A stretch of DNA of 64,000 nt from Betaproteobacteria bacterium. GTDB lineage: Bacteria > Pseudomonadota > Gammaproteobacteria > Burkholderiales > Usitatibacteraceae. The notes beneath the pieces are model-generated. The model was not told the origin of the DNA. It worked only from the letters and a program-made list of their open reading frames with translations, and did not search any database. The stretch is from NCBI GenBank assembly GCA_016791265.1, contig JAEUMY010000010.1, positions 124,001-188,000 of the forward strand, written 5' to 3'. This document shows, one piece after another, positions 1 to 64,000 of this stretch. The position numbers and the translations under genes were made by a program. Position 1 is the first letter of the stretch. Each line of letters opens with the position of its first letter.

Positions 1-100
1 CGGCCCCATCACCCATCCACGGCACCCGCGCCCTCTCATGACGCATTCGCGGTACCTTTGAGGCTGGCGCCCCTCAGGGCGCGGTCCTATCATCTCCACC

Positions 101-805
101 ATGCGAAAAGTACTCATCGTCGAGGACGACGCGGCGTTCCGCAGCCGCTTCGCCGACATCATCCAGAGCGATCCGGAATTCACCGTTTCGGCTGCCGTCG
201 GCTCCGCCGGCGAGGGCATTGCCGCCATCGACCGCGCGGCGCCCGATGTCTTGCTGGTCGATCTGGGCCTGCCCGACAAAAGTGGCATTGATGTCATTCG
301 CCACGCGGCCAAGGTGGCGCCCCATTGCGAGAGCATGGTGGTCACCGTGTTCGGCGACGAGGCGCATGTGCTGGCGTCCATTGAAGCGGGCGCCACGGGC
401 TATCTGCTGAAAGACGCGTCAGCGGACCAGTTCCTGGCCAGCATTCGCGAGCTGGTGGCGGGAGGCTCGCCCATCAGTCCGGTCATCGCGCGCGGCCTAT
501 TGCGCCGCTTCGTGCCCAACCCGGTTGTCGCGAACAACGAATCAAACCTGTCGGATCGTGAGCGTGAAATCCTGAAGCTGGTCGCCAAGGGATTCAACTT
601 CGGCGAGATCGGCGGCATCCTCGGCATCTCGCCGCACACTGTCACCAGCCACATCAAGAAGATCTACCGCAAGATGGCCGTGCATTCTCGGGGCGAAGCG
701 GTCTACGAGGCGCAGCGCATGGGCCTGCTGGATAGCTGGCCCGCGGTGCATGTCAGCCAACTGGGCAACGTCGGCCCCAAGCCCGCGAACGGCAAGAAGA
801 CCTGA
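101..805 (+). CDS. NarL/LuxR-family response regulator
   Basis: Two-domain cytoplasmic transcription regulator of 234 aa. The N-terminal receiver domain (about residues 1-120) shows the acidic pair in IVEDD and the phospho-acceptor Asp in LLVDLGLPDKSG; the Lys near GYLLKDAS closes the active site. The C-terminal part (about 145-205) is a LuxR-type helix-turn-helix (LSDREREILKLVAKGF, then SPHTVTSHIKKIYRKM). It ends directly against the convergent histidine kinase gene, so the two form a tail-to-tail two-component pair. Target genes cannot be told from the sequence. Confidence 0.93.
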   Translation: MRKVLIVEDDAAFRSRFADIIQSDPEFTVSAAVGSAGEGIAAIDRAAPDVLLVDLGLPDKSGIDVIRHAAKVAPHCESMVVTVFGDEAHVLASIEAGATGYLLKDASADQFLASIRELVAGGSPISPVIARGLLRRFVPNPVVANNESNLSDREREILKLVAKGFNFGEIGGILGISPHTVTSHIKKIYRKMAVHSRGEAVYEAQRMGLLDSWPAVHVSQLGNVGPKPANGKKT

Positions 806-2707
806 TCACTTGCCTTCGCCCGCGCGCGCGACCTGCTTTCGCGCCAGCAGGTTGAACACCAGCGACACCGTATGGCCCTCATCGTGCTGGCCACGCTCGA
901 TGCGCGCGCCCAAAGCCTGCGCTCGGGCCTGCATGTTTGACAACCCCCGGCCACGCCGCAGCGCGGTGGCGGCATCCGGCGCCACCGAAACCGGCTGGCT
1001 GCGATCACCGCGCTTGCCGTTGTCGGCAACGATGAGCCGCGCCTCCGCGGGCGTCTCCCGCGTCTCCACCCGCACGCGCGTGGCGCCGGAATGCTTCAGC
1101 ACGTTGGTGAACGCCTCCTGCACGATGCGCATCACCTGCAGGAGCGCATGCGGCCCCGCGCCCACCAGTGGTGACAGCTCGCCCACCTTCCATTCAAGGT
1201 CAATGCCGGCCGCCTTCAGGCGCGGCTCCAGGCGATAACGCAGGTTGCCCAGCAGGCTGGCGAGATCGTTGTCGTCTGGTTGCAGCGAGTCGATCGTGAG
1301 CCGCATGTCGTCGATGCAGCCGCGCAGCGCCTCGGCCACCTCCTGCTGGTTGAGTGAGCGATTTTCCACCAGCGCCAGCGTGGTCATCAGTTGCGAGCCC
1401 AGACCGTCGTGCATGTCCTGCATCATGCGGGCGCGTTCGCCGGCGACGGCGGATTGGCGCTCGATGTCGTTGATGCGGTTGTAGTTGTGCTCCAGCTCGC
1501 GGTGCTTCTCCTCGACCCGCGCTTCCAGACTGCGGTTCAAAAGCTCCGCCTCTTTCACCGAATCGAGCAGCCGCTTCAGGAGCGCCCAACCCATCGTGAG
1601 GAAGAGCGGCAGCGCGGCGTACTGCAGGAGGTAGATCGCCTCGAAGCCCAGCTTGTTCTGCACAGCCAGCACGTCGCGCGCGCCGATCACCACCATCGCG
1701 GTCGCCGCGAGAAACAGCAACACATGCTCCGGGCGCCGCCCTCGCCAGGCGTGCAAGCCCAAGAGCACGCATACGCCCACCCCCATCAGGTTGGCGAATT
1801 GATAGGTGAAAAAGCGCACCCAGCCCTGGGCCGAAGCAGGCAGCAGCCATTCCAGCAACAGCGGCACTGTGAGCAACGCCACCGCCGCGGCATCCACCCA
1901 GCGCGACCGCGCCTCGATGTAACGCACCGAGAAGAGCGCCAGCAGCGCGAACACGCCGTTGAACAACTGCATCTGCAGCAAGTCCAGGGTGGCATCGTCC
2001 ATCGGCGGCGCGTGCCATTGCAGATAGAGCATGTTTCGCGCCGACCAGCAGAGGAGCGCCAGCGCGAAAAAGAGATGCTCGGCGCGGTCCGGCCGAAGTA
2101 TCCAGTACAGGGTCAGAAAGACAATGAGAAACGCATTGATGCCGTTCTGGATCCAGGGAAACGTGAGCTGGTGGAAGCGCCGAAGATCGAATTCGGGCCT
2201 GAGATCGGTATCCGCACCGAAGAAGACCCGCGACAACCCGTCCTTGCCCACCGCGGAGGTGACGAGGCGTATGTCGATCACGTTTTCGCCGGGCTTCAAG
2301 ACCGTTTCGGACACGGCGAAAAAATGCGCCCGGTTCCAATTGCGATAGTGCGGATTCTCGATGGGCCCGCCGCTGCCCACGAATACCCCATTGACATAGA
2401 ACGCCGCGTTGCGGCTGGCGCGTGGCACGTACAACGCCTGTCCGGCCACGGGCGTCGAGACGAGCTCGAAACGGATGCGATACCACCCTTCGCGGTACGC
2501 GGTGCGACGCGCCTGAGACCACACGTCGGGCAAGGTCACGTCCGTACCCCGCCCCATCGGCCCGCCGGGAACGAAATCCGCGGGCGAGCCGAGAAACTCG
2601 GCGCGTTCGAACGGCGGCGTTACGTGGGTCGCGAACGCGCCGGTCGCCGCGGCGATGAGCGCCGCGGCCAGCGCGAGCGCGGCGAAGCGCCAGCGACGCG
2701 GGCGCAC
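806..2707 (-). CDS. Membrane sensor histidine kinase (HisKA_3 / NarX-DegS type)
   Basis: Likely partner of the response regulator whose stop codon abuts this one (the two stops form TGATCA). A GTG start at 2707 just after the TraB stop is preferred because upstream codons lie inside the TraB gene. An N-terminal membrane segment is followed by an extracytoplasmic beta-rich region, about seven membrane segments (7TMR-DISM-like architecture), a coiled coil, the H-box MQDMHDGLGSQL of the HisKA_3 family, and an ATPase domain with EAFTNVLKHSGAT, a degenerate VADNGK box and GRGLSNMQARA. Stimulus unknown. Confidence 0.88.
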   Translation of the reverse strand: MRPRRWRFAALALAAALIAAATGAFATHVTPPFERAEFLGSPADFVPGGPMGRGTDVTLPDVWSQARRTAYREGWYRIRFELVSTPVAGQALYVPRASRNAAFYVNGVFVGSGGPIENPHYRNWNRAHFFAVSETVLKPGENVIDIRLVTSAVGKDGLSRVFFGADTDLRPEFDLRRFHQLTFPWIQNGINAFLIVFLTLYWILRPDRAEHLFFALALLCWSARNMLYLQWHAPPMDDATLDLLQMQLFNGVFALLALFSVRYIEARSRWVDAAAVALLTVPLLLEWLLPASAQGWVRFFTYQFANLMGVGVCVLLGLHAWRGRRPEHVLLFLAATAMVVIGARDVLAVQNKLGFEAIYLLQYAALPLFLTMGWALLKRLLDSVKEAELLNRSLEARVEEKHRELEHNYNRINDIERQSAVAGERARMMQDMHDGLGSQLMTTLALVENRSLNQQEVAEALRGCIDDMRLTIDSLQPDDNDLASLLGNLRYRLEPRLKAAGIDLEWKVGELSPLVGAGPHALLQVMRIVQEAFTNVLKHSGATRVRVETRETPAEARLIVADNGKRGDRSQPVSVAPDAATALRRGRGLSNMQARAQALGARIERGQHDEGHTVSLVFNLLARKQVARAGEGK

Positions 2708-2717
2708 GCTCGCGCGC

Positions 2718-3773
2718 CTATCGCTGGGTGACCACGAAGCCCTTGGCACGCAGTCCCTCCACGATGCCGCGCTTGCCCACCACATGCAGCGCGCCAACGG
2801 CCACGAAATGGGTCTTGCCGCTCGCCAGCATGGTCTCGACCCGGGCCTGCATCGGGCCGTTGCGGGCGTGCAGCAGGATCTCCTCCAGCTCGGCCGAACG
2901 GAGTTGGCCCTTGGTCGCGTCCAGCGCGGCGCTTTCCAGGCCCGGCCCGTCACCAGCGCGCCAGGCGGCGACCAGCGCGCTCATTTGCGCGCCCGCTTGG
3001 CCGGACTCCAGCGTCATCACGCTGTTTTCCAGGAACGCCGCCTGATCGGGATCGGACAGGCCCGCCATCAATTTCATCTGCTGCTCAACCCCTTCCAGCT
3101 CGACGATGGCGATCTTTCGCGCGACGGCCTTGCCGATGAGATGGCCGTCGACGCCGTAGTGCTGGTCGAACCCCTGGCGGCCGTACTCGGACACCGCCAG
3201 CAGGCCGGCGATGATGAAAGGCTTGAGCGTCTTCACCGCGTCGTAGGGCACGCCAAGCCGTTCCAACTGCGACTTCAGCCGCTCGACCAGCGGCGCGGCG
3301 AGCTTGCCCTCCACAGTCTCAGGGGGCGTCAGCAGCATCAGCGGCGCGGACGCCTGCATGGCCGCTTGATTGGTGATGTCCGCTTCGACGGCCAGCACGC
3401 TCGACTCTGCGAAGGCCTTTTCCACCACGGCCGGGAGGGGATAGAACTCGGGCTTGCCCACGTGCATGGTCCCGAAGAGCCAGAGGCGCATTCCGGCGAG
3501 CTTCTTGTCCGTGGCTGGACCTTTCACTTCCCAGAGCATGGCAGTCGGCGTCGCGGCGGGCTTGGCGGCGGCAGCCGGGGCCGCGACCGCTGCCGGGGCG
3601 GCGGCCTTGGCCGGCGGCGCTGGCTTGGTCACGGCCGGTTTGGCCGGTGCAGCCTTTGCCGGGGCGGGTTGGGCGGCGGCGAGCCCGCACCCCATGAGGC
3701 CGACGGAGAGCACGGCGAGCCAGAGAGGGATCACGGCGAGTACCAGGCGGGCGGTTCGGGTCAGTTCGGTCAT
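2718..3773 (-). CDS. TraB/GumN family protein
   Basis: 351 aa with an N-terminal hydrophobic segment (probable signal or anchor), an Ala/Pro/Lys-rich linker (about residues 35-75), then a TraB/GumN-type domain containing LWLFGTMHVGKPEF near its start and FVAVGALHVVGKRGIVEGL near the end, the two conserved G-x-x-H motifs of this putative metallo-hydrolase family. Its start overlaps the greB stop by ATGA and its stop lies 11 bp before the kinase start, so greB, this gene and the kinase probably form one transcript. Biological role is unknown. Confidence 0.85.
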   Translation of the reverse strand: MTELTRTARLVLAVIPLWLAVLSVGLMGCGLAAAQPAPAKAAPAKPAVTKPAPPAKAAAPAAVAAPAAAAKPAATPTAMLWEVKGPATDKKLAGMRLWLFGTMHVGKPEFYPLPAVVEKAFAESSVLAVEADITNQAAMQASAPLMLLTPPETVEGKLAAPLVERLKSQLERLGVPYDAVKTLKPFIIAGLLAVSEYGRQGFDQHYGVDGHLIGKAVARKIAIVELEGVEQQMKLMAGLSDPDQAAFLENSVMTLESGQAGAQMSALVAAWRAGDGPGLESAALDATKGQLRSAELEEILLHARNGPMQARVETMLASGKTHFVAVGALHVVGKRGIVEGLRAKGFVVTQR

Positions 3774-4408
3774 GCATCCTCCGTCTTGCGAATATTCGTA
3801 AGGGTGGGATTGATCCCCACCGGCGCCACCGGCTGAAACGCCGGCATGTCGATGTCCGCGTAGCGCACTTCAAGGATGTCCAGCGACTCCACACCGCCGG
3901 GTGCGACGAGCTGCACCGTGTCCCCCTCGCGCGCCTTGATGAGGCAGCGGGCCAGGGGCGAAATCCAACTGATGTGTCCGCGCGCCGTGTCGATCTCGTC
4001 CACTCCGACGATGGAGACCGTCTGCTCGCGACTGTCGGCATGGGCGAAGGTCACGGTCGCGCCGAAGAAAATCCGCGTCGGGTCGTCGCGGGGAATGCGC
4101 GGGTCCACCACCTCGGCCGCATCCAACCGCTTGTTCAGAAAACGAATGCGGCGGTCGATCTCGCGCAGCCGCTTCTTGCCGTAAAGATAGTCGCCGTTCT
4201 CGGAGCGGTCGCCATTCTTGGCTGCCCACGACACGGTCGCGGTGACCTCGGGCCGCTCGCTGTCCAAGAGCCACCTGAGCTCATCCAGCAGTCGCCGCTG
4301 GCCGCGCGGCGTGATGTAGTTCTTGCTGCCGGCGGGAACGGGCGGCGCGCCAGACTCCAGATCGTCATCCGGGTCCTGATCGGATTCCTTGGTGAATGCC
4401 TTGCTCAT
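3770..4408 (-). CDS. greB: Transcription elongation factor GreB
   Basis: Rescues backtracked RNA polymerase by stimulating transcript cleavage in the secondary channel. The N-terminal coiled-coil finger holds the expected motif (NGDRSENGDYLYGKKRLREIDRR broken here as NGDRSENGDYLYGKK then RLREIDRRIRFLNKRL); the C-terminal FKBP-like domain follows (ISWISPLARCLIKAREGD). At 212 aa it is longer than usual because of an acidic N-terminal extension and a C-terminal tail. The tail encodes TNIRK, a one-mismatch copy of the window's 12-bp palindrome. It is the first gene of the run toward the kinase. Confidence 0.95.
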   Translation of the reverse strand: MSKAFTKESDQDPDDDLESGAPPVPAGSKNYITPRGQRRLLDELRWLLDSERPEVTATVSWAAKNGDRSENGDYLYGKKRLREIDRRIRFLNKRLDAAEVVDPRIPRDDPTRIFFGATVTFAHADSREQTVSIVGVDEIDTARGHISWISPLARCLIKAREGDTVQLVAPGGVESLDILEVRYADIDMPAFQPVAPVGINPTLTNIRKTEDA

Positions 4409-4505
4409 GACTCATCAATCCAGGTGCCGGCCCCCAAGTGTTGGCATAGAATAGACCCACGCACTTGTCCGCCCGCCTCACCCTGACAGCCCAAAGGAGG
4501 CCATT
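4409..4505. promoter_or_regulatory. Divergent promoter region greB / J-like gene
   Basis: This 97-bp gap lies between two divergent starts and must hold both promoters. The right-hand gene has a strong Shine-Dalgarno, AAAGGAGG, about 6 bases before its GTG. No clear operator was recognised. Confidence 0.5.
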
Positions 4506-5210
4506 GTGGCACGAGACCTCTTCGATATTCTCGACGTTCCCGAAACCGCGCAGCCGGCCTGGATCAAGCGCGCGTATGAGCTGCGCAAACAGGCGGTGGC
4601 CGCCGACGCGATGCTGTCGCCGCAGCAAAGGGCGCTGGAGCTGGGCGCCATCGAGGAAGCCTGGCGGACGCTGTCCAACGACACGTTGCGCGAGGCCTAC
4701 ATCGCCCGCCTGCACCCGACGCCGCGGCCGCTGGTGCCAGCCTCCGCCGTGAACCTGTTGCTGTCGCCCGGCGTGCTGGCCTTCGCTTTTCTCTGCCTGC
4801 TGTCCGGCCTGGTCTACGCCTATCAGGCCAGTCAGGATCGCGCCAAGCTGCGCCTGGAGGAAGAGCGCATCGCCGTCGAAGCCCAGCGCGCGGCCAAGGA
4901 GCTGGAGAACCGCGCGGAGCTGGAGCGCGAACGGATCGCCCGCGCCGCCGAGAACGAGCGTCTGCGCATCGAACAGCGGCAGCGCGCGCAGTTCGAACGC
5001 GAACGCCGCAATCTGGAGTCGTCGCAGCGCCAGGCCCAGTACGTCGCCCGCGCCGAGGAACAGCAACGCATGTACATGGAGCGGCAGCAGCAAATCATGA
5101 GCGAGCAGGCCGAGCGCCAGTACAACATGGAGCGCGAAGCGGAACGCCGGCGTGCGTTGGCCGATCTTGAGCGCCAGAAGCGCTACTTCGCGGAGCAGCA
5201 GCGGCGCTGA
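4506..5210 (+). CDS. J-like domain, membrane-anchored coiled-coil protein
   Basis: 234 aa, GTG start supported by AAAGGAGG. The first ~65 residues (RDLFDILDVPETAQPAWIKR, later AIEEAWRTLSNDTLREAY) follow the helix pattern of a DnaJ J domain, but the HPD tripeptide is absent, so it is J-like at most. A single membrane helix (about 80-102) follows, then about 130 residues of Glu/Arg/Gln-rich coiled coil to the C-terminus. It is probably an inner-membrane protein with a long cytoplasmic or periplasmic coiled coil. No enzyme motif is visible and the function is unknown. Confidence 0.75.
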   Translation: MARDLFDILDVPETAQPAWIKRAYELRKQAVAADAMLSPQQRALELGAIEEAWRTLSNDTLREAYIARLHPTPRPLVPASAVNLLLSPGVLAFAFLCLLSGLVYAYQASQDRAKLRLEEERIAVEAQRAAKELENRAELERERIARAAENERLRIEQRQRAQFERERRNLESSQRQAQYVARAEEQQRMYMERQQQIMSEQAERQYNMEREAERRRALADLERQKRYFAEQQRR

Positions 5211-5216
5211 CTTCGG

Positions 5217-5819
5217 CTATTTAAGCTGCTGCACGAATTTCTGAATCCCGCCCAGCAGCATCTCGACCGCGATGGCGGTGAGAATCAAGCCCATCAGCCT
5301 CTCCAGGGCCTGAACGCCCCGCTTGCCGACCAGCTTCTCGATACGGTCGGCGAGTGCCAGGATCACCGTCGTGGCAATCATCACGACCGTGAGCGCCGCC
5401 ACCCAGGTCATCGTCTTGGCCGGATCGCGCGACACCATGAGCATCACCGTCGCCAGCGCCGACGGCCCGGCGATGAACGGAATCGCCAGCGGGACGATGA
5501 AGGGCTCCTTGTCGAGTGAGTCGCCAAACGCGCCCTCGGCCGTGCCGAAGACCATGCGAATGGCGATCATGAAGAGGATCACGCCGCCCGCGATGGACAG
5601 CGAAATCTCCGATAGATGCATCAGGTCCAAGAGCCGCTGGCCGCCGAACATGAAGAGAAGCAGGATGAGGTAGGCGATGGCGCATTCGCGCAGCACCACC
5701 TTGCGCCGCCGCGCGGGATCGACCTTGGACAAGAGCGAAGACACCAGCGGCAGGTTGCCCACCGGATCCAGCACCAGGATGAGCAGCACGACAGCGGAAA
5801 GGAATTCGGGACTCAACAT
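5217..5819 (-). CDS. MarC family integral membrane protein
   Basis: 200 aa with six predicted membrane helices and the MarC/YchE-type signatures LVLDPVGNLPLVSSLL near the N-terminus and IPFIAGPSALATVML in the middle. MarC proteins are inner-membrane proteins whose transport substrate is not established. It stands alone, convergent with the J-like gene (6-bp gap) and divergent from the DUF2238 gene. Confidence 0.9.
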   Translation of the reverse strand: MLSPEFLSAVVLLILVLDPVGNLPLVSSLLSKVDPARRRKVVLRECAIAYLILLLFMFGGQRLLDLMHLSEISLSIAGGVILFMIAIRMVFGTAEGAFGDSLDKEPFIVPLAIPFIAGPSALATVMLMVSRDPAKTMTWVAALTVVMIATTVILALADRIEKLVGKRGVQALERLMGLILTAIAVEMLLGGIQKFVQQLK

Positions 5820-5857
5820 GCGATCATTCTAAGCGACCTCCCGAATCCAGCCCGCCC

Positions 5858-6490
5858 ATGCCGCCAACCGCGCGCCCTGTCACGCCGCATCTTGCCCTGC
5901 TCACCGCCATCGTCGCGCTGGCACTGGTGGCATCAGGCATCAAACCCTTCGACCGCACCACATGGGCGCTGGAAGTGGCGCCGGTGATGGTCGCGCTGCC
6001 GCTCATGTGGGCCACGCGTCATTCGTTTCCACTGACCGCGCTCCTGGCCGCGCTGATCGGGCTGCATTGCCTGGTGCTGATCCTCGGTGGCGCGTACAGC
6101 TATGCGCGGGTACCGCTGGGTTTCTGGTTGCAAGACCTGTTCTCACTCTCACGCAATCCGTACGACAAGATCGGTCACTTCATGCAGGGCTTCGTGCCCG
6201 CGTTGCTGGCGCGCGAGATTCTGCTGCGCGGGCGGCACGTGAACGGGCCGAGGATGGCGGCCTTTCTGTCGATCTGCGTGGCGCTCGCGGTGAGCGCGAT
6301 GTATGAGTTGATCGAATGGTGGGCGGCGCTGGCCCTCGGTCAGGGCGCTGACGAGTTCCTCGGCACGCAAGGCGACCCGTGGGACACGCAGTCGGACATG
6401 TTCCTGGCGCTGCTGGGCGCCACGACGGCGATGGTGTCGCTGGCGCGTTGGCACGACCGACAACTGCGAATATTCGCCAGCCGGCCCTGA
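5858..6490 (+). CDS. DUF2238 (YjdF-like) membrane protein
   Basis: 210 aa with about five to six membrane helices and the conserved DUF2238 stretches YDKIGHFMQGFVPALLARE, MYELIEWW and QGDPWDTQSDMFLALLGA. Function is unknown for the family. The final residues LRIFASRP are encoded by an exact copy of the 12-bp palindrome at 6466, so the element shapes the extreme C-terminus. Convergent with fnr (15-bp gap). Confidence 0.88.
   Translation: MPPTARPVTPHLALLTAIVALALVASGIKPFDRTTWALEVAPVMVALPLMWATRHSFPLTALLAALIGLHCLVLILGGAYSYARVPLGFWLQDLFSLSRNPYDKIGHFMQGFVPALLAREILLRGRHVNGPRMAAFLSICVALAVSAMYELIEWWAALALGQGADEFLGTQGDPWDTQSDMFLALLGATTAMVSLARWHDRQLRIFASRP
6466..6477. repeat. GCGAATATTCGC palindrome copy 1
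   Basis: Exact copy inside the DUF2238 gene, read in the R-I-F-A frame at the C-terminus. Confidence 0.97.
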
Positions 6491-6505
6491 ACCGGCGGCG
6501 CGCGC

Positions 6506-7273
6506 CTAATGCGTGTGATGCGCGTAAATGGCCTTCAGGCCATCGATATCCTTGATGCGCACGTACTTCTGGTCGACTTCGATCAAGCCTTCGGCCTGGA
6601 AGCGGGAGAAAAGGCGGCTCACCGTCTCCAGCTTCATGCCGAGGTAGCTGCCGATTTCCTCGCGCGTCATGCGCAGATGAAACTCCAGCGCCGCGTAGCC
6701 GCGTGACACCATGCGCTGGGAGAGGTTGAGCAGAAAAGCGGCCAGGCGTTCCTCGGCCCGCATGGTGCCGAGCAGCATCATGACGCTGTTTTCGCGAACG
6801 ATTTCGCGGCTCATGACCTTGTGGAAATGGGTGCGAAGCGACGGCATTTCGCCAGACAGCGCCTCCAGTTTGGCGTAGGGAATCATGCAGACCTCGCTGT
6901 CTTCCAGCGCCACGGCGTCGACGGTGTGGGCCTCGGTGCCGATCCCGTCCAGACCGATCAGCTCCCCCGCCATCAAGAATCCGGTCACCTGATCGCGGCC
7001 GTCCTGAAAGGTGAGCCGGGTCTTGAAGAATCCCGTGCGCACCGCGTACAGCGCCTCGAACGGGTCACCCGTCCGATAGAGCGCATCGCTCCGCTTCACC
7101 TTGCGCCGCGCATAGACCAGTTCATCCAGTTGATCCAACTCGGTGCTGGAAATGCCGGCCGGCATGCAGAGCTCGCGCAGGTTGCAATTGGAGCAGGCCG
7201 CCTTGAGTCGGGACACGGTGACGGATTCGCCTTCGACCTCGGCGATGGGGGTGATGCGATGCGAAGTGATCAT
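6506..7273 (-). CDS. fnr: Fnr-type oxygen-responsive Crp/Fnr regulator
   Basis: About 255 aa from the ATG at 7273. It carries the N-terminal Cys cluster of [4Fe-4S] FNR proteins (CSNCNLRELC) plus a further Cys in the sensing domain (SEVCMIP), a cyclic-nucleotide-binding-like fold, a dimer helix, and a C-terminal HTH (MTREEIGSYLGMKLETVSRL) matching FNR DNA recognition. It should dimerise on a 4Fe-4S cluster under low oxygen and bind TTGAT-N4-ATCAA. A perfect such site lies at 7342-7355 between this gene and the divergent hemN, suggesting autoregulation as well as control of hemN and the downstream cco genes. Confidence 0.95.
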   Translation of the reverse strand: MITSHRITPIAEVEGESVTVSRLKAACSNCNLRELCMPAGISSTELDQLDELVYARRKVKRSDALYRTGDPFEALYAVRTGFFKTRLTFQDGRDQVTGFLMAGELIGLDGIGTEAHTVDAVALEDSEVCMIPYAKLEALSGEMPSLRTHFHKVMSREIVRENSVMMLLGTMRAEERLAAFLLNLSQRMVSRGYAALEFHLRMTREEIGSYLGMKLETVSRLFSRFQAEGLIEVDQKYVRIKDIDGLKAIYAHHTH

Positions 7274-7341
7274 GGCCGGACGGGAATGAATGGCGGAAGG
7301 ATCGCGAAAAGGGTCGCAACGAGGCCGCAAATGGGTCGCGT

Positions 7342-7355
7342 TTGATCAATATCAA
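7342..7355. promoter_or_regulatory. FNR box in the fnr-hemN divergent promoter
   Basis: TTGATCAATATCAA is a perfect TTGAT-N4-ATCAA site. Its centre is about 63 bp before hemN and 75 bp before the fnr ATG, so it can serve both promoters. Confidence 0.9.
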
Positions 7356-7411
7356 TAGCCGGATTGATCAGGCGGTCAAGATGCGGCAACGACCCTATTG
7401 TAACCGCAGCC

Positions 7412-8815
7412 ATGCACGCGACCCTCATTCCGGCTTCCGACCTCGCGATCGACACCGACCTCATCCGGAAGCACGACAAGGCCGGGCCCCGCTACACGTC
7501 CTACCCCACGGCTGACCGCTTCGTCGAAGCCTATGGATCGGCCGAACACGCCGGCTGGCTCGCCGCGCGCAATATCGGCGGGCGCAACCAGCCCCTGTCG
7601 CTCTACATTCATCTGCCCTTCTGCGCCAACATCTGCTACTACTGCGCCTGCAACAAGGTCATCACCAAGGACCATGGCCGCAGCGCCAAGTACGTGAAGT
7701 ACTTGAAGAAAGAAATGGATCTCGTCGCCCGGCAGCTGCAGGGTCGCTCACCTGTGACCCAGTTGCACTGGGGCGGCGGCACGCCCACCTTCCTGTCCGG
7801 TGACGAGATGACCGAGCTCATGGCCATCACCCGCGACCATTTCGAGTTCGATCCGCAGGGCGAATATTCGCTGGAGATCGATCCGCGCAGCGTCTCGCGC
7901 GAAACCTTCGACCTCTTGGGCCGGCTCGGCTTCAACCGCGTCAGCATCGGCGTGCAGGACTTCGAGCCGACCGTTCAGGAGGCCATTCATCGCATCCAGT
8001 CGCGAGATGAAACCCGCGCTGCCATCGAGGCCGCGCGCGCGGTGGGCATGAAGTCGGTCAATCTCGATTTGATCTACGGCCTGCCGCGCCAGACGAGCGA
8101 GTCCTTCGCCCGCACGCTGGACGAGGTCATTCGCCTCGAGCCGGACCGCATCGCGCTGTACAGCTACGCGCACATTCCCACGCTCTTCAAGCCACAGCGC
8201 CGCATCCTGCCCGCCGACATGCCGAGCCCGGAGGCGAAGTTGGGCTTGCTCGTGCAAGCCATCAACACGTTGACCGCGGCAGGCTATGTGTACATCGGCA
8301 TGGACCATTTCGCGCGGCCGGACGACGAGCTCAACATCGCCCGCCGCCAGGGCCGGCTGCACCGCAATTTCCAAGGCTACTCGACCCGCGCCGAGTGCGA
8401 CCTGGTCGCGCTCGGCATCTCCGCCATCAGCCAGGTCGGCCCCGCCTACGCGCAGAACGTGAAAACGCTGGACGAGTACTACACGCTGCTGGACGCGGGC
8501 GAACTGCCCATCGCGCGCGGCGTTGAACTCTCCGCCGACGACGCGCTTCGCCGCGCGCTGATCCAGGCGCTGATGTGCCACTTCGAAGTCTCCATCGAGT
8601 CCATCGAGATCGCCCATCTCATCGACTTCAAGCGCTACTTCGCCGCCGAGCTGGAGTTGTTGGAGGTGTACTGCGCCGATGGCTTGGTGACACTCGACGC
8701 GCAGTGGATCACGGTGACACCGAAGGGTCGGCTCCTGGTGCGGTCCATCGCGATGGCATTCGACAAGTACGTCCGCCAGAGCGCGGAGCGCCAGCGCTTC
8801 TCAAAGGTCATCTGA
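7412..8815 (+). CDS. hemN: Oxygen-independent coproporphyrinogen III oxidase
   Basis: Radical-SAM enzyme that decarboxylates coproporphyrinogen III to protoporphyrinogen IX without oxygen, supplying heme for the neighbouring cbb3 oxidase. 467 aa from ATG 7412. The SAM-cluster motif is C-x3-C-x2-C in LPFCANICYYCACNK; GPRYTSYPTADRF near the N-terminus and LHWGGGTPTFLS follow the family closely. The gene is divergent from fnr and shares its FNR box. An exact palindrome copy at 7860 encodes GEYSL where the family normally has a similar E-(F/Y)-(S/T) segment. Confidence 0.97.
   Translation: MHATLIPASDLAIDTDLIRKHDKAGPRYTSYPTADRFVEAYGSAEHAGWLAARNIGGRNQPLSLYIHLPFCANICYYCACNKVITKDHGRSAKYVKYLKKEMDLVARQLQGRSPVTQLHWGGGTPTFLSGDEMTELMAITRDHFEFDPQGEYSLEIDPRSVSRETFDLLGRLGFNRVSIGVQDFEPTVQEAIHRIQSRDETRAAIEAARAVGMKSVNLDLIYGLPRQTSESFARTLDEVIRLEPDRIALYSYAHIPTLFKPQRRILPADMPSPEAKLGLLVQAINTLTAAGYVYIGMDHFARPDDELNIARRQGRLHRNFQGYSTRAECDLVALGISAISQVGPAYAQNVKTLDEYYTLLDAGELPIARGVELSADDALRRALIQALMCHFEVSIESIEIAHLIDFKRYFAAELELLEVYCADGLVTLDAQWITVTPKGRLLVRSIAMAFDKYVRQSAERQRFSKVI
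7860..7871. repeat. GCGAATATTCGC palindrome copy 2
   Basis: Exact copy in hemN, read in the E-Y-S frame. Confidence 0.97.
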
Positions 8816-8816
8816 C

Positions 8817-9593
8817 GTGGCCGACGCCTTGCCGGTGCTGCTCGGCGGCGCCTTGCTGGCCGGCATCGTGTCGGGCGCGCACTGCGGAGCGATGTGCGGC
8901 GGCATCGCCGGCGCGCTGCAGGGGGATGCGAGTATTCGCCTGCACCGTTCGCGGCGGATGGCCATATGGGCCAGTCTCGTCACCGCCTTGCCCCACAACG
9001 CGGGCCGCATCGCGAGCTATGCGCTGGCCGGCGCCGTCGCCGGCGCCGCGGGCAGCGGATGGATCAGTGTTCACGACAGCGCGTGGCTGCGCCAGTCGCT
9101 GTTCGCACTCGCCAACCTGCTGCTCATCGCGCTTGGTGTGTCGCTGATGTTTCGCCGCCAGCTCGCCAACGCGGCCGAGCGTTGGGGCGGCGGGCTGTGG
9201 CGCTGCGTGCGTCCACTGGCCGCGCGCCTGATGACGAACCCCCGACCGTCGCGGCGCGTGCTCCTGGGCTTTCTCTGGGGCGCGATGCCCTGCGCGCTCA
9301 TTTACGCGATGCTGCTGTCGGCGCTGGCTTCGGCCTCCGCCGTCGATGGCGCGCTCTTGATGCTGGCGTTTGGTGTCGGCACACTGCCCAACCTGCTTGC
9401 CATCGGGTTGGCGTGGTCGCTGCCGTCATCAGGCGTCTTGCGAATATTCGCAAGAGACGGCGTGGCCGCGATTCCGTTCAAGGCGCTCGCCGGCGCCGTC
9501 ATGCTGGCCTTCGGCGTTGTCGGCTTGTTTCGCCTGCCGGCACTGGTGCAGTGGCACGGCATGACGACGCTGTGTCATCCGGGGTTGCTGTGA
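8817..9593 (+). CDS. TauE/SafE-like membrane protein of the cco cluster
   Basis: 258 aa, GTG start one base after the hemN stop. About six membrane helices with the cytochrome-biogenesis-type sulfite exporter motifs GIVSGAHCGAMCGGIAGAL and LLGFLWGAMPCALIYAML, whose paired Cys residues resemble those of CcdA/CcoH-like copper or thiol handling proteins. Location between hemN and ccoI supports a role in cbb3 oxidase assembly. It carries one exact palindrome (9440, LRIFAR) and one near copy (8928, ASIR). Confidence 0.85.
   Translation: MADALPVLLGGALLAGIVSGAHCGAMCGGIAGALQGDASIRLHRSRRMAIWASLVTALPHNAGRIASYALAGAVAGAAGSGWISVHDSAWLRQSLFALANLLLIALGVSLMFRRQLANAAERWGGGLWRCVRPLAARLMTNPRPSRRVLLGFLWGAMPCALIYAMLLSALASASAVDGALLMLAFGVGTLPNLLAIGLAWSLPSSGVLRIFARDGVAAIPFKALAGAVMLAFGVVGLFRLPALVQWHGMTTLCHPGLL
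9440..9451. repeat. GCGAATATTCGC palindrome copy 3
   Basis: Exact copy in the TauE/SafE-like gene, R-I-F-A frame; flanks extend it to CTTGCGAATATTCGCAAG. Confidence 0.97.
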
Positions 9594-12088
9594 GCGGCGC
9601 CTGCTTCCACTGCGGCGAGGCCAACCCGCCCGGTGCGCGCTTCAGCTTCGCGGTCGATGGCGCGCCGCGACACTTCTGCTGCGTCGGGTGCCAGTCGGTG
9701 GCGGAGACCATCGTCGAAGCCGGCATGGCGGATTTCTATCGCCGCCGCGAAAGAGCCGGCGTGCGGCCGGGCGCGCGGATCCCTGCCGCGCTGGACCAAT
9801 ACGACGATCCGGCCGCGCAGGCCGCCTTGGCGGTTGACCAGGATCGCGAATATTCGCAAGCCGATCTGCTCATCGACGGCATGACCTGCGCCGCTTGCGC
9901 GTGGCTCGCGGAACGAAGCTTGAAGCGCGTGCCGGGTGTCAAAAGCGCGACGGTGCAGTACGCCACCGGTCGTGCGTGCGTCACCTGGGCGTCGGCGCAA
10001 ACACCGCTGTCGTCGCTCCTTGAAACGCTCGGTCGTGTCGGCTTCGATGCCCGCCCCGCCGACCGCGCGCAAGACCCTGGGCTGGCCCGCCGCGCCGCCC
10101 GCCGTGAACTGCTGGAGTGGCTCGTGGCCGGGCTCGGCATGATGCAGGTGATGATGTACGCCGTGCCGGTGTATCTCGCGCCACCGGGCGAGATCAGCGA
10201 CGAGTTCCATCAACTGATGCGCTGGGCGAGCCTCGTGCTCACGCTCCCGGTGGTGTTCTATTCCGCGCGCCGCTTCTTCGCCAACGCATGGCGCGACCTC
10301 CGCGCCGGGCAGATCGGCATGGATGTGCCGGTGGCCTTGGCACTGGCCCTCACCTTCGCCGCGAGCACCGTGGCGACTCTGACCGGCGAGGGTCATGTGT
10401 ACTTCGACTCGATCACCATGTTCGTGTTTCTGCTGTTGGGCGCGCGCTTTCTGGAGGCCCGCGCGCGACGCCGCGCCGCGCGCGCGATGGAGCGCCTGGC
10501 CCCTGCGCTGCCCCCGCTCGTGGAGCGGCTCACCCGGTGGCCGGCCAGTGAAGCCAGCGAACGCGTCGCCGGCACGCGGCTCGCCATCGGCGACATCATC
10601 CGCATCCCCGCGGGCGGCACCGTGCCCGCCGATGCCGTGGTGCTTTCCGGCACGGGCTTCATGGATGAATCGCTGCTCACCGGCGAAGCGCGTCCAATCG
10701 AGCGCGCACCGGGTGCTGCTGTGCTGGGCGGCAGCCTCAACACCGGCTCGCCGCTCATTGCCCGCGTCACGCGAACGGGTGAAGCGTCCACGCTGGCGCA
10801 GCTGGCGCGTCTGGCGCGGCGCGCCTTGTCAGCGCGCCCGCCGGCGGACGCCCTCGCCCGCGGCCTCGCAGGCGGATTTTCCATCGCCGTGCTGGCGCTG
10901 GCGGCACTCACCTTGTTCCTCTGGTGGCCCGGTGACGCCGCGTTTGAACACGCCGTCGCCGTGCTGGTGGTGACCTGCCCCTGCGCGCTGGCGCTGGCGC
11001 AACCGGCGGCATGGGCCTCGGCTTCGGGCCGGCTTTCGCAATGGGGACTGCTGACCGTCACACCGCGCGCGCTCGATGCATTGAACGGCATCACCGATGT
11101 CGTCCTGGACAAGACCGGCACGCTCACCGAATCGCGGCTCACCTTGGCGGCCGTGAGCGCGACCGGCGGATCAAGCGCCAGCGAGTGCATGGCGCTCGCG
11201 GCGCGGCTGGAAGCGGGTTCCACGCATCCCATCGCGCAAGCCTTTCTCCGCAACGCCGCAAGTTCGCCTTGCGAATATTCGCACGCCCCGATACAGATCA
11301 CGCACGTTCCCGGCCAAGGCGTGGAGGCGACAGTCGACGGCGAACCGGTGCGTCTGGGCGGCGAGCGCTTTGTCGCAGCCATCGCCGGGCCCAGCCCGAT
11401 GACGCCCATCGCGGACAAGCTCGCCATCCGCATTCACCTCGGCAGCACCAAGGGCTGGCTGGCGAGTTTCGTACTCACGGCGCCGCTCCGCGCCGATGCT
11501 TCCGCCGCCGTCGCCGCGCTCGGCCGTGCCGGCATCGACGTTCACCTGCTCTCCGGCGACGACGACCGCGTTGCGCGACAGGTGGCCGGCCTTGCGAATA
11601 TTCGCAATGCGCGCGGCGGAGTCCTCCCCGATGAGAAGCGCGCCTACGTCGCCGCGCTGCAGGCGAAAGGAAAGCGCGTTCTCATGGTTGGCGACGGCTG
11701 CAACGACGCGCCCGTCCTGGCCCAGGCCGATGCGGCCATCGCGCTGGCCGAGGGCCGCGATGGCGCCGATCTGGCGCGCGCGCAAGCGGATCTGCTGCTG
11801 ACGTCCGGACGGCTCTCGCGCATTCCAATGGCGCTCAGGCTTGCGGACGCCTCGCGCGGCGTGATGCGCCAGAACCTCGCCTGGGCGCTCGCCTACAACC
11901 TCTGCTCGGTGCCGCTCGCGATGGCAGGGCTGATTCATCCCTGGGTCGCGGCGCTCGGCATGTCGGCGAGCTCGCTCCTGGTGGTCATGAACGCCGCGCG
12001 CCTGCTGGAGTTCTCACCGGAAGGCGACGCAGTCCACCGGGCGCCTGACACCCTGCTCGCCGCCGCGGTACCCGCCGGCGACGACTGA
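9590..12088 (+). CDS. ccoI: Cu+-exporting P1B-type ATPase for cbb3 assembly
   Basis: 832 aa P-type ATPase (FixI/CcoI), which pumps copper across the inner membrane for cbb3 oxidase maturation. GTG start overlaps the previous stop (GTGA). Visible in order: an N-terminal zinc-ribbon-like Cys block (CFHCGE, CCVGC), a heavy-metal domain with GMTCAAC, membrane helices, the TGE actuator loop (LLTGEARPIE), the ion-binding CPC (VTCPCALALAQP), the phosphorylation motif DKTGTLTE, and VGDGCNDAPVL. Remarkably it carries three exact palindrome copies in two reading frames (REYSQ, CEYSH, LANIRN), all in loops or variable cytoplasmic parts. Confidence 0.96.
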   Translation: MSGACFHCGEANPPGARFSFAVDGAPRHFCCVGCQSVAETIVEAGMADFYRRRERAGVRPGARIPAALDQYDDPAAQAALAVDQDREYSQADLLIDGMTCAACAWLAERSLKRVPGVKSATVQYATGRACVTWASAQTPLSSLLETLGRVGFDARPADRAQDPGLARRAARRELLEWLVAGLGMMQVMMYAVPVYLAPPGEISDEFHQLMRWASLVLTLPVVFYSARRFFANAWRDLRAGQIGMDVPVALALALTFAASTVATLTGEGHVYFDSITMFVFLLLGARFLEARARRRAARAMERLAPALPPLVERLTRWPASEASERVAGTRLAIGDIIRIPAGGTVPADAVVLSGTGFMDESLLTGEARPIERAPGAAVLGGSLNTGSPLIARVTRTGEASTLAQLARLARRALSARPPADALARGLAGGFSIAVLALAALTLFLWWPGDAAFEHAVAVLVVTCPCALALAQPAAWASASGRLSQWGLLTVTPRALDALNGITDVVLDKTGTLTESRLTLAAVSATGGSSASECMALAARLEAGSTHPIAQAFLRNAASSPCEYSHAPIQITHVPGQGVEATVDGEPVRLGGERFVAAIAGPSPMTPIADKLAIRIHLGSTKGWLASFVLTAPLRADASAAVAALGRAGIDVHLLSGDDDRVARQVAGLANIRNARGGVLPDEKRAYVAALQAKGKRVLMVGDGCNDAPVLAQADAAIALAEGRDGADLARAQADLLLTSGRLSRIPMALRLADASRGVMRQNLAWALAYNLCSVPLAMAGLIHPWVAALGMSASSLLVVMNAARLLEFSPEGDAVHRAPDTLLAAAVPAGDD
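9846..9857. repeat. GCGAATATTCGC palindrome copy 4
   Basis: Exact copy in ccoI, E-Y-S frame, just before the heavy-metal-binding domain. Confidence 0.97.
11271..11282. repeat. GCGAATATTCGC palindrome copy 5
   Basis: Exact copy in ccoI, E-Y-S frame, in the variable part of the nucleotide-binding domain. Confidence 0.97.
11594..11605. repeat. GCGAATATTCGC palindrome copy 6
   Basis: Exact copy in ccoI, A-N-I-R frame, flanked as TTGCGAATATTCGCAA. Confidence 0.97.
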
Positions 12089-12099
12089 CGAGACCGGGC

Positions 12100-12282
12100 A
12101 TGGAGTCGCTCTTTCTCCTCATCCCCCTGTCGGTGCTGGCCGTGTTCGGCATCGGCTGGCTGCTTTGGCGCGCGGTGGACGGCGGCCAATTCGATGATTT
12201 GGACACCCCAGGCCAGGCGATTCTCATGGATGACGATCGCCCACCGCCGGTCAAGCATCCCGGTGATCCGCCCGCACCTTGA
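12100..12282 (+). CDS. ccoS: cbb3 oxidase maturation protein CcoS
   Basis: 60 aa. A single N-terminal membrane helix ([20 protein letters not shown]) is followed by [20 protein letters not shown], the typical CcoS signature. CcoS proteins are needed for cofactor insertion into cbb3 oxidase. It follows ccoI by 11 bp and overlaps the FNR box that precedes ccoN. Confidence 0.93.
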
Positions 12283-12292
12283 CCCATATCAA
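12279..12292. promoter_or_regulatory. FNR box upstream of ccoN
   Basis: TTGACCCATATCAA matches TTGAT-N4-ATCAA with one mismatch. It overlaps the end of ccoS and is centred about 68 bp before the ccoN ATG, a position suited to activation. Confidence 0.8.
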
Positions 12293-12353
12293 ATTGCCGC
12301 GCCGCAGCACGTTCATCATTCCTTTCAACATCCTCCACCACTCCCTCTCGCCC

Positions 12354-13823
12354 ATGCAAACCGCCAACACCTACAACTACAAGGTCGTCCGGCAATTCGC
12401 CGTGATGACCGTCATCTGGGGCATCGTCGGCATGCTGGTCGGCGTCATCATCGCCGCCCAGCTGATCTGGCCTGACCTCACCGCCGGCATCTCGTGGCTG
12501 TCCTACGGTCGCCTGCGTCCCCTCCACACCAACGCGGTCATCTTCGCCTTTGGAGGTTCGGCGCTGTTCGCGACGTCGTATTACGTCGTGCAGCGCACCT
12601 GCCAGGTGCGATTGCTGTCCGACGGCCTCGCCGCCTTCACCTTCTGGGGCTGGCAGGTTGTCATCCTGCTGGCGGCCGTGACCCTGCCGCTCGGCATCAC
12701 CAGTGGCAAGGAATACGCCGAACTGGAGTGGCCGATCGACATCCTGATCACGGTGGTGTGGGTGTCCTACGCGATCGTGTTCTTCGGCACCATCGCCAAG
12801 CGGAAGACGCCGCATATCTACGTGGCCAACTGGTTCTACGGCGCCTTCATCCTGACGGTCGCTCTCCTGCATCTGGTCAACAGCGCCGCGATGCCGGCGA
12901 GCTTCTGGAAGTCCTACTCGGCCTATGCCGGCGTACAGGACGCGATGATCCAGTGGTGGTATGGCCACAATGCGGTGGGCTTCTTCCTCACCGCCGGCTT
13001 CCTCGGGATCATGTACTACTTCGTGCCGAAGCAGGCCGACCGTCCGGTGTATTCCTATCGCCTGTCGGTGGTGCATTTCTGGGCGCTGATCTTCACCTAC
13101 ATGTGGGCCGGCCCGCACCACCTGCACTACACGGCGCTGCCTGACTGGACGCAAAGCCTTGGCATGCTGTTCTCGCTCATCCTGCTGGCACCCTCCTGGG
13201 GCGGCATGATCAACGGCATCATGACCCTCTCGGGTGCGTGGCACAAACTGCGTGACGACCCGATACTCAAGTTCCTCATCGTGTCGCTGTCGTTCTACGG
13301 CATGTCGACCTTCGAGGGCCCGATGATGTCCATCAAGACGGTGAATGCGCTGTCGCACTACACCGACTGGACCATCGGCCACGTTCACTCGGGTGCCCTG
13401 GGCTGGGTGGCGTTCATCTCCATCGGCTCGATCTACTACCTGCTGCCGCGCCTCTTCGGCCGCGAGCAGATGCACTCGGTGAAGGCGATCTCGCTCCACT
13501 TCTGGATCGCGACCATCGGGGTGGTGCTGTATATCGCCGCGATGTGGATCGCCGGGGTCATGCAAGGCCTCATGTGGCGCGCCATCAACGCCGACGGGAC
13601 GCTCACCTACACCTTCGTCGAAAGCGTGAAGGCGACCTATCCCTACTACATGATCCGGCTGCTGGGCGGCGTGCTGTTCTTCGCCGGGATGCTGATCATG
13701 CTGTGGAACATGCTGAAGACCATCGGCGCCGGCAAGGCCTACGACGCACCGATTCCGGAACTCGCGCCCGATCACTCCGCGCACGGCGGCAGCACCGCCG
13801 CACCGGCCGCCCAGGGAGCCTGA
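12354..13823 (+). CDS. ccoN: cbb3-type cytochrome c oxidase subunit I
   Basis: Catalytic heme-copper subunit that reduces oxygen in the inner membrane at low oxygen tension. ATG at 12354 ([15 protein letters not shown]) gives 489 aa; an upstream TTG would lie inside the FNR box. About 12 membrane helices; the ligand His residues are visible in [50 protein letters not shown] and [16 protein letters not shown]. First gene of ccoNOQP. It carries no palindrome copy. Confidence 0.97.
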
Positions 13824-13827
13824 GAAC

Positions 13828-14448
13828 ATGAAATTCACCCACGAAACCATTGAACGCAATATCGGCTGGATGGCCGTCCTGGTGGTGCTGGTCGTCAGCG
13901 TTGGCGGCCTGGTCGAGATCGTGCCGCTCTTCTTCCAGAAGTCGACCACGCAACCGGTCGCCGGTTTGAAACCCTACGGCGCGCTGGAGCTGGCCGGTCG
14001 GGACATCTATGTCCGCGAAGGTTGTTACAACTGCCACTCGCAGATGATCCGGCCGTTCCGCGCCGAGACCGAGCGCTACGGCCACTACTCGGTGGCGGGC
14101 GAATTTGTCTATGACCGTCCGTTCCAGTGGGGCTCCAAGCGCACCGGGCCGGATCTGCACCGAGTCGGCGGCCGCTACAACGACGAGTGGCATCGCCTGC
14201 ATCTGCGCAACCCGCGCGACCTGGTGCCGGAGTCGAACATGCCCGCCTATGGCTGGCTGCAGCGCACGCCGCTGGAGCCGGACTCGATCACGCCCAAGAT
14301 GCGCGCGCTGCAAACGCTGGGCGTGCCCTACACCGAGGCCGACGTCGCCGGCGCCGCCGCGCTGCTGAAAGGCAAGACCGAGGAAGACGCGCTGGTGGCC
14401 TACCTGCAGGGACTGGGCACCGCGCTCAAGCCCGCACCGAAACAGTGA
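13828..14448 (+). CDS. ccoO: cbb3 oxidase monoheme cytochrome c subunit II
   Basis: 206 aa, one N-terminal membrane anchor ([23 protein letters not shown]) and a periplasmic c-type cytochrome domain with the heme motif CYNCH and a distal Met in [10 protein letters not shown]. It relays electrons to CcoN. Four bases after ccoN. Confidence 0.97.
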
Positions 14449-14458
14449 GGACAGGAAC

Positions 14459-14641
14459 ATGGATGACATCAATTTTCTTCGCACCCTGGTGACCGTGGCG
14501 AGTTTCATCGCCTTCGTCGCGATCGTGGCCTGGGCCTGGTCGCCGAAGCAGCGCAGCCGCTTCAACGAAGCCGCGCAGCTTCCGTTCGCCGATGACGCTC
14601 GGCCGGATAACGACACCGCACGCATGGAGAACCGGTCATGA
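14459..14641 (+). CDS. ccoQ: cbb3 oxidase small subunit CcoQ
   Basis: 60 aa with one membrane helix (LVTVASFIAFVAIVAWAW) followed by the charged SPKQRSRFNEAAQLPF typical of CcoQ. It helps stabilise the cbb3 complex. It overlaps ccoP by ATGA. Confidence 0.94.
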   Translation: MDDINFLRTLVTVASFIAFVAIVAWAWSPKQRSRFNEAAQLPFADDARPDNDTARMENRS

Positions 14642-15543
14642 GCGACTTCACCAGTGATTTCTGGGGCCTCTTCGTCGCGGCGGCCACGCTGGTCAGCATC
14701 GTGGGCTGCGGCGTGTTGCTGTGGACGCAGACGACCAAGCGTCCGCCCACGGGCGTCAAGGCTGAGCTGCACGGCAACGTGTGGGACGGCGACCTTCAGG
14801 AGTACAACAACCCGCTGCCGCGCTGGTGGATGTGGCTCTTCTACATCACCATCGTGTTTTCGCTCCTCTACCTGGTGTTCTATCCGGGTCTTGGCTCGTT
14901 CGCGGGCAAGAGCGGGTGGTCGTCGGCAGCCGCCTATCAAGCCGAGATGAAGGCGGCGGAGGCGCAGTACGGTCCGATCTTCAATCAGTTCGCCGGCATG
15001 GATCTCGCGCAAGTGGCGAAGGACCCGAAAGCGCGCGCGATGGGCGAGCGCCTCTTCCAGAACCATTGCGCCCAGTGCCACGGTGCGGATGCGGGTGGCG
15101 CCATCGGCTTTCCCAATCTGCGCGACAACGACTGGCTGTATGGCAGCGACCCGGCCATCATCAAGACCTCCATCGCCGAAGGCCGCAACGGCATCATGCC
15201 GCCACTGGGCGAGGCGGTCGGCGGCGAGCCCGGCATCGCGCAAGTGACCCACTACGTGCGCTCGCTGTCCAGCCTGCCGCATGACGCCTCGCTCGCGAAG
15301 GAAGGGGCGACGAAATTCGCGCTCTGCGCCGCGTGCCACGGCGCCGACGCGAAGGGCAATCCGGCCATGGGCGCGCCCAACCTCACCGACGGCGTGTGGC
15401 TGTACAGCAGCTCCGAAGCCAGCATCGCCGAGTCGATCCGGCTTGGCCGCAACAACCGCATGCCTGGGCAGAAGGAGTTCCTCGGCGAAGCCAAGGTGCA
15501 TTTGCTGGCGGCGTACGTGTATTCGTTGTCTGAGAAGAAATGA
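14638..15543 (+). CDS. ccoP: cbb3 oxidase diheme cytochrome c subunit III
   Basis: 301 aa. Two N-terminal membrane helices (about residues 10-28 and 60-80, the latter after NPLPRWWMWLFYITIVFS) and two periplasmic heme-c domains with CAQCH and CAACH motifs. Accepts electrons from soluble cytochrome c for the oxidase. Last structural gene of ccoNOQP; followed by a 150-bp gap with an inverted repeat. Confidence 0.97.
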   Translation: MSDFTSDFWGLFVAAATLVSIVGCGVLLWTQTTKRPPTGVKAELHGNVWDGDLQEYNNPLPRWWMWLFYITIVFSLLYLVFYPGLGSFAGKSGWSSAAAYQAEMKAAEAQYGPIFNQFAGMDLAQVAKDPKARAMGERLFQNHCAQCHGADAGGAIGFPNLRDNDWLYGSDPAIIKTSIAEGRNGIMPPLGEAVGGEPGIAQVTHYVRSLSSLPHDASLAKEGATKFALCAACHGADAKGNPAMGAPNLTDGVWLYSSSEASIAESIRLGRNNRMPGQKEFLGEAKVHLLAAYVYSLSEKK

Positions 15544-15690
15544 GGGGTAGGCGGGAGGCGGAAGGCGGGAACTGGGCGGGTCGAACGCTGCGAATATTCG
15601 CGAGAATCCTTGGCCCGGTGAACCGGAAGCGGTGGAACCGCTAATGTCGGCCCTCCGCCTACCGCCTCCCGCCCTTCGCCTCCCCAAACA
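15542..15690. repeat. GC-rich inverted repeat around a palindrome, ccoP-ccoG gap
   Basis: The gap holds GGCGGGAGGCGG-rich arms near 15549-15570 and complementary CCGCCTCCCGCC-rich arms near 15655-15685, with an exact palindrome copy between them. It could form a large hairpin that reduces read-through from ccoP into ccoG or stabilises upstream mRNA. Confidence 0.6.
15590..15601. repeat. GCGAATATTCGC palindrome copy 7
   Basis: Exact intergenic copy between ccoP and ccoG. Confidence 0.97.
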
Positions 15691-15693
15691 CCC

Positions 15694-17154
15694 ATGTCCA
15701 CCCCGCCCAACAAAGTCATCCCCCTGATCCAGGCCGCGGCAGAGCCACCCGGCCAGGATGACGCCGACCAGTCGCTCTACGAAGTCCGCAAGAAAATCTA
15801 CCCGCGCGCCGTGCATGGCTGGTTCGCCGGCTGGCGCTGGGCGCTGGTGTGGGCCACCCAGCTGGTGTATTACGTCACGCCCTGGCTCACCTGGAACGAG
15901 CGCCAGGCGGTGCTGTTCGATCTGGGCACACGCAAGTTCTACATCTTCGGTGTCGTCTTCTGGCCGCAGGACTTCATCTACCTCACCATCCTGCTCTTGA
16001 TCTCGGCGTACTCACTGTTCCTCTTCACCGCCGTGGCGGGGCGATTGTGGTGCGGCTACGCCTGCCCGCAGACGGTGTACACCGAAATCTTTCTCTGGAT
16101 CGAGCGCAAGATCGAGGGCGACCGCGTCGCGCGCATGAAGCTGGATGAGGGCCCGCTCACCGCGCGCAAAGTCGGGTTGAAGGCGGCCAAACACGGCGTG
16201 TGGGTCGCCGTGTCACTCTGGACCGGCTTCACCCTCGTGGGGTACTTCACGCCCATCCACGAACTGGGCGGGCTGGTGATAAAGCTCGGTACCGGCCCGT
16301 GGGAAACGTTCTGGATCCTCTTCTACGCCTTCGCCACCTATGGCAACGCCGGCTGGATGCGCGAACAGGTGTGCAAATACATGTGCCCCTACGCCCGCTT
16401 TCAGGGCGCGATGTTCGACAAGGACACGCTGGTCATCACCTACGACGAGGAGCGCGGCGAGCCACGCGGCGCGCGTGGCAAGAAGGTGGACTACAAGGCC
16501 AAGGGGCTGGGCGCCTGCGTCGACTGCGAAATCTGCGTGCAGGTGTGCCCCACCGGCATCGACATCCGAAAGGGCCAGCAGTACGAGTGCATCGGCTGCG
16601 CGGCCTGCATCGACGGCTGCGACCAGGTCATGGACAAGATGGGTTACGCGCGTGGCTTGATCCGCTATGCCACCGACAATTCCGTCAAAGGGCATTTCGG
16701 CTGGCAGGAAATGATGAAGCGCGTGTTCCGCCCCCGCGTGCTGGTCTACACGGCCGTGCTCTGGATCATCATCATCGCCACGCTGGTGTCGCTCTGGATG
16801 CGTGTGCCGGTGAAAGTCGATGTGGTCCGCGACCGCGCCATTCTCGCCCGGGAAGTGGAAGGTCAGATCGAGAACGTCTATCGCCTGCAGGTCATGAACA
16901 CCGAGGAAGTCGCGCGCCACTTCACCGTCACCGCAAGCGGCATCCAAGGCATCGGCATCGCCGGCATCGAGCAGCCCACCGCCATCGGCCCGGCGGCGTC
17001 GAAATGGCTCACGGTGCGGTTGCGCATCCCGCCCGAGGCCGTGAAGAAGGGCACGCACCGCATCGAGTTCCACATCACCGCGAGCGACGCTGGCGGACAA
17101 CCCCGTCCGGACGTATTCTCGCTGCATGAAAAATCCGTCTTCTACCGGCCCTGA
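15694..17154 (+). CDS. ccoG: cbb3 oxidase accessory ferredoxin-type protein CcoG
   Basis: 486 aa polyferredoxin-like membrane protein (FixG/RdxA family) that assists copper handling during cbb3 biogenesis. About five membrane helices, a CGYACPQT motif, CKYMCPYARFQ, and two 4Fe-4S motifs (CVDCEICVQVCPTGIDIR and CIGCAACIDGCD), followed by a C-terminal periplasmic Ig-like domain. ATG start after the inverted-repeat gap. Confidence 0.95.
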   Translation: MSTPPNKVIPLIQAAAEPPGQDDADQSLYEVRKKIYPRAVHGWFAGWRWALVWATQLVYYVTPWLTWNERQAVLFDLGTRKFYIFGVVFWPQDFIYLTILLLISAYSLFLFTAVAGRLWCGYACPQTVYTEIFLWIERKIEGDRVARMKLDEGPLTARKVGLKAAKHGVWVAVSLWTGFTLVGYFTPIHELGGLVIKLGTGPWETFWILFYAFATYGNAGWMREQVCKYMCPYARFQGAMFDKDTLVITYDEERGEPRGARGKKVDYKAKGLGACVDCEICVQVCPTGIDIRKGQQYECIGCAACIDGCDQVMDKMGYARGLIRYATDNSVKGHFGWQEMMKRVFRPRVLVYTAVLWIIIIATLVSLWMRVPVKVDVVRDRAILAREVEGQIENVYRLQVMNTEEVARHFTVTASGIQGIGIAGIEQPTAIGPAASKWLTVRLRIPPEAVKKGTHRIEFHITASDAGGQPRPDVFSLHEKSVFYRP

Positions 17155-17167
17155 GGAGTCGAAGGCC

Positions 17168-17677
17168 ATGACCGCACCCACCATCACCGCCCAACCATCA
17201 CGCCCCTGGTACCGCGAGACCTGGCCTTGGCTTCTCATGCTGGGGCCGGCCATCGTCGTGGTCGCGGGCTTCATCACCCTGTACTACGCCATCGTGAGCT
17301 TTGACGGCATGGTGGCCGACGATTACTACAAGCGCGGCCTCACCGTGAACCAGGACATCTCCCGCCTGGAACGCGCGAAGGCGCTCGGCATCACCGCCCA
17401 GCTGACCCACGAAGCCGCGGTCCGGCAGGTGCGAGCAACCGTCGCGGGCAAGGCCGACTTCCCGGCGACGCTGACGCTTCGCTTCATGCACCCCACGCGT
17501 GCCGGCAGCGACCAGCGCCTGACCCTGAACCGCGTATCCCCGGGCCGCTACGAGGCTGCCCTGCTGTTGCCGCCGCTCTCGAAGTGGAACGTGCAGCTGG
17601 ATGGCGCCGACTGGGCGCTGGCCGGTGAATGGACCGACACGGCGCAGCGCGCGCTGACCCTGGGCACGCAGCCATGA
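17168..17677 (+). CDS. fixH: FixH family protein
   Basis: About 169 aa. One membrane helix (LLMLGPAIVVVAGFITLYYAI) followed by FDGMVADDYYKRGLTVNQ, the FixH signature, and a periplasmic beta-sandwich. FixH/CcoH works with CcoI in cbb3 assembly. The ATG at 17168 is preferred; an in-frame ATG at 17126 lies inside ccoG and would add 14 residues. Confidence 0.92.
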   Translation: MTAPTITAQPSRPWYRETWPWLLMLGPAIVVVAGFITLYYAIVSFDGMVADDYYKRGLTVNQDISRLERAKALGITAQLTHEAAVRQVRATVAGKADFPATLTLRFMHPTRAGSDQRLTLNRVSPGRYEAALLLPPLSKWNVQLDGADWALAGEWTDTAQRALTLGTQP

Positions 17678-17982
17678 AGCAGCGCCTGATGTGGGTGCTG
17701 TGGCCGGCCTTCCTCATGGCGGGCGCCGCCGAGGTGCTGCTCTTCGCCTTCATCGATCCGCAGGACATTCACGTGCATGGCGCGCCGCTGGCGTGGAGCC
17801 GTGAGGCCATCTACACCGTCTCATTCTTCGTGCTGTGGGGCGTCACCACCGCCTCCAGCGCGCTCACCGTGTTTCTCTCGGCCTCGCCATTCGAAGTGAA
17901 TCGCTGCCCGCTGCCCACCGACAACCGGCCCGACGGCTGCCCCAAGCAGGCGTGCGCACCGACTGGCGAAAGCAGCGCCTGA
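17674..17982 (+). CDS. Small membrane protein of the cco cluster
   Basis: 102 aa, start overlaps the fixH stop (ATGA), so it is translationally coupled. Two membrane helices (about 5-26 and 45-68) and a Cys-containing C-terminal tail (RCPLPTDNRPDGCPKQAC). Homologous short proteins often end cco/fix clusters, but no function is established; the tail cysteines could bind metal. Confidence 0.8.
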   Translation: MKQRLMWVLWPAFLMAGAAEVLLFAFIDPQDIHVHGAPLAWSREAIYTVSFFVLWGVTTASSALTVFLSASPFEVNRCPLPTDNRPDGCPKQACAPTGESSA

Positions 17983-17992
17983 GCGCGACCGC

Positions 17993-18574
17993 GTGACCCG
18001 AATTCTCGTCATCGACGGGCATCCTGATCCGGCGGGGGGGCACTTCATTCAGGCGGCCGCCGACCGCTATGCCGCGGGCGCCCGCGATGCGGGGCACGAG
18101 GTGCGATTGCTGCGCGTGGCGGAGCTCGACTTTCCGCTCCTGCGCGGCAGCCAGGATTGGGAGCAGGGCACGCCCTGTCCCGACATCGCCCGCGCGCAGG
18201 CGGATCTCGTCTGGGCCGAACACATCGTGATCCTGCATCCCTTGTGGCTGGGCTGCATGCCGGCACTGCTCAAGGGCTTTCTCGAACAGGTGCTGCGTCC
18301 GGGAGTCGCCGTGCCGCGTGATCGCGCCAGCCCCATGGGCAAAAAGCCCTTATCTGGCCGCAGCGCGCGCATCGTCGTCAGCATGGGCATGCCCGCGTTC
18401 TTCTATCGCTGGTTCTATGGCGCGCACAGCGTGAAGCTCTTGAAGCGCAACATCCTGGCGTTCTGCGGCATCGGTCCGGTGCGCACATCACTCATCGGCA
18501 TGATCGAAGGCAAGGCCCTGGCCCGCGCCCGCTGGCTGGAAAAGCTCGGCCAACTCGGCCGCGCGGCGCGCTGA
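17993..18574 (+). CDS. NAD(P)H-dependent flavodoxin-fold oxidoreductase
   Basis: 193 aa, GTG start. Flavodoxin-like fold of the NQO1/MdaB/KefF family: ILVIDGHPDPAGGHF at the N-terminus, VILHPLWLGCMPALLKGFLEQVL in the FMN/quinone site region broken over two halves, then VSMGMPAFFYRWFYGAHS. It probably reduces quinones using FMN. It follows the cco cluster with a 10-bp gap and may be cotranscribed. Confidence 0.88.
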   Translation: MTRILVIDGHPDPAGGHFIQAAADRYAAGARDAGHEVRLLRVAELDFPLLRGSQDWEQGTPCPDIARAQADLVWAEHIVILHPLWLGCMPALLKGFLEQVLRPGVAVPRDRASPMGKKPLSGRSARIVVSMGMPAFFYRWFYGAHSVKLLKRNILAFCGIGPVRTSLIGMIEGKALARARWLEKLGQLGRAAR

Positions 18575-18582
18575 ACGCGACT

Positions 18583-18594
18583 GCGAATATTCGC
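18583..18594. repeat. GCGAATATTCGC palindrome copy 8
   Basis: Exact copy filling most of the 21-bp gap between two convergent stop codons; flanking GCTGA/TCAGC lets it form a larger hairpin, so it may act as a bidirectional terminator. Confidence 0.95.
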
Positions 18595-18595
18595 G

Positions 18596-19417
18596 TCAGC
18601 GTCCGAGATAGCGCTCCGGCACAGCGATGCCCTGCTGCCGGAAAAACGAGAGCTGATCGAAGTAGCCGCGCTGAAAGACGATCCGGCCATCGCGGACGTG
18701 AAAGAAGCCAGAGCCTCGCAAGCCCTTCGGGTCGCTCCATTCGAGAATGGCCCATTCGCCATCCTCGAACACGTTCTCGACGATACAGACCATTTCCGCG
18801 CGGCCGAACTCGACCTCGAACATGCGCCGAATGGCAGCGCGACCGGCCAGCGGGTCCATGACCACTTGATGATTGACCGCGTCGTCCGCGTAGAGCGATA
18901 CGAGCCCGTCGATGTCCGCGGCATTGAAGCGCTTGACCCATTCCAGAACGAGTTGCCGGGGAGCCAAGTGCATGCCAGCGTCGATGCCCACGCCGGGTCT
19001 TCCGCCGCGAAAGCGCGGATGATCCGGCGCCAGCTGGATCAGATCCCAAAGGTTGCCGTACAGATCCCGGAACACCGCCACCTCGCCGTAGGCCTCGGTG
19101 CGGGCCTCGCGCACAAACACAACACCCCGCGAGCGATACGCCTCGTAATCCCGCCGGAAGTCGTCGGTGTAGAGGAACAGGAACACCCGGCCGCCCGTCT
19201 GCGCGCCGATGCGGCTTGCCTGCTCTGGTGTCGATGCACGCGCGAACAAGAGCTGACTCTCCGTCGCACCGGGCGGCGACACGATCACCCAGCGCTTGTC
19301 CTGCTCGGGAACGTGCGTGTCCTCCATCAGATGAAAACCGAGCGTCTCGACAAAGAACTGGATGGCTTCGTCGTAATCGCCAACGACCAGCGAAACGAGT
19401 CCAAGGGATTGCGTCAT
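18596..19417 (-). CDS. Fusion of VOC/glyoxalase-like and SnoaL-like (NTF2) domains
   Basis: 273 aa. Residues 1-125 form a VOC domain (LGLVSLVVGDYDEAIQFFVE, later FRDLYGNLWDLIQLAP). Residues 145-260 form a SnoaL/NTF2-like domain (VKRFNAADIDGLVSLYADDA, WSDPKGLRGSGFFHVRDGRI). Both folds bind small molecules; the substrate is unknown. It overlaps the downstream stop of the CYTH gene by ATGA, so both are in one operon. Confidence 0.85.
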   Translation of the reverse strand: MTQSLGLVSLVVGDYDEAIQFFVETLGFHLMEDTHVPEQDKRWVIVSPPGATESQLLFARASTPEQASRIGAQTGGRVFLFLYTDDFRRDYEAYRSRGVVFVREARTEAYGEVAVFRDLYGNLWDLIQLAPDHPRFRGGRPGVGIDAGMHLAPRQLVLEWVKRFNAADIDGLVSLYADDAVNHQVVMDPLAGRAAIRRMFEVEFGRAEMVCIVENVFEDGEWAILEWSDPKGLRGSGFFHVRDGRIVFQRGYFDQLSFFRQQGIAVPERYLGR

Positions 19418-19962
19418 GTCATTGCTCCGACTGCGCAGCCGAATGTGCTGCCCTGCGCCACGAGAAGATCAAAGTATGCGCCCTTGACCAGCTGCTCCTG
19501 CGCGATGCCCAGCGTCGCCATGATGCGGGCCGCCTCCTCCATGCCGGCTTCAAGCGATTCGTCCTCGCGCAGCACCACTTCCAGCTCCATGAAGTCACCC
19601 AGGCCGTCGACTCGATCCACATGCACCCGCGTTCGTCCGACGAGATACAGCGTGCGCTGCTTGACGACCCGGCCAAGCTGGCCGTGCGCCCGCGTCAGCG
19701 CGTCACGCAATGTGTCGGGCTCGTTCGTCTGCGACAACACGTAAAACGATTCTTTCGGCCCTGTGGCATCCGGGCGGTCGTAGAAAACCAGCACGCCGGT
19801 GCCGTCGCCGAATTCACGCAGCTTCAGGCGTCCGTGCGTGGCGTGGAAGAACGTGTCGACCTGCGCGATTTCGGTCGGGCCTGATGTGGCGATGGCCTGC
19901 ACGCGCGCGATCAGTGCCGCGCGATCATCCACTCTGGCCTTGATTTCAACGTTGCTTGCCAT
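19414..19962 (-). CDS. CYTH domain protein (class IV adenylate cyclase-like)
   Basis: 182 aa from ATG 19962. The CYTH signature N-EIKAR (NVEIKARVDDRAAL) is present, followed by VDTFFHATHGRLKLRE and the acidic MELEVVLREDES. CYTH proteins bind triphosphates with divalent metal; members include CyaB adenylate cyclase and thiamine triphosphatase. The exact substrate cannot be assigned. First gene of a two-gene operon with the VOC-SnoaL gene. Confidence 0.85.
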   Translation of the reverse strand: MASNVEIKARVDDRAALIARVQAIATSGPTEIAQVDTFFHATHGRLKLREFGDGTGVLVFYDRPDATGPKESFYVLSQTNEPDTLRDALTRAHGQLGRVVKQRTLYLVGRTRVHVDRVDGLGDFMELEVVLREDESLEAGMEEAARIMATLGIAQEQLVKGAYFDLLVAQGSTFGCAVGAMT

Positions 19963-20086
19963 GCGTCGGCCTCCCCACTGCCGCAAGATTCTGTTGGTCG
20001 CCCCGACAGTTGATCAGCGCGTGACCCGGTCCCCGCGCACAGTCAGGGGCGAGACCGCAACGCGGCATCAGCCCGCGCGCCCCCGA

Positions 20087-20467
20087 TCAGCCCGATCGTC
20101 TGGAGACAGCATGCGCGGCGCCCCCGACGACAAGAAATCCGAGCGCGACCACATCGGCCGCAAAGACCCGGCCGATTTGGGCGTTGTAGCCGCCCACGCC
20201 CCAAGCCAGACAGAGAAGCGACACCACGCTGACGAAACCGCCGATCAGCGCCACCGTCCGCCAGGCCGGCTTGAATGCGGCGAACAGCATGAACCCACCG
20301 AGCAAACCGAACAGCACCGCCCGGTGCCGCATCAGTATCTCGAGGTTCGGTTCATTGAACGGGATGCCGTACAACACAGCCAGTCGCTCGCCGCCGAACA
20401 CACCGACCAGCGGCAACAGATGAATGACGCCCACCACCACCAGCGTCACGGGAACCAGGTATTTCAT
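20087..20467 (-). CDS. Small four-helix membrane protein
   Basis: 126 aa, four predicted membrane helices, ATG start (MKYLVPVTLVVVGVIHLLPL). Homologues are sometimes labelled phosphopantetheine adenylyltransferase in databases, but no nucleotidyl-transferase motif (HxGH) is present, so that name should not be used. Function unknown. Confidence 0.75.
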   Translation of the reverse strand: MKYLVPVTLVVVGVIHLLPLVGVFGGERLAVLYGIPFNEPNLEILMRHRAVLFGLLGGFMLFAAFKPAWRTVALIGGFVSVVSLLCLAWGVGGYNAQIGRVFAADVVALGFLVVGGAAHAVSRRSG

Positions 20468-20645
20468 TCAACGCTCCGGATAACCCACATCAGAAAGAGG
20501 TCGGACATTCGCAATGGTTGCCAGCGGCACCGGGGCCAGCCCGCCCGACAGGAGGCGATGCGCTCCACCCGCCCGAACAGTACACCTGACGCGCCATCCA
20601 TCACCGACAAGGTCGGCACCGAACCGGCACTGCATCGGGCAAGGC
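20468..20645. other. Gap with no recognised feature
   Basis: 178 bp between two minus-strand genes. It contains the promoter region of the membrane-protein gene; nothing else was recognised. Confidence 0.4.
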
Positions 20646-21329
20646 TCAGTCCGCATCAAGCCAGGCAAAAGCCTGTTTCAGCTTTGCAGCCGCTTGGTCG
20701 TCAATGATCTGATCGTGCGCGACGATCACCCGCTGCACCCGCAGCGCAAGCAGTGGGCGCACAGACCGTGCCAGCGCTCGCTTGTCCCGGGTCATGAGCT
20801 TCATCGTTCTTGACATCCCCAACTTGCCGCGCACCCCCAGGAGACCTGACACCAGTGCCGCGAACCCGCGGTTCTCGGCACCGAAGCAGAACAGCAGGTC
20901 GGTCACGATGAGCGTGCCGGTGGCGGGATGGAACCACACGGTCTCGTTGATGATGGGCAGCCCTTCAATGAAAAAGCCCTGGAGATCCGCACCCCATGGG
21001 GCGTCAATCGGCAGCGGCTGAACATGGCCAAGGTCTGGCCGCTTGGACTGCAGGCCGGGCGCGATGAAGCCCTGCGCTGACGGGTGGGCGTCCAGAAACG
21101 CGGCGAAGAAGAGGTGGTGGCTCTTGTTCGGCGCGACCACATAACGGACGGGCCCAAGCTGCCTCAGGTCGGCGACCCGTTCCGGCGTGGGAGTGATCGG
21201 CGAATGTACCCACAGTGACTCGTCGCTCAGGCGAACCACCGTCATGCGGGTCGTGAGCGCGATCGGGCCGAATTGCAACGGCTGCTGTGCGTGCCAGATC
21301 GAGTTGGGAACAATGCAGGTGAGTGACAT
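20646..21329 (-). CDS. DUF4336 family protein
   Basis: 227 aa from ATG 21329. Sequence pattern fits DUF4336, a metallo-beta-lactamase-like fold: ALTTRMTVVRLSDESLWVHS, VRYVVAPNKSHHLFFAAF, and ETVWFHPATGTLIVTDLLF. Family members lack the full HxHxDH zinc motif, as here. Function unknown. An exact palindrome lies about 120 bp upstream. Confidence 0.83.
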   Translation of the reverse strand: MSLTCIVPNSIWHAQQPLQFGPIALTTRMTVVRLSDESLWVHSPITPTPERVADLRQLGPVRYVVAPNKSHHLFFAAFLDAHPSAQGFIAPGLQSKRPDLGHVQPLPIDAPWGADLQGFFIEGLPIINETVWFHPATGTLIVTDLLFCFGAENRGFAALVSGLLGVRGKLGMSRTMKLMTRDKRALARSVRPLLALRVQRVIVAHDQIIDDQAAAKLKQAFAWLDAD

Positions 21330-21448
21330 GGCGAGAATCGGAGGAGCCGACACTGATTGGTAATCGGATGCGCGCCGTAAGCGCACATGATATCCATCCC
21401 CCACAGGCACCGACAAATTTCAGGACGGAGCCTACCCACCGCCTGACT

Positions 21449-21460
21449 GCGAATATTCGC
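21449..21460. repeat. GCGAATATTCGC palindrome copy 9
   Basis: Exact intergenic copy upstream of the DUF4336 gene. Confidence 0.97.
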
Positions 21461-21538
21461 ACCTGTTGTGCGCCCATTCGCCCGATGGCGAGTTCCGGAT
21501 TGATGTGCTGCCCCGGCTATTGCGGACAGTCACACCTG

Positions 21539-21588
21539 CCGAGTTTGTGCTCCAGCACGCTCATGAGCTGCTCGTGATGGCGAATACT
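21539..21588 (-). pseudogene. Short fragment of a YegD-like Hsp70 gene
   Basis: About 42 of 50 bases match positions 27069-27118 of the intact Hsp70 gene. The minus-strand reading gives IRHHEQLMSVLEHKLG beside IRHHERLMRVLERKLG in the intact protein. Homology stops on both sides, so it is a relic. The palindrome present in the intact gene is decayed here. Confidence 0.7.
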
Positions 21589-21682
21589 GTTCACGTCAAT
21601 CGTGTCGGAAAGGGCGTGCTCACCAAGAATCGTGCTGGCGCCAGAAACTTGTATCCGCCGCATGTACCAGCGTTGAGCGCGC

Positions 21683-22021
21683 TCACTTCTTTGGCTTCGG
21701 CGGCAATGTGGCTGCGAAGTCCATGGAGCGCTTGACCCAGAAGCGAAGCGCCTCATCGGTCGAGGTGCCTCGCTCGTCGATGAAGACGTAGCCAGCCATC
21801 GGCTTGCCCGTGAAATCCATGACCCTGACGTGCTTCCTCGCCAAAGAGTCTTCATACAGCGCCTTCCCGACCCGGGCCATCAGCGCCGAGTCCGAGACAC
21901 CGACGAACATATGGCCGTGGCGGAGGAAGGCGACACCTCCGAACATCTTCTTCTCGGAGATGCCGGAGCCACTTCCGAGTACCTTGCGGATCCTTGCGGC
22001 CAGATGTTCGTCGTATGCCAT
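21683..22021 (-). CDS. TfoX/Sxy N-terminal domain protein
   Basis: 112 aa from ATG 22021, with AAGGAG nearby. The TfoX_N fold is recognised from SGISEKKMFGGVAFLRHGHM, GVSDSALMARVG and GKPMAGYVFIDE. Single-domain proteins of this type are common in proteobacteria and frequent integron cassette passengers; a competence role is known for Sxy itself but cannot be assumed here. The sequence GTTAGGCAACACAAGGAG just upstream resembles a cassette junction. Confidence 0.88.
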   Translation of the reverse strand: MAYDEHLAARIRKVLGSGSGISEKKMFGGVAFLRHGHMFVGVSDSALMARVGKALYEDSLARKHVRVMDFTGKPMAGYVFIDERGTSTDEALRFWVKRSMDFAATLPPKPKK

Positions 22022-22038
22022 GGCGTGCTCCTTGTGTT

Positions 22039-22045
22039 GCCTAAC
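22039..22045 (-). other. attC core-like heptamer before TfoX gene
   Basis: On the minus strand GTTAGGC matches the integron core GTTRRRY exactly and sits 17 bases before the TfoX ATG. A full partner core was not clearly found upstream, so it may be chance or a decayed site. Confidence 0.35.
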
Positions 22046-22149
22046 GATCCTGCTTTGCAGCGATGGGGCGAGCGCGTGATGCGTCACGGAGAGCTGTTGA
22101 TCCCCGCCGTCCGCTGGAGCGCCCGGTTCGGCGTACGCTCAATTTGCGG

Positions 22150-23361
22150 TCACTTCGTCACCGCAGCCCGTCGACGGGCGTAGACGCCCGCCGAGTATGG
22201 GCTGATACCGCCGACCTCGGCAAGAGCGGCCTCCCAACCGCTGTTCGCCCCGAAGACGTCCAGCGATTCCGTCAGTGCCACGAGGGCGCTGACTTGATTC
22301 ACACCGCCATGCCGCAAGATGTCGTCGACGCGGGACTGAACTGCGAGCTTCGTCTTGTCCCGAATCATGTTTCGATCCGGATGATCCGCCGGCAAGACGC
22401 GAACGAGTTCGACCAAACCGCGAACCATGATCCAGTGGTACACGCTCTTTGCGTTGTGTTGATCCGACCAACGCCCCGATTCCATCTGACCGGGAAGGAT
22501 GCCCAGCTTCGCGATGCGGATCGCTCCGTCGACGTATCTCCGCTCGCCGGTGACGCCACCGATCTTCGCGAGCTGCCACACCGAAAACGAGTTGTAGTTC
22601 CAGTTAGGCGAGAGGGAAAACGTCAGCGCCCAATCACCGGCCTTACGGGCTGAGTTGAGAAACCGCTCGTCCTTCAAAACTTGGTATCCATAGGCCAAGG
22701 CGTAGGCGGCACAGCCGGTGTCGAACTGCGTGCCGTCGGCTTGGACGTAAAGAAAGCCGTCCTTCACCTTGTCCGGATGATCCTTTGCTACCTTGGCGGC
22801 TCGCCGTTGGAGATGTTCTGGGGCCGCCGGGCTGGCAGGATATGGGAAGTAGCCCTCCGCAGCTTGCTTGGAGATCAGATAGTCCAGCTCCACCGCCGCC
22901 TGAGTCCGATACGCCGCCGCATCTGGGAGCCTGGCCTCCGCCATCGCCAGCAAGCCGATTGCAAGATACGCCGCGTCACGCAGTTCCATCTGATTGTTCT
23001 TGGCCTTTTCGCTGCCACTACCCAGTTTGAACATTCTCTCGGACAACTTCCGATAATCCGTGACGGAGGGACGGGAGGCCTTCTTCCCTTTTTTGTTCAA
23101 CGACTCGGCCGTCTCCGGGACGCCAGCGAAAGGGCCGAGCACTTTTCGCAAGTCGGTCTCGGCTGCGGAGATCGCGTCCGCGTTGGCGTTCCACAACGCC
23201 GTGGCCAACTTCTCGCGTGCGAGTTTGATCCTTCCCAGCTGAATTGGATCCGTCGGCGTCTGACCAGCCTGCGGGTGACGCGCATCAGCCAGACCGGAAG
23301 CAGTGGTCGAAGCAGCAAACGCAACACAGCAGACTAGGAGTGGGGCCAAAAGTCGCTTCAT
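22150..23361 (-). CDS. Secreted alpha-helical-barrel-like protein, function unknown
   Basis: 403 aa from ATG 23361; the start is chosen because MKRLLAPLLVCCVAFAASTT is a clean signal peptide. The mature part is rich in helical repeats with aromatic/Gly turns (TGCAAYALAYGYQVLKDERF, SPNWNYNSFSVWQLAKIGG, NAKSVYHWIMVRGLVELV), like an alpha/alpha barrel seen in terpenoid cyclases or polysaccharide-active proteins. No catalytic DxDD motif is visible. No palindrome copy lies in this gene or its neighbours, consistent with recent arrival. Confidence 0.65.
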   Translation of the reverse strand: MKRLLAPLLVCCVAFAASTTASGLADARHPQAGQTPTDPIQLGRIKLAREKLATALWNANADAISAAETDLRKVLGPFAGVPETAESLNKKGKKASRPSVTDYRKLSERMFKLGSGSEKAKNNQMELRDAAYLAIGLLAMAEARLPDAAAYRTQAAVELDYLISKQAAEGYFPYPASPAAPEHLQRRAAKVAKDHPDKVKDGFLYVQADGTQFDTGCAAYALAYGYQVLKDERFLNSARKAGDWALTFSLSPNWNYNSFSVWQLAKIGGVTGERRYVDGAIRIAKLGILPGQMESGRWSDQHNAKSVYHWIMVRGLVELVRVLPADHPDRNMIRDKTKLAVQSRVDDILRHGGVNQVSALVALTESLDVFGANSGWEAALAEVGGISPYSAGVYARRRAAVTK

Positions 23362-23467
23362 CGAACGTCTCGTTTTTCGCTCGCGCAGCGTGCCAGTGCA
23401 ATACGTGACGAAACAGCGAGCGAATCTTGTTGGCGGGGCGACCCAATGGAGCGGGGGGTTAGAGGGG
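23362..23467. other. Gap between HNH gene and secreted protein gene
   Basis: 106 bp. Directly after the HNH stop the minus strand reads CCCTAACCCCTCTAACCCC, then GCCCCGCCAAC, which loosely resembles decayed integron recombination-site sequence; not strong enough alone. Confidence 0.3.
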
Positions 23468-24040
23468 TTAGGGCGCTTTGCATGCACTTGCAACCCTTTG
23501 ACTAATTTTCTCAGCAAGTTCCTGCGACTCACGCACAAGAAATTGCACACGTTCCCAGTTCTGCCAATGCGCTGACCAAGCCTCTTCTCCGATGACAGCC
23601 TCAAAGTCAATCTTGGTTGGGACATTCCATTTTTCGTAAGCCTCCAGACGCCGCATTCTTTCGGCGACGTCCCGAACTCCGCGCGCGGTTGGTGACAGCT
23701 TGGCTGTGGAGGTCATCCAAGATTTCCACTCCCTGTTCCCCTTTGATTGGTTGCACTTGCCGCAGGACGGGACCAGGTTGTGGATTTCGGAGATGTAGCC
23801 AGTTGGCTTCTTGTCTTTGACGAGCGGTCGAAGGTGGTCCCATTCGGATGCGACCGCACCACAGTAGGCGCACTGAAGTGTGTCTGGTGTCATGCCGAGA
23901 ATTTCCAACGCTTGTTTCACGTCCTTGGCGGTTGGTGGGACAACTGGAATGATCGAGTTGATGAAGGCGTTCGTGATGCTTGATGATCGCCCGGTGATCT
24001 TCATCGGAGTTGGCATCCAGAAAAGCGATAGATAGTTCAT
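23468..24040 (-). CDS. HNH endonuclease domain protein
   Basis: 190 aa. The HNH/Zn motif is clear: C-x2-C in LQCAYCGAV, the catalytic EWDHLRPLV, and NLVPSCGKCNQSKGN with the second Cys pair. The N-terminus (residues 1-55) and the C-terminal helical region (110-190) have no recognised domain. It could be a restriction-like nuclease or a mobile-element homing nuclease. No methyltransferase partner is nearby. It sits among cassette-like genes. Confidence 0.88.
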   Translation of the reverse strand: MNYLSLFWMPTPMKITGRSSSITNAFINSIIPVVPPTAKDVKQALEILGMTPDTLQCAYCGAVASEWDHLRPLVKDKKPTGYISEIHNLVPSCGKCNQSKGNREWKSWMTSTAKLSPTARGVRDVAERMRRLEAYEKWNVPTKIDFEAVIGEEAWSAHWQNWERVQFLVRESQELAEKISQRVASACKAP

Positions 24041-24046
24041 TGGGCC

Positions 24047-24110
24047 GCCTCTCGTTTGAGAGCAGGCTGCGGCCCCTTAGGGTCGTCGCGCCTGCGGTGA
24101 ATGGTTATGC
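24047..24110 (-). other. Degenerate integron attC-like site
   Basis: On the minus strand GCATAAC (24104-24110) overlaps the TAA stop of the DUF3024 gene, is followed by an imperfect hairpin (GCAGGC...CCCTAAGGG...GCCTGC) and ends near CTCAAACGAGAGGC, which resembles the usual CTCAAACGTTAGGC end of an attC with a damaged core. Confidence 0.4.
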
Positions 24111-24371
24111 ACTAACGCGCCAGCCCCAGAAACACCCGTAGGGATCAGCATTGATCTCCGCGACCACTTCTTCGATTGAGCGGACCTCTCCGCTGCCGCG
24201 CCACACCGGCCGAACTTCGAATATCTCAACGCTCTGGCCCTTAACCCGAAAGCCCAGGTCGACTTGTTTTCGGATATTCGGTGGTGGCCGTCGATTGGCA
24301 ACGAATGCACCCACAACCTTCTCCACCCGCTTGGCTTCAAATTCACTTAACACGATGCGTCCTTTGAACAT
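24105..24371 (-). CDS. DUF3024 family protein
   Basis: 88 aa from the ATG at 24371. The DUF3024 pattern is visible: EFEAKRVEKVVGAFVANRRP at the start, QVDLGFRVKGQSVEIFEVRP in the middle, and a W-rich end (YGCFWGWRVSA). Function is unknown. The stop codon lies inside a GCATAAC heptamer, a hallmark of cassette genes. Upstream in-frame codons to 24467 are possible but overlap the CPBP gene. Confidence 0.8.
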   Translation of the reverse strand: MFKGRIVLSEFEAKRVEKVVGAFVANRRPPPNIRKQVDLGFRVKGQSVEIFEVRPVWRGSGEVRSIEEVVAEINADPYGCFWGWRVSA

Positions 24372-24463
24372 AACGCGCAGGTTCAGCAGCGGACCGTCCG
24401 CTGCAACGGGTTGTCCGGCCGCACCGGAAAACTCCAGTCGACCCAAAGGCAAAGCCCGCCACA

Positions 24464-25276
24464 TCAAGTGTGTCGGTCAGATGCAACGCCAGATTCGTCC
24501 CGACCCGGACCCGAACGGTGTCCCAACCCCGGCGACACTGCTGTCCGACTCCCTTCCACCGCTTTGCCGTCCGCCAATCGCTCGCGCAGCACCAGCCACG
24601 CCATGAGTCCGTTGGCGAGATCCACCAAGGCATGGAGCACTATCGCCGGCCAGAGGGAATCGAAGGCCGCCACGAGCAGCGTGAAGATCGCGCCGACGAT
24701 CCCCGTGCGGAGAATGCCTCGCCATCCCTGGTATGCATGACAAAGCGCGAACATGAGAAGCGACAGTGCCGCAGCGCCCCACCAACCGAGCCAAGGAGCC
24801 AAGACCCAGATCAGGTAGCCGCGCCACAGAAATTCTTCGCAAAACCCCGCAGTCAGCGAAACCAGGCTGAACCAGTACATGTCCGTCCGACTTGCCGGCA
24901 GCACGGCAGCGAGCTCTCCGGAGAACTGCTGCCGCACGCTTGCCCGCGCATCGGCGCTGCGGGCAACGACTGCGACCGCGTAGGCGAAGTAGCCTGCGAC
25001 CAGCAGGCACAAGGCGATAGCTGCCCACAAGCGCCAACCATCGGGGACGACAAATCCGAGCGACGTCCACGACCGGCCTGCGGCCATCCAGATCGCCGCT
25101 CCGAAGCCGACCAGCATCCACTGCTCCGCCGTGTTCGACGCCCAGAGCCACCGCCGTGCCCAAGCCGGATCGGCTTCTGACAAGCGTCGAAAAGCCGGCC
25201 AATAGACGGAGTAGCCAAGAAGCGGCCCTGCGACCGCCGCCAGCGCCACGAAGAGCACGTCGGGGAGCGTCGTCAT
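24464..25276 (-). CDS. CPBP family intramembrane metalloprotease
   Basis: 270 aa, about seven membrane helices. The CPBP/Abi motifs are present: EEFLWRGYL (Glu-Glu and Arg), FALCHAYQG (His) and IVLHALVDLANGL (His and Asp/Asn), the predicted active site of intramembrane Glu proteases related to CAAX proteases. Roles in this family range from bacteriocin self-immunity to unknown processing. The C-terminal 35 residues after ERLADG are polar and unusual. Confidence 0.9.
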   Translation of the reverse strand: MTTLPDVLFVALAAVAGPLLGYSVYWPAFRRLSEADPAWARRWLWASNTAEQWMLVGFGAAIWMAAGRSWTSLGFVVPDGWRLWAAIALCLLVAGYFAYAVAVVARSADARASVRQQFSGELAAVLPASRTDMYWFSLVSLTAGFCEEFLWRGYLIWVLAPWLGWWGAAALSLLMFALCHAYQGWRGILRTGIVGAIFTLLVAAFDSLWPAIVLHALVDLANGLMAWLVLRERLADGKAVEGSRTAVSPGLGHRSGPGRDESGVASDRHT

Positions 25277-25484
25277 CGATTAGTTCGCAGTCGGAGACAC
25301 GACCATTCCGTGCCTCGGGGCGATGCCTGCAGCGGACAAACGAACCTGCCCAGTGGCGGGCTGCTTGGAGACCGCCCGCTGCAACGATGGGATGAACGTC
25401 CCCTGCTTGAGATCGGCATCATCGTTCCAGCTGGCGGTCATGTGGTGTGGGCAGTCCGGTATCCATTCACGAGAGGAGTCCGAG
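25277..25484. other. Gap left of transposase remnant
   Basis: 208 bp between the CPBP start and the transposase fragment. It probably contains the CPBP promoter and the left edge of a decayed IS110-like element; no inverted repeats were recognised (IS110 elements often lack them). Confidence 0.4.
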
Positions 25485-25631
25485 ATGCATACTACTACCG
25501 TCGCAGCGGACCCGGCAAAGAACGTCTTCCCGCTCGCGGTCGGCGATTTGCGGCGGAAGAATGTTGGAACGCAACGGCTCACTCGCTCTCAGTTCGAGCG
25601 CTCCGTGGCTTGTCCCGACATGGGTAGTTAG
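25485..25631 (+). pseudogene. IS110-family transposase, N-terminal fragment
   Basis: The 48-residue reading begins TTTVAADPAKNVFPLAVGD and continues RLTRSQFERSVA, matching the N-terminus of IS110/IS1111 DEDD transposases (typical VGVDLAKNVF). An intact protein is above 300 aa; this copy ends at a stop after about 48 aa with no matching continuation, so it is a remnant. A good Shine-Dalgarno (GAGAGGAG) precedes the ATG. Confidence 0.8.
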
Positions 25632-25673
25632 GGCACGGTGGGGGCCGTGTCACCCGCTGCGACGAGCGGCGCA

Positions 25674-26081
25674 TCACCGTCTCGAGAGGTAGGCATGCCG
25701 CACCCTTGGCGTTGCCGCGTACGCGAGGACCGCCCCATTGACCGCTGCTGCAATCCAGCCCTGAGGGATGCCCACACTGACTTGCCAAAGACTCCCCAAT
25801 ACGCCGATGCCGTACACGACGAGCGTCATGTGCCATGCCCATGGACGCATTCGCCAGGATGCATAGGCGAGAACTGCCAAGACAAGGCTGACAAAGGCAA
25901 GGAACACCCATGTTTCCGAGCCGAAGAACTCGACCATGATCGTGCTTCCGCCGGAGACGGCGAGCCCTTCTCGGAATTGGTCCGAGATGGCGCTTCCAAC
26001 CGCCATGGTGAAACATACCAGCGAGCCGAGCGCGTGAACGACTGTCAACACATGCACGAACAGGAAACGTGGGGTCAGCAT
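25674..26081 (-). CDS. Small membrane protein, function unknown
   Basis: 135 aa from ATG 26081, four predicted membrane helices (for example FLFVHVLTVVHALGSLVCF and WVFLAFVSLVLAVLAYASW). No recognised domain. It lies between the transposase remnant and a lipoprotein gene. Confidence 0.65.
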   Translation of the reverse strand: MLTPRFLFVHVLTVVHALGSLVCFTMAVGSAISDQFREGLAVSGGSTIMVEFFGSETWVFLAFVSLVLAVLAYASWRMRPWAWHMTLVVYGIGVLGSLWQVSVGIPQGWIAAAVNGAVLAYAATPRVRHAYLSRR

Positions 26082-26333
26082 CCAAGAGTTTTCCGAGTGG
26101 GCCGGCAAGGAGATAACCGGGCGACGACAGCCGGACGCCCCTTCCGCGTGGCGCAGCACAGACAGCGGGCGCCTTGCAGGCAAGTCAACCGGCCGGAGTT
26201 GCGGCGGATGAATGACGGCATGGACGCCTTCCGCTGCCGATAGGTAGCATCGTGCCGGCTTGCGCTCATCGGGTGTGGGTAGAATGCAGTGCAAATACCG
26301 TTCGTGCTGTGTTCCAGCGACGCGACATCCGAA
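26082..26333. other. Gap with no recognised feature
   Basis: 252 bp upstream of the small membrane protein gene; it should contain its promoter. No repeat or RNA gene was recognised. Confidence 0.4.
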
Positions 26334-26711
26334 CTAGCAGCCCGTGATCTCGGCCAGTATTGGTCGCGCCGGATCAATGCCTTGACTCAACACCTGCGCT
26401 GAAAAGCGCATGCGGATCGAGGCGCAACCTGTGAAGCGACCGTCGTGTGCTCTTTCGAAACTGGGGACACACGCCATCAACTCGCGCGGCGTCCGCACAC
26501 TCTCGAACCAGTGAACAGTGGCAAGACGAGTCCCGTGCCCCCTTTCAAAATAGGCGTGCAGCGTTGCGGCCTCGGGCGGCGGTGCGGACAGAAGCCGCCA
26601 CACGGCGGGTTTGACATCACACTGCGCCGCAATGGTGGCAGGGCCGGTTGTCGTGCAAGCTGACAGCACTGTCAGCCAACCAAAGAGCGTGAGCAGGATA
26701 GCGAGCTTCAT
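26334..26711 (-). CDS. Small putative lipoprotein
   Basis: 125 aa with a signal peptide ending in the lipobox LSAC (LTVLSACTTTGP). The remaining ~105 residues contain several Cys (QCDV, ACVP, GCAS, TGC) that could form disulfides. No family recognised. The start overlaps the Hsp70 stop (ATGA), so it is coupled to that gene. Confidence 0.72.
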   Translation of the reverse strand: MKLAILLTLFGWLTVLSACTTTGPATIAAQCDVKPAVWRLLSAPPPEAATLHAYFERGHGTRLATVHWFESVRTPRELMACVPSFERAHDGRFTGCASIRMRFSAQVLSQGIDPARPILAEITGC

Positions 26712-27970
26712 CCAAACCGCCGCGCCGCATACACCCCCAACCCACTCACCACCGACGCGAAGCGATCCCCGGTGACGCGCTCGGCAGCGGGCACGACGCC
26801 GGCCAGCGCATCGGTCAATGACCGCAAGCCGGTCGAGCCGCCGGTGAAGTAGAGCGCCCCCACTTCATCATTGCGAATATTCGCAAGGCGCAAGGTCTCC
26901 TTGGCGGCGTCAACGATCTTGGCGAGCTTGTCAGCCAGCGCGCGCGCCTGGCGCGGCTCGTCGAAATCGGCGTTGAGATCGGCCTCGATGTGCGCGAGAT
27001 CGATCTCGGCCTTCGTGGTGAGCGCGACATCGATCTTGGCCTGTTCCGCGCGCGCGGCGAACTCGTGGCCGAGCTTCCGCTCCAGCACGCGCATGAGCCG
27101 CTCGTGATGGCGAATATTCGCGTACATGTTCACCATCTGGCGAATCTCGATGATGCGGTTGGGTGCGTAGACGGTGTTGATGAGATGCCAGGTGGCGAGA
27201 TCGAAATACACCGCGCCGGGGACCACGGACTGCTGGCGGCCGGGTGAGCCGAAGCCGATCGCCGGCATGATCGCGGCGAGATTCACCTCGCGGTCGAAGT
27301 CGGTGCCGGCAACGTGGACGCCGTGGTTGGCGAGGATGTCGTCGGCGCGTTCCAGCTTGGCGTGCCGCGTCGGGCCGACCCGCACCAGCGAGAAATCCGA
27401 GGTGCCGCCGCCGATGTCGGCGACCATGACCAGCGTTTCCTTTTGGCAGGTGCGCTCGTAGTCCAGTGCGGCCGCGATGGGCTCGAACTGGAACGCGACT
27501 TCCTTGAAGCCTGCGATGCGCGCGGCTTCGGCCATGGTCGTCTGCGCGCGCGCATCGCGCACCGGCTCATCATCGACAAAGAACACCGGCCGGCCGAGAA
27601 TCGCGCGCTCGATGGCGTGGCCCGCATGTCTCTCGCTCACCTGCTTCAGCTGCTTCAGGTAAGCGATGACGACATCGATGTACTTGATGTTCACGCCCAG
27701 CCCGACTTCGGTGGCGCGGTCCATGAGGTCCGAGCCGAGAATGCTCTTGATGGAGCGCATGAGGCGACCGTCGTAGCCATCGACGTACGTCTGCACGGCC
27801 TCGCGGCCGAACGCGCGCGAGCCATCCTCCGCGCTGAAGAACACGGCGGTGGGAATGGAGGTGTAGCCCGGCTCCAATTCAACCAGCTTGATACCGCGCT
27901 CGGCCGGCAGCGCTACCGCGGAGTTGGAGGTGCCGAAGTCGATGGCGCAGTAGTCGTGGGGTTGGGACAT
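26708..27970 (-). CDS. yegD: YegD-type Hsp70 family ATPase
   Basis: 420 aa from ATG 27970 (MSQPHDYCAIDFGTSNSAVA). Actin-like ATPase fold with phosphate 1 (IDFGTSNS), phosphate 2 (VMVADIGGGTSDFSLVRVG) and adenosine (YFTGGSTGLRSL) motifs. It lacks the C-terminal substrate-binding domain of DnaK, as YegD proteins do, so it is not a typical chaperone. Two exact palindrome copies lie in it, both read A-N-I-R. A 50-bp relic of a relative is at 21539. Confidence 0.92.
   Translation of the reverse strand: MSQPHDYCAIDFGTSNSAVALPAERGIKLVELEPGYTSIPTAVFFSAEDGSRAFGREAVQTYVDGYDGRLMRSIKSILGSDLMDRATEVGLGVNIKYIDVVIAYLKQLKQVSERHAGHAIERAILGRPVFFVDDEPVRDARAQTTMAEAARIAGFKEVAFQFEPIAAALDYERTCQKETLVMVADIGGGTSDFSLVRVGPTRHAKLERADDILANHGVHVAGTDFDREVNLAAIMPAIGFGSPGRQQSVVPGAVYFDLATWHLINTVYAPNRIIEIRQMVNMYANIRHHERLMRVLERKLGHEFAARAEQAKIDVALTTKAEIDLAHIEADLNADFDEPRQARALADKLAKIVDAAKETLRLANIRNDEVGALYFTGGSTGLRSLTDALAGVVPAAERVTGDRFASVVSGLGVYAARRFG
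26873..26884. repeat. GCGAATATTCGC palindrome copy 10
   Basis: Exact copy in the Hsp70 gene (LANIRN), with flanks TTGCGAATATTCGCAA. Confidence 0.97.
27110..27121. repeat. GCGAATATTCGC palindrome copy 11
   Basis: Exact copy in the Hsp70 gene (YANIRH); the paralogous relic at 21579 has it decayed to GCGAATACTGTT. Confidence 0.97.
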
Positions 27971-28190
27971 GCGTTCTCCGGGTCGTGACAGGAAAAAAGG
28001 CAAATAGAGACCCTCCGTCCACGCCATTCTGGCGGGTCGGGAAGGGTGTTGCACAGCGCCTCGGCATGCTGCGGAACGAGGCGGGGCGCGGAGTATACGC
28101 GCGTGGCGTGCAATCTCACAAGTGGAATGCCATGATTGGACGCTCGTCGCCGGGGCGACGGGCAATCATTGCCACCGGGACATAGCTGCC

Positions 28191-28544
28191 ATGGATGACA
28201 CAGAACTACTTGCCCATCTCGCCGATCTTGAATTGCGTGCAATGCGCGCAGCCGGTGCCGACAACACCGTGATTGACGCCCTGCTGGCGGATGACTTCTT
28301 CGAGTTCGGTCGATCAGGCGTGCGTTGGGATAAAGCGGGCATTCTCGGCATGACGCGCACTTCGACCACGCACGCCGATGCGACAGAATTCGCGTTGACC
28401 CGGCTGGGCCCGGATCACGCGCTGCTCACCTACACGAGCACACCCCCGCACGGCACGCAGCACACGCTGCGGAGCTCCATCTGGTCATTGCGCGATGGCG
28501 CGCGGCGCCTGGTGTTTCACCAGGGCACGGCCGCAGCCGGATGA
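28191..28544 (+). CDS. DUF4440 / NTF2-like protein
   Basis: 117 aa. Short SnoaL/NTF2-like fold of the DUF4440 kind: ELLAHLADLELRAMRAAGAD, then LLADDFFEFGRSGVRWDKAG and a C-terminal RSSIWSLRDGARRLVFHQGT. Members bind small ligands or act as simple enzymes; role unknown. It is convergent with the next gene, separated by a short hairpin. Confidence 0.82.
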   Translation: MDDTELLAHLADLELRAMRAAGADNTVIDALLADDFFEFGRSGVRWDKAGILGMTRTSTTHADATEFALTRLGPDHALLTYTSTPPHGTQHTLRSSIWSLRDGARRLVFHQGTAAAG

Positions 28545-28554
28545 AGACCGACCT

Positions 28555-28573
28555 CCCCCTTTGCCAAAGGGGG
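28555..28573. terminator. Hairpin between convergent genes
   Basis: CCCCCTTTGCCAAAGGGGG is a perfect inverted repeat between the stop at 28544 and the convergent stop at 28580. It matches the half-element of the larger repeat at 61843, so it is a dispersed repeat used in terminator position. Confidence 0.65.
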
Positions 28574-28579
28574 GGCTGC

Positions 28580-29287
28580 CTACTTCGCGGGCTGCGCGAA
28601 CAACTCGTCTTTCAGCGGCACGTTGATCGCCAGCGTCTTGATATTGGCGCGCCACGTGCCATCAGGGCTGGACACCCAGAGCGGATGGCGGATGCCGCCG
28701 TGCTCGAAGTCCCACGGGCCGGACAGGGTGCCGGCATCGTTCTCATGCGCACCGAAGTTGTACGGCTCGCCGCGCGGGTCGAGCTTGAACCAGGCGATGC
28801 GCGCCCCTTTTTCCACGACCTCCAACCGCCCATCCTTGCCGAGGCGGAGCGTGATCGCCGGATCGCGTGCGGCGATGCGATGGATCGTGCGGTAGACGTG
28901 GCCCGCGTACCACTTGCGGTCATCGGCCAGCACGTCGTCGGGAATGGGCGCGATCTTGCCGTCTCGCATGCGCCGCCAATGCTTGTCGCCATCGATGACG
29001 CGCACCACGTCAAGGTTTGTCCCCCGGGTTTCGATGCGCACACGCGGCCGCTCGAAGTCGATGGTGATGACGGCGCGCACCACGGCGAGCTCGCCCGTCG
29101 CCCGATTCTGCTGAGAGTCGTTGACCGTGTTCTTCACGCCCGCCCAGGCGGCGCGGCCACCGAGTGCTGCGAGCATGCGCTCGGCTTCACCTTCGGCCGT
29201 GGGTACAGCGGGCACTGCCGGCGCCTGAGCAAAGACCGTGGCGCCCGCCAGCAGCCAACCAGCCAGCAACGCGCGCGCGGCGTTCAC
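28580..29287 (-). CDS. Exported protein of unknown function (LolA-like size)
   Basis: 235 aa with a signal peptide (LLAGWLLAGATVFAQAPA). The body (LAALGGRAAWAGVKNTVNDS, ITIDFERPRVRIETRG, KWYAGHVYRTIHRIAARDP) resembles periplasmic beta-sheet proteins with an outer-membrane-lipoprotein-sorting-like fold, but this is only a loose impression. Its start overlaps the S41 peptidase stop by ATGA. Confidence 0.65.
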   Translation of the reverse strand: MNAARALLAGWLLAGATVFAQAPAVPAVPTAEGEAERMLAALGGRAAWAGVKNTVNDSQQNRATGELAVVRAVITIDFERPRVRIETRGTNLDVVRVIDGDKHWRRMRDGKIAPIPDDVLADDRKWYAGHVYRTIHRIAARDPAITLRLGKDGRLEVVEKGARIAWFKLDPRGEPYNFGAHENDAGTLSGPWDFEHGGIRHPLWVSSPDGTWRANIKTLAINVPLKDELFAQPAK

Positions 29288-30396
29288 TTCTTGGCCTCAC
29301 CCGGCTTCGCTTCCTCTTCCAGCGTCTTCAGGCGCGCTTCCATCGCAGCCTTGCGTCGCGGGTTTTTCTCCGCCTCGATGAGCGGCTTCAGCGCCAGGCG
29401 CTGGGCGACGTTGAGTGCCTGCTCGGCGGTCGCCGGCACATCCGGCGTCACCCCCGTGCCTTCCCAGTTGGTCTGGGTGATGGGGCTTCGCGCGCGGCCG
29501 GTGGCAATGAAGGCGCCGAAGTTCTTCGACAGGCGAAACCGCCTGCCCGGATGCGCGCCGCCGCGCGTGGTTTCGCCAACGACGGTGGCCCGTTTCAGGT
29601 TCTTCAGGTTGTAAGTGAATTCCTCGGCAGCGGAAAACGTGCGCTTGGCAGTGAGGATATACACCGGCTTCTTGCCGCCGAAGCGCGCGCCGCTGACCGA
29701 GTCGGTCGTCCAGAAGTGCTCCACGCGCTCCTTGCCCTCTTCCCGCATGACGAGATCATTGAGATGCGTCCGGCTATCGAACAGGTAACTCGATATCAAT
29801 GCGACTGCGGCCGGGTCGCCACCGCCATTCTGGGTCAGATCGATGATGAGGGCATCAGCATGGGCCAGCAGATTCATGGCGGCAACGATGGTGTCGCCTC
29901 CCAGCCCGGCAGTAGCGAAGCCGCGCAGATCGAGGTATCCGATGTTGCCCGGCAGGCGCTCGATCTTCTCCACGCCGAAGTTGATGGAACGAAGGAAGGC
30001 ACGCTGCTCATCGACTTCCTGCGGGGTCGGCTCGCGGCGCGCGGGGGGCACGTTGACGTCGCGCTCGCTGAAGTTGACGCGCAAGTGCTTGTCGCCGGTC
30101 GGCCCCTGAATCTGCTCGGTGAGCGCGCGTGCGAACGGCAAAGCGCGATCAAACTGGTCGTATTCGCCTTTGGCCAGGCGGCCGCGCAGATCAGCCGCCA
30201 CCTGCTTCCCCTTGTCGGCGTATACATAGGCCGCCTCCATTTCCTTGGCCAGTGTCTCGACCACTTCCTTGCGAATATTCGCGTCAACGGGGCCGTCAGG
30301 CGGCGGCAGGTCGGCGGGCGGCGTCTGGGCCATGACGACAGAGGCGGACAGAACAGCCAGCGCGAAGAACGTGGCGCGAAAGATGCAAGTGAACAT
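29284..30396 (-). CDS. S41 family (tail-specific/IRBP-like) peptidase
   Basis: About 370 aa exported protein, signal peptide ending VVMAQTP. The ATG at 30396 is preferred (GGA about 6 bases upstream); another ATG is at 30402. The S41 catalytic region is seen in IIDLTQNGGGDPAAVALISSY, then the nucleophile region TAKRTFSAAEEFTYNLKNL with Ser, and VVGETTRGGAHPG. It lacks an obvious PDZ domain, like IRBP-type members. An exact palindrome (DANIRK) lies just after the signal peptide. Confidence 0.88.
   Translation of the reverse strand: MFTCIFRATFFALAVLSASVVMAQTPPADLPPPDGPVDANIRKEVVETLAKEMEAAYVYADKGKQVAADLRGRLAKGEYDQFDRALPFARALTEQIQGPTGDKHLRVNFSERDVNVPPARREPTPQEVDEQRAFLRSINFGVEKIERLPGNIGYLDLRGFATAGLGGDTIVAAMNLLAHADALIIDLTQNGGGDPAAVALISSYLFDSRTHLNDLVMREEGKERVEHFWTTDSVSGARFGGKKPVYILTAKRTFSAAEEFTYNLKNLKRATVVGETTRGGAHPGRRFRLSKNFGAFIATGRARSPITQTNWEGTGVTPDVPATAEQALNVAQRLALKPLIEAEKNPRRKAAMEARLKTLEEEAKPGEAKK
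30271..30282. repeat. GCGAATATTCGC palindrome copy 12
   Basis: Exact copy in the S41 peptidase gene, A-N-I-R frame near the mature N-terminus. Confidence 0.97.
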
Positions 30397-30527
30397 GGAC
30401 ATTCCTTTATGCTTGCGGGCGGTGACGATGCGCTGCACTGTAGGGCAGCACGCAAGCGCGCACTGTAGCAATGCCTGACGATTTTGCCGAAGTGCGACTT
30501 GCCGGGCGCTTTCGCCGGAAGTATTTT

Positions 30528-30539
30528 GCGAATATTCGC
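30528..30539. repeat. GCGAATATTCGC palindrome copy 13
   Basis: Exact copy in the divergent promoter gap between the S41 peptidase and the zinc-ribbon membrane protein. Confidence 0.97.
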
Positions 30540-30571
30540 CAGATGTGGCCGGCTTGCGGCGGACTCATTCA

Positions 30572-31372
30572 ATGCGTGTCATGACTGCCCTTCCTTCACC
30601 CACCTACGCCCGCTGCCCCAAGTGCGACCACGCACCGCTGCCGCACGATCAGAGCTTCCCGGCCGCTTGCCCGGACTGCGGGCTCATCCTCGCGAAATTC
30701 TCCGCGGCACCGACCGCCGCCGATCTGCGCGCGCAGAACGCAGCAGAAGATGAGGCGGAGAAGGCCCACGGCTGGCGCGCCCGCGCGATGGCCGCCCTCA
30801 CCCACGTACCCGACCGGGTCGACCCGATCACCTTCTGGACGCGCGTCGGGGTGCTCGTGCTGTTCACGCTCTGGAGCATCAGCCTCATCGGCGCGAATAT
30901 TCGCACTGGCGAAATCTTCAACACCTTCCTGCACAAGCCGCTGCTGGTCTTCCATGAAGCGGGCCATGTCATCTTCATGCTCTTCGGCGAATTCATCTCC
31001 GTCGCCGGCGGGACGCTCGGCCAGCTCATCCTGCCGGTGGTGCTGATGGTGGCACTGCTGAAGAAGGGTGACGCATTTGGTGGCGCCATCGGCTTCTGGC
31101 TGCTGGGCGTGTCGGTGCTGGATGTGGCACCGTACGTGTATGACGCGAAAGAGCCCTATCTCGTCCTGCTCGGCGGCCACACGGGCGAAGAAGGCGGGCA
31201 TGACTGGATCTATCTGCTGTCCCACATCGGCCTTCGCGAATATTCGCAGTCGCTTGGCTGGTGGATTCACAAGCTGGGTGCACTGATGGTACTGGCCGCG
31301 CTCGGCTGGGGCGGCTGGCTGCTCCTGCAACAGAAATCCCGACTCGGCGAGACCCCGGAGGACCGCCCATGA
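30572..31372 (+). CDS. Zinc-ribbon membrane protein with HEXXH motif
   Basis: 266 aa (a second ATG at 30581 is possible). N-terminal zinc ribbon C-x2-C...C-x2-C (ARCPKCDHAP, AACPDCGLIL), then about five membrane helices. The first helix region ends in LLVFHEAGHVIFMLFGEF, a HEXXH metalloprotease motif in the position typical of M50-like proteins; a possible third ligand is the Asp in GVSVLDVAPYVYD. Two exact palindrome copies (GANIRT, REYSQ). It starts a three-gene operon with overlapping starts (ATGA). Confidence 0.8.
   Translation: MRVMTALPSPTYARCPKCDHAPLPHDQSFPAACPDCGLILAKFSAAPTAADLRAQNAAEDEAEKAHGWRARAMAALTHVPDRVDPITFWTRVGVLVLFTLWSISLIGANIRTGEIFNTFLHKPLLVFHEAGHVIFMLFGEFISVAGGTLGQLILPVVLMVALLKKGDAFGGAIGFWLLGVSVLDVAPYVYDAKEPYLVLLGGHTGEEGGHDWIYLLSHIGLREYSQSLGWWIHKLGALMVLAALGWGGWLLLQQKSRLGETPEDRP
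30893..30904. repeat. GCGAATATTCGC palindrome copy 14
   Basis: Exact copy in the HEXXH membrane-protein gene, A-N-I-R frame at the end of a membrane helix. Confidence 0.97.
31236..31247. repeat. GCGAATATTCGC palindrome copy 15
   Basis: Exact copy in the same gene as copy 14 but in the E-Y-S frame. Confidence 0.97.
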
Positions 31373-31881
31373 TCACCGCACGACGATTGACCCGCGACGA
31401 TTTCGCGCTGATGCCTGGCCTCGTGGCGCTGCTGCAGGATTCCGTGGATCACGGTGCGTCCGTGGGCTACCTCGCGCCGCTGGACAATGGCCCGGGCTGG
31501 GACTACTGGCTGGGGGTCATGGACAAGCTGGAATCCGGCCTGCTCTGCTGGGTGGCGCTTGAGGGACAGACCATCGTGGGCACCGTGCAGCTAGACCCGT
31601 GCACCAAGCAGAACGGGCGACATCGCGGTGAGGTGTGCAAACTGCTCACCCTGTCATCCCACCGCCGCCGCGGCGTGGGCGCGCTGCTCATGCAGCAGGT
31701 GGAGGCAGAGGCCCGGCTGCGCGGCATGAAGCTGCTCTTCCTCGACACCGAGGCACAATCGCCAGCGGAGAAGTTCTACCAGTCACAGGGCTGGGCCCGC
31801 TCGGCGGAAATTCCCTGGTACGCCCTCACTGCGCAGGGGCAACTCTGCGCAACCGTCTTCTACTACAAACAACTGCCATGA
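31369..31881 (+). CDS. GNAT family N-acetyltransferase
   Basis: 170 aa. The acetyl-CoA-binding motif A is seen as VCKLLTLSSHRRRGVGALLMQ (R-x2-G-x-G/A), and the C-terminal KFYQSQGWARSAEIPWYAL is typical. Overlaps both neighbours by ATGA, so it is coupled with the HEXXH protein and the PH-domain protein. Substrate unknown. Confidence 0.92.
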   Translation: MITARRLTRDDFALMPGLVALLQDSVDHGASVGYLAPLDNGPGWDYWLGVMDKLESGLLCWVALEGQTIVGTVQLDPCTKQNGRHRGEVCKLLTLSSHRRRGVGALLMQQVEAEARLRGMKLLFLDTEAQSPAEKFYQSQGWARSAEIPWYALTAQGQLCATVFYYKQLP

Positions 31882-32459
31882 CCACACCCCAGACACCCGC
31901 AATCGTCCCCGAGATCGTCTTCACCGGCACGCCACGCCGCGCGGCCTTCAATCCGCTCATTCGCCCGTATCTGCTGATCACCATCGGCTTCACGCTCTTC
32001 GTCACCATCATCGGCATTCCGCTCGCCATCATCTGGTTTCTCGGTGCGGGACAGTGGTGGACGCGGCATTACTTCGATCGACTCGACTGCACGCTCGACG
32101 ACAAGGTGCTGCGCTTTCGCAAGGGCATCCTGTTCCAGGTCGAGAAGACGATTCCGCTGGAGAACATTCAGGACGTGGCCTTCATCGAGGGGCCGCTCCT
32201 GCGCCACTTCAATCTGTCCACGCTGAAATTTGAAACTGCGGGCAGCTCGCACGGCGAAGCCGCGAACATGATGCTCACCGGCATCATCGATGCGCACGAC
32301 TTTCGCAACGAGATCATGGCGCGACGCGATGCGCTGAAGAGTCGCAGTGCGGCCGGCAATGTGAACGCCACCGACGCGCAGCTCGCCGTGCTGCAGGACA
32401 TCAGCGCCAAGCTGGATCAACTGCTGGCGCTGGCCCGCGAGAAGCCGCCCAAGCCCTGA
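31878..32459 (+). CDS. Bacterial PH domain (bPH2/YdbT-like) membrane protein
   Basis: 193 aa. Two adjacent membrane helices (YLLITIGFTLFVTIIGIPLA and IIWFLGAGQ) are followed by the bPH2 segment TLDDKVLRFRKGILFQVEKT, IPLENIQDVAFIEGPL and a Gly/Ala-rich region. The C-terminus is a short coiled coil. Last gene of the operon. Confidence 0.85.
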   Translation: MTTPQTPAIVPEIVFTGTPRRAAFNPLIRPYLLITIGFTLFVTIIGIPLAIIWFLGAGQWWTRHYFDRLDCTLDDKVLRFRKGILFQVEKTIPLENIQDVAFIEGPLLRHFNLSTLKFETAGSSHGEAANMMLTGIIDAHDFRNEIMARRDALKSRSAAGNVNATDAQLAVLQDISAKLDQLLALAREKPPKP

Positions 32460-32789
32460 TCAGTCAGCCGCCGCGCTCACGGACTCGATGAGCGCATCAT
32501 CCGCCTGGCACACCGCGTCGACGGGATCGAGCCAGATCAGCAGCGGGTCGGCTGCCAGCGCCACCTCGATGAGCGAGGCGTAACAACCTTCCATGACCCA
32601 GCGCTCGTGCTGCGAACAGAACGTGCGCACCATCGCCGCCGCCTCGGCCGGATCACGCGCGACAGCGTCCTGTCCGGGCACCCAGGCAACGGTGTCGAGA
32701 TCGAGCGTCGCAAGCTTCAGCTCACGCGAAAGCCGCGCGGCCAGCGTGGATTTGCCGGAGCCGGAATTGCCGAGGATGGCAATGCGCAT
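32460..32789 (-). pseudogene. Truncated P-loop kinase-like (topology modulator) gene
   Basis: From ATG 32789 the protein has a Walker A (ILGNSGSGKSTLAARL), LDLDTVAWVPG and HERWVMEGCYASLIEVAL, matching the shikimate-kinase-like/FlaR family of about 170 aa. It stops after about 109 aa, directly against the convergent PH-domain gene stop at 32459. The C-terminal third, including the lid region, is missing, so it is probably a 3'-deleted gene. Confidence 0.68.
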
Positions 32790-32800
32790 GCGGGCTCCCG

Positions 32801-33541
32801 TCATTTGGCCGGGCACTGCTCCAGCATGATGCGGGTGAGCGTGATGATCTCGATGATCATCTCGGCTTCGGCTTGCGGATAGCGCCTGCGAATATTCGCA
32901 TCGCTCTGCTCGGCGTATTCATTCAGCGGCGCCAGCACATCTCGGCACTGGCGGAAGTCGCCGATGCGGAAGTGCGTCGCGGCCAGATCGTTGCGCAGCT
33001 TCGCCTCGGTCCACGGGTCCAGCGTCTTCTGGCAATCGCGCAAGAGCGGCCGCAGGCGATCGCGCGCGGCGATGAAGGCTTTGTTCTCGATCTGCACCTT
33101 GGCCCGATCCTGCTCCTTCTGGATCGAGGCTGGCTGGCAGGCGTTGCTCACGCGAAAATATTGAGCGGCAAATTGCGCATCCGGCCCGCAGAACTCGCGG
33201 CAGACATTGTTCTTGCTAGTCTCGTCCAGCTTGAAGCCTGAGCCCACGCGCGTGAAGCGCAGCTCGCACGGCTTGCCGCCGGAGAGGGTTGGTAGCTTCG
33301 CGACACGACCGGTGAGATCGCCTTTCATGAGACAGGCCTGGGCCTCGCCGCCGGCCGTGACCAGGCGGAATTGCTGCGCATTGCCGGTGCCCGTGATCTC
33401 CACCGTGCCCCAGCCGCGCTCGGTGGCGTAGCTGCCGGACGGAATGGCCGGGCCCTTCGCCTTCGCCTGCGCAAACGCAAGCCCGGCGGGGACGAACAGC
33501 ATCAACAGGGCCACCCGGGCCATCGTCTTACAATACGGCAT
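32801..33541 (-). CDS. Exported Cys-rich protein, unknown function
   Basis: 246 aa from ATG 33541, supported by GGAGGA seven bases upstream. Signal peptide MARVALLMLFVPAGLAFAQA. Cys pairs (KNNVCREFCGPDAQ, SNACQP, LLRDCQK, RQCRDV, EQCPAK) suggest disulfides; the C-terminal half is helical and repeat-like (TEAKLRNDLAATHFRIGDFR). Exact palindrome at 32888 (DANIRR). Confidence 0.68.
   Translation of the reverse strand: MPYCKTMARVALLMLFVPAGLAFAQAKAKGPAIPSGSYATERGWGTVEITGTGNAQQFRLVTAGGEAQACLMKGDLTGRVAKLPTLSGGKPCELRFTRVGSGFKLDETSKNNVCREFCGPDAQFAAQYFRVSNACQPASIQKEQDRAKVQIENKAFIAARDRLRPLLRDCQKTLDPWTEAKLRNDLAATHFRIGDFRQCRDVLAPLNEYAEQSDANIRRRYPQAEAEMIIEIITLTRIMLEQCPAK
32888..32899. repeat. GCGAATATTCGC palindrome copy 16
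   Basis: Exact copy in the Cys-rich exported protein gene, A-N-I-R frame. Confidence 0.97.
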
Positions 33542-33560
33542 CAAACTTTCCTCCATTCAC

Positions 33561-34073
33561 ATGAACGCTCCCGGCAACTCCGCACCGTTGGCAACGCGCA
33601 TCATCGTCACCGGCGGCACCTTTGACAAGCACTACGATGCCATCAAGGGCGAACTCACGTTCAAGAACTCGCACCTGCCGCAGATCCTGGAACAGGCGCG
33701 CATCACCATTCCGGTCGAGATCGTCATCAACCAGCTGATCGATAGCCTGCACATGACCGATGAACATCGGCAGAACGTGCTCGCCGCCTGCCGTCACGCG
33801 CCGGAAGAACACATCGTGGTCATCCACGGCACCGACACCATGGCGGAGACGGCGCGTGTGGTGGGGGCCGCCGGGTTGGCGAAAACCGTCGTGTTCACCG
33901 GCGCCATGATTCCCTACTCGGTCGCCGGTTCTGATGCGTTGTTCAATCTGGGCTTCGCCATGGCTCAGGCGCAGGCCCAGCCTCCCGGGACCTACGTCGC
34001 CATGAACGCGCGAATATTCGCGTGGGATGCGGTAAAAAAGAACAAGGGCGACGGGGTGTTTGAGGCGGTCTGA
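33561..34073 (+). CDS. Asparaginase-like (N-terminal domain) protein
   Basis: 170 aa. It contains the asparaginase motifs IIVTGGTFDKHYD (first catalytic Thr) and VVIHGTDTMAETARVV (second Thr-Asp), but lacks the C-terminal domain of full-length L-asparaginases (about 330 aa). Short single-domain relatives exist in proteobacteria. Function may be amidohydrolysis or ligand binding. Palindrome copy at 34010 encodes NARIFAW. Confidence 0.87.
   Translation: MNAPGNSAPLATRIIVTGGTFDKHYDAIKGELTFKNSHLPQILEQARITIPVEIVINQLIDSLHMTDEHRQNVLAACRHAPEEHIVVIHGTDTMAETARVVGAAGLAKTVVFTGAMIPYSVAGSDALFNLGFAMAQAQAQPPGTYVAMNARIFAWDAVKKNKGDGVFEAV
34010..34021. repeat. GCGAATATTCGC palindrome copy 17
   Basis: Exact copy in the asparaginase-like gene, R-I-F-A frame. 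Confidence 0.97.
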
Positions 34074-34088
34074 CCCAACCTGCGCGAA

Positions 34089-34835
34089 TCAGGTTCTGAA
34101 GAACGTGTAAAAAATATAGAACGCCAGCCAGATGGCGGCCGTGACTGATGCGTGCGCCAGCGCGCCCGCAAGGAATCCCTTGAACCACAGCCACCACCGA
34201 TTGCCCGAATGGAACTGGGCGCAGGCAATGCCGAAGTAGATGAAAAAGGCCAGCATGGACAGGCCCACGGTCAGGGCGTAGTTCCACTGGGTGAAGTACC
34301 AGAGCGGCGCAACGACCAGCGTGGAGAAGACGGAGCGGAATCCGGTCGCGTAGCTCGCCAGCACCAGATGCTCGGCAAAGTGCAGCTTCTCCGAGCGGAA
34401 TAAGAGCATGGAAAACAGGCTCAGCATCGGCAGCTGTGCCAGAACGATCAGATTGATGTTCCGCTGAAGAAAGGCACCCACGGGATTCCCCGCCGAGTAG
34501 GGCGTGAAGTCCACAAGCTTGGTGAAGGCCATCACCAGTGACGTCACACCGACCACCACCAGCGCGAATGTGAACGGGTTGAAGTATTTGCGCCGCTTGC
34601 CCTCGACATAGTCCCGCGCCACCCGCCCCGGCTTGTACGTCAGGTCGCGCACCAGCGAAAACACACTGTGGTCGGCGTGGGTGAACACATGCACGAGCGC
34701 GTGAGTGATGTCGTGCAGGGTCAGCCGCTTCGTATCCGCCTTCTGGCCACAGACGCTGCAGTAATGCTGCGTGGGAAGGAGCGGAGTTTCGCAGTTGAGA
34801 CAGTGGCGGGTTTGATCGACGGCGGCGGCTTCCAT
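34089..34835 (-). CDS. DUF3667 zinc-ribbon membrane protein
   Basis: 248 aa from ATG 34835. An N-terminal zinc ribbon (RHCLNCETPLLPTQHYCSVC) leads into DUF3667-type sequence (DITHALVHVFTHADHSVF, LVRDLTYKPGRVARDYVEG) and four to five membrane helices. Function unknown. An exact palindrome begins three bases upstream of the ATG, so it overlaps the ribosome-binding region; no strong Shine-Dalgarno is seen there. Confidence 0.85.
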   Translation of the reverse strand: MEAAAVDQTRHCLNCETPLLPTQHYCSVCGQKADTKRLTLHDITHALVHVFTHADHSVFSLVRDLTYKPGRVARDYVEGKRRKYFNPFTFALVVVGVTSLVMAFTKLVDFTPYSAGNPVGAFLQRNINLIVLAQLPMLSLFSMLLFRSEKLHFAEHLVLASYATGFRSVFSTLVVAPLWYFTQWNYALTVGLSMLAFFIYFGIACAQFHSGNRWWLWFKGFLAGALAHASVTAAIWLAFYIFYTFFRT

Positions 34836-34837
34836 TT

Positions 34838-34849
34838 GCGAATATTCGC
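34838..34849. repeat. GCGAATATTCGC palindrome copy 18
   Basis: Exact copy in the divergent gap, directly before the DUF3667 start codon and 41 bp before the hydrolase start. Confidence 0.97.
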
Positions 34850-34889
34850 ATATGCTTGACGCTTCACACCACCCATCGGGAGACGTTGG

Positions 34890-35792
34890 ATGAGGCTTGT
34901 CCGTCTGCTTGCCACCTGCTGTGCTGTCCTCGCCGTCAACGCCCACGCCCAGTTCCTGAGCTTCCGCGACGTGCTGAGCCGCCCGGACCGCCCGCAGCCC
35001 GATCACAAGATCGCCTATGCCGCCGGGCCGCAACAGTACGGCGAGTTGTGGCTGCCGAAGACTGGCGCGGGGCCGCATCCGGTGGTGCTGATGATCCATG
35101 GCGGCTGCTGGCGCGCCGACCTGCCCGGCCCGGAGCTGCTCGCGTGGCAGGCAGATGCCATCCGTGCGCAGGGCATCGCCGTGTGGAGCATCACCTATCG
35201 CCGCCTCGGACATGAAAGCGGCGGCTATCCCGGCACGTTTCAGGATGTCGCGGCGGGTGCAGATCATCTGCGCAGCATCGCCGGACAGTACAAGCTTGAT
35301 CTCGGGCGCGTCGTGACCACCGGCCACTCGGCGGGCGGACATCTTGCGCTGTGGCTGCCTGCACGGAAGAACCTGCCTGCATCCAGCCCGTTGAAGACCG
35401 CCAATCCGCTCGCGATTCACGGTGCCGTGCCAGTGGCGGGGGTGGGTGACCTCGCCTATGCCTCGGCCTTTGTCGGGGCCGCATGCGGCGCGGACACCAT
35501 CACGGGGCTCGTCAAGGAGAAGGAGCGCGGAAAGGATGCCTGGGCCGATACCTCACCCGCGGCGCTGCTCCCGTTGGGCATTCCCCAAACCATGATTTCC
35601 GGGATGTACGACGCCGTCGTGGCGCCTGCCCACGCGAGACGCCACCAGATGCTGGCCGAGCGCAAGGGCGACAGTGTGAAACTGCTGACGCTCGACGAAT
35701 CCGCTCACTTTGAAATCATTTCGCCGTGGACGGGACCGGGCAAGAGCGTGGTGGACGCGATCGTGGCGGCGGTGAAGGCTTTGCCCAAGTAG
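34890..35792 (+). CDS. Alpha/beta hydrolase (esterase/lipase-like), exported
   Basis: 300 aa with a signal peptide (LLATCCAVLAVNAHAQF). Alpha/beta hydrolase fold: oxyanion HGGCW (VVLMIHGGCWRADL), nucleophile elbow G-H-S-A-G-G (VVTTGHSAGGHLALWLPA), acid Asp near MISGMYDAVVAP, and catalytic His in LDESAHFEI. Resembles the BD-FAE/esterase family. A broken second copy lies at 36664-37211. Substrate unknown. Confidence 0.92.
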   Translation: MRLVRLLATCCAVLAVNAHAQFLSFRDVLSRPDRPQPDHKIAYAAGPQQYGELWLPKTGAGPHPVVLMIHGGCWRADLPGPELLAWQADAIRAQGIAVWSITYRRLGHESGGYPGTFQDVAAGADHLRSIAGQYKLDLGRVVTTGHSAGGHLALWLPARKNLPASSPLKTANPLAIHGAVPVAGVGDLAYASAFVGAACGADTITGLVKEKERGKDAWADTSPAALLPLGIPQTMISGMYDAVVAPAHARRHQMLAERKGDSVKLLTLDESAHFEIISPWTGPGKSVVDAIVAAVKALPK

Positions 35793-35814
35793 GCTGTGCG
35801 AGACTGACGATCCC

Positions 35815-36447
35815 ATGACCCCGCACACAACGCTCAAAGACCGACTCCGCCGTATCGCCATCGCCGCGGCCTGTGTACCCCCTGCGGTGTTGCTGCACGA
35901 ACTCGGCCACTGGGTCGGGAACACGATGGCTGGCCTCCCCGACGCCACGATTCACTACGCCTCCACCGGATTCCGCAATCAACCTGCGTTCTGGAGCGCC
36001 CTCAGGGCGGGTGACATGGCGCTCGCCGAAACCATGGGCAGCGTCAGCGGCGCAGGCATTGCCGCGTTCCTGGGCATCGCGATGTCGTGGGTGCTGATGA
36101 TTGGGGGCGCGTGGCTCGTCCGGCGACCCTCCATCAGGCCCATTAGGATCGTGGCGGCCGCCATCGTTCTCGCCTCGGCCGTACGCTTCCTGCCCGTCGG
36201 GGTGATGTTCTTCCGGGGCGCGGCAGAACACACGGACGAAGCGCACGTGGCCCAGGCGTTTTCCGTGCCAGCGCTACTGCCGGCGTTGGTGCTGTTCGGC
36301 ATCGCGCTCGCCATCACCAGCATCATCGCCATGTTCCGGCGGCTTCCCGTCGACGGGCGGCGCGCCCTCATGACCGACTTGGTTGTTGGCGTCGTGCTGG
36401 GAACGGTGGCGTGGTTGAACTTCGTGGGCCCGGCGGTGCTGCCGTGA
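35815..36447 (+). CDS. Membrane protein with HELGH motif
   Basis: 210 aa, five to six membrane helices. The first helix contains VLLHELGHWVGNTMAG, an HEXXH motif in a membrane setting like M50-type intramembrane proteases. No PDZ domain is present. It is the second membrane HEXXH protein in the window, unrelated in sequence to the one at 30572. Function unknown. Confidence 0.72.
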   Translation: MTPHTTLKDRLRRIAIAAACVPPAVLLHELGHWVGNTMAGLPDATIHYASTGFRNQPAFWSALRAGDMALAETMGSVSGAGIAAFLGIAMSWVLMIGGAWLVRRPSIRPIRIVAAAIVLASAVRFLPVGVMFFRGAAEHTDEAHVAQAFSVPALLPALVLFGIALAITSIIAMFRRLPVDGRRALMTDLVVGVVLGTVAWLNFVGPAVLP

Positions 36448-36498
36448 CGCGGCTTCAGGGCACCAGTTGCCCGGGCTTCACAATGCCTTGTGGCAGCG

Positions 36499-36663
36499 CT
36501 ATGGCTTGCAGAAAACCAGATGATCGTCGGGTTGCCAGACATGCGTCGCATCCGACACATAGCCGCGCAACCACGGCACACCCTTGATCTTTCGGAGGTA
36601 GAAGCCCTTCGGCACAGCATCATCCTCGGCCGGTGGCGGCGATATGACGGTGAGCGAGCCGGA
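36499..36663 (-). pseudogene. 3' end of an unidentified minus-strand gene
   Basis: The last ~54 residues of a minus-strand reading (GSLTVISPPPAEDDAVPKGF, then YLRKIKGVPWLRGYVSDATH and HLVFCKP) look like genuine protein, but upstream the frame runs into antisense of the hydrolase copy. The 5' part seems to have been replaced by the hydrolase pseudogene. Confidence 0.5.
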
Positions 36664-37211
36664 AGGCCCGGCAGGTGCGGAACACTTGCGAATATTCGCA
36701 GAAAAGTATCGGCTCGATCTCAATCGCGTCGTCACCACCGGGCACTCGGCAGGTGGACACCTTGCGCTGTGGCTGCCCGCGCGCAAGAACCTTCCCGCAA
36801 CCAGCCCGTTGAAGTCGGCCAAATCCGCTCGTCATTCACGGCGCGGTGCCGGTGGCGGGCGTGGGCGAACTCGCGTGGGGCGCGGGCTATGTCGGCGGCG
36901 CCTGTGGCACCGACACGGTGACAAAGCTTGTCGACGAAAGGACGCGTGGCAAGGAGGCGTGGTCGGACACCTCACCCGCAGCGCTGCTGCCGCTTGGCAT
37001 TCCGCAAACGCTGGTGTCGGGCGTCTACGATCCCATCGTCGCGCTGGCGCATGCGGGACGCTGGCAGAAACTCGCGACCGACAAAGGTGACAAGGTGACA
37101 CTGCGCACCTTCGATGCTGCGGGACACTTCGAGATCATCGCGCCGTGGACAGAGGCGGGCCGGAGCATCATCGACACGGTCATTGGGATGATGAAGCGCC
37201 TGCCCAACTAG
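36664..37211 (+). pseudogene. Broken second copy of the alpha/beta hydrolase
   Basis: The reading begins near EHLRIFAEKYRLDLNRVVTT and aligns to residue ~125 onward of the hydrolase at 34890, including the nucleophile elbow TGHSAGGHLALWLPARKN. A frameshift near 36820 moves it to another frame, which then matches to the end (SPAALLPLGIPQTLVSGVYD, GHFEIIAPW). The first ~120 residues are absent. So it lacks the oxyanion region and is frameshifted. Confidence 0.88.
36688..36699. repeat. GCGAATATTCGC palindrome copy 19
   Basis: Exact copy in the hydrolase pseudogene. The intact paralogue has GCGCAGCATCGC at the same place (35270), four substitutions away and without any length change. Confidence 0.97.
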
Positions 37212-37234
37212 CCCGACCGAGTCGAGTCATCCGG

Positions 37235-38131
37235 TCATCGGCGCAGGAGCGCGACGCGCTCGACGAAGAGCTGATACGGGTCGCCCTCTTTTCTGGTCGC
37301 CGCATAGACAATCGACTGACCATCCGGCGACCATGAGGGTTCGGTGACACGAAAATGGCCGAGCCCCAAACGCGCCACTTCCCGGCCTCGACCATCGAGA
37401 ATGCGCAAGGCTCGCGTCCCGGCGTTGTCCACGCTGGCGACCACCATATTTCCACCAGTCGGACTCCATGCCGGACAGAAGTCATGCCCCAGGTGCTCTG
37501 TGACCCGCGACAGGGCGCCTGAGCGCCGGTCGATGGTGTAAATCTCATCGTCCTTGCCCTCGGTATCACGGCGAGAGAAGAATGCGAGATGCCGACCATC
37601 TGGTGACCACCGAGGCCATTTCGCATCCTCAGCCAGCGTCACCGCTCCACCCGCGACCGACCCATCAAATTTCACGACTTGCAGATCAAAGGCTGTGCCG
37701 CGCTGTCGGGTGAATGCGATCTCGCTGCCATCGGGCGACCACGCCGGCCAAAGCTCATCGCCGGGCGCTTGAATCACTGTTGCCTTATCGCGGCCGCCGA
37801 CCTTGCGCACACACAGATCAGTCTGGCCGGCTTGGGTGCAGACGGACACGAGGCGCAGGCCGTCCGGAGACCAGGCCGGATATCGCTCATCCACATCTGT
37901 GTCTGAAATGCGCTCAATGGCACGTGTTTCCACGGTCAGCACATGAATGCTCCAGCGGCCATCGCGGTTGGCTTCGAATGCGATGCGTTTGCCATCCGGA
38001 CTCCATGCGGGGGCTCGACCGGAAAGCGTGCTCGGCGTCAGCGCGACGGGCCCCGAATCCTGTGCCGCCGATGTGGCGGAAAGCGGCAGCAACAGGCTGA
38101 TCAGCATCCATTGCAGGGCAAGTCTTGGCAT
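37235..38131 (-). CDS. TolB-like beta-propeller protein (WD40-like/PD40)
   Basis: 298 aa from ATG 38131, with AGGAGA upstream and a signal peptide (MLISLLLPLSATSAAQ). It holds at least six PD40 repeats with the consensus (P)AWSPDGxxIAF: APAWSPDGKRIAFEA, YPAWSPDGLRLVSV, WPAWSPDGSEIAFTR, WPRWSPDGRHLAFFS, CPAWSPTGGNMVVAS, EPSWSPDGQSIVYAA. Likely a periplasmic six-bladed propeller involved in binding; partner unknown. Confidence 0.9.
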   Translation of the reverse strand: MPRLALQWMLISLLLPLSATSAAQDSGPVALTPSTLSGRAPAWSPDGKRIAFEANRDGRWSIHVLTVETRAIERISDTDVDERYPAWSPDGLRLVSVCTQAGQTDLCVRKVGGRDKATVIQAPGDELWPAWSPDGSEIAFTRQRGTAFDLQVVKFDGSVAGGAVTLAEDAKWPRWSPDGRHLAFFSRRDTEGKDDEIYTIDRRSGALSRVTEHLGHDFCPAWSPTGGNMVVASVDNAGTRALRILDGRGREVARLGLGHFRVTEPSWSPDGQSIVYAATRKEGDPYQLFVERVALLRR

Positions 38132-38609
38132 TGGCGATCTCTCCTGTTTGAGGACACGTCTGGCGAAGGTGCGAACCCGCCTTGCGCACAGTGTCACCTC
38201 GGTTGCAACGTCAACTCAATCGGGGCGAGGTTCAAAGTCTGAGAATATCGATGTTGGCGCTGGTGCGCCAGCGGACTTGCGATTCCCGCAAGGCTCTGGT
38301 GAACGACGAAGGGTTCGTCGCCTATTTAGCAACCGAGAGTGTCTCAAGGAATCAAACAGGCGGGCGGCGGGCGACTCGCGGACGTATTCGTATTTCGCAA
38401 CGGCCGGAGGGTGGAGTACGGAACGATCTGGAAGCGGGCGGAGGTGGCGGAGTGGGCAAGGTTGTTGAGGAAGGGGTGGAAATTCAAACCCTGCACTCTT
38501 CCACATCACTCCACAAGTTGATGATGCTGCTGGCCGCCAGCGAGTGGCACTCTTCCTCAACCGATTCCAAGCCACTTGCTTGGCAAGCACTTAACGCTTC
38601 ACTCTCCAC
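38132..38609. other. 478-bp gap, no gene recognised
   Basis: It contains the promoter of the TolB-like gene. Open reading frames exist on both strands but none resembles a known protein or has a convincing start. The base composition between 38450 and 38610 is lower in G+C than its surroundings. Confidence 0.45.
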
Positions 38610-39059
38610 CTATCCCGCGCTGCGAATATTCGCAGCGCCACACTCCACCCGGTAGACGATCTCCGCATCCCCCGGCGTCAAACCATCGATCCACCCGCAA
38701 GGTTGGAAGCCGGCGCGAATGAACAAACGTTCCGCGGATTCATTGGATGCGTTGGCTGACGTGAGCAATTGCGCTGTCTGACATTGCTCGATGCAGGCCT
38801 GAAGCAGTGCGAGCCCAACACCCAGCCGTCGTAATGCGGGATGCACCATCAGCACCTCGACGAACTCGAATCCGAAGAAGTCATGCCTCACCAGCGCATA
38901 GCCGGCGGCTTGAAGTCTTTGCTCGGCGATCAGGCAATCGCCTGCAAGCAGTGCCTCTTCGATCCGACAGCCGCGCTCCGGGTGAGCGGGCGCATAGTCG
39001 TCGCAGGCGATCATCGCCTTGAGGTCCGCCGCGTTCGCGCAGCGAACCTTCAGCACCAC
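38610..39059 (-). CDS. GNAT family N-acetyltransferase
   Basis: 149 aa, GTG start. Motif A is seen in VEVLMVHPALRRLGVGLALL, then LLTSANASNESAERLFIRAGF, typical of RimI-like GNATs. The C-terminus ends in GAANIRSAG, encoded by an exact palindrome, adding a short tail after the domain. It starts one base after the stop of the Pro/Ala-rich gene. Confidence 0.88.
   Translation of the reverse strand: MVLKVRCANAADLKAMIACDDYAPAHPERGCRIEEALLAGDCLIAEQRLQAAGYALVRHDFFGFEFVEVLMVHPALRRLGVGLALLQACIEQCQTAQLLTSANASNESAERLFIRAGFQPCGWIDGLTPGDAEIVYRVECGAANIRSAG
38622..38633. repeat. GCGAATATTCGC palindrome copy 20
   Basis: Exact copy at the 3' end of the GNAT gene, with flanks CGCTGCGAATATTCGCAGCG. Confidence 0.97.
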
Positions 39060-39060
39060 C

Positions 39061-40635
39061 TCACCACTTGCACTTCCGCTCCTCGGCCAACGCGCTCGCG
39101 ATCAGCGGCGCAATCGCCAGCAACCCCATGTCGGCATAGGCGTTCTTGCAATCCTTCTCCTTCAGCGCCTTGTCGAAAATCTCCTGCTCCTTCGACTTCG
39201 GGGGAAGCTTCGGCCCGGCGAAGAGTGAGCTTCTGCGACTGGCGTCGCTGTCGATTTCGCGGGCGCGCTGGCGCAGCGCATTGGGGTCCAGGCGGGGCGT
39301 CGCGCGCGGGTCAATGGAAGGCGCGGGGCGCGTGCCGCCGGCGTCCGGCAGGCCGAAAGGCAGATCGGGATTCACCGGGCCGGAAGGCGCTGCGCGCGGT
39401 GACGGCACGCTGTCGGGAGCCAAGTCCTGCAGGCGATTGATGGGCCGGTCGCCGCGCGGCTGGATGGGCGCCATGGGGGCCAGCGTTTCGGCGGGCACGT
39501 CGACGCGCGAGGGAATTTCATCGGGCAGCCGATTGATCTGGCGCTGCGCGGCGGGCGACGGCGGTTGCAGTGGTTGCATGGATTGCACGGCGGGCGCTTC
39601 GACGCGGGTGCTGCTTTCGATGGACTGCGGTGACGGCAGCGTGCGCGCAGGCGTCGGCGTGAGCGGCGCCATCGGCTGCGCAGGCGCGATCTCGACGCGC
39701 GACGCCGGCTCTGGCAACGGTGAGATCTGCGCGGCGGGTTGCGCGGGGCGCAGGGGCTGCAACGCCTGGGTCGCGGGCGCCTCCACACGCGACGTGGATT
39801 CCGGCAGCGCCTCCACACTGCGCAGGGCGGCGGGCGTGGCGGGCACGAGCGGCGTCATCGGCGCCGTGGGAGCGGGCTGAAAGCGCGTCGGGACATCCGA
39901 CGGCATGGTGAGCGGCGCCTCGGTCTTGGGCACCGCGATGGGGGCCAGCGGCGTGGCGGCTTCCGTATCCACCCGAGTGGTGGCTTCCGGCGCGGGCGCG
40001 ATGGTGGATGCGCTCGCCGTGGGCAACGGCTGTAGTGGCACCGCGTCGAACGTGGCGGGCTTTTGCAGCAAGGGTCGCTGAACAGGCTCGGCGGTTTGCA
40101 CGACGGATTGCGGCAGCGCCTCTTGCGCGGGTGACGGCGCGGGCTGGGGACGCGTCACGGCATTCGCTCGCGGCGCCGGTCTGCTCGCGCCACCCAGCTC
40201 GGTGGAGAGCTTGAGACTGGGCGCTCGCGCGCTGACGGCCGGAGGTGCCGTGTCCGTGGGCGCCAGTTTTTTCAGTGCGACATTGAGTTTGCCCCACAGC
40301 ACGCCAGCCTGACGATCCGAAGGCCGGCTCGCATCGGCGAACAGCAGCAACAGCCAGATATGGAGCAGCCCCGACAGCAGCACGAAGCGCCAGAAGGGGA
40401 AGCGCTCGTGCGCCGGCACTTCGACGAGATAGCGCGTGTCGCGATAGGGCGCGATGCGCTCCGCGATGGCGGCGAGTTTGCGCGCTCTGGCCGCCTCGGC
40501 ACTCTCTTTTGCCGGCGCTCCCGCAAGACCCGCCGCCTTTTGCGGGTCATCGCCAGGAAACGGCAGCGCCTGTTGCGCCGCTGGCGTGTTCGGCTGCGGC
40601 TCGTCCGGTGCGGGCGGATTGGGCGCGGTGGCCAT
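39061..40635 (-). CDS. Pro/Ala-rich membrane protein with degenerate repeats
   Basis: 524 aa. A cytoplasmic N-terminus (about 1-80), a single membrane helix (WRFVLLSGLLHIWLLLLFAD) and a long periplasmic Pro/Ala/Gln region. From about residue 215 a degenerate unit of 35-40 residues recurs, with SRVE(A/V/I)PA followed by QxLxPLxP (TRVDTEAATPLAPI, SRVEAPATQALQPLRP, SRVEIAPAQPMAPLTP, TRVEAPAVQSMQPLQP, SRVDVPAETLAPMAPI). The ~50 C-terminal residues contain Cys and may be a small domain. The topology recalls TonB/TolA-like spacers. Function unknown. Confidence 0.75.
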   Translation of the reverse strand: MATAPNPPAPDEPQPNTPAAQQALPFPGDDPQKAAGLAGAPAKESAEAARARKLAAIAERIAPYRDTRYLVEVPAHERFPFWRFVLLSGLLHIWLLLLFADASRPSDRQAGVLWGKLNVALKKLAPTDTAPPAVSARAPSLKLSTELGGASRPAPRANAVTRPQPAPSPAQEALPQSVVQTAEPVQRPLLQKPATFDAVPLQPLPTASASTIAPAPEATTRVDTEAATPLAPIAVPKTEAPLTMPSDVPTRFQPAPTAPMTPLVPATPAALRSVEALPESTSRVEAPATQALQPLRPAQPAAQISPLPEPASRVEIAPAQPMAPLTPTPARTLPSPQSIESSTRVEAPAVQSMQPLQPPSPAAQRQINRLPDEIPSRVDVPAETLAPMAPIQPRGDRPINRLQDLAPDSVPSPRAAPSGPVNPDLPFGLPDAGGTRPAPSIDPRATPRLDPNALRQRAREIDSDASRRSSLFAGPKLPPKSKEQEIFDKALKEKDCKNAYADMGLLAIAPLIASALAEERKCKW

Positions 40636-40652
40636 GGCGCTTTAAGGTTGTT

Positions 40653-40680
40653 GCGTCATTGCGAATATTCGCAATGACGC
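40653..40680. repeat. 28-bp perfect palindrome centred on the 12-mer
   Basis: The 12-mer at 40661-40672 is extended by GCGTCATT on the left and AATGACGC on the right, giving a perfect 28-bp palindrome in the 71-bp gap between two minus-strand genes. It could form a strong hairpin downstream of the sugar dehydrogenase gene. Confidence 0.95.
40661..40672. repeat. GCGAATATTCGC palindrome copy 21
   Basis: Exact copy at the centre of the 28-bp palindrome. Confidence 0.97.
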
Positions 40681-40706
40681 TGCGGGTGAAAGTCAGCGCG
40701 CCGGGA

Positions 40707-41861
40707 TCAGGCGGCCGGCTCCAGGCGCAGCAGTTCCGCGTCGGGCGAGTCGATCAAGAGATAGACATTGCCATCCGGCCCCTGACGCACATCGCGAATG
40801 CGGCCCAGCTCGCCTTTGAACATGCGCTCCTCACCCGTGACGGCATCGCCATTCAGCGAAAGGCGCGCGACGGTCTGACCCGCGAGCGCGCCGACCAGCA
40901 GACTGCCCTTCCACTTGGGAAACTTGTCGCCAGTGTAAAACGCCATGCCCGACGGCGCGATGGAGGGCACCCACTTGTGGATGGGCTGGGCCATGCCGTC
41001 CTTGGCCGTGCCTTCACCGATCTTGGTGCCGATGCCGTATTGCACGCCGTAGGTGATGACCGGCCAGCCGTAGTTGACGCCAGGCTTCATGATGTTGACC
41101 TCGTCGCCGCCCTGTGGGCCGTGCTCGTGCGTCCAGAGAATGCCGGTGACAGGGTTCAGCGCCGCGCCCTGCATGTTGCGGTTGCCGAGGGTCCAGATTT
41201 CCGGCTTGGCGCCTGCGGTCTTCACGAACGGATTGTCCGGCGGCACGCGGCCATCGTCGAAGAGGCGAATGGATTTGCCGGCATGGTCACCGAGATTCTG
41301 GGAACGCTGATCCTTGCCCTTGCCGGGGCTGTCGCCGCGGTCGCCGAAGGTCACGAACATGTACCCATCGCGATCAAACACGATCCGCGAACCGAAGTGA
41401 TGGCGCGTCGGGCCTTTCGGCGCCAGCTTGAACAGCACCTGCACATCGGTCATGCGCGGCGCGTCCTTGGTGCCGCCCAGCTTGCCGCGGGCAACCTCCG
41501 TACCATGCTGGCCGCCCTCCTCGCCGTTGAAGGTCAAGTAGATCCAACCGTTGTCCGCGTACTTCGGATGCAGCACCACATCCATGAGACCGCCCTGCCC
41601 ATGGTCAGTCGACTTGGGAATGCCCTCCACCGGCTTCGCCACCAGCTTGCCACTGTCGATCACACGCAGCGTGCCGCGCTTTTCGGTGACGAGGATGCGG
41701 CCATCGGGGAGGAACGCCATGCCCCAAGGATGGTGGAGGCCGGTGACGACGGGCGTGACCTTCACGTTGTGGAGGTCGGTCTTCAGGACTTTCTGGGCGT
41801 GGGCGGCAAAGGGCGCGAGCGCGACTGCGCAGGTGGCGGCGATCAGTGACAGCTTCTTCAT
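40707..41861 (-). CDS. PQQ-dependent aldose sugar dehydrogenase family protein
   Basis: 384 aa, signal peptide MKKLSLIAATCAVALAPFAA. Six-bladed propeller of the soluble glucose dehydrogenase/YliI family: VTGLHHPWGMAFLPDGRILV, GGLMDVVLHPKYADNGWIYL with the catalytic-region His, RHHFGSRIVFDRDGYMFVTF, and LWTHEHGPQGGDEVN. It probably oxidises sugars in the periplasm with PQQ, passing electrons to the respiratory chain. No PQQ biosynthesis gene is in the window. Confidence 0.93.
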   Translation of the reverse strand: MKKLSLIAATCAVALAPFAAHAQKVLKTDLHNVKVTPVVTGLHHPWGMAFLPDGRILVTEKRGTLRVIDSGKLVAKPVEGIPKSTDHGQGGLMDVVLHPKYADNGWIYLTFNGEEGGQHGTEVARGKLGGTKDAPRMTDVQVLFKLAPKGPTRHHFGSRIVFDRDGYMFVTFGDRGDSPGKGKDQRSQNLGDHAGKSIRLFDDGRVPPDNPFVKTAGAKPEIWTLGNRNMQGAALNPVTGILWTHEHGPQGGDEVNIMKPGVNYGWPVITYGVQYGIGTKIGEGTAKDGMAQPIHKWVPSIAPSGMAFYTGDKFPKWKGSLLVGALAGQTVARLSLNGDAVTGEERMFKGELGRIRDVRQGPDGNVYLLIDSPDAELLRLEPAA

Positions 41862-41994
41862 GGGGAGCCTTTGGGTTCAGGACGAGAAATTATAGATGGA
41901 CATACTGCGATGCCCCTGTGACCGGATGTGGCTGGCACCGGTTCCGGCCGCCGGGTAGTGAAATTCGCCGTTCCCGGTGCTAACGTGCCCAGCC
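41862..41994. promoter_or_regulatory. Divergent promoter gap
   Basis: 133 bp between the sugar dehydrogenase and the LuxR-VOC fusion. It must hold both promoters; no operator or repeat was recognised. Confidence 0.4.
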
Positions 41995-42618
41995 ATGACC
42001 CAGCGCGGACGCCCACCCCATGACGACCAGCTCACCCCCGCCGAATGGCGCGTCGCCGAGCTGGTGCGCCACGGCCTCACCAACCCGAAAATCGCGGCGC
42101 TGATGGGCGTCAGCGTGGATGCGGTGAAATTCCACGTCGCCAACGTGCTGGTGAAACTCGGCTTCAAGTCCCGCAACGACATCCGCCACTGGCAGGGTGT
42201 GGCCAAAACCAGCCCCCTGCATTCACCCGACAGGAGACACGACATGAACATGGCCCTCGGCCCCATCGGACAAATCGCCCGCAGCGTGAAAGACATCAAG
42301 GCCGCTGAAGCGTGGTATCGCGACGTGCTGAAACTGCCGCATCTCTTCACCTTCGGCAATCTCGCATTCTTTGACTGCGGCGGCGTGCGGCTGTTTTTGT
42401 CGCAGAACGAATCGGTATCAGATGGCGAGTCGATTCTCTATTTCCGCGTGCCGGACATTCATGCCGCGCACGCGGAATTGAAGTCGCGCGGCGTCGAGTT
42501 CACCGATGCGCCGCACATGATTCACAAGCATGCCGACGGGACGGAGGAGTGGATGAATTTCTTCAAGGATCTTGAGGGAAGGCCGCTGGCGATCATGGCG
42601 CAGGTCAAGGTGGAGTAG
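41995..42618 (+). CDS. LuxR-type HTH fused to a VOC (glyoxalase-like) domain
   Basis: 207 aa. Residues 12-65 form a LuxR-type helix-turn-helix (LTPAEWRVAELVRHGLTNPK, SVDAVKFHVANVLVKLGFKS). Residues 84-205 form a VOC domain (LGPIGQIARSVKDIKAAEAW, LFTFGNLAFFDCGGVRLFL). A Shine-Dalgarno-like ACAGGAGACACGACATG lies at the junction (around 42230-42246), so the VOC part could also be made alone. The fusion suggests a ligand-sensing regulator. Confidence 0.85.
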   Translation: MTQRGRPPHDDQLTPAEWRVAELVRHGLTNPKIAALMGVSVDAVKFHVANVLVKLGFKSRNDIRHWQGVAKTSPLHSPDRRHDMNMALGPIGQIARSVKDIKAAEAWYRDVLKLPHLFTFGNLAFFDCGGVRLFLSQNESVSDGESILYFRVPDIHAAHAELKSRGVEFTDAPHMIHKHADGTEEWMNFFKDLEGRPLAIMAQVKVE

Positions 42619-42672
42619 CGAGGTCGCCGCCAGGCGTTCGAGTCAGGCCTAGCGCGCAGCCGGCGTGAACAG

Positions 42673-43302
42673 CTAGGTGCACTGGTTAGTGGCATGAACG
42701 AGGTGCGTGCGATAGGAGTAGCGGAAGATGATTTGTACAGCCTCGTCGTCCCCGGAGCGGCCCCACATGGAGACGCCAAGACGTGCGATTGCAGGGACAA
42801 CTACAACAAGTTCGTCACCAGTGAAGCCCTCCAGACCCTGCCAGGTGTATTGCTCAGAGAATTCTTCTGGTGCTACCTGTCTTCGCGAGTGCTCCTTTAG
42901 CGGGATGTACGGAAGTAGCTGGGGGTAGCCCGTGTATGGCCAATCGGGGCTAGATTCAGTGGGCGAGATGTGCTCGACCAGTACAGACTGCGAATAGTCC
43001 TGAACGTATTGAGCGTTGACTCCGTCCAAGACAGGAGCTTTGTAGCAAAGGTCGCAACCGCTGAAGCGGAGCCCATAGAACAGGGACAGCTGACCTTGAA
43101 GATTGTGGCCGCTGGGCTGAGGAAGGCCAGCAGGCGAGAAGGTAAACACGCGGTGGAGAGGCTCTGGCCCAAAAGGCTGGCCAGAAAATGACTGCTCCAG
43201 AGGGCCGCCGAAGTAGGCGCCTCCGAAGTCATCTGCTGGTGCGTAGTGGAGCACTTGGCCGCCAGTGTAGACGACGGGCCAGGAGAGATCGTCTGGGGTC
43301 AT
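42673..43302 (-). CDS. Protein of unknown function
   Basis: 209 aa, soluble, with conserved-looking segments LSLFYGLRFSGCDLCYKAPV, WPYTGYPQLLPYIPL and ELVVVVPAIARLGVSMWGRS. It resembles a family of uncharacterised proteobacterial proteins, possibly of the immunity or DUF1963-like type, but I cannot name it with confidence. The start overlaps a short upstream reading frame by ATGA. G+C is lower than average. Confidence 0.6.
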   Translation of the reverse strand: MTPDDLSWPVVYTGGQVLHYAPADDFGGAYFGGPLEQSFSGQPFGPEPLHRVFTFSPAGLPQPSGHNLQGQLSLFYGLRFSGCDLCYKAPVLDGVNAQYVQDYSQSVLVEHISPTESSPDWPYTGYPQLLPYIPLKEHSRRQVAPEEFSEQYTWQGLEGFTGDELVVVVPAIARLGVSMWGRSGDDEAVQIIFRYSYRTHLVHATNQCT

Positions 43303-43532
43303 TTGCGAGGCCTACCTAGGTTTATGCCGCAAACGCGCGGCATAACATTCCTGACGATCAGATTAACGCCTAGTTCCTGCATGCCAATTTCCTCTACTTG
43401 CTGCATAACACACCATAAAAAGGGTGCAAAAACTGACCTTGTCTCACCCCATACCTCCATTCTCGCAATCAACGTCAATTCAGACAAATATCCGAACAGA
43501 ACATAGCCGAATCGAATCCGACAACTGCACAA
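43299..43532 (-). CDS. Possible small coupled protein or gene fragment
   Basis: 77 aa reading that overlaps the next gene start by ATGA. It has no recognised domain (VFAPFLWCVMQQVEEIGMQE, VIVR-like end). It may be the 3' end of a longer lost gene or a small coupled gene. A hairpin TATGCCGC...GCGGCATA lies at 43323-43344 inside it. Confidence 0.3.
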   Translation of the reverse strand: MCSCRIRFGYVLFGYLSELTLIARMEVWGETRSVFAPFLWCVMQQVEEIGMQELGVNLIVRNVMPRVCGINLGRPRK

Positions 43533-43607
43533 GACCTGCGCCGGTGCTGGATGAACAGTACAGCGTCAAACCGCGAGAAAGGATTCCGGGCAGAGAGACT
43601 CCCCCAC

Positions 43608-43619
43608 GCGAATATTCGC
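43608..43619. repeat. GCGAATATTCGC palindrome copy 22
   Basis: Exact intergenic copy just 3' of the ORF6N gene. Confidence 0.97.
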
Positions 43620-43642
43620 AATGGGACAATCAGGGCCGCTTG

Positions 43643-44227
43643 CTATTCGTCGCGCACAAACCCGATCGGTCGCTTGGGTTTCCGGTCGGGCGGCTGCATC
43701 AATTGGCGAATGGTGTCGATGAGTCCGGCAATGGCCTGATCGTGGCTCTGTAGCTTTTGGCCTACTCGGCGCTCAAGCTCATCCAAGCGCGCAGCCAAGT
43801 CCCTGTGTGACAGGACCAGCGAGCGCAGATGGACGAACGCGCGAACGACGTAGACACCCATCTCGGCGGCCTGTGGGCTGTTCAGCACATTGGCGGCTTG
43901 AATGGCGCCGTGCTCGGTGAAAACCCAAGGCAACTTGCGGCGCCCTCCCCAACTTGAAGTCGCAATTTGCGACTTCAAGTTTTCCTCTCTACGTACAGGC
44001 CTTGAGGTCGCAAACTGCGACTTCAAGATTTCCCATTCCTCTGCCGTCAGCTGGAATGCGAAATCCTCGGGAAAACGCTCAAGATTGCGGCGAACTTGCT
44101 CGTTCAGGCGCTTGGTATCCACGCCATACAGTTGCGCCAAGTCGCTGTCGAGCATCACGCGCTGTCCACGCACGTCAAAGATGCGCTGACTGATCTGACT
44201 CGCAATCAAAACGCCGGCTTTGCTCAT
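43643..44227 (-). CDS. ORF6N domain protein
   Basis: 194 aa. The N-terminal ORF6N domain is clear: VRGQRVMLDSDLAQLYGVDT, KRLNEQVRRNLERFPEDFAF, LPWVFTEHGAIQAANVL. A C-terminal coiled coil (LDELERRVGQKLQSHDQAIA) follows. ORF6N is a KilA-N-related DNA-binding domain common in phages and integrated elements. The conserved LKSQ(F/I)ATS segment is present twice, 16 residues apart, encoded by two palindromic copies (43953 and 44001). Confidence 0.92.
   Translation of the reverse strand: MSKAGVLIASQISQRIFDVRGQRVMLDSDLAQLYGVDTKRLNEQVRRNLERFPEDFAFQLTAEEWEILKSQFATSRPVRREENLKSQIATSSWGGRRKLPWVFTEHGAIQAANVLNSPQAAEMGVYVVRAFVHLRSLVLSHRDLAARLDELERRVGQKLQSHDQAIAGLIDTIRQLMQPPDRKPKRPIGFVRDE
43953..44027. repeat. 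Two 27-bp palindromes in the ORF6N gene
   Basis: 43953-43979 is a perfect 27-base palindrome (arms CTTGAAGTCGCAA / TTGCGACTTCAAG around a central T); 44001-44027 repeats it with small changes. The spacing of 48 bp keeps the frame, duplicating LKSQxATS. Confidence 0.93.
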
Positions 44228-44283
44228 CGGTGCTCTCCATCCAAGACTGGACTGAAGATAGCACCGGCCGCCAAAAATTCTGG

Positions 44284-46407
44284 TTACCAGCGAATATTTG
44301 CACCTGCGCTGATACCCCGCCCCGGCGCACTCTCGAAATACCGCTCATTCGCCTCATTCACGATCACGCTGCCTGCAAAGCGCCGATCGGTCAGATTGTC
44401 CGCCCGCACGTACCACGTCACCTCGGCATTCAACGCCTGCACGCGCGAGCGATGCGACACCCGCGCACCCAACGTGGTCGCGGCCGGAGCGAATGCGGTG
44501 TTACGGTCATCGGCCCACATGCGGCTGCGATGGTTGGCTTCGATGGCGGCCGACCAGCCTTGCCGCCCCTCACGCCAGTTGAGTTGCGCGTTCAAGGTGC
44601 GCGACGGGACGCCAGGCAGCGCGTTGCCGGCGGCAACGGTGCGGGTCGTGGTGACGCCGCTCACGACCGTCGTGGTGCTGAACCCGTCATCGAACTTCGC
44701 GGTGAGCCAGGTGCCGGCGAGCGCCAGTTGCCAGTGATCGTCGGGCCGCCAGCGCAGCGACGCCTCCAGCCCGCGCCGTGTCGTTTCGCCGCCATTGCGG
44801 AAGGTCGTGCGGCCACCGGCATTGCTGGCGGGCACGATCTCGTCGTCGGTGCGCACGGTGAACGCGGCAACGTTGGCACGCCACGCGCGACCCTGGCGCC
44901 ACTTCAGGCCGGTTTCGGCATGGCGGCTGCCACCGGCGCGAAGCTCGGTGTTGAGGCCGCTCGCCCCATCGTTGCGATAGGCGAGCTCCACCGCAGTCGG
45001 CGTCTCGAAGCCGCGTCCGATGCTGGCGTAGAGGTTCAATCCCTCGCTCAGCGAGTGCAGCACGCCGAATGTGGGCGTGGTCGCGCGCTGGGACAGCGCG
45101 CCGGAGTCATCGGCATTGCCCGCTGCGATGAAGCGGTCGGTCACGCGGAACTTGACGCTGGAGGTGCGCAGCCCCGCCATGACGCGCCATGCTGGCGAGG
45201 CAATCCACGTGGCCTGCGCCCAGGCATCAGCGCCGCGCACGCGCGTGTCCTCGTCACGTCGCAGGCGACCCGTCACACCTAACCTGCCCGAATCATCGAA
45301 GTTGTTGAAGCCGCGACGCGTCTCTTCCGATTGCTCCAGCTCCACGCCTGCCAGCCACTGCCAGCTTGCATGCGACTGCCCGACGCGCAAGGACGCACCC
45401 GAAAACCCGCGATCCAGATCGACCACGCCACCGCTGCTGGTTGCCGGCGTCTGCGCGCCGACGGGTGTGGCGAGGAACTGCACCACGCGCCGCGCACCGC
45501 CATGCGCGACAGCCGTCCATTCCCATGTGCCGCCTTCGCTCCGCAGCACCGCACCCGCCTGCTGCTGGCGCACCGATTTGCGCGTGTTGAACTGCTCCGC
45601 ACCCGTGCCGGCCTGACGCGGATCGGCATCGAATTGCGCACGCGTGAGGCCGAGCGGGTCCTGCGTGTCCGGCTGCTCCAGTGCGTTGAGGATCAGCGTC
45701 AGCGAAATCTTGTCGCCGAGATCGGCATCGGCGCGGAGCGCGAGCTGGCTGCGCTCCACGCGGCTGTGCGCACGGAAACCGTCCGCAGCGAAGCGGCTCA
45801 CATCCGCACGCACGCCCCATTCCGCGCCACCCAGCCTGACATTGCCTTCCCCGATCACGCCCACACGCTGCTGGCGATAGCGCCCGGCATACGCATCAAC
45901 CCGCACGCCCGGGTCCCGCCCCGCGCGCGCACTGAACGCGTGAATCACGCCGCCCGACGCATTCCCATACGCCACCGCCCACGGCCCGCGCAGCACCTCG
46001 ATGCGCTCCAGCGACGCCAGCGGCACGACCGCGCCCTGCGCCTGACCATCGGGAAACGTGGCCGGCAGTTCATCGACCAGGAGGCGCAGCCCGCGAATGC
46101 CGAACGTCGCGCGCGAGCCGAAGCCGCGCGAGCTGATCTGCAGGTCCTGTGCGTAGTTCTGGCGGTTGTTGAGCGTGAGGCCGGGGACGACTGCTAGGGA
46201 TTCCGTGAGATTCACCATCGGTTGCGCGTTGCGAATATTCGCAGCGTCAACCTGATCAATGGACGCAGGGGTGTCCGCTGTACGCGCGGCGCGGCGCGTG
46301 GCGGTCACGACGATTTCCTCACCGGCCAATCCCGGCGCCAACATCTGCGGCACGCCAATAGTTGGCACAGCGAACACGAGAATCTCAAGCAGCGACACGG
46401 GATGCAT
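44284..46407 (-). CDS. TonB-dependent outer-membrane receptor
   Basis: 707 aa from ATG 46407. TonB box-like EEIVVTATRRAARTADTPAS, plug domain (LTESLAVVPGLTLNNRQNYA, ISSRGFGSRATFGIRGLRLL) and a 22-strand barrel with the typical C-terminal aromatic (NIRW). Substrate may be an iron chelate or other nutrient; the closest family appears to be siderophore receptors (FecA/PupB-like sequence order). The signal peptide is poor, so the start may be slightly different. It carries an exact palindrome in the plug (DAANIRN) and a one-mismatch copy encoding the last residues. Confidence 0.92.
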   Translation of the reverse strand: MHPVSLLEILVFAVPTIGVPQMLAPGLAGEEIVVTATRRAARTADTPASIDQVDAANIRNAQPMVNLTESLAVVPGLTLNNRQNYAQDLQISSRGFGSRATFGIRGLRLLVDELPATFPDGQAQGAVVPLASLERIEVLRGPWAVAYGNASGGVIHAFSARAGRDPGVRVDAYAGRYRQQRVGVIGEGNVRLGGAEWGVRADVSRFAADGFRAHSRVERSQLALRADADLGDKISLTLILNALEQPDTQDPLGLTRAQFDADPRQAGTGAEQFNTRKSVRQQQAGAVLRSEGGTWEWTAVAHGGARRVVQFLATPVGAQTPATSSGGVVDLDRGFSGASLRVGQSHASWQWLAGVELEQSEETRRGFNNFDDSGRLGVTGRLRRDEDTRVRGADAWAQATWIASPAWRVMAGLRTSSVKFRVTDRFIAAGNADDSGALSQRATTPTFGVLHSLSEGLNLYASIGRGFETPTAVELAYRNDGASGLNTELRAGGSRHAETGLKWRQGRAWRANVAAFTVRTDDEIVPASNAGGRTTFRNGGETTRRGLEASLRWRPDDHWQLALAGTWLTAKFDDGFSTTTVVSGVTTTRTVAAGNALPGVPSRTLNAQLNWREGRQGWSAAIEANHRSRMWADDRNTAFAPAATTLGARVSHRSRVQALNAEVTWYVRADNLTDRRFAGSVIVNEANERYFESAPGRGISAGANIRW
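46231..46242. repeat. GCGAATATTCGC palindrome copy 23
   Basis: Exact copy in the TonB receptor plug, A-N-I-R frame. Confidence 0.97.
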
Positions 46408-46483
46408 CGACCGGACAATCAGGGTTGGAGGCGACGAAGTATGCCCACCTTGCACCCAGTGCGCCGAGCCAGACGTTGTGGCG

Positions 46484-47149
46484 TCATCGTTCCGACAGAA
46501 TCTCCGTGAGCGGCTTCCTCTGGATCGCGGGCACGCGGCAGCCCTCCGCCGGATACCCCGCCACCAGCAACAGGAAAGGCCGCTCGTTGTCCGGCCGACC
46601 CATCAGCTGATTGAGAAATGCCATCGGGCTTGGCGTGTGGGTCAGTGTCGCGAGACCCGCGTGGTGCAGCGCCGCGATAAGCATGCCAGTGGCGATGCCG
46701 GCCGAGTCCATGGGGTAGTAGCGCTTTTCCTTGCTGCCATCCGCCGCCACACCATGCGCTTCATAAAACACACCGATGAGCCAGGGCGCTGTCTCGAGAA
46801 ACGGTTTGTCCGCATCCGTGCCCAGCGGCGCCAGCGCGGCCTTCCACGCGTCCGTCGCGCGACGCTCGTAGAACTCGCGTTCCTCGGCCTCCGCCGCGAT
46901 GCGGATATCCCGCTTCAGCGCGGGGTCGCCGACCAGGACGAAGCGCCACGGCTGCTGATTCGCGCCGGAAGGCGCCGTGCCGGCCGTGGCGATGCAGGTA
47001 TGCATGATCTCGCGGGGCACCGGGCGGGTGGAGAACTCGCGCACCGTGCGCCGCGTGGCCATCTCGGCATGAAAAGCCCGGGCGCGGGCCAGCATGTCAT
47101 CTTGCGAATATTCGCAATGGTCGAGGGGAATGCTGTCGTGCGGTTTCAC
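46484..47149 (-). CDS. Nitroreductase family protein
   Basis: 221 aa from the GTG at 47149 (alternative TTG at 47194 adds 15 residues). FMN nitroreductase fold: [60 protein letters not shown], and [20 protein letters not shown]. It resembles iodotyrosine deiodinase-like and BluB-like nitroreductases. The palindrome at 47104 encodes HCEYSQDD near the N-terminus, where relatives have a similar Y(S/P) segment. Confidence 0.9.
47104..47115. repeat. GCGAATATTCGC palindrome copy 24
   Basis: Exact copy in the nitroreductase gene, E-Y-S frame, with flanks TTGCGAATATTCGCAA. Confidence 0.97.
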
Positions 47150-47220
47150 GTTGTGGACAGGCCCGTCGGCCCGTTGCGGTTGGAGACAGCGCAATCATGC
47201 CGCAAGCGGCGCGGCAGGGT

Positions 47221-47697
47221 TCAACGATACGCGGCCGCCGAAATGAACTCGCCAAACCGCTCGCACCAGATCACCACCGCCTTGTAGCGGGTGATGTCCG
47301 TGCCGGCCGGCAGGTTCACGATGAACCCGTCGTAGGACTTGATCTCGCCCACGCGCAGCGACTGCTGCTTGATCTTCAGAAATGTTGCCTCGTCGTCCAC
47401 GAACTCGGGCGCGAGATACAGCTTGTAGTCCGGGCCCGGCGCCAGCTTGCCTTCATGGGTGACCGCATTCGACGTGACCGTGATCCGACCCTCGCCCCAG
47501 TGAAACGTGTCGCTGCCTTTGAGGTCGCGGCGCAACCGCGCCTCAAAGCGTTGCGAGGCCGGCGCCGCTGTGGCCGCCGCGACTTCAGCCGCCGACGGCC
47601 CGCGCTCGGCGACGATGATGGGCAGGAAGTAGACGCCCAGGGCGAAGCCTAGGGTCAGGACGAGGGTGTGGGAAATCGTGAGGAAGAGGATTTTCAT
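47221..47697 (-). CDS. DM13 domain protein
   Basis: 158 aa from ATG 47697. One N-terminal membrane anchor or signal (FLTISHTLVLTLGFALGVYF), then a DM13 domain (GEGRITVTSNAVTHEGKLAP, SYDGFIVNLPAGTDITRYKA, VVIWCERFGEFISAAAY with the conserved Cys). DM13 is suggested to act in electron transfer. Function in this organism unknown. Confidence 0.88.
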   Translation of the reverse strand: MKILFLTISHTLVLTLGFALGVYFLPIIVAERGPSAAEVAAATAAPASQRFEARLRRDLKGSDTFHWGEGRITVTSNAVTHEGKLAPGPDYKLYLAPEFVDDEATFLKIKQQSLRVGEIKSYDGFIVNLPAGTDITRYKAVVIWCERFGEFISAAAYR

Positions 47698-47859
47698 GGG
47701 CGGCACCTCGCATGGGGAGGTGCCGGGTTGGTGCGGTTTGAAGCGTAACCCTTACAAAGCTATGTCACGGCGAACTTCAAGATGAGGGACAGCCGGAGCG
47801 CGAAGCACGGAGGAACCCCATTCGTGCAGCAGTTGGCGTTTTCGCTCGTGACCGCCACG
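47698..47859. other. Gap between DM13 and SEFIR genes
   Basis: 162 bp. On the minus strand it starts at GCATAAC (47859-47865, overlapping the SEFIR stop codon) and includes an imperfect stem (TGGCG...CGCCA). No gene was recognised. Confidence 0.4.
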
Positions 47860-48600
47860 TTATGCATCGACCAACTTGTGCTCAATCGCGTAGAACTTGC
47901 CTTTCTTCGTTAATCGAAGATCTCCATCCGAGTCTTGTCTGATCAATCCCAGCTCTTTGGCTTCTTCAATTAGCATATCCAGCATGATTCGAGAGATACT
48001 GATTCTGCGCAGTACTGCGCCGTAATCCGAATAGTTTTCTCCTTCCTCAAAATCTGCGACAACAATGGCCATGACTTCCAGAAGGGCATCGGCCGTCTTC
48101 TCTGGCTGACTGCTCTCGATAGATTGAAATGGGCTATTCCCAATTTCAGGTTTCTTATACAGAGGTGCGTTGAGAAGGGTTCTTACTAGTTCGTCAAAGC
48201 CAAACTCAAAATCGTCTGACTTGGACAAATCAATAAATAGCTTGGTCTTGAGGAAAGTTGGAACGTCGCGAGTCCCTTCTTGCCGAATCAGGGGAATTAC
48301 TTTGTTTGAGCTAATTCCTTTCATCAACTCTGACGTGACAATCATTTTTTCGTAGCCGACGCCGCCGAGTCCGCCATTAGCTCTTTGAACATATTTGGCT
48401 GTGCAGACCATGAGCACGTAATCACACGTAGCCAGATTGTGTTCCATGAACTGAGGAAGGTCATCACCCGGTCTTAGTTCCCATTGGTCAATGACCGCGT
48501 CGACTCCGGAATTGCATAGCCGGGTCGCCAAATCGAGAACCCACTTCTTATGGGCTTGGGAATCATGTGAGTACGAAACAAATACCTTCGGAATCTTCAT
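47860..48600 (-). CDS. SEFIR (TIR-like) domain protein with C-terminal winged helix
   Basis: 246 aa. The N-terminal SEFIR/TIR-like domain starts with KIPKVFVSYSHDSQAHKKWV, followed by GVDAVIDQWELRPGDDLPQF and CDYVLMVCTAKYVQRANGG; conserved Glu/Asp are compatible with either signalling or NADase activity. The C-terminal third (ALLEVMAIVVADFEEGENYS, DLRLTKKGKFYAIEHKLV) looks like a winged helix. G+C is clearly lower than the neighbours. It pairs with the TIR gene and may be part of a defence module. Confidence 0.88.
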   Translation of the reverse strand: MKIPKVFVSYSHDSQAHKKWVLDLATRLCNSGVDAVIDQWELRPGDDLPQFMEHNLATCDYVLMVCTAKYVQRANGGLGGVGYEKMIVTSELMKGISSNKVIPLIRQEGTRDVPTFLKTKLFIDLSKSDDFEFGFDELVRTLLNAPLYKKPEIGNSPFQSIESSQPEKTADALLEVMAIVVADFEEGENYSDYGAVLRRISISRIMLDMLIEEAKELGLIRQDSDGDLRLTKKGKFYAIEHKLVDA

Positions 48601-48636
48601 TGCTGCCCTTCGGATAGTTGCGCCTGGAGTGCGGAT

Positions 48637-48697
48637 GCAAAACGTGCTTGGTCAGCTGCGCGGCTTCAAGCGCGTCGGCTAAACAAAGAGGCTAGAC
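48637..48697 (-). other. attC-like spacer between TIR and SEFIR genes
   Basis: On the minus strand it runs GTCTAGC...GTTTAGCCGACGCG...CGCGCAGCTGACCAAGCAC-GTTTTGC. Order and spacing match a class 1-type attC (GTCTAAC ... AGCCGACG ... CGGCTTAACTCAAGC-GTTAG), with core mismatches. The TAG stop of the TIR gene lies in the first core. Confidence 0.4.
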
Positions 48698-49654
48698 CTT
48701 CTTGATTTCACTGCCGAACCTGCTTGAAAGCATCTTGGCGACTTCCACTGCAATCGCAAGGATTTGTGGGTCGAACTCGGCGCCGGACTGACCGATGAAG
48801 TAGGAACCCTTGTCTATGTTCCAGTTCTGAAACGCGTCTTTGACTTCCTTCCACTCCGCAGTGGAACCATAGGCGCGCAGGTAAAACTCTCCAAAAGAAA
48901 TTGCGTGTCGGCGGTCGGCGTTTCGAAGCGCCTCGACCATGAACGACTTGCCAAGGGTAAAGGCGTACTTCGCGAGCGCGATGAGCAGGCCGAGGACTAA
49001 GATTCCGGAAATTGCAAGTTCGGCCAGGGGGATCCAATCTTTCACTGCCGGCGGATGTAGAAGAGCCTTCCAGACCCCGAAAGCGGCGCTCCCAACAAGG
49101 GTGGCATATGCAACGCTGTACCAGAAGTAGGCCAGTCGTCGATATGATCTCTCTCGTTCCGCCAGCTCGCTGAGCGACTTCTGAATGAAATCTGCTGCAC
49201 TAACTTCAACCTTTTTCTGGTTCTCTCGCTGTTCCTCGACTCGAGCTTTCAGGCGCCCAACCTGCTTCTCGACGGCCTCCGAAATAGTCCGCGCGATCTC
49301 CACGACAGGCTTCTGGCCGACTGCAATTGCAAAGTAGCGCGACAACGGTATCGAGAGTCTCGTGTCGTCAAGAACAACAGGAATGATTGCCGGTGACCCA
49401 CGTTCCTCCGAGTAGGCTAGTGCCGCGCCAAGCTCGTGGTTTACCCAGCTACTACGTAGTGACGCTTCCGACACCAAGATGATTAGCGCATCGACCTTCT
49501 TGAGTTGGTCAAGGATGGCTTCTTGCCACTTCTGCCCTACGGTCACTCCTTCATCGAACCACCAAGGAGTGTGTCCTAGCGCTTGAAGCTCGCTCTTCAA
49601 CTGCTCAGCGAAGTTACGGTCCTGCGACGTGTAGGAAATGAAGAGCCTAGCCAT
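48692..49654 (-). CDS. TIR domain protein with two membrane helices
   Basis: About 320 aa from the ATG at 49654. TIR domain (residues ~1-140): ARLFISYTSQDRNFAEQLKS, WWFDEGVTVGQKWQEAILDQ, ALIILVSEASLRSSWVNHEL with the candidate catalytic Glu in WVNHELGAALAYSEE. Then a coiled coil (KKVEVSAADFIQKSLSELAE), two membrane helices (about 185-205 and 220-245) and a cytoplasmic C-terminal domain. Lower G+C than surroundings. Together with the SEFIR gene it resembles TIR-based anti-phage or stress modules, though no associated system is recognised. Confidence 0.9.
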   Translation of the reverse strand: MARLFISYTSQDRNFAEQLKSELQALGHTPWWFDEGVTVGQKWQEAILDQLKKVDALIILVSEASLRSSWVNHELGAALAYSEERGSPAIIPVVLDDTRLSIPLSRYFAIAVGQKPVVEIARTISEAVEKQVGRLKARVEEQRENQKKVEVSAADFIQKSLSELAERERSYRRLAYFWYSVAYATLVGSAAFGVWKALLHPPAVKDWIPLAELAISGILVLGLLIALAKYAFTLGKSFMVEALRNADRRHAISFGEFYLRAYGSTAEWKEVKDAFQNWNIDKGSYFIGQSGAEFDPQILAIAVEVAKMLSSRFGSEIKKV

Positions 49655-49845
49655 AGGAAGAAGCTTGAGAAGGTCCAACCAGATTTATCATGCAAAGATG
49701 CATGATAACCACCCTTCACGCGTGATAACAAACTACCTGAAAGCTACCCCAAGCTATTGAGTTGACAGCGAATACTCGCGGGAGCCGCAATTCATTTCTT
49801 TGATAACAACACGCGCGCCGGCAAATCATCTGCCGCCTCAACCCC
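49655..49845. promoter_or_regulatory. TIR promoter region with inverted repeats
   Basis: 191 bp of low-G+C sequence with a strong inverted repeat and further TTATCA half-sites; also a one-mismatch palindrome copy (GCGAATACTCGC, 49768). Confidence 0.6.
49685..49708. promoter_or_regulatory. Operator-like inverted repeat before TIR gene
   Basis: Perfect arms TTATCATGCA and TGCATGATAA separated by four bases, 31 bp upstream of the ATG, plus another related half-site CGCGTGATAA at 49719. This is the shape of a repressor or CRP-like site. Confidence 0.65.
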
Positions 49846-50562
49846 TCACCACGGCTCCACACTGAACAAATACCCATGCGGCCGGATCGACTTGATGCGC
49901 CGCTGCACGTCGATGCCTTCGGGAAAGCGCTTGCGCAGGCGATACAGCCGCGCATCGACCGAGCGATCATCGTGCGCTTCGGCGAGGCCGCGCAGTTCGC
50001 GCAGGAGATAGTCGCGATGCGTCACATGGCCGGCACGCGTGGCCAGCAGCCACAGGAGATCGAACTCCGCCGCGGTGAACCGCAGCGGCTGGCCGTCGAG
50101 CATGGCGTCGCGCGTCGCGCGGTTGATCACCAATCGACCAAAGGTGAGCTGACTCTGACTCGAGTTCGTGTCCAATGATGCGCGCCTGAGCATGGCCTTG
50201 ATGTGGGCCAGCAACACACGTGGTTGCACCGGCTTCACCAGGTACTCGTCCGCGCCGATTTCAAGGCCCAGCACGCGGTCGAAGTCTTCATCCTTCGCGG
50301 TCAGCATGAGCACCGGCAGGCTGGCATTGGTCGCGCGGAGCTTGCGGCAGACTTGGAAACCGTCCATGCCCGGCAGCATGATGTCCAGCACCACCAGCGC
50401 TGGCCGCACCCGCTCAATCTCGGCGAGTGCGGTGTCGCCGGTGTGCGCGACGTGGGTTTCGAACCCGTGGTGCGTCAGGTACTCCGCGACTGCGGACACC
50501 AGGTCCTCGTCGTCTTCCACGAGGAGGATGCGGGGGTTTTCAGTCGGGGTCATGTCAAGCAT
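49846..50562 (-). CDS. OmpR-family response regulator
   Basis: 238 aa, ATG 50562 supported by GGAG six bases upstream. Receiver domain (ILLVEDDEDLVSAVAEYLTH, phospho-Asp in VVLDIMLPGMDGFQ, LVKPVQPRVLLAHIK) and C-terminal winged helix (FTAAEFDLLWLLATRAGHVT, DDRSVDARLYRLRKRFPEG). Partner of the kinase just upstream on the same strand. No palindrome copy in this region. Confidence 0.94.
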   Translation of the reverse strand: MLDMTPTENPRILLVEDDEDLVSAVAEYLTHHGFETHVAHTGDTALAEIERVRPALVVLDIMLPGMDGFQVCRKLRATNASLPVLMLTAKDEDFDRVLGLEIGADEYLVKPVQPRVLLAHIKAMLRRASLDTNSSQSQLTFGRLVINRATRDAMLDGQPLRFTAAEFDLLWLLATRAGHVTHRDYLLRELRGLAEAHDDRSVDARLYRLRKRFPEGIDVQRRIKSIRPHGYLFSVEPW

Positions 50563-50586
50563 GAATCACTCCGGTCAGTATTGATT

Positions 50587-51912
50587 TCAGTCATTCAGCG
50601 CCGCTTCGCGAACCGGCCAGGTCAGCTCGATGCATGCCCCGCCGAGCGGAGAAGTCAGAACCCTGGCCTCACCGCCATGCCAGCGCGCAATGCGCCGCAC
50701 CAATGCAAGCCCGATGCCGAAGCCCCCGGTCTTGCGGTTGCGGCTCTGGTCGCCCCGCCAGAAGGGCTCGAATACGCGTTCGCGATCCGCCTCGGGCACG
50801 CCCGGTCCGTCATCTTCGACGCGCAGGACATGCCGGTCGGATTCGCGAATGATGCTGAGCCGCACCGTGACGGCGGCGTAGCGCACCGCGTTGGACAATA
50901 GATTCGACAGCGCGCGCGCCATGAAGACGGGCTCGATCTCGATGCGCTCGGCGATTTCGGCGACTTCGATCTTCACCGGGCTCCCCTGGGCCTGCGCGAG
51001 CGCCCGTGCGCTGCTCTCCACCGGGGCCAGCCAGCCGGCAGTTTCTATCGGCGCGATTTCGATGTCCTGGCCCGGATTCTTGGCGCGGGCATAAGTAAGC
51101 ATCTCCTCGACCAAGAGATCGAGTTCATCTAGCGCGACGGCCATTTCGTCCAGACTGCGGTCCTTGTCGACAAGGTTGTCAGCTTCGCGCGCCAGCGACT
51201 GGCGGAAGCGCAGCCGCATCAGCGGGTTGCGCAATTCGTGCGATACGGCCGTCGTGAGTTGACGATGCGAGGACAGAAGCTCATTGATGCGCGTGGTCAT
51301 GCTGTTGAATCCGTCCGCGACGTGCTGCAGGGGTGAGAGCGCGCCGACCTTTGCGATCACGCTGAAATCGCCCGTACCGGCGGCCTGCGCGGTGGCGTTC
51401 AGCCGATTGAGGTCGCGCCAGAACGGGCGGATCCAGAAGCCCAGCAGGACCGCGACGATGACCATTTCGACCGCCCAGTTGAGCATGTTGAAAAAGCCCC
51501 GCTGGCTTGGCGGGCCGGGCATTTCCAGCAATGTCGCGCGATCACTGTCAGCGATGCGGCGCGCCATGAAAAAGCCGCCAGCCTCGCGGTCCATGGACAC
51601 GACCTGATTGCGCGCGAGCTTCTCGCGTTGCGCCGTCGTGAAATCGAAGCGCGCCGCGAGCACATCCAATGGCTCCAGCGTCACCGGCGTGCGAAACCCC
51701 TTTTTCAGTTCGTCGAGATGCGCGCCCCACTCCGCCGGCGGCCGGCTCGCCAGTTCACGGTCGATGAGATGAAACGTGGCCGTGAAGCGCCCGGCCACAT
51801 CGGCCTTGGGCATGCTCATCCACACCCATTCCATCACCTGGAGCTGGGTCACGAACGATGCAGCGAGGATGGCGATGAGGACGCCATACATCTTGAGAAA
51901 CAGTTTGATCAT
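50587..51912 (-). CDS. HAMP-type sensor histidine kinase (RstB/EnvZ-like)
   Basis: 441 aa from ATG 51912. Two membrane helices (about 1-30 and 135-155) around a periplasmic sensor region, HAMP linker (FWRDLNRLNATAQAAGTGDF), HisKA box (LTTAVSHELRNPLMRLRFRQ), N box (LSNLLSNAVRYA), and G boxes (EDDGPGVPEADRE, GFGIGLALVRRIA). Order with the regulator (kinase upstream, 24-bp gap) makes a pair; the stimulus is unknown. Confidence 0.93.
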   Translation of the reverse strand: MIKLFLKMYGVLIAILAASFVTQLQVMEWVWMSMPKADVAGRFTATFHLIDRELASRPPAEWGAHLDELKKGFRTPVTLEPLDVLAARFDFTTAQREKLARNQVVSMDREAGGFFMARRIADSDRATLLEMPGPPSQRGFFNMLNWAVEMVIVAVLLGFWIRPFWRDLNRLNATAQAAGTGDFSVIAKVGALSPLQHVADGFNSMTTRINELLSSHRQLTTAVSHELRNPLMRLRFRQSLAREADNLVDKDRSLDEMAVALDELDLLVEEMLTYARAKNPGQDIEIAPIETAGWLAPVESSARALAQAQGSPVKIEVAEIAERIEIEPVFMARALSNLLSNAVRYAAVTVRLSIIRESDRHVLRVEDDGPGVPEADRERVFEPFWRGDQSRNRKTGGFGIGLALVRRIARWHGGEARVLTSPLGGACIELTWPVREAALND

Positions 51913-52038
51913 GCGCGGTGGGCCGGTGAGGTGCTGGGAATCCCTCTGAACCGCCATGATAAGCAATCGACGGTAACGCATTGCGACGGACTGCAACGGG
52001 CGTGACCGCGGTGTCCGCCCCGACTGCGCCCGACAAAA

Positions 52039-52065
52039 CGGCCGACACCCGAAAGGTGCCGGCCG
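52039..52065 (-). terminator. Rho-independent-type hairpin after the receptor remnant
   Basis: CGGCCGACACC ... GGTGCCGGCCG stem with a GAAA-type loop, followed on the minus strand by CGTTTTG. Fits a terminator for the minus-strand receptor remnant. Confidence 0.55.
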
Positions 52066-52137
52066 GGGGGGCTGCGCAGATCAGTGTGAGTCTGATTGCT
52101 GTCAGTCAAGCTCCCGGAGTGACTGGCGGAGACCTCA

Positions 52138-52620
52138 TCAGAACAGGTAGGTGGCGGAGAACTGCCAGAGGCGTCCGCAGTTGGTGTGCAGCTCCGCGAA
52201 GCCCAGTTGGGTGAAATTGTTGTTGGTGGCATTGGTGGCGCTGAAGGGCGGCATGTAGTCCTGCGCGTTCTTGACCGCGGCCGAGGGCGTCAGGCTCTTC
52301 ATGCTGCGCCGGGATTGCCAATGAGCTGCTTCAGGGTCGGCATCTCGAACGACTTCGAGTACGAGGCGCGCATGGCGAGCGAGGGATTGAGCTCTCACTC
52401 GGTGCCGATCTTGGGGGTGGACAGGCGGCGGAGTCGTACTTGCCATAGCGCACTGCGGCCTGCACCTCTGGGGCGCGCGTTGCGGTAGTTGCGATCCTGG
52501 TCGGTGACCTTGGCCTCGCTGCTGAAGAGTCCCACTTGGTTGATGGTGCTGGCACCACTGCGGCGGATGTCTTCGCGGGTGATGATCTCGATGGACGCGG
52601 GGCCTTCGGCGCCGACGCAA
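52138..52620 (-). pseudogene. TonB-dependent receptor remnant
   Basis: The C-terminal part in one frame (NNNFTQLGFAELHTNCGRLW then QFSATYLF and stop) is the end of a TonB-dependent receptor barrel, and the N-terminal part in another frame (PASIEIITREDIRRSGASTI, NQVGLFSSE) is a plug domain. Less than 500 bp remain of a gene normally above 2 kb, with frameshifts and a large internal deletion. Confidence 0.82.
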
Positions 52621-52718
52621 TCCCCCGAAAACGGGGCGGGCCCGCGACCGCCTCAGGCCCGTGAGCGAGCCGGGTCATGCTAAATTCGTCTGTCGATGTG
52701 GTTCAGGGAGGCTCGGAC

Positions 52719-53399
52719 GTGCTGGACAAGCTGAAAAAGGTCATGAATGCCGATGTCGGCAAGGTCCTGAACGCCGACGTGGGCAAGGTGCTCAAGACGG
52801 ACGTAGGCAAGCTCTTGAAGACCGACCTGGCGGACCTGTTCGCGGACGAGGCATCGGCTGCGGAGGAAGCGCCGAAGAAAGTCGCGGGCACCATGCCCAG
52901 CAAAGCTGCGGATGCCCCCAAAGCTGATGACGACAATGGCCCGCCCACGGTGCCCGGCGATGGTCCAAACTCGCAAATGCCGGGCCAGCCGGCGCAGACC
53001 CGCCTCACCGAGGACATCGCTGTCCGCAAGGACTATGAGCGCCCCTACGGCCAGGAAATTTCCAATCTGCTGCCCATCAACGTGGGCGAATTCTCTCGCC
53101 CGGCCAACGAGCCTGCCGGCGCGCTGGCCACCGACCCGGCGCGCGCGTTCTACGCCGGCGGTGGGGCGAAGCTGGAAGTGGAGGTCGGCAGCTATTGGGA
53201 CGAAGACGAAGCGCTGGCTCGCATTCGAGTTCTGGAAGAAAAGTGCGCGTCGTCCAAACCCTCCCCGGACGGCACGTGGATGGTGGGCAAGTCGGACAAG
53301 GGCATCACGTTCGCCTGGCTGCGCGAGCACTACGTGTTCGCTGCGACCACGCAGGATGCGGCGGCGCTGATCCGCTTCCTGAAAACGTTTCCGTACTGA
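52719..53399 (+). CDS. Repeat-containing soluble protein of unknown function
   Basis: 226 aa from GTG 52719, chosen because AGGGAGG lies seven bases upstream; ATG 52677 is an alternative. Residues ~6-37 hold four tandem eight-residue units: NADVGKVL, NADVGKVL, KTDVGKLL, KTDLADLF. A Pro-rich linker follows, then a C-terminal domain (LEVEVGSYWDEDEALARIRV, KSDKGITFAWLREHYVFAAT) of unknown type. Confidence 0.68.
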   Translation: MLDKLKKVMNADVGKVLNADVGKVLKTDVGKLLKTDLADLFADEASAAEEAPKKVAGTMPSKAADAPKADDDNGPPTVPGDGPNSQMPGQPAQTRLTEDIAVRKDYERPYGQEISNLLPINVGEFSRPANEPAGALATDPARAFYAGGGAKLEVEVGSYWDEDEALARIRVLEEKCASSKPSPDGTWMVGKSDKGITFAWLREHYVFAATTQDAAALIRFLKTFPY

Positions 53400-53473
53400 T
53401 CGGTGGAGTTCAGCCGAGTTCGGTGAGGCGCAAAGCGACGAGCCGGATGCCGGCTGGAACGAGTTGTCGGGCA

Positions 53474-53869
53474 TCAGTGCCACAACCCAAGCACTAAACC
53501 AAAAAGCAAGAACTGCCCAACGTGATAGCCGCCATCGACGGCCCACAGCAACACGCTTCGCTGCGCGAACTGATAGTTGATCCCGAAGCACGCGGCCACA
53601 AAACCCAAACCGGCCACGAGTCCATAACCCAGCGCCGATGACAGTGGTGGATTCGGGCCGAGCCAGTAGGCAAAGGCCGCTGCCGCAACGACTGAAAGGA
53701 CAAGGCTGACGCCAAACACGCGGGCGGAGTGCCCGCGCTGCCCCTTGGGGTCCGACCCGTTCTCACGGTTCCAGAGGTTTCCGAACATCGCTGGCGAATA
53801 CCATAGCCCACCGAACGCGAAGCTCAATGCGGCAGCGACCAAGACGGCCCAGTAGTTGATCTCACTCAT
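53474..53869 (-). CDS. DUF1761 family membrane protein
   Basis: 131 aa from ATG 53869, strong GGAGAGAG upstream. Four membrane helices and the DUF1761 pattern NYWAVLVAAALSFAFGGLWY then SPAMFGNLWN. Common as a stand-alone small membrane protein in proteobacteria and in cassettes. Function unknown. Confidence 0.85.
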   Translation of the reverse strand: MSEINYWAVLVAAALSFAFGGLWYSPAMFGNLWNRENGSDPKGQRGHSARVFGVSLVLSVVAAAAFAYWLGPNPPLSSALGYGLVAGLGFVAACFGINYQFAQRSVLLWAVDGGYHVGQFLLFGLVLGLWH

Positions 53870-53900
53870 TTGCTCTCTCCTGATGCCCAACCATGTCACT

Positions 53901-53930
53901 GCCGGCACAGCGAATATTCGCCGTGCCGGC
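53901..53930. repeat. 30-bp extended palindrome, likely hairpin
   Basis: The 12-mer at 53910-53921 is flanked by GCCGGCAC and GTGCCGGC, forming a 30-bp inverted repeat with one mismatched pair, located just 3' of the 53997-54554 gene. It may act as a terminator or as a protein-binding site. Confidence 0.85.
53910..53921. repeat. GCGAATATTCGC palindrome copy 25
   Basis: Exact copy at the centre of the 30-bp inverted repeat. Confidence 0.97.
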
Positions 53931-53996
53931 TCACGCGAGAATGCCCATGCCCGCTGCCGCTTGTTGGAGCGAGCCCCTCAGCGCGAAACCAGGGAA

Positions 53997-54554
53997 CTAC
54001 AGTGACGCTTCACGAGGCTTGGCCGCAGCTCGCCAGACAAGTGCGAGAGACATCACCAACAACATGCTTGCGGAGATCGCAGCGGTCAAAAGCTTGACCT
54101 GGGTCGCGGTGCTGGCAACCACCGCATAGAACGGATTGAAGTTCTGGTCCAGCACCGTGATCACCGCCAACAAAGCGTTCTCCATCCACTCCATGGAGTA
54201 CATGACGCACGGCGCGATGGAGAGCGAGATCAGGGACCTCCTTGAGAGCCCGAGCCGGGATGCGAGCCAGCCAACGCAGAGCACAACCGCCGCGAAACCC
54301 AAGCTCGCTATCACCAGATCCAGCGCCTGAAAATGCAGGTACTCCAAGCGGCCAATCGGACCCAGCCGGGCCGACTGCGCAGCAATGTCCACCGCTTCAT
54401 AGCCAAAGCTCTCTTCGACCAAGGGCTTTCCGGACTGGATCCGAATCGACGAGTAGACGCCCCAGTTGAAGGCCGCATAGGCGGCGCCGATCCATGCGCC
54501 CAGCACGGCCAACACGACCGCACCCGACGGTCGTCGCGCATCGACCGCGCTCAC
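53997..54554 (-). CDS. Membrane protein of unknown function
   Basis: 185 aa with four or five membrane helices (VVLAVLGAWIGAAYAAFNWG, LVIASLGFAAVVLCVGWLAS, LISLSIAPCVMYSMEWMENA). Coupled to the upstream DUF6958 gene by ATGA. No family recognised. Confidence 0.68.
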   Translation of the reverse strand: MSAVDARRPSGAVVLAVLGAWIGAAYAAFNWGVYSSIRIQSGKPLVEESFGYEAVDIAAQSARLGPIGRLEYLHFQALDLVIASLGFAAVVLCVGWLASRLGLSRRSLISLSIAPCVMYSMEWMENALLAVITVLDQNFNPFYAVVASTATQVKLLTAAISASMLLVMSLALVWRAAAKPREASL

Positions 54555-54889
54555 GCGCGCCTCACCAGTCGCTGCGGGGATCCGGGCAGGCGCCGCACCA
54601 GCCCCCGGACCTCCAGATCAAGCTTGACCGTTGTGGCGTACCAACTGAGCGACCCCAGTTGGCCAATTGCGTCAGGCGCCATCTGCGAAGCAATCAGACC
54701 CGGCAAATCCTGGAAGCGCACGCCCGGGCCATCAACGGGAAGCACTGCGAGCACGGCGTCGCGGACGACCTCGTACTTCCATGCATCAATGCTCACGGGT
54801 TGCTTGCCCGGAGTGGGGGTTTGGCACACGACCCGGTCGCGTCCGGGGACGGTGGCGAATTTCTTGCGAATAAAAGGATTGGACGACAT
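54551..54889 (-). CDS. DUF6958 family protein
   Basis: 112 aa from ATG 54889. Matches the DUF6958 pattern: GKQPVSIDAWKYEVVRDAVL, LPVDGPGVRFQDLPGLIASQ, WYATTVKLDLEVRGLVRRLP, which looks like a small winged-helix domain. Function unknown. It is divergent from the LysR gene, which may regulate this pair. Confidence 0.72.
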   Translation of the reverse strand: MSSNPFIRKKFATVPGRDRVVCQTPTPGKQPVSIDAWKYEVVRDAVLAVLPVDGPGVRFQDLPGLIASQMAPDAIGQLGSLSWYATTVKLDLEVRGLVRRLPGSPQRLVRRA

Positions 54890-55021
54890 CGGGCGCCTCC
54901 ACATGGCTCAAGCGGGCTCCGCTGAGCTGACATCGGAATTGATCACCGCACTGCACGGCTTCGGTAGTCCACACCGTAAGCCGGCGGCATTGTTGAATCA
55001 ATCGCAATAAAATGCACGTTT
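54890..55021. promoter_or_regulatory. Divergent promoter region lysR / DUF6958 operon
   Basis: 132 bp. As in most LysR systems the regulator is transcribed away from its likely target. Near 54995-55010 the AT-rich stretch GTTGAATCAATCGCAATAAA could hold the LysR T-N11-A site, but no clear dyad was confirmed. Confidence 0.45.
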
Positions 55022-56014
55022 ATGCTGAAACTCTCAAACAATGTCACGCTGCGACATATTCGCGCCTTCGAGATGCTGGCGCGAGAGGGATCGTTCGTGG
55101 CCACGGCGCGCGCGATGAACATGACGCCTTCGGCACTGACGGCGTGCATCAAGCAGTTGGAACACGCGCTGTCAGTTCGTTTGTTCGACCGCACCACCCG
55201 AAGCGTCGCGCTTACCGCGGCAGGGCGAGAGTTTTGCGGCGACGCGCTGCGCATTCTGCGCAGCGTCGATGAGTCGGTGGAGCGGGTGCGCGCGATAGGC
55301 CGCGGCATGCGTGGCAGTGTGCGCGTCGCCGCGATCCCGTCGGTGATGCACGTGCTGGTCTTGCCAGCCGTCGAGCGTCTGGTCCACGGGTATCCCGAGA
55401 TCAGAGTGGAGCTGCTTGAAATGCGCGGCGCGGCATTGAGCGAGTCGGTACGCGACGGCGTGGCGGACTTTGGAATCGCCGGCATGATGCAGCCTGTGCC
55501 AGGCGTCGAAGCCCAGCACTTGTTCACGGACGTCCTTGGCCTGATCGCGCCAGCCACACACCCGCTGTTCCGCATGCGTCGACTGGGGTGGGAGGCGTTG
55601 GCGGGGCAGCGTTTCGTCGGACTCACCGGCGATACCGTGACGCGCAGCCTTTTGCGCCAGGCAGCGAACGCACCGGCCTCGTTGTTCTCGCCGCAATTCG
55701 AAACGGACAGCAATTTGGCGATGGCGCGCATTCTGGAACGAGGACTCGCTGTATGCGTCCTCAGCGCGATGTCATCGCATCACCCTGCGTTCGCGCCGTT
55801 CCGCTTCCGGGTGGTCGAAGGTCCCGTCATTCCGCGCTCAATGTGTCTGCAAACGCGCGCGCAGCGCTCAATCTCCCCGGTCTCGCAGGCACTGTTGGCG
55901 CAGATACGGCATGAACTCAAATGCTTGTCGCTCACCCGCATGGCCCGCAAGAGCGACGTCTGTCGAAGTCCGATTGAGTGGACGCCTCGTCGCGCACCGC
56001 AGCGCCACGAATGA
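55022..56014 (+). CDS. LysR family transcriptional regulator
   Basis: 330 aa. N-terminal LysR winged HTH (LRHIRAFEMLAREGSFVATA, SALTACIKQLEHALSVRLFD, RTTRSVALTAAGREF) and a periplasmic-binding-protein-like effector domain (LPAVERLVHGYPEIRVELLE). The C-terminal ~20 residues are an extra basic tail. Likely regulator of the divergent DUF6958/membrane-protein operon. Effector unknown. Confidence 0.93.
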   Translation: MLKLSNNVTLRHIRAFEMLAREGSFVATARAMNMTPSALTACIKQLEHALSVRLFDRTTRSVALTAAGREFCGDALRILRSVDESVERVRAIGRGMRGSVRVAAIPSVMHVLVLPAVERLVHGYPEIRVELLEMRGAALSESVRDGVADFGIAGMMQPVPGVEAQHLFTDVLGLIAPATHPLFRMRRLGWEALAGQRFVGLTGDTVTRSLLRQAANAPASLFSPQFETDSNLAMARILERGLAVCVLSAMSSHHPAFAPFRFRVVEGPVIPRSMCLQTRAQRSISPVSQALLAQIRHELKCLSLTRMARKSDVCRSPIEWTPRRAPQRHE

Positions 56015-56086
56015 TGCTCGCCGAACCATGCCCCGCGATCACACCGGATTGCGGGCGCGCTGATCCAGTGCCTGACCAACACTTCC

Positions 56087-56332
56087 CTACGGATCGTCCC
56101 GTTCGTTAGAGTCGCGGCTCATGTGGCGCCACGCCACGAGACAGCCGCCCACACCCAGCACCAGCATGAATGCCACGCCGAGAAGAAAGAGGCCGGGCTG
56201 ATCGCTGAAGCTCACGAAGAAATCACGGTGCTTGTCGCCGAGATTGATGACCCCGGCGAACATGGACTTCACGGCGTAGCCGATGGCGGCGACACCGAGA
56301 GCGCCAAGCATGAGCGCAGGGAAAGTCGTCAT
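56087..56332 (-). CDS. Small membrane protein
   Basis: 81 aa with two membrane helices (LMLGALGVAAIGYAVKSMFA and GLFLLGVAFMLVLGVGGCLV) and a polar middle (NLGDKHRDFFVSFSD). No family recognised. It lies downstream of the MDR gene with a palindrome between. Confidence 0.62.
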   Translation of the reverse strand: MTTFPALMLGALGVAAIGYAVKSMFAGVINLGDKHRDFFVSFSDQPGLFLLGVAFMLVLGVGGCLVAWRHMSRDSNERDDP

Positions 56333-56339
56333 GGTCGAT

Positions 56340-56351
56340 GCGAATATTCGC
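56340..56351. repeat. GCGAATATTCGC palindrome copy 26
   Basis: Exact copy between the MDR stop and the small membrane protein start. Confidence 0.97.
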
Positions 56352-57343
56352 TAACGCTTCGGCACCACCAATATCTTGCCGTCACGCTCGCCCGCGACCG
56401 CCGCAGCCACCGCCGCCTGGATGTCCTTCACGTCGAACGTCCGCGCCACCTTCGCGTGCAGCTTGCCCTTGGCGATGAGCGTGGTCAGCTCGCCATAGAG
56501 CGCCATTTGCTGCTCGCGGGTCGCCAGCTTGAACCACTTGGCCAGCCAGAATCCACGCAGGGTGATGTCGTTGAACACGAAATTCTTCGGCGACACCTGG
56601 CAGGGCTCGCCACTCATCATGCCGTAGTTGACCAGCGTTCCGCCGTTGACCAGGCAGCTTGCCAGGCGATCCGTGGCGCTGCCGCCGACGGCATCGATGC
56701 CGAGGCGAATATTCGCACCACCGGTCGCCTCCTTGACCCGCTTGGCCAGCCCCGGCCCATCGACCAGCACCACGTCGCCGCCCTGCGCCTTCACCCCTTC
56801 GACGGCCGACTGGCGCCGCACGATGTTGACCGTCTTCCACCCGCGAATATTCGCAAGCTGGATGAGATAGGACCCGACGCCGGAATTGGCCACGTTCTGG
56901 ATGATCCACTCGCCCGGTTCCAGCTTCACGAACTCGGTCAGCATGAGCGATGCGGTGGGCGGATTCACGGTCAGCATCGCGAGCTGCTGCGGATCGGCAT
57001 CATTGGGCAGCGGGATCAGCTTCGCTGCGGGCAAGACGATATGCGTGCTCCAAGTGCCGCTGCTGACCGGCAACAGAACAGTCTGGCCCACCGGCAGCTT
57101 GGTCACGTCATCAGCCACCTTCGCCACCCGGCCGACACCTTCGGCGCCGCCGATGGCCGGCAGCGGCGGCAGCATGCCGTATTCACCCGTGAGCGTCAGC
57201 ACGTCGGAGGGATTGATGGGCGCCGCCAGCACCTCGACCAGTACCTGGCCGGGTTGCAGATCAGGGATCGGCATCTCGACCGGGGCGATCACATCCTGCG
57301 GCACGGGGCCGCGTTGTTCGTATTGCGCGCGAATCATGGTCAT
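56351..57343 (-). CDS. MDR family zinc-independent quinone/2-enoyl reductase
   Basis: 330 aa from ATG 57343. Medium-chain dehydrogenase/reductase of the MECR/ETR-like branch: VEVLAAPINPSDVLTLTGEY, GGAEGVGRVAKVADDV, WIIQNVANSGVGSYLIQLAN in the NADPH-binding Rossmann fold. The usual structural-zinc cysteines are absent. Likely reduces 2-enoyl thioesters or quinones. It carries two exact palindromes 138 bp apart, both read A-N-I-R (LANIRG inside the cofactor-binding helix and GGANIRL). Confidence 0.9.
   Translation of the reverse strand: MTMIRAQYEQRGPVPQDVIAPVEMPIPDLQPGQVLVEVLAAPINPSDVLTLTGEYGMLPPLPAIGGAEGVGRVAKVADDVTKLPVGQTVLLPVSSGTWSTHIVLPAAKLIPLPNDADPQQLAMLTVNPPTASLMLTEFVKLEPGEWIIQNVANSGVGSYLIQLANIRGWKTVNIVRRQSAVEGVKAQGGDVVLVDGPGLAKRVKEATGGANIRLGIDAVGGSATDRLASCLVNGGTLVNYGMMSGEPCQVSPKNFVFNDITLRGFWLAKWFKLATREQQMALYGELTTLIAKGKLHAKVARTFDVKDIQAAVAAAVAGERDGKILVVPKR
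56705..56716. repeat. GCGAATATTCGC palindrome copy 27
   Basis: Exact copy in the MDR gene (GANIRL). Confidence 0.97.
56843..56854. repeat. GCGAATATTCGC palindrome copy 28
   Basis: Exact copy in the MDR gene (LANIRG). Confidence 0.97.
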
Positions 57344-57373
57344 GTCTGGTCTCTTGCGAACGGGTTCAACATC

Positions 57374-57447
57374 GTAGCCCGGATGGAATGCAAGGGAATC
57401 CGGGGGGCAGTGCGGTCCCGGATTCCGCTGCACTGCATCCGGGCTAC
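57374..57447. repeat. REP-like inverted repeat
   Basis: Arms of about 31 nt: GTAGCCCGGATG... and ...CATCCGGGCTAC, with GGGAATCCGGG / CCCGGATTCC inside. This sequence family is common between proteobacterial genes. It lies 3' of the DUF885 gene, upstream of the MDR gene, and a one-mismatch palindrome (GCGATTATTCGC, 57454) follows it. Confidence 0.85.
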
Positions 57448-57469
57448 GCCTTTGCGATTATTCGCAACC

Positions 57470-59287
57470 TCACTTCAGTCCGTAGAACTTTTTCTGTCCC
57501 GCGATCCACTCCTCGATCAGCTGATCCAGCACATCCAGCGGCAGTGAGCCGTTGTCGAGTACCGCGTTGTGGAACTTGCGCAGGTCGAACTTCTCGCCCA
57601 GTGCGGCCTCCGCCTTCCTGCGCAACGCCTTGATGCGCAGTTCACCGATCTTGTACGAAAGCGCCTGGCCCGGCCAGACGATGTAGCGGTCAGTCTCGGC
57701 TTCCGCAAACGCACGGGTGATGCCGGCGTAGTCGACCAGGTACTGGATGGTCTGCTCGCGTGTCCAGCCATAGGCATGCAGGCCGGTATCCACCACCAGA
57801 CGTGCCGCGCGATGCATCTCGGCGGAGAGGCGGCCGTAGTAGGAGTACAGGTCGTCGTAGAAGCCCATTTCCTCGCCGAGATACTCCGAATACAGGCCCC
57901 AGCCCTCGCCGAACGCACTATAGCCGCCGTACAGGCGCTGGTTGGGCAGGCCCTTCAATTCCTGCTGGCGGGCATTCTGCAGGTGATGGCCGGGCACGGC
58001 TTCATGCAGCAGCACGGCGGCCATCCAGTGCTTGGGCCGGGTGCGTGGATCGTTGGTATTCGCCTCGAAGTAGCCCGCGCGTGAACCGTCAGCCGCGCCG
58101 GAGTTGTAGCGCTCCGGGTTGGCGCCCTCCGAGGCATCCATCGGACGGATGCCGTACGGCAGGCGCGGCAGCTCGGTGAAGTACTGCGGCATCAACGCAT
58201 CCGCGCGCTTGGCGAGATCGCGGTAGTAGCCCAGCATCTCGGCCGCCGTCTTGAAGAAGTTGAAGTCTGCTGTGTTGAGGTGCTGGTTGAAGGCCACGCG
58301 ATCACCTTTGAAGCCGATCTTGGCGATGGTTTTGTCCATCTCGGCGCTGATTCGCTTCACTTCAGCGAGCCCCAACTCATGCACTTCCTTGGCAGTCATG
58401 CGGGTCGTGGTGGAGTCGGCCACGAGCATGTCGTAGTAGCGCGCGCCGCCCGGCAGCTTGCCAGCCGCCAGTTCGGTGCGGGCACCCGGCAGATAGGTGT
58501 CACGCAGGTACTTCTGCAAGCGCAGAAAGGCAGGATTCACCTTTTCCCCCACCGCAGCCCGACCCTGCTCGGCCAGACGCTTCCTGTCCTCCTCGCGAAT
58601 ATTCGCAGGGAAACGGGTGAACGGCGCGAACATGGGATGCTTGTCCACATCGGCCGAGATGAATTGGTTCAGCATGTCCGGCACGCGGAGCATCGCCGCG
58701 CGCGGCGCGACCCAGCCGGATTTCAAACCGAGTGACAGCCACGCCTCCGTTTGCTGCAACTGGGTGGGCAGGGCATTCAGGCGCTGCAGGAAATTCTCGT
58801 AGTCCGTCACATTGCGAAACGGTGTCGTGCGCAACAGCATGCCCCACGTGCGATTGGGACCGTGCATCGGCGAGATCGGCAGCCAGCCGTCGCCGAATCC
58901 GCCGGCGAAAGGCAGATCGCCGAACATCGCGCCCTGCTCGATCTGCCGGCCCCAGCCGTACATCATGATGTCGTACGAGATGCGCTCCTGACCCTGCAGC
59001 TCCTTGGCGTCGATGGCTTTCAGACGCTCGTGGAAGCGCTTCATCTGGGCCTTGCGCGCCTGCGCCGCAGCGACACTCATGTCGCGTAGTTGATCGTTGT
59101 AGCGATGGTCGCCACGCATGGTCGCCGACTCGGGACTCTCGCGGGTCTGCCATGCCCAGTGCTCGTTCAAGAGCGTGTGAAGCTGCAGGCTGGGGGTGTT
59201 CTTCACCACGGGCGACAGCGCCGGGGCAGCGAGCGACAGCGACAGCAAGCCAGCGGCGAGGCCGGGCAGCATCAGTTTGCGCAACAT
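57470..59287 (-). CDS. DUF885 family exported metallopeptidase-like protein
   Basis: 605 aa, signal peptide LMLPGLAAGLLSLSLAAPAL. DUF885 signature: an HEXXH-type motif VLLHEAVPGHHLQNARQQEL, GYSAFGEGWGLYSEYLGEEM and the helix-rich remainder. Members of this family are predicted zinc carboxypeptidase-like enzymes of the outer periplasm. One exact palindrome at 58595 (PANIRE). Confidence 0.92.
   Translation of the reverse strand: MLRKLMLPGLAAGLLSLSLAAPALSPVVKNTPSLQLHTLLNEHWAWQTRESPESATMRGDHRYNDQLRDMSVAAAQARKAQMKRFHERLKAIDAKELQGQERISYDIMMYGWGRQIEQGAMFGDLPFAGGFGDGWLPISPMHGPNRTWGMLLRTTPFRNVTDYENFLQRLNALPTQLQQTEAWLSLGLKSGWVAPRAAMLRVPDMLNQFISADVDKHPMFAPFTRFPANIREEDRKRLAEQGRAAVGEKVNPAFLRLQKYLRDTYLPGARTELAAGKLPGGARYYDMLVADSTTTRMTAKEVHELGLAEVKRISAEMDKTIAKIGFKGDRVAFNQHLNTADFNFFKTAAEMLGYYRDLAKRADALMPQYFTELPRLPYGIRPMDASEGANPERYNSGAADGSRAGYFEANTNDPRTRPKHWMAAVLLHEAVPGHHLQNARQQELKGLPNQRLYGGYSAFGEGWGLYSEYLGEEMGFYDDLYSYYGRLSAEMHRAARLVVDTGLHAYGWTREQTIQYLVDYAGITRAFAEAETDRYIVWPGQALSYKIGELRIKALRRKAEAALGEKFDLRKFHNAVLDNGSLPLDVLDQLIEEWIAGQKKFYGLK
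58595..58606. repeat. GCGAATATTCGC palindrome copy 29
   Basis: Exact copy in the DUF885 gene, A-N-I-R frame. Confidence 0.97.
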
Positions 59288-59306
59288 GAAACGTCTCCTC
59301 GGTGGA

Positions 59307-60539
59307 TCACTGAATGGCCGATTCCAGCGCTGAAATCAGCCGATCGATTTCCTGCATCGAATTGTAGTGGGCGACGGATACTCTCACGACCCCGCCATGC
59401 GCCGCATTGATCCCGAGCGCCTCGCACAAATGGCGCGCGTAGAAATCGCCGAAGCGGATGCCGATCCCGTGCGGGTCCACGGCGCGCACGATGTCTTCGG
59501 AGCGCCTGCCGTGGACGACGAAGCTGATGGTGGGCATGCGGTCGCCGTCACGCACTTCCGGGCGGCCGATGACGCGAATATTCGTCTTTGTCGCAAGCCA
59601 GCTCAGCAGCCGCTCCGCCAGCACATCCTCATGCCGCGCAAAGACGTCGAACGCATGCTGCATGCGCTCGCGCCGCGACCCGCTCGCGCCAAACGACGTG
59701 CCCATGTCCACGAGATAGTCCGCGATGCCGGCGCAGCCATGCGAGAGCTCGAAGTTCACGTTACCCGGCTGCAGCTTGTAGGGCAGCACGTCGGACCCGA
59801 TGAAAAAGTGGTTGATGCCGGGCAGCGATTTCAACAGCTCATGCCGACCCCACAAGAGCGCATAGTGCGGCCCGAACACCTTGTAGAAACTGAACACCAC
59901 GATGTCCGCGCCGCTCGCCTGCACGTCCACCAGCCGGTGCGGCGCATACGCCACGGCGTCCACCGCCAGGCGCCCGCCCACCGCATGCACGCGCTTCGCC
60001 ACCTCGGCCACAGGGTTCACCGTGCCCAGCACGTTGGACGCCCAGGTCATCGCCACCCACTTGGTGCGCGGTGACAGCAGCTTGTCGAGTTCAGCCAGAT
60101 CGAGTTCCAGCGTCTCGCGATTCACCTTCCACATCTTCACCACCGCGCCAAAGCGCTCCAGCCGCTTCCAGCCGCCGATGTTGGCCTCGTGGTCCGTCTC
60201 GGTGACGATGATCTCGTCGCCGGGCTGGATAACATAGGAGAGTGCGCTCGTGAACTGGAACATGAGCCCGGTGGTCGAGCCGCCCATGACGATTTCCTCG
60301 TCATGGACTGCATTGACCATCTCCGCGATGGCCCGACGCGCGGCCAGCACCTTTTCGCTCGCGGCTTGTGACACGGCATAACTCGCGCCGAGCTGCACGC
60401 TCGTAGTGGTGAGGTAGTCGCGGATGCGATCCGCGACCCGGCCCAGCACCTGCGAACCGCCGGCGTTGTCGAGGAAGACGAAGCCGGAGGCGAGGGAGGG
60501 GAATTCGGCGCGGACTTGGGAGAGTTGTGATGGGGTCAT
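59307..60539 (-). CDS. Cysteine desulfurase-like aminotransferase class V protein
   Basis: 410 aa PLP enzyme. FVFLDNAGGSQVLGRVADRI at the N-terminus, ATP-like TETDHEANIGGWKRLERFGA, the catalytic Lys in VVFSFYKVFGPHYALLWGRH and LQPGNVNFELSHGCAGIADY. The class matches cysteine-desulfurase-like (CsdA/SufS-type) proteins but lacks an obvious catalytic Cys loop, so it may act on other amino acids. A one-mismatch palindrome (59574, TNIRV) lies in it. Confidence 0.88.
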   Translation of the reverse strand: MTPSQLSQVRAEFPSLASGFVFLDNAGGSQVLGRVADRIRDYLTTTSVQLGASYAVSQAASEKVLAARRAIAEMVNAVHDEEIVMGGSTTGLMFQFTSALSYVIQPGDEIIVTETDHEANIGGWKRLERFGAVVKMWKVNRETLELDLAELDKLLSPRTKWVAMTWASNVLGTVNPVAEVAKRVHAVGGRLAVDAVAYAPHRLVDVQASGADIVVFSFYKVFGPHYALLWGRHELLKSLPGINHFFIGSDVLPYKLQPGNVNFELSHGCAGIADYLVDMGTSFGASGSRRERMQHAFDVFARHEDVLAERLLSWLATKTNIRVIGRPEVRDGDRMPTISFVVHGRRSEDIVRAVDPHGIGIRFGDFYARHLCEALGINAAHGGVVRVSVAHYNSMQEIDRLISALESAIQ

Positions 60540-60550
60540 TGGTTACAGGG

Positions 60551-61336
60551 TTACTCGACTGGTTTTCTTCCAGCATTCAATGCATCGACCGCGTTAGCGG
60601 CAGCCAATCGGACCGAGGCATCTTCGTGATGTAGCAAGCGCCCGAGCAAACGCCTCGAGTTGGGGTGACGGAAGTACGCCAGGCTCAAGGCCACTTCTTC
60701 AACTAGAGCGAAGTCTTTGAGTTCGAGATAGGGCTCTAGAAAGGCAGGGTCAGCAGTTCTCCGTTTGAGACGGAGTGGCCAGAAGCTGTCCGCCAAGGTT
60801 TCATCATCAACAGAACCGCTCAGTCTTGCCTTGATTTCGAGCCAAGAAGGCACCGGGGGACCTGTGTCATCACGCTGCCTGATCCGCTGCGACCGAATCT
60901 TTCCTCTTGAGCATATCGGGCACGGACAAGGTGGGCGACCATGTGCATGCGGCATGTAGCGCCAACCGACCACCTTCTCCATGTGCCTTATCCGAACAAT
61001 CTCCGAAGGATGAATCTTTCGCTGAGTGAACATCTCGAAGCCAAGTGGATCGGCGCGAGCGTTGAGGACAGCAATAGCTTGCCCAAGTGTCACGTTCACA
61101 TGAGGCTCGTCGTATCGACCCGCCCAAACCATTTCGTCACTGGGCAGGTTGAAGTAGACACCGACCATCACGCGAACTCCGTTGCGTTTGAGTTCGCGCA
61201 TCCACTGATGGGAAATCAGATGATTCTGAACGACGGGCATGAAGTACACCGCGTCTGAGTACTTTCCTGGCCGAATTCCAGTTCGACGGATGGACGCAAC
61301 TTTTCGTTCGTCGGCGATGTGGACCAATTGAGGCAT
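60551..61336 (-). CDS. ART-fold-like N-terminus with HEAT repeats
   Basis: 261 aa. The N-terminal half (LVHIADERKVASIRRTGIRP, MVGVYFNLPSDEMVWAGRYD) resembles the H-Y/T-E style of ADP-ribosyl-transferase folds such as DarT/KptA. A zinc-like Cys block (HGRPPCPCPICSRGK) links to two or three HEAT-like helices (LSLAYFRHPNSRRLLGRLLH, ASVRLAAANAVDALNA). Recognised as a conserved proteobacterial family but not functionally characterised to my knowledge. Confidence 0.6.
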   Translation of the reverse strand: MPQLVHIADERKVASIRRTGIRPGKYSDAVYFMPVVQNHLISHQWMRELKRNGVRVMVGVYFNLPSDEMVWAGRYDEPHVNVTLGQAIAVLNARADPLGFEMFTQRKIHPSEIVRIRHMEKVVGWRYMPHAHGRPPCPCPICSRGKIRSQRIRQRDDTGPPVPSWLEIKARLSGSVDDETLADSFWPLRLKRRTADPAFLEPYLELKDFALVEEVALSLAYFRHPNSRRLLGRLLHHEDASVRLAAANAVDALNAGRKPVE

Positions 61337-61360
61337 GGGATGAGAATAAACAGGTGGCGC

Positions 61361-62017
61361 TCACCAAACCTTCAACTTCACCTGCACGGCCACCGCCCCC
61401 GACATGCGGTTGGGAATATCCGGCAGCACGGAGAAATTCACGCCCAGTCGGCCCTTCTCCACCGACATCACGGGCATCGCCGCGGGAAACCACTTGCCAT
61501 TCTTGTAGCGGGGATAACCGTCGAACGCGCCGGCGATCACGCCTGCGCTGACCTTCGCACCCGCCACATCCCATGACCACGGCCGCCAGTGCCACGCGAC
61601 GTAGCGCGTGCGCTCGCGCTCGCTGTTGATGAACGAGCCGGCCAGTGCCGAGTGCTCGGGTGCCAAGCGCACCTCCGCACCAAAGCCCCAGTTCTTCTCG
61701 CGGTAGTTGAGGCCGCGGTCGAAGTGGCGGGAGTAGATGCCGGGGTTGACCCAGACTTCGGGCTTGAAGTCCTGAGCTGAAAGCGGCATGCCAATGAGTA
61801 GCGCAAGAGCAAGCAGTGCATTGCGAATATTCTCAATCTTGCATCCCCCTTTGCAAAAGGGGGATTGAGGGGGATTTGCTCTGGTCGCAACCCCGAGAAA
61901 TCCCCCCTGCCCCCCTTTTGTAAAGGGGGGAATTGACTTCCCATCGGCGTTCAGCGGCGGTGCTCGGCGATCATCGGTGTCAGGCTTTTCAATCCCGCGA
62001 ATATTCGCATGGCCCAT
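61361..62017 (-). CDS. Outer-membrane beta-barrel-like protein with odd N-terminus
   Basis: 218 aa if started at ATG 62017, which shares one base with the upstream stop (TGATG). The first ~60 residues come from a palindrome copy and an inserted repeat (SIPPFTKGGQGGFLG, NPPQSPFCKGG). Only then does a signal-peptide-like stretch appear (NALLALALLIGMPLSAQDF), followed by a beta-rich domain (WVNPGIYSRHFDRGLNYREK, ERERTRYVAWHWRPWSWDVA) like small outer-membrane barrels. The native start was probably lost when the repeat arrived; the gene may be damaged. Confidence 0.62.
   Translation of the reverse strand: MGHANIRGIEKPDTDDRRAPPLNADGKSIPPFTKGGQGGFLGVATRANPPQSPFCKGGCKIENIRNALLALALLIGMPLSAQDFKPEVWVNPGIYSRHFDRGLNYREKNWGFGAEVRLAPEHSALAGSFINSERERTRYVAWHWRPWSWDVAGAKVSAGVIAGAFDGYPRYKNGKWFPAAMPVMSVEKGRLGVNFSVLPDIPNRMSGAVAVQVKLKVW
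61843..61930. repeat. Dispersed two-hairpin repeat
   Basis: Two GC-rich hairpins: ATCCCCCTTTGCAAAAGGGG... at the left and CCCCCCTTTTGTAAAGGGGG... at the right, in inverted orientation. A single half-element occurs at 28555. It has been inserted between the SBP gene and the barrel-protein coding part. Confidence 0.88.
61997..62008. repeat. GCGAATATTCGC palindrome copy 30
   Basis: Exact copy just after the coupled ATG at 62017 (reads HANIRG). Confidence 0.97.
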
Positions 62018-63603
62018 CACGGCAGCTTCGTCCAGTGCGGCACCAGCCAGTTGTCGATGCGATGCACCACCGTCACCCCGGCGCGCGACACCCAGGGCGT
62101 GATCTGGCGGTGCAGCGGCAGGATGAGCGTTTCCTTCTGGATCACGCGCACGGCATCGTTGATGAGAGCGTTCCTCTTCTTCACATCCATTTCCACTTCG
62201 GCCGCGGCGATGAGCTTGTCCAGCTCTTCGCTCTTGAAGTTGCCGTAGTTGGTGTCGCCCCAGCCCTTGTCGTTCAGGCTGTGCAGCACCGGCTTCAGGG
62301 TGAAGATGGCGTCGCGCGCATTCGACCCCCAGCCCTGCATGCAGGCGGAGAATTCCTTCTTCGGCGTGCGCTGGAAGTACTGGGCCTTGGGCATGGCATC
62401 GACCGTGACCTTGAGCCCGATCTTGGCCCACATGGCGGCGAGTGCGATGCAGATCTTCTCGTCGTTGACATAGCGGTCGTTCGGGCAATGCAGGGTGAAG
62501 CCGAAACCGTTGGGATAACCGGCGTCCGCCAGCAGCTTTTTCGCAGCGTTGAGGTCCAGCGGCAGGCGCTTGTCCAAAGCCGGCTCAATGCCCTCACCCT
62601 TCGGATCGGGCAGCGGAATCGCGGTCGGCCGGGAGAGGCCGCGCATCACTGTCTTGTTGATGGCGTTGATGTCGATGGCCTGATAGAGCGCCTGGCGGAC
62701 ACGGCGGTCCTTGAACGGGTTCTTGCCCTTGACGTCGGAGAACAGCAGTTCATCCCGGGCCTGATCGAGCGCGATCATGATGATGCGGGTCTCGTCGCCC
62801 TCCCACACCTTCAGCGCCTTGTCCTGCTTCAGTTGCGCGATGTCCTGCACGGACGGGTCGAGCACGAAGTCGAGCTCGCCGGATTTCAGCGCCGCCATGC
62901 GGGTGGCGCCATTGCCGATGGGCCGGTACTCGACCATTTCCACGTTGCTGGTGAAGCGGCCCTCCTTCAGGCCCCACCAGTTCGGATTTTTCTTGAACAC
63001 GGTTTTCACGCCGGGCTCGTAACTCACGATGGTGAACGGGCCTGTGCCCATGGCGTTGCGCACGGCGAACGTGGGCTCCTTCACGCTGGGGTCTTGCGCC
63101 GCGACCACGTTGTTCTTCTCGGCCCAGGCCTTGGAGAGGATGGGCACTTCGGAGATGTTGGTGAGCGTGACCGGATTGGGTTGCGGCGTGGTGAATTCCA
63201 CGGTGTGCGCGTCGATCTTCTTCGCGGTGCCCACCGGCTGGGCGTAGGTGCGGTATTGCTTCGACTTGGCCGCGCGCTCGAAGGAGAACACGACGTCATC
63301 GGCAGTGAAGTCGGTACCGTCATGCCACTTCACGCCCTTGCGCAGCTTCAGCACCCAGGTGGTGGGGCCCGTGTTCTTCCACTCCACCGCCAGCCCGCTT
63401 TGCAGCGACATGTCCTTGCCGCGGAGCAGCAGGCGCTCGTACACCAGCGCCTGGTTGGACTTGGTGAAACCCTCGTCCTGCCCATGCGGGTCCAGCGTGG
63501 CGATATCGCCCTGCGAAGACCAGCGCAGCGTCTTGGCCCAGGCGGGGGCCGTGGCAGTGAATGGCAGGGTGGCGAGTACCAACAGGGCGAATATTCGCTT
63601 CAT
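62017..63603 (-). CDS. ABC transporter substrate-binding protein (SBP_bac_5 family)
   Basis: 528 aa from ATG 63603. Signal peptide RIFALLVLATLPFTATAPAWA, then the peptide/nickel-type binding fold: LRWSSQGDIATLDPHGQDEG, LVYERLLLRGKDMSLQSGLA, WVLKLRKGVKWHDGTDFTAD and TVLPLLR-like end. It binds peptides or related solutes in the periplasm; no permease or ATPase genes are in the window. The ATG itself lies within palindrome copy 31 context (ATGAAGCGAATATTCGCC). Confidence 0.93.
   Translation of the reverse strand: MKRIFALLVLATLPFTATAPAWAKTLRWSSQGDIATLDPHGQDEGFTKSNQALVYERLLLRGKDMSLQSGLAVEWKNTGPTTWVLKLRKGVKWHDGTDFTADDVVFSFERAAKSKQYRTYAQPVGTAKKIDAHTVEFTTPQPNPVTLTNISEVPILSKAWAEKNNVVAAQDPSVKEPTFAVRNAMGTGPFTIVSYEPGVKTVFKKNPNWWGLKEGRFTSNVEMVEYRPIGNGATRMAALKSGELDFVLDPSVQDIAQLKQDKALKVWEGDETRIIMIALDQARDELLFSDVKGKNPFKDRRVRQALYQAIDINAINKTVMRGLSRPTAIPLPDPKGEGIEPALDKRLPLDLNAAKKLLADAGYPNGFGFTLHCPNDRYVNDEKICIALAAMWAKIGLKVTVDAMPKAQYFQRTPKKEFSACMQGWGSNARDAIFTLKPVLHSLNDKGWGDTNYGNFKSEELDKLIAAAEVEMDVKKRNALINDAVRVIQKETLILPLHRQITPWVSRAGVTVVHRIDNWLVPHWTKLP
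63588..63599. repeat. GCGAATATTCGC palindrome copy 31
   Basis: Exact copy beginning four bases into the SBP gene (KRIFAL), overlapping the ribosome footprint. Confidence 0.97.
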
Positions 63604-63765
63604 GGCGAGGACTCCGGTAGCGATCGACGAAAGCCGCAGTCTAGCGAAGCCGCCCGCCGCCTGCAGCGTTGGCCGTGGCACAACCCCTTCGTGGGCACGC
63701 GAACTTTGCACAGATCCCCCGGTCTCGTGCAGACTGCGGACCTTGACTGGAGGCGTGTGGACTCG
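63604..63765. promoter_or_regulatory. Divergent promoter gap
   Basis: 162 bp between the SBP gene and the antiporter; both promoters should be here. No operator was recognised. Confidence 0.4.
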
Positions 63766-64000
63766 ATGAGCCAATTACTTTTCTTTGCGCTGGGCCTGGT
63801 GGCACTGGTTGCCGGCGCCGAACTGCTGGTGCGCGGCGCCTCACGGCTGGCCCTGTCGTTCGGCATTTCCCCGCTGGTGGTGGGCCTCACCGTGGTCGCG
63901 ATGGGCACCAGCGCGCCGGAAGTGGCGGTGTCCGTGGGCGCCGCGCTGGACGGCCGCACCGACATTGCCGTGGGCAACGTCGTAGGCAGCAATATCTTCA
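63766..64000 (+). CDS. Ca2+/Na+ antiporter, 5' part (CaCA/YrbG family)
   Basis: 78 residues before the window ends. The first helix (LLFFALGLVALVAGAELLVR) and the conserved alpha-1 repeat (GLTVVAMGTSAPEVAVSVGA) with GNVVGSNIF are diagnostic of the CaCA cation exchanger family. Incomplete at the right edge. Confidence 0.9.
   Translation, partial: MSQLLFFALGLVALVAGAELLVRGASRLALSFGISPLVVGLTVVAMGTSAPEVAVSVGAALDGRTDIAVGNVVGSNIF

Follow-up and report, generated by a model that had tools for sequence, protein, structure and literature searches.

Several kinds of iterated short DNA sites are known in bacteria. The parS/ParB and Noc-type sites number a few near the origin, or a few dozen, and the DUS of Neisseria are non-palindromic. 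HIP1 (GCGATCGC), a GC-rich 8-mer of cyanobacterial hosts, occurs at 300-2,700 copies per Mb in most cyanobacteria (PMC4390886, Table 2). In the same paper, Elhai reported that single-base deviations from HIP1 are biased to the outermost base and presented a model in which stepwise substitution gives palindromes without selection (section 3.4). In Synechocystis, GGCGATCGCC was seen 5,648 times vs 5 expected, and its one-mismatch forms 1,830 times vs 160 (PMC1939737, Table 6). For uptake sequences, the same paper gives a first drop of 92- and 82-fold with one mismatch, followed by a tail of over-representation graded by mismatch load, and the USS of Pasteurellaceae are described as non-palindromic in PMC12616744. 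In Caldithrix abyssi, an 18-nt repeat occurs as 38 exact copies, of which 25 lie outside predicted coding regions (PMC5317091).

The cause of HIP1 and uptake-sequence accumulation is still argued, and the 12-bp palindrome GCGAATATTCGC adds a new case, unrelated to these and unusually clean. It is an exact site with a sharp on/off boundary between relatives and with in-place gain from apparent precursors; with no evident orphan methyltransferase, the palindrome can be separated from the methylation that confounds HIP1, and it could serve as a single bait for capturing the putative reader protein. Based on the results of this study, GCGAATATTCGC is a clade-specific highly iterated palindrome that is analogous to HIP1 and to uptake sequences, but its membership of either group is not supported: the searches of four methylase families gave no orphan methyltransferase, and uptake sequences, unlike this site, are not palindromes. 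The window (the whole 64-kb stretch of DNA analysed) holds 31 exact and seven one-mismatch copies, i.e., 38 places, and all of those named in the initial annotation were located. The site is palindromic and therefore without direction, so that + and - below refer to the genes:

3788..3799, one-mismatch copy GCGAATATTCGT
6466..6477, exact copy within the DUF2238 gene 5858-6490 (+), close to its end
7860..7871, exact copy within the HemN-like gene 7364-8815 (+), encoding GEYSL (GEYSI in a family relative)
8928..8939, one-mismatch copy GCGAGTATTCGC
9440..9451, exact copy within the 5' extension of an ORF predicted at 8894-12088; the true start of the copper ATPase probably lies downstream of it
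9846..9857, exact copy within the copper P-type ATPase gene, encoding REYSQ
11271..11282, exact copy within the same ATPase gene, encoding CEYSH
11594..11605, exact copy within the same ATPase gene, encoding ANIR
15590..15601, exact copy, intergenic
18583..18594, exact copy in a gap of convergent genes
21449..21460, exact copy, intergenic
26873..26884, exact copy in the Hsp70-like (YegD) gene 26708-28165 (-), peptide ANIR
27110..27121, exact copy in the same Hsp70-like (YegD) gene, peptide ANIR
30271..30282, exact copy in the S41 peptidase gene 29284-30471 (-)
30528..30539, exact copy in a gap of divergent genes
30893..30904, exact copy within ORF 30545-31372 (+)
31236..31247, exact copy within the same ORF
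32888..32899, exact copy in ORF 32801-33556 (-)
34010..34021, exact copy, intergenic by the gene calls of this analysis
34838..34849, exact copy, intergenic by the gene calls of this analysis
36688..36699, exact copy, intergenic
38622..38633, exact copy, intergenic by the gene calls of this analysis
40661..40672, exact copy, intergenic, within the longer inverted repeat gcgtcatt-GCGAATATTCGC-aatgacgc
43608..43619, exact copy, intergenic
44290..44301, one-mismatch copy GCGAATATTTGC
46231..46242, exact copy in the TonB-dependent receptor gene 44284-46455 (-)
47104..47115, exact copy in the nitroreductase gene 46484-47194 (-)
49768..49779, one-mismatch copy GCGAATACTCGC
53910..53921, exact copy, intergenic
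56340..56351, exact copy at a gene boundary, overlapping gene 56351-57433 by 1 base
56705..56716, exact copy in the alcohol-dehydrogenase-type gene 56351-57433 (-)
56843..56854, exact copy in the same alcohol-dehydrogenase-type gene
57454..57465, one-mismatch copy GCGATTATTCGC
58595..58606, exact copy in the DUF885 gene 57470-59287 (-)
59574..59585, one-mismatch copy GCGAATATTCGT
61823..61834, one-mismatch copy GCGAATATTCTC
61997..62008, exact copy, intergenic
63587..63598, exact copy in the family-5 solute-binding-protein gene 62017-63774 (-)

GCGAATATTCGC is the most frequent 12-mer of the window, where the next palindromic 12-mers have 2 copies each, and in 100 dinucleotide shuffles of the window, places with up to one mismatch averaged 0.25 and never exceeded 2. 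The 3.94-Mb genome (about 90% complete) contains 1,624 perfect copies, or 412 per Mb, and none of the reversed control. In the 1.07 Mb of this genome to which all sampled statistics refer, 461 copies were found vs 0.5 expected under a 5th-order Markov model and 0.041 by composition, and 179 other palindromes of the same composition had a mean of 0.07 copies and a maximum of 1. The expectation of about 0.002 in 64 kb given in the initial annotation agrees with the composition-based value, and the excess it had proposed held genome-wide. The extension to TTGCGAATATTCGCAA, which it called frequent, is real but loose (5/31 window copies, 54/461 sampled copies). Among the matches listed in a literature search for GCGAATATTCGC, only a chance string appeared, in work on colibactin crosslinks.

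The iteration is restricted to one lineage among the genomes examined: 299 other genomes of the order have at most 9 copies each and the 27 genomes of the family 0-4. The host probably belongs to the order Burkholderiales; homologs of its proteins at 81-94% identity are labelled Burkholderiales bacterium. In a collection of genome contigs, the paired-motif scan gave one match, a Ruminococcus contig (L046) in which a local 120-bp duplication produces the pair by coincidence.

The sample contains 61 one-mismatch copies besides the 461 exact ones and no excess at two or more mismatches. The ratios of observed to expected counts at 0, 1 and 2 mismatches are 11,185, 37 and 1.9 by composition and 922, 6.0 and 0.7 by the Markov model, with a first drop of about 299-fold and 155-fold, respectively. 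This is steeper than the drops of the uptake sequences and than the roughly 100-fold drop of GGCGATCGCC in Synechocystis (PMC1939737), and the graded tail of the former is absent here. An apparent depletion of variants with two or three mismatches was unreal, as same-composition controls overlap the GCGAATATTCGC counts at mismatch loads 2-4. The site holds 25.7 bits vs 11.2 needed. GCGAA-N2-TTCGC occurs 468 times, whereas spacers of 0-1 and 3-8 give 2-10 copies; half-sites outside full copies number 940 vs 420 on a composition-based expectation only. Flank preferences are weak (A at +1, A at +2, G at +4) and closely similar in genic and intergenic copies, with columns of no more than 0.02 bits from +5 outward.

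HIP1, named as the nearest analogue in the initial annotation, bears a fair likeness, as both are exact, highly iterated, lineage-specific palindromes found in and between genes, and 35 of the 61 one-mismatch copies deviate at the outermost base. Membership is not supported, because sequence and length differ (a 12-mer whose core is AT-only, within a genome of 63% GC, vs the GC-rich 8-mer), the homologs are labelled Burkholderiales and not cyanobacteria, and no orphan methyltransferase was found in the four families searched. A HIP1-type process, in which an orphan methyltransferase would act on the inner part and methylation-directed repair would convert near-misses and hold the palindrome, is a distinctly unlikely explanation. 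It would fit the outermost-base bias, also reported for HIP1, and Elhai's stepwise model, which makes palindromes without selection (both PMC4390886). Moreover, six near-misses are inner-cytosine C>T changes (G3>A in the folded count), so that this base may be methylated. However, profile searches of the approximately 90% complete genome gave no PF01555 (N6/N4) and no PF02086 (D12) methylase. The only PF00145 (C5) methylase lies in a 9.4-kb stretch without GCGAATATTCGC, beside Vsr-like and restriction-enzyme-like ORFs, and the only PF02384 (N6_Mtase) in a copy-free stretch of 7.4 kb, although gaps of such length are not exceptional (among the 409 sampled, 9 reach at least 8 kb). None of the four families yielded an orphan candidate, and an origin driven by restriction-modification is disfavoured.

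As judged from alignments with orthologs, the copies apparently arose through base substitution in place and not by insertion. Insertion of a 12-bp element was rejected because 20 of 21 ortholog comparisons at GCGAATATTCGC sites were ungapped; a 45% identity cut and a best-hit rule had reduced 148 initial comparisons, mostly low-identity ATPase alignments, to these 21. Where a site aligns, relatives match 6.1 of the 12 motif bases (n=20), compared with 2.98 for positions drawn at random from these genes in the same phase (n=665); the corresponding amino-acid identities are 0.385 and 0.649. For example, one Mfd site reads GEYAV in the outgroup, GEYSI in nearer relatives and GEYSQ in the clade, apparent precursors of in-place gain. 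That a 12-bp mobile element or insert, or else an RNA hairpin or terminator, was copied around the genome is highly improbable and largely refuted by these gapless comparisons, by the 278 of 461 copies that are genic and by the uninformative flanks. The 16-mer does form a small RNA hairpin (-5.7 kcal/mol) and some copies lie in longer inverted repeats, as at 40661; the hairpin was nevertheless rejected because symmetric base-pair swaps are absent, with 1 copy over all 18 symmetric double variants vs 461. The genic copies and uninformative flanks likewise separate GCGAATATTCGC from REP/BIME, which are extragenic, longer and imperfect palindromes. With REP-like palindromes such as the C. abyssi repeat it shares shortness, the lack of longer homology and a preference for convergent-gene gaps (PMC5317091), but that repeat has 38 copies vs 1,624, and 278 of the 461 sampled copies of GCGAATATTCGC are genic.

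At the protein level only, the peptides indicate that the same sites are retained in close relatives. Of 34 pairings of a site with a close relative, covering 13 proteins, 29 kept a motif-compatible peptide, for a clade drawn after the signatures were seen and a signature pattern that requires C, R, S or G before EYS, no other residue occurring there in the clade regions shown. Homologs P0007 and P0009 kept ANIR as their only site, and P0124 and P0125, Mfd homologs at 83-84%, have none of the three sites. Among distant homologs of three families (n=113, 117 and 116), two proteins carry one signature each. Relatives in the three families had no signature at new places, and turnover of the sites therefore appears low. 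Pooled similarity of the motif codons was 0.88 in the clade vs 0.69 for neighbours, and 0.45 vs 0.53 in the outgroups. Taken singly, the eight sites are not uniform: in the clade, Mfd 1109 is less conserved than its neighbours and one site is equal, and in the outgroup the core is more conserved than its neighbours at 2/8.

Placement follows sequence tolerance, not regular spacing. The sampled copies lie inside genes (278), between genes (181) and at boundaries (2), consistent with the earlier claim that genes of either direction and intergenic DNA carry them, with densities per kb of 1.29 in convergent gaps, 0.90 in same-direction gaps, 0.71 in divergent gaps and 0.33 in coding DNA. They are spread over all sampled stretches; gaps between successive copies are near-Poisson (CV 0.96, 409 gaps), 20-kb stretches have a mean of 8.5 copies and a variance of 8.8 (49 full stretches), and gaps below 300 bp are slightly rarer than expected (43 vs 56, counts only). 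A depletion in low-GC DNA is weak, as only the three 5-kb bins below 54% GC are poor (mean 0.33 copies), while the five at 54-58% have 2.4, equal to the rest.

This anatomy also bears on the possibility, unlikely but to be taken seriously, that GCGAATATTCGC is bound by an abundant nucleoid protein acting as a homodimer, in the manner of SlmA, Noc or ParB, and is kept by selection for chromosome organisation or division occlusion. Two-fold symmetry, the one fixed spacer and the weak flank preferences fit a dimer footprint of about 16-20 bp, and the sites persist in relatives at the protein level. However, the site is more exact, by its information content, than a graded binding site requires, its placement follows tolerance without regular spacing, and stretch counts, taken on unordered contigs, are no more variable than Poisson. 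The parS/ParB and Noc-type sites are likewise exact palindromes with a homodimeric reader, putative for GCGAATATTCGC, but the single HTH_ParB protein of the genome has its own canonical parS about 3.4 kb away. ParB/parS identity was rejected on this ground and on the spread of GCGAATATTCGC over all stretches.

A dedicated DNA-binding protein likely reads GCGAATATTCGC. Our preferred explanation, held tentatively and at somewhat less than an even chance, is an uptake- or exchange-type self-mark of in-place substitution origin with a putative homodimeric reader. Base substitutions would create the site in tolerated sequence, one dedicated homodimeric protein would read it, and DNA bearing it would be preferentially taken up, kept or copied; copies in tolerated sequence would thereby be driven up and broken copies restored. 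The benefit would be the recognition of self, the site marking the cell's own kind of DNA as uptake sequences do. The observed features on which this explanation draws are copy number, lineage restriction, exactness, fixed half-site spacing, near-Poisson placement and a higher intergenic than genic density, together with retention of the sites in close relatives at the protein level and the presence of ComEC. The apparent gain by point substitution and the steep fall with one mismatch resemble the DUS and USS of Neisseriaceae and Pasteurellaceae (PMC1939737 and PMC12616744). On the other hand, DUS and USS are directional and non-palindromic, the excess of GCGAATATTCGC ends after one mismatch, and half-sites are also above composition. 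ComEC, present in the host, occurs in 24 of the 27 family relatives with 0-4 copies and therefore discriminates nothing. The low turnover need not follow from ongoing drive, the codon contrast between clade and outgroup is not uniform over the eight sites, and selection on a chromosome-organising protein would produce a good part of this anatomy as well. The bolder proposal that genomic uptake or exchange sequences were here invented independently for a third time is possible but rather unlikely; the site would be an all-or-none palindromic self-mark with a putative homodimer reader, overriding codons and amino acids where tolerated and held across several species of one Burkholderiales clade.

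Known DUS/USS dialects (strings of 9-12 bases) had 0-3 copies each in the sample and were rejected; the 7-mer GTCTGAA had a raw count of 58. Viral spread was also rejected. The paired-motif scan of a viral contig collection gave no match, and 14 stretches of the collection hold the 16-mer and 102 the 14-mer (80 of the 102 listed). Among 83 viral stretches examined, more than one copy occurred only in L166 and L176, the same phage sequence twice, explained by the repeated peptide ANIR. Separately, two contigs from the viral search showed an operator-like palindrome at several places.

The initial annotation had reported 31 exact and seven one-mismatch copies of the 12-bp palindrome GCGAATATTCGC in the window, and all of them were found again on recounting. 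The whole assembly (3.94 Mb in 24 contigs, ~90% complete) holds 1,624 exact copies, i.e., one per 2.4 kb, and no copy of the reversed sequence, which served as a control. The claimed over-representation was also borne out against a Markov model. In a sample comprising the window and 51 other stretches of the assembly (1,067,576 bases), 461 exact copies were seen versus 0.5 expected from a 5th-order model trained on the sample without the motif, and control palindromes of the same composition averaged 0.07 copies (n = 179). AATATT occurs 546 times in the sample, 461 of them within motif copies. Apart from the motif and its variants, the most frequent 12-mers in the sample came from runs of C (C12 words, 183 with overlaps counted) and from repeats of CCCAGCCCCCAG. 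No description of an element with this sequence was found in the titles and abstract openings of the literature searched.

The recognised unit is the 12-mer plus weaker flanks. A is preferred at +1 (0.61 overall, 0.56 in genes and 0.69 between genes) and +2 (0.43), and G at +4 (0.46), genic and intergenic copies being closely similar; columns from +5 outward carry at most 0.02 bits. The spacer between the half-sites is fixed, with 468 copies of GCGAA-N2-TTCGC versus 2-10 at spacers of 0-1 and 3-8 (composition expects 1.2), and all 18 symmetric double variants together gave one copy. Half-sites outside full copies numbered 940 versus 420 expected, the expectation being based on composition only. 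Sixty-one copies in the sample had one mismatch, 35 of them at the outermost base; the folded changes included A5>G (9), G3>A (6, i.e., C>T at the inner cytosine), T6>C (4) and C2>T (1). Variants with two or three mismatches showed no excess in the sample, and same-composition controls overlapped them. Observed/expected ratios at zero, one and two mismatches fell from 11,185 to 37 to 1.9 by composition and from 922 to 6.0 to 0.7 by the 5th-order model; for uptake sequences, the part of PMC1939737 consulted gives a first drop of 92-fold in H. influenzae and 82-fold in N. gonorrhoeae. The anatomy of the motif asks for a two-fold-symmetric, all-or-none reader. A putative protein of such symmetry would read the motif in this manner, and some force would restore exact copies, tolerating the effect on proteins.

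That HIP-type methylation generates and maintains the motif is considered a less likely but live alternative. PF01555 and PF02086 had no match in the ~90% complete assembly. The single C5 methylase (contig C21, 118.8-120.2 kb) lies inside a 9.4-kb stretch without motif copies, adjoined by ORFs that read, by appearance and not by family call, as Vsr-like and restriction-like, and the single N6_Mtase lies in a 7.4-kb stretch likewise without copies. The island around the C5 methylase (L160 / L161-L162, C21 ~116-126 kb) is motif-free with GC as low as 0.48. One ParB, with canonical parS, is encoded. The assembly also has ComEC, which 24 of the 27 family relatives share.

Twenty-one site comparisons came from genes with at least 45% identity to the stretches and loci retrieved from relatives. 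The motif site was ungapped in 20 of them (2.8% gapped at random places), relatives had 6.1 of the 12 motif bases there versus 2.98 at random positions in the same phase, and amino-acid identity at the site was 0.385 versus 0.649 for comparison. Together these suggest that the copies arose in situ, through substitutions that fell at variable positions and altered amino acids.

Retention was followed in 360 listed homologs of the copper ATPase CcoI, Mfd and a YegD-like Hsp70. In 13 proteins of close relatives (P0002-P0006 and P0008; P0121-P0123; P0241-P0244), 29 of the 34 pairings of site and protein retained a motif-compatible peptide. Every EYS in the clade follows one of the amino acids that NGC codons specify (R, S, C or G); this choice is built into the signature, but the aligned regions contain no exception. 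Among 113 distant CcoI homologs, P0007 and P0009 had one ANIR each and the others no signature; none was found in 117 distant Mfd homologs (9 at ≥0.74 identity) or 116 distant YegD homologs (3 at ≥0.74). Over eight pooled sites in the clade, motif codons were conserved at 0.88 versus 0.69 for neighbours, a comparison biased in favour of the clade as the sites were picked from the motif-bearing genome; the corresponding values in each family's 12 next homologs were 0.45 and 0.53. The exceptions were Mfd 1109 (less conserved than its neighbours) and Mfd 151 (equal) in the clade, and CcoI 648 and Mfd 1109 (more conserved) in the outgroup. At the first Mfd site, homologs showed the steps GEYAV, GEYSI and GEYSQ. 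From the codons we infer that close relatives may carry the 12-mer in their DNA. No signature stood at a new place in the clade proteins of the three families, which suggests that turnover is low.

By our own simple gene calls (846 genes, 80% coding), 278 sample copies are genic, 181 intergenic and two at gene boundaries. Genic copies encode ANIR (143), xRIFA (70) or xEYSx (65). Copies per kb were 0.33 in coding DNA and, between genes (176 of the 181 copies assigned to a class), 0.71 in divergent, 0.90 in same-direction and 1.29 in convergent gaps. Spacing is near Poisson (CV 0.96; mean 8.5 and variance 8.8 per 20 kb in 49 stretches), and the motif contains 25.7 bits versus the 11.2 needed for 1,624 sites. 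That copies sit where they are tolerated, with Poisson spacing and more information than needed, points to drive more than to a placed architectural function. An uptake or exchange sequence is therefore the preferred reading, tentatively and with somewhat less than even confidence; that nucleoid architecture keeps the motif is a less likely but live alternative. There is only a hint that foreign-looking DNA is depleted of copies: 5-kb bins below 54% GC averaged 0.33 copies (n = 3) versus ~2.2 for the remaining 209 bins, yet the five bins with 54-58% GC were not poor (2.4 copies). Four copies lie within 190 bp at L027:6571-6759 (contig C2), amid AACTTCAGGGTC-type repeats, and window positions 23626-26707 form 3 kb with neither a confident gene call nor a motif copy.

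The order of the host is likely Burkholderiales, because homologs 81-94% identical to its proteins are labelled Burkholderiales bacterium. In a 300-genome sample of the order, 69 genomes (this assembly included) had at least one copy, the next highest count being nine (G041); the 27 other family genomes had 0-4 each. Four of the nine G041 copies were examined in context, all within TTTTGCGAATATTCGCAAAA in AT-rich DNA; these sites (L293, L298, L303, L305; 31-35% GC in three 3-kb loci) are terminator- or operator-like. Paired copies 100-130 bp apart were found in one contig of the genome_contigs scan, explained by local duplication, where density predicts ~20 pairs per genome like the present one and records near it may be excluded. 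The same-family relative G022 (L128-L147) has 153 copies of the HIP1 octamer GCGATCGC in 400 kb, perhaps ten times the estimate from composition alone, on a CG-rich background. In viral contigs G319 (L182, L196, L214) and G320 (L188, L195), a 20-bp palindrome, ATCTGCGAATATTCGCAGAT, occurs three times and twice, respectively, and looks like a dispersed phage operator with the same core as the motif.
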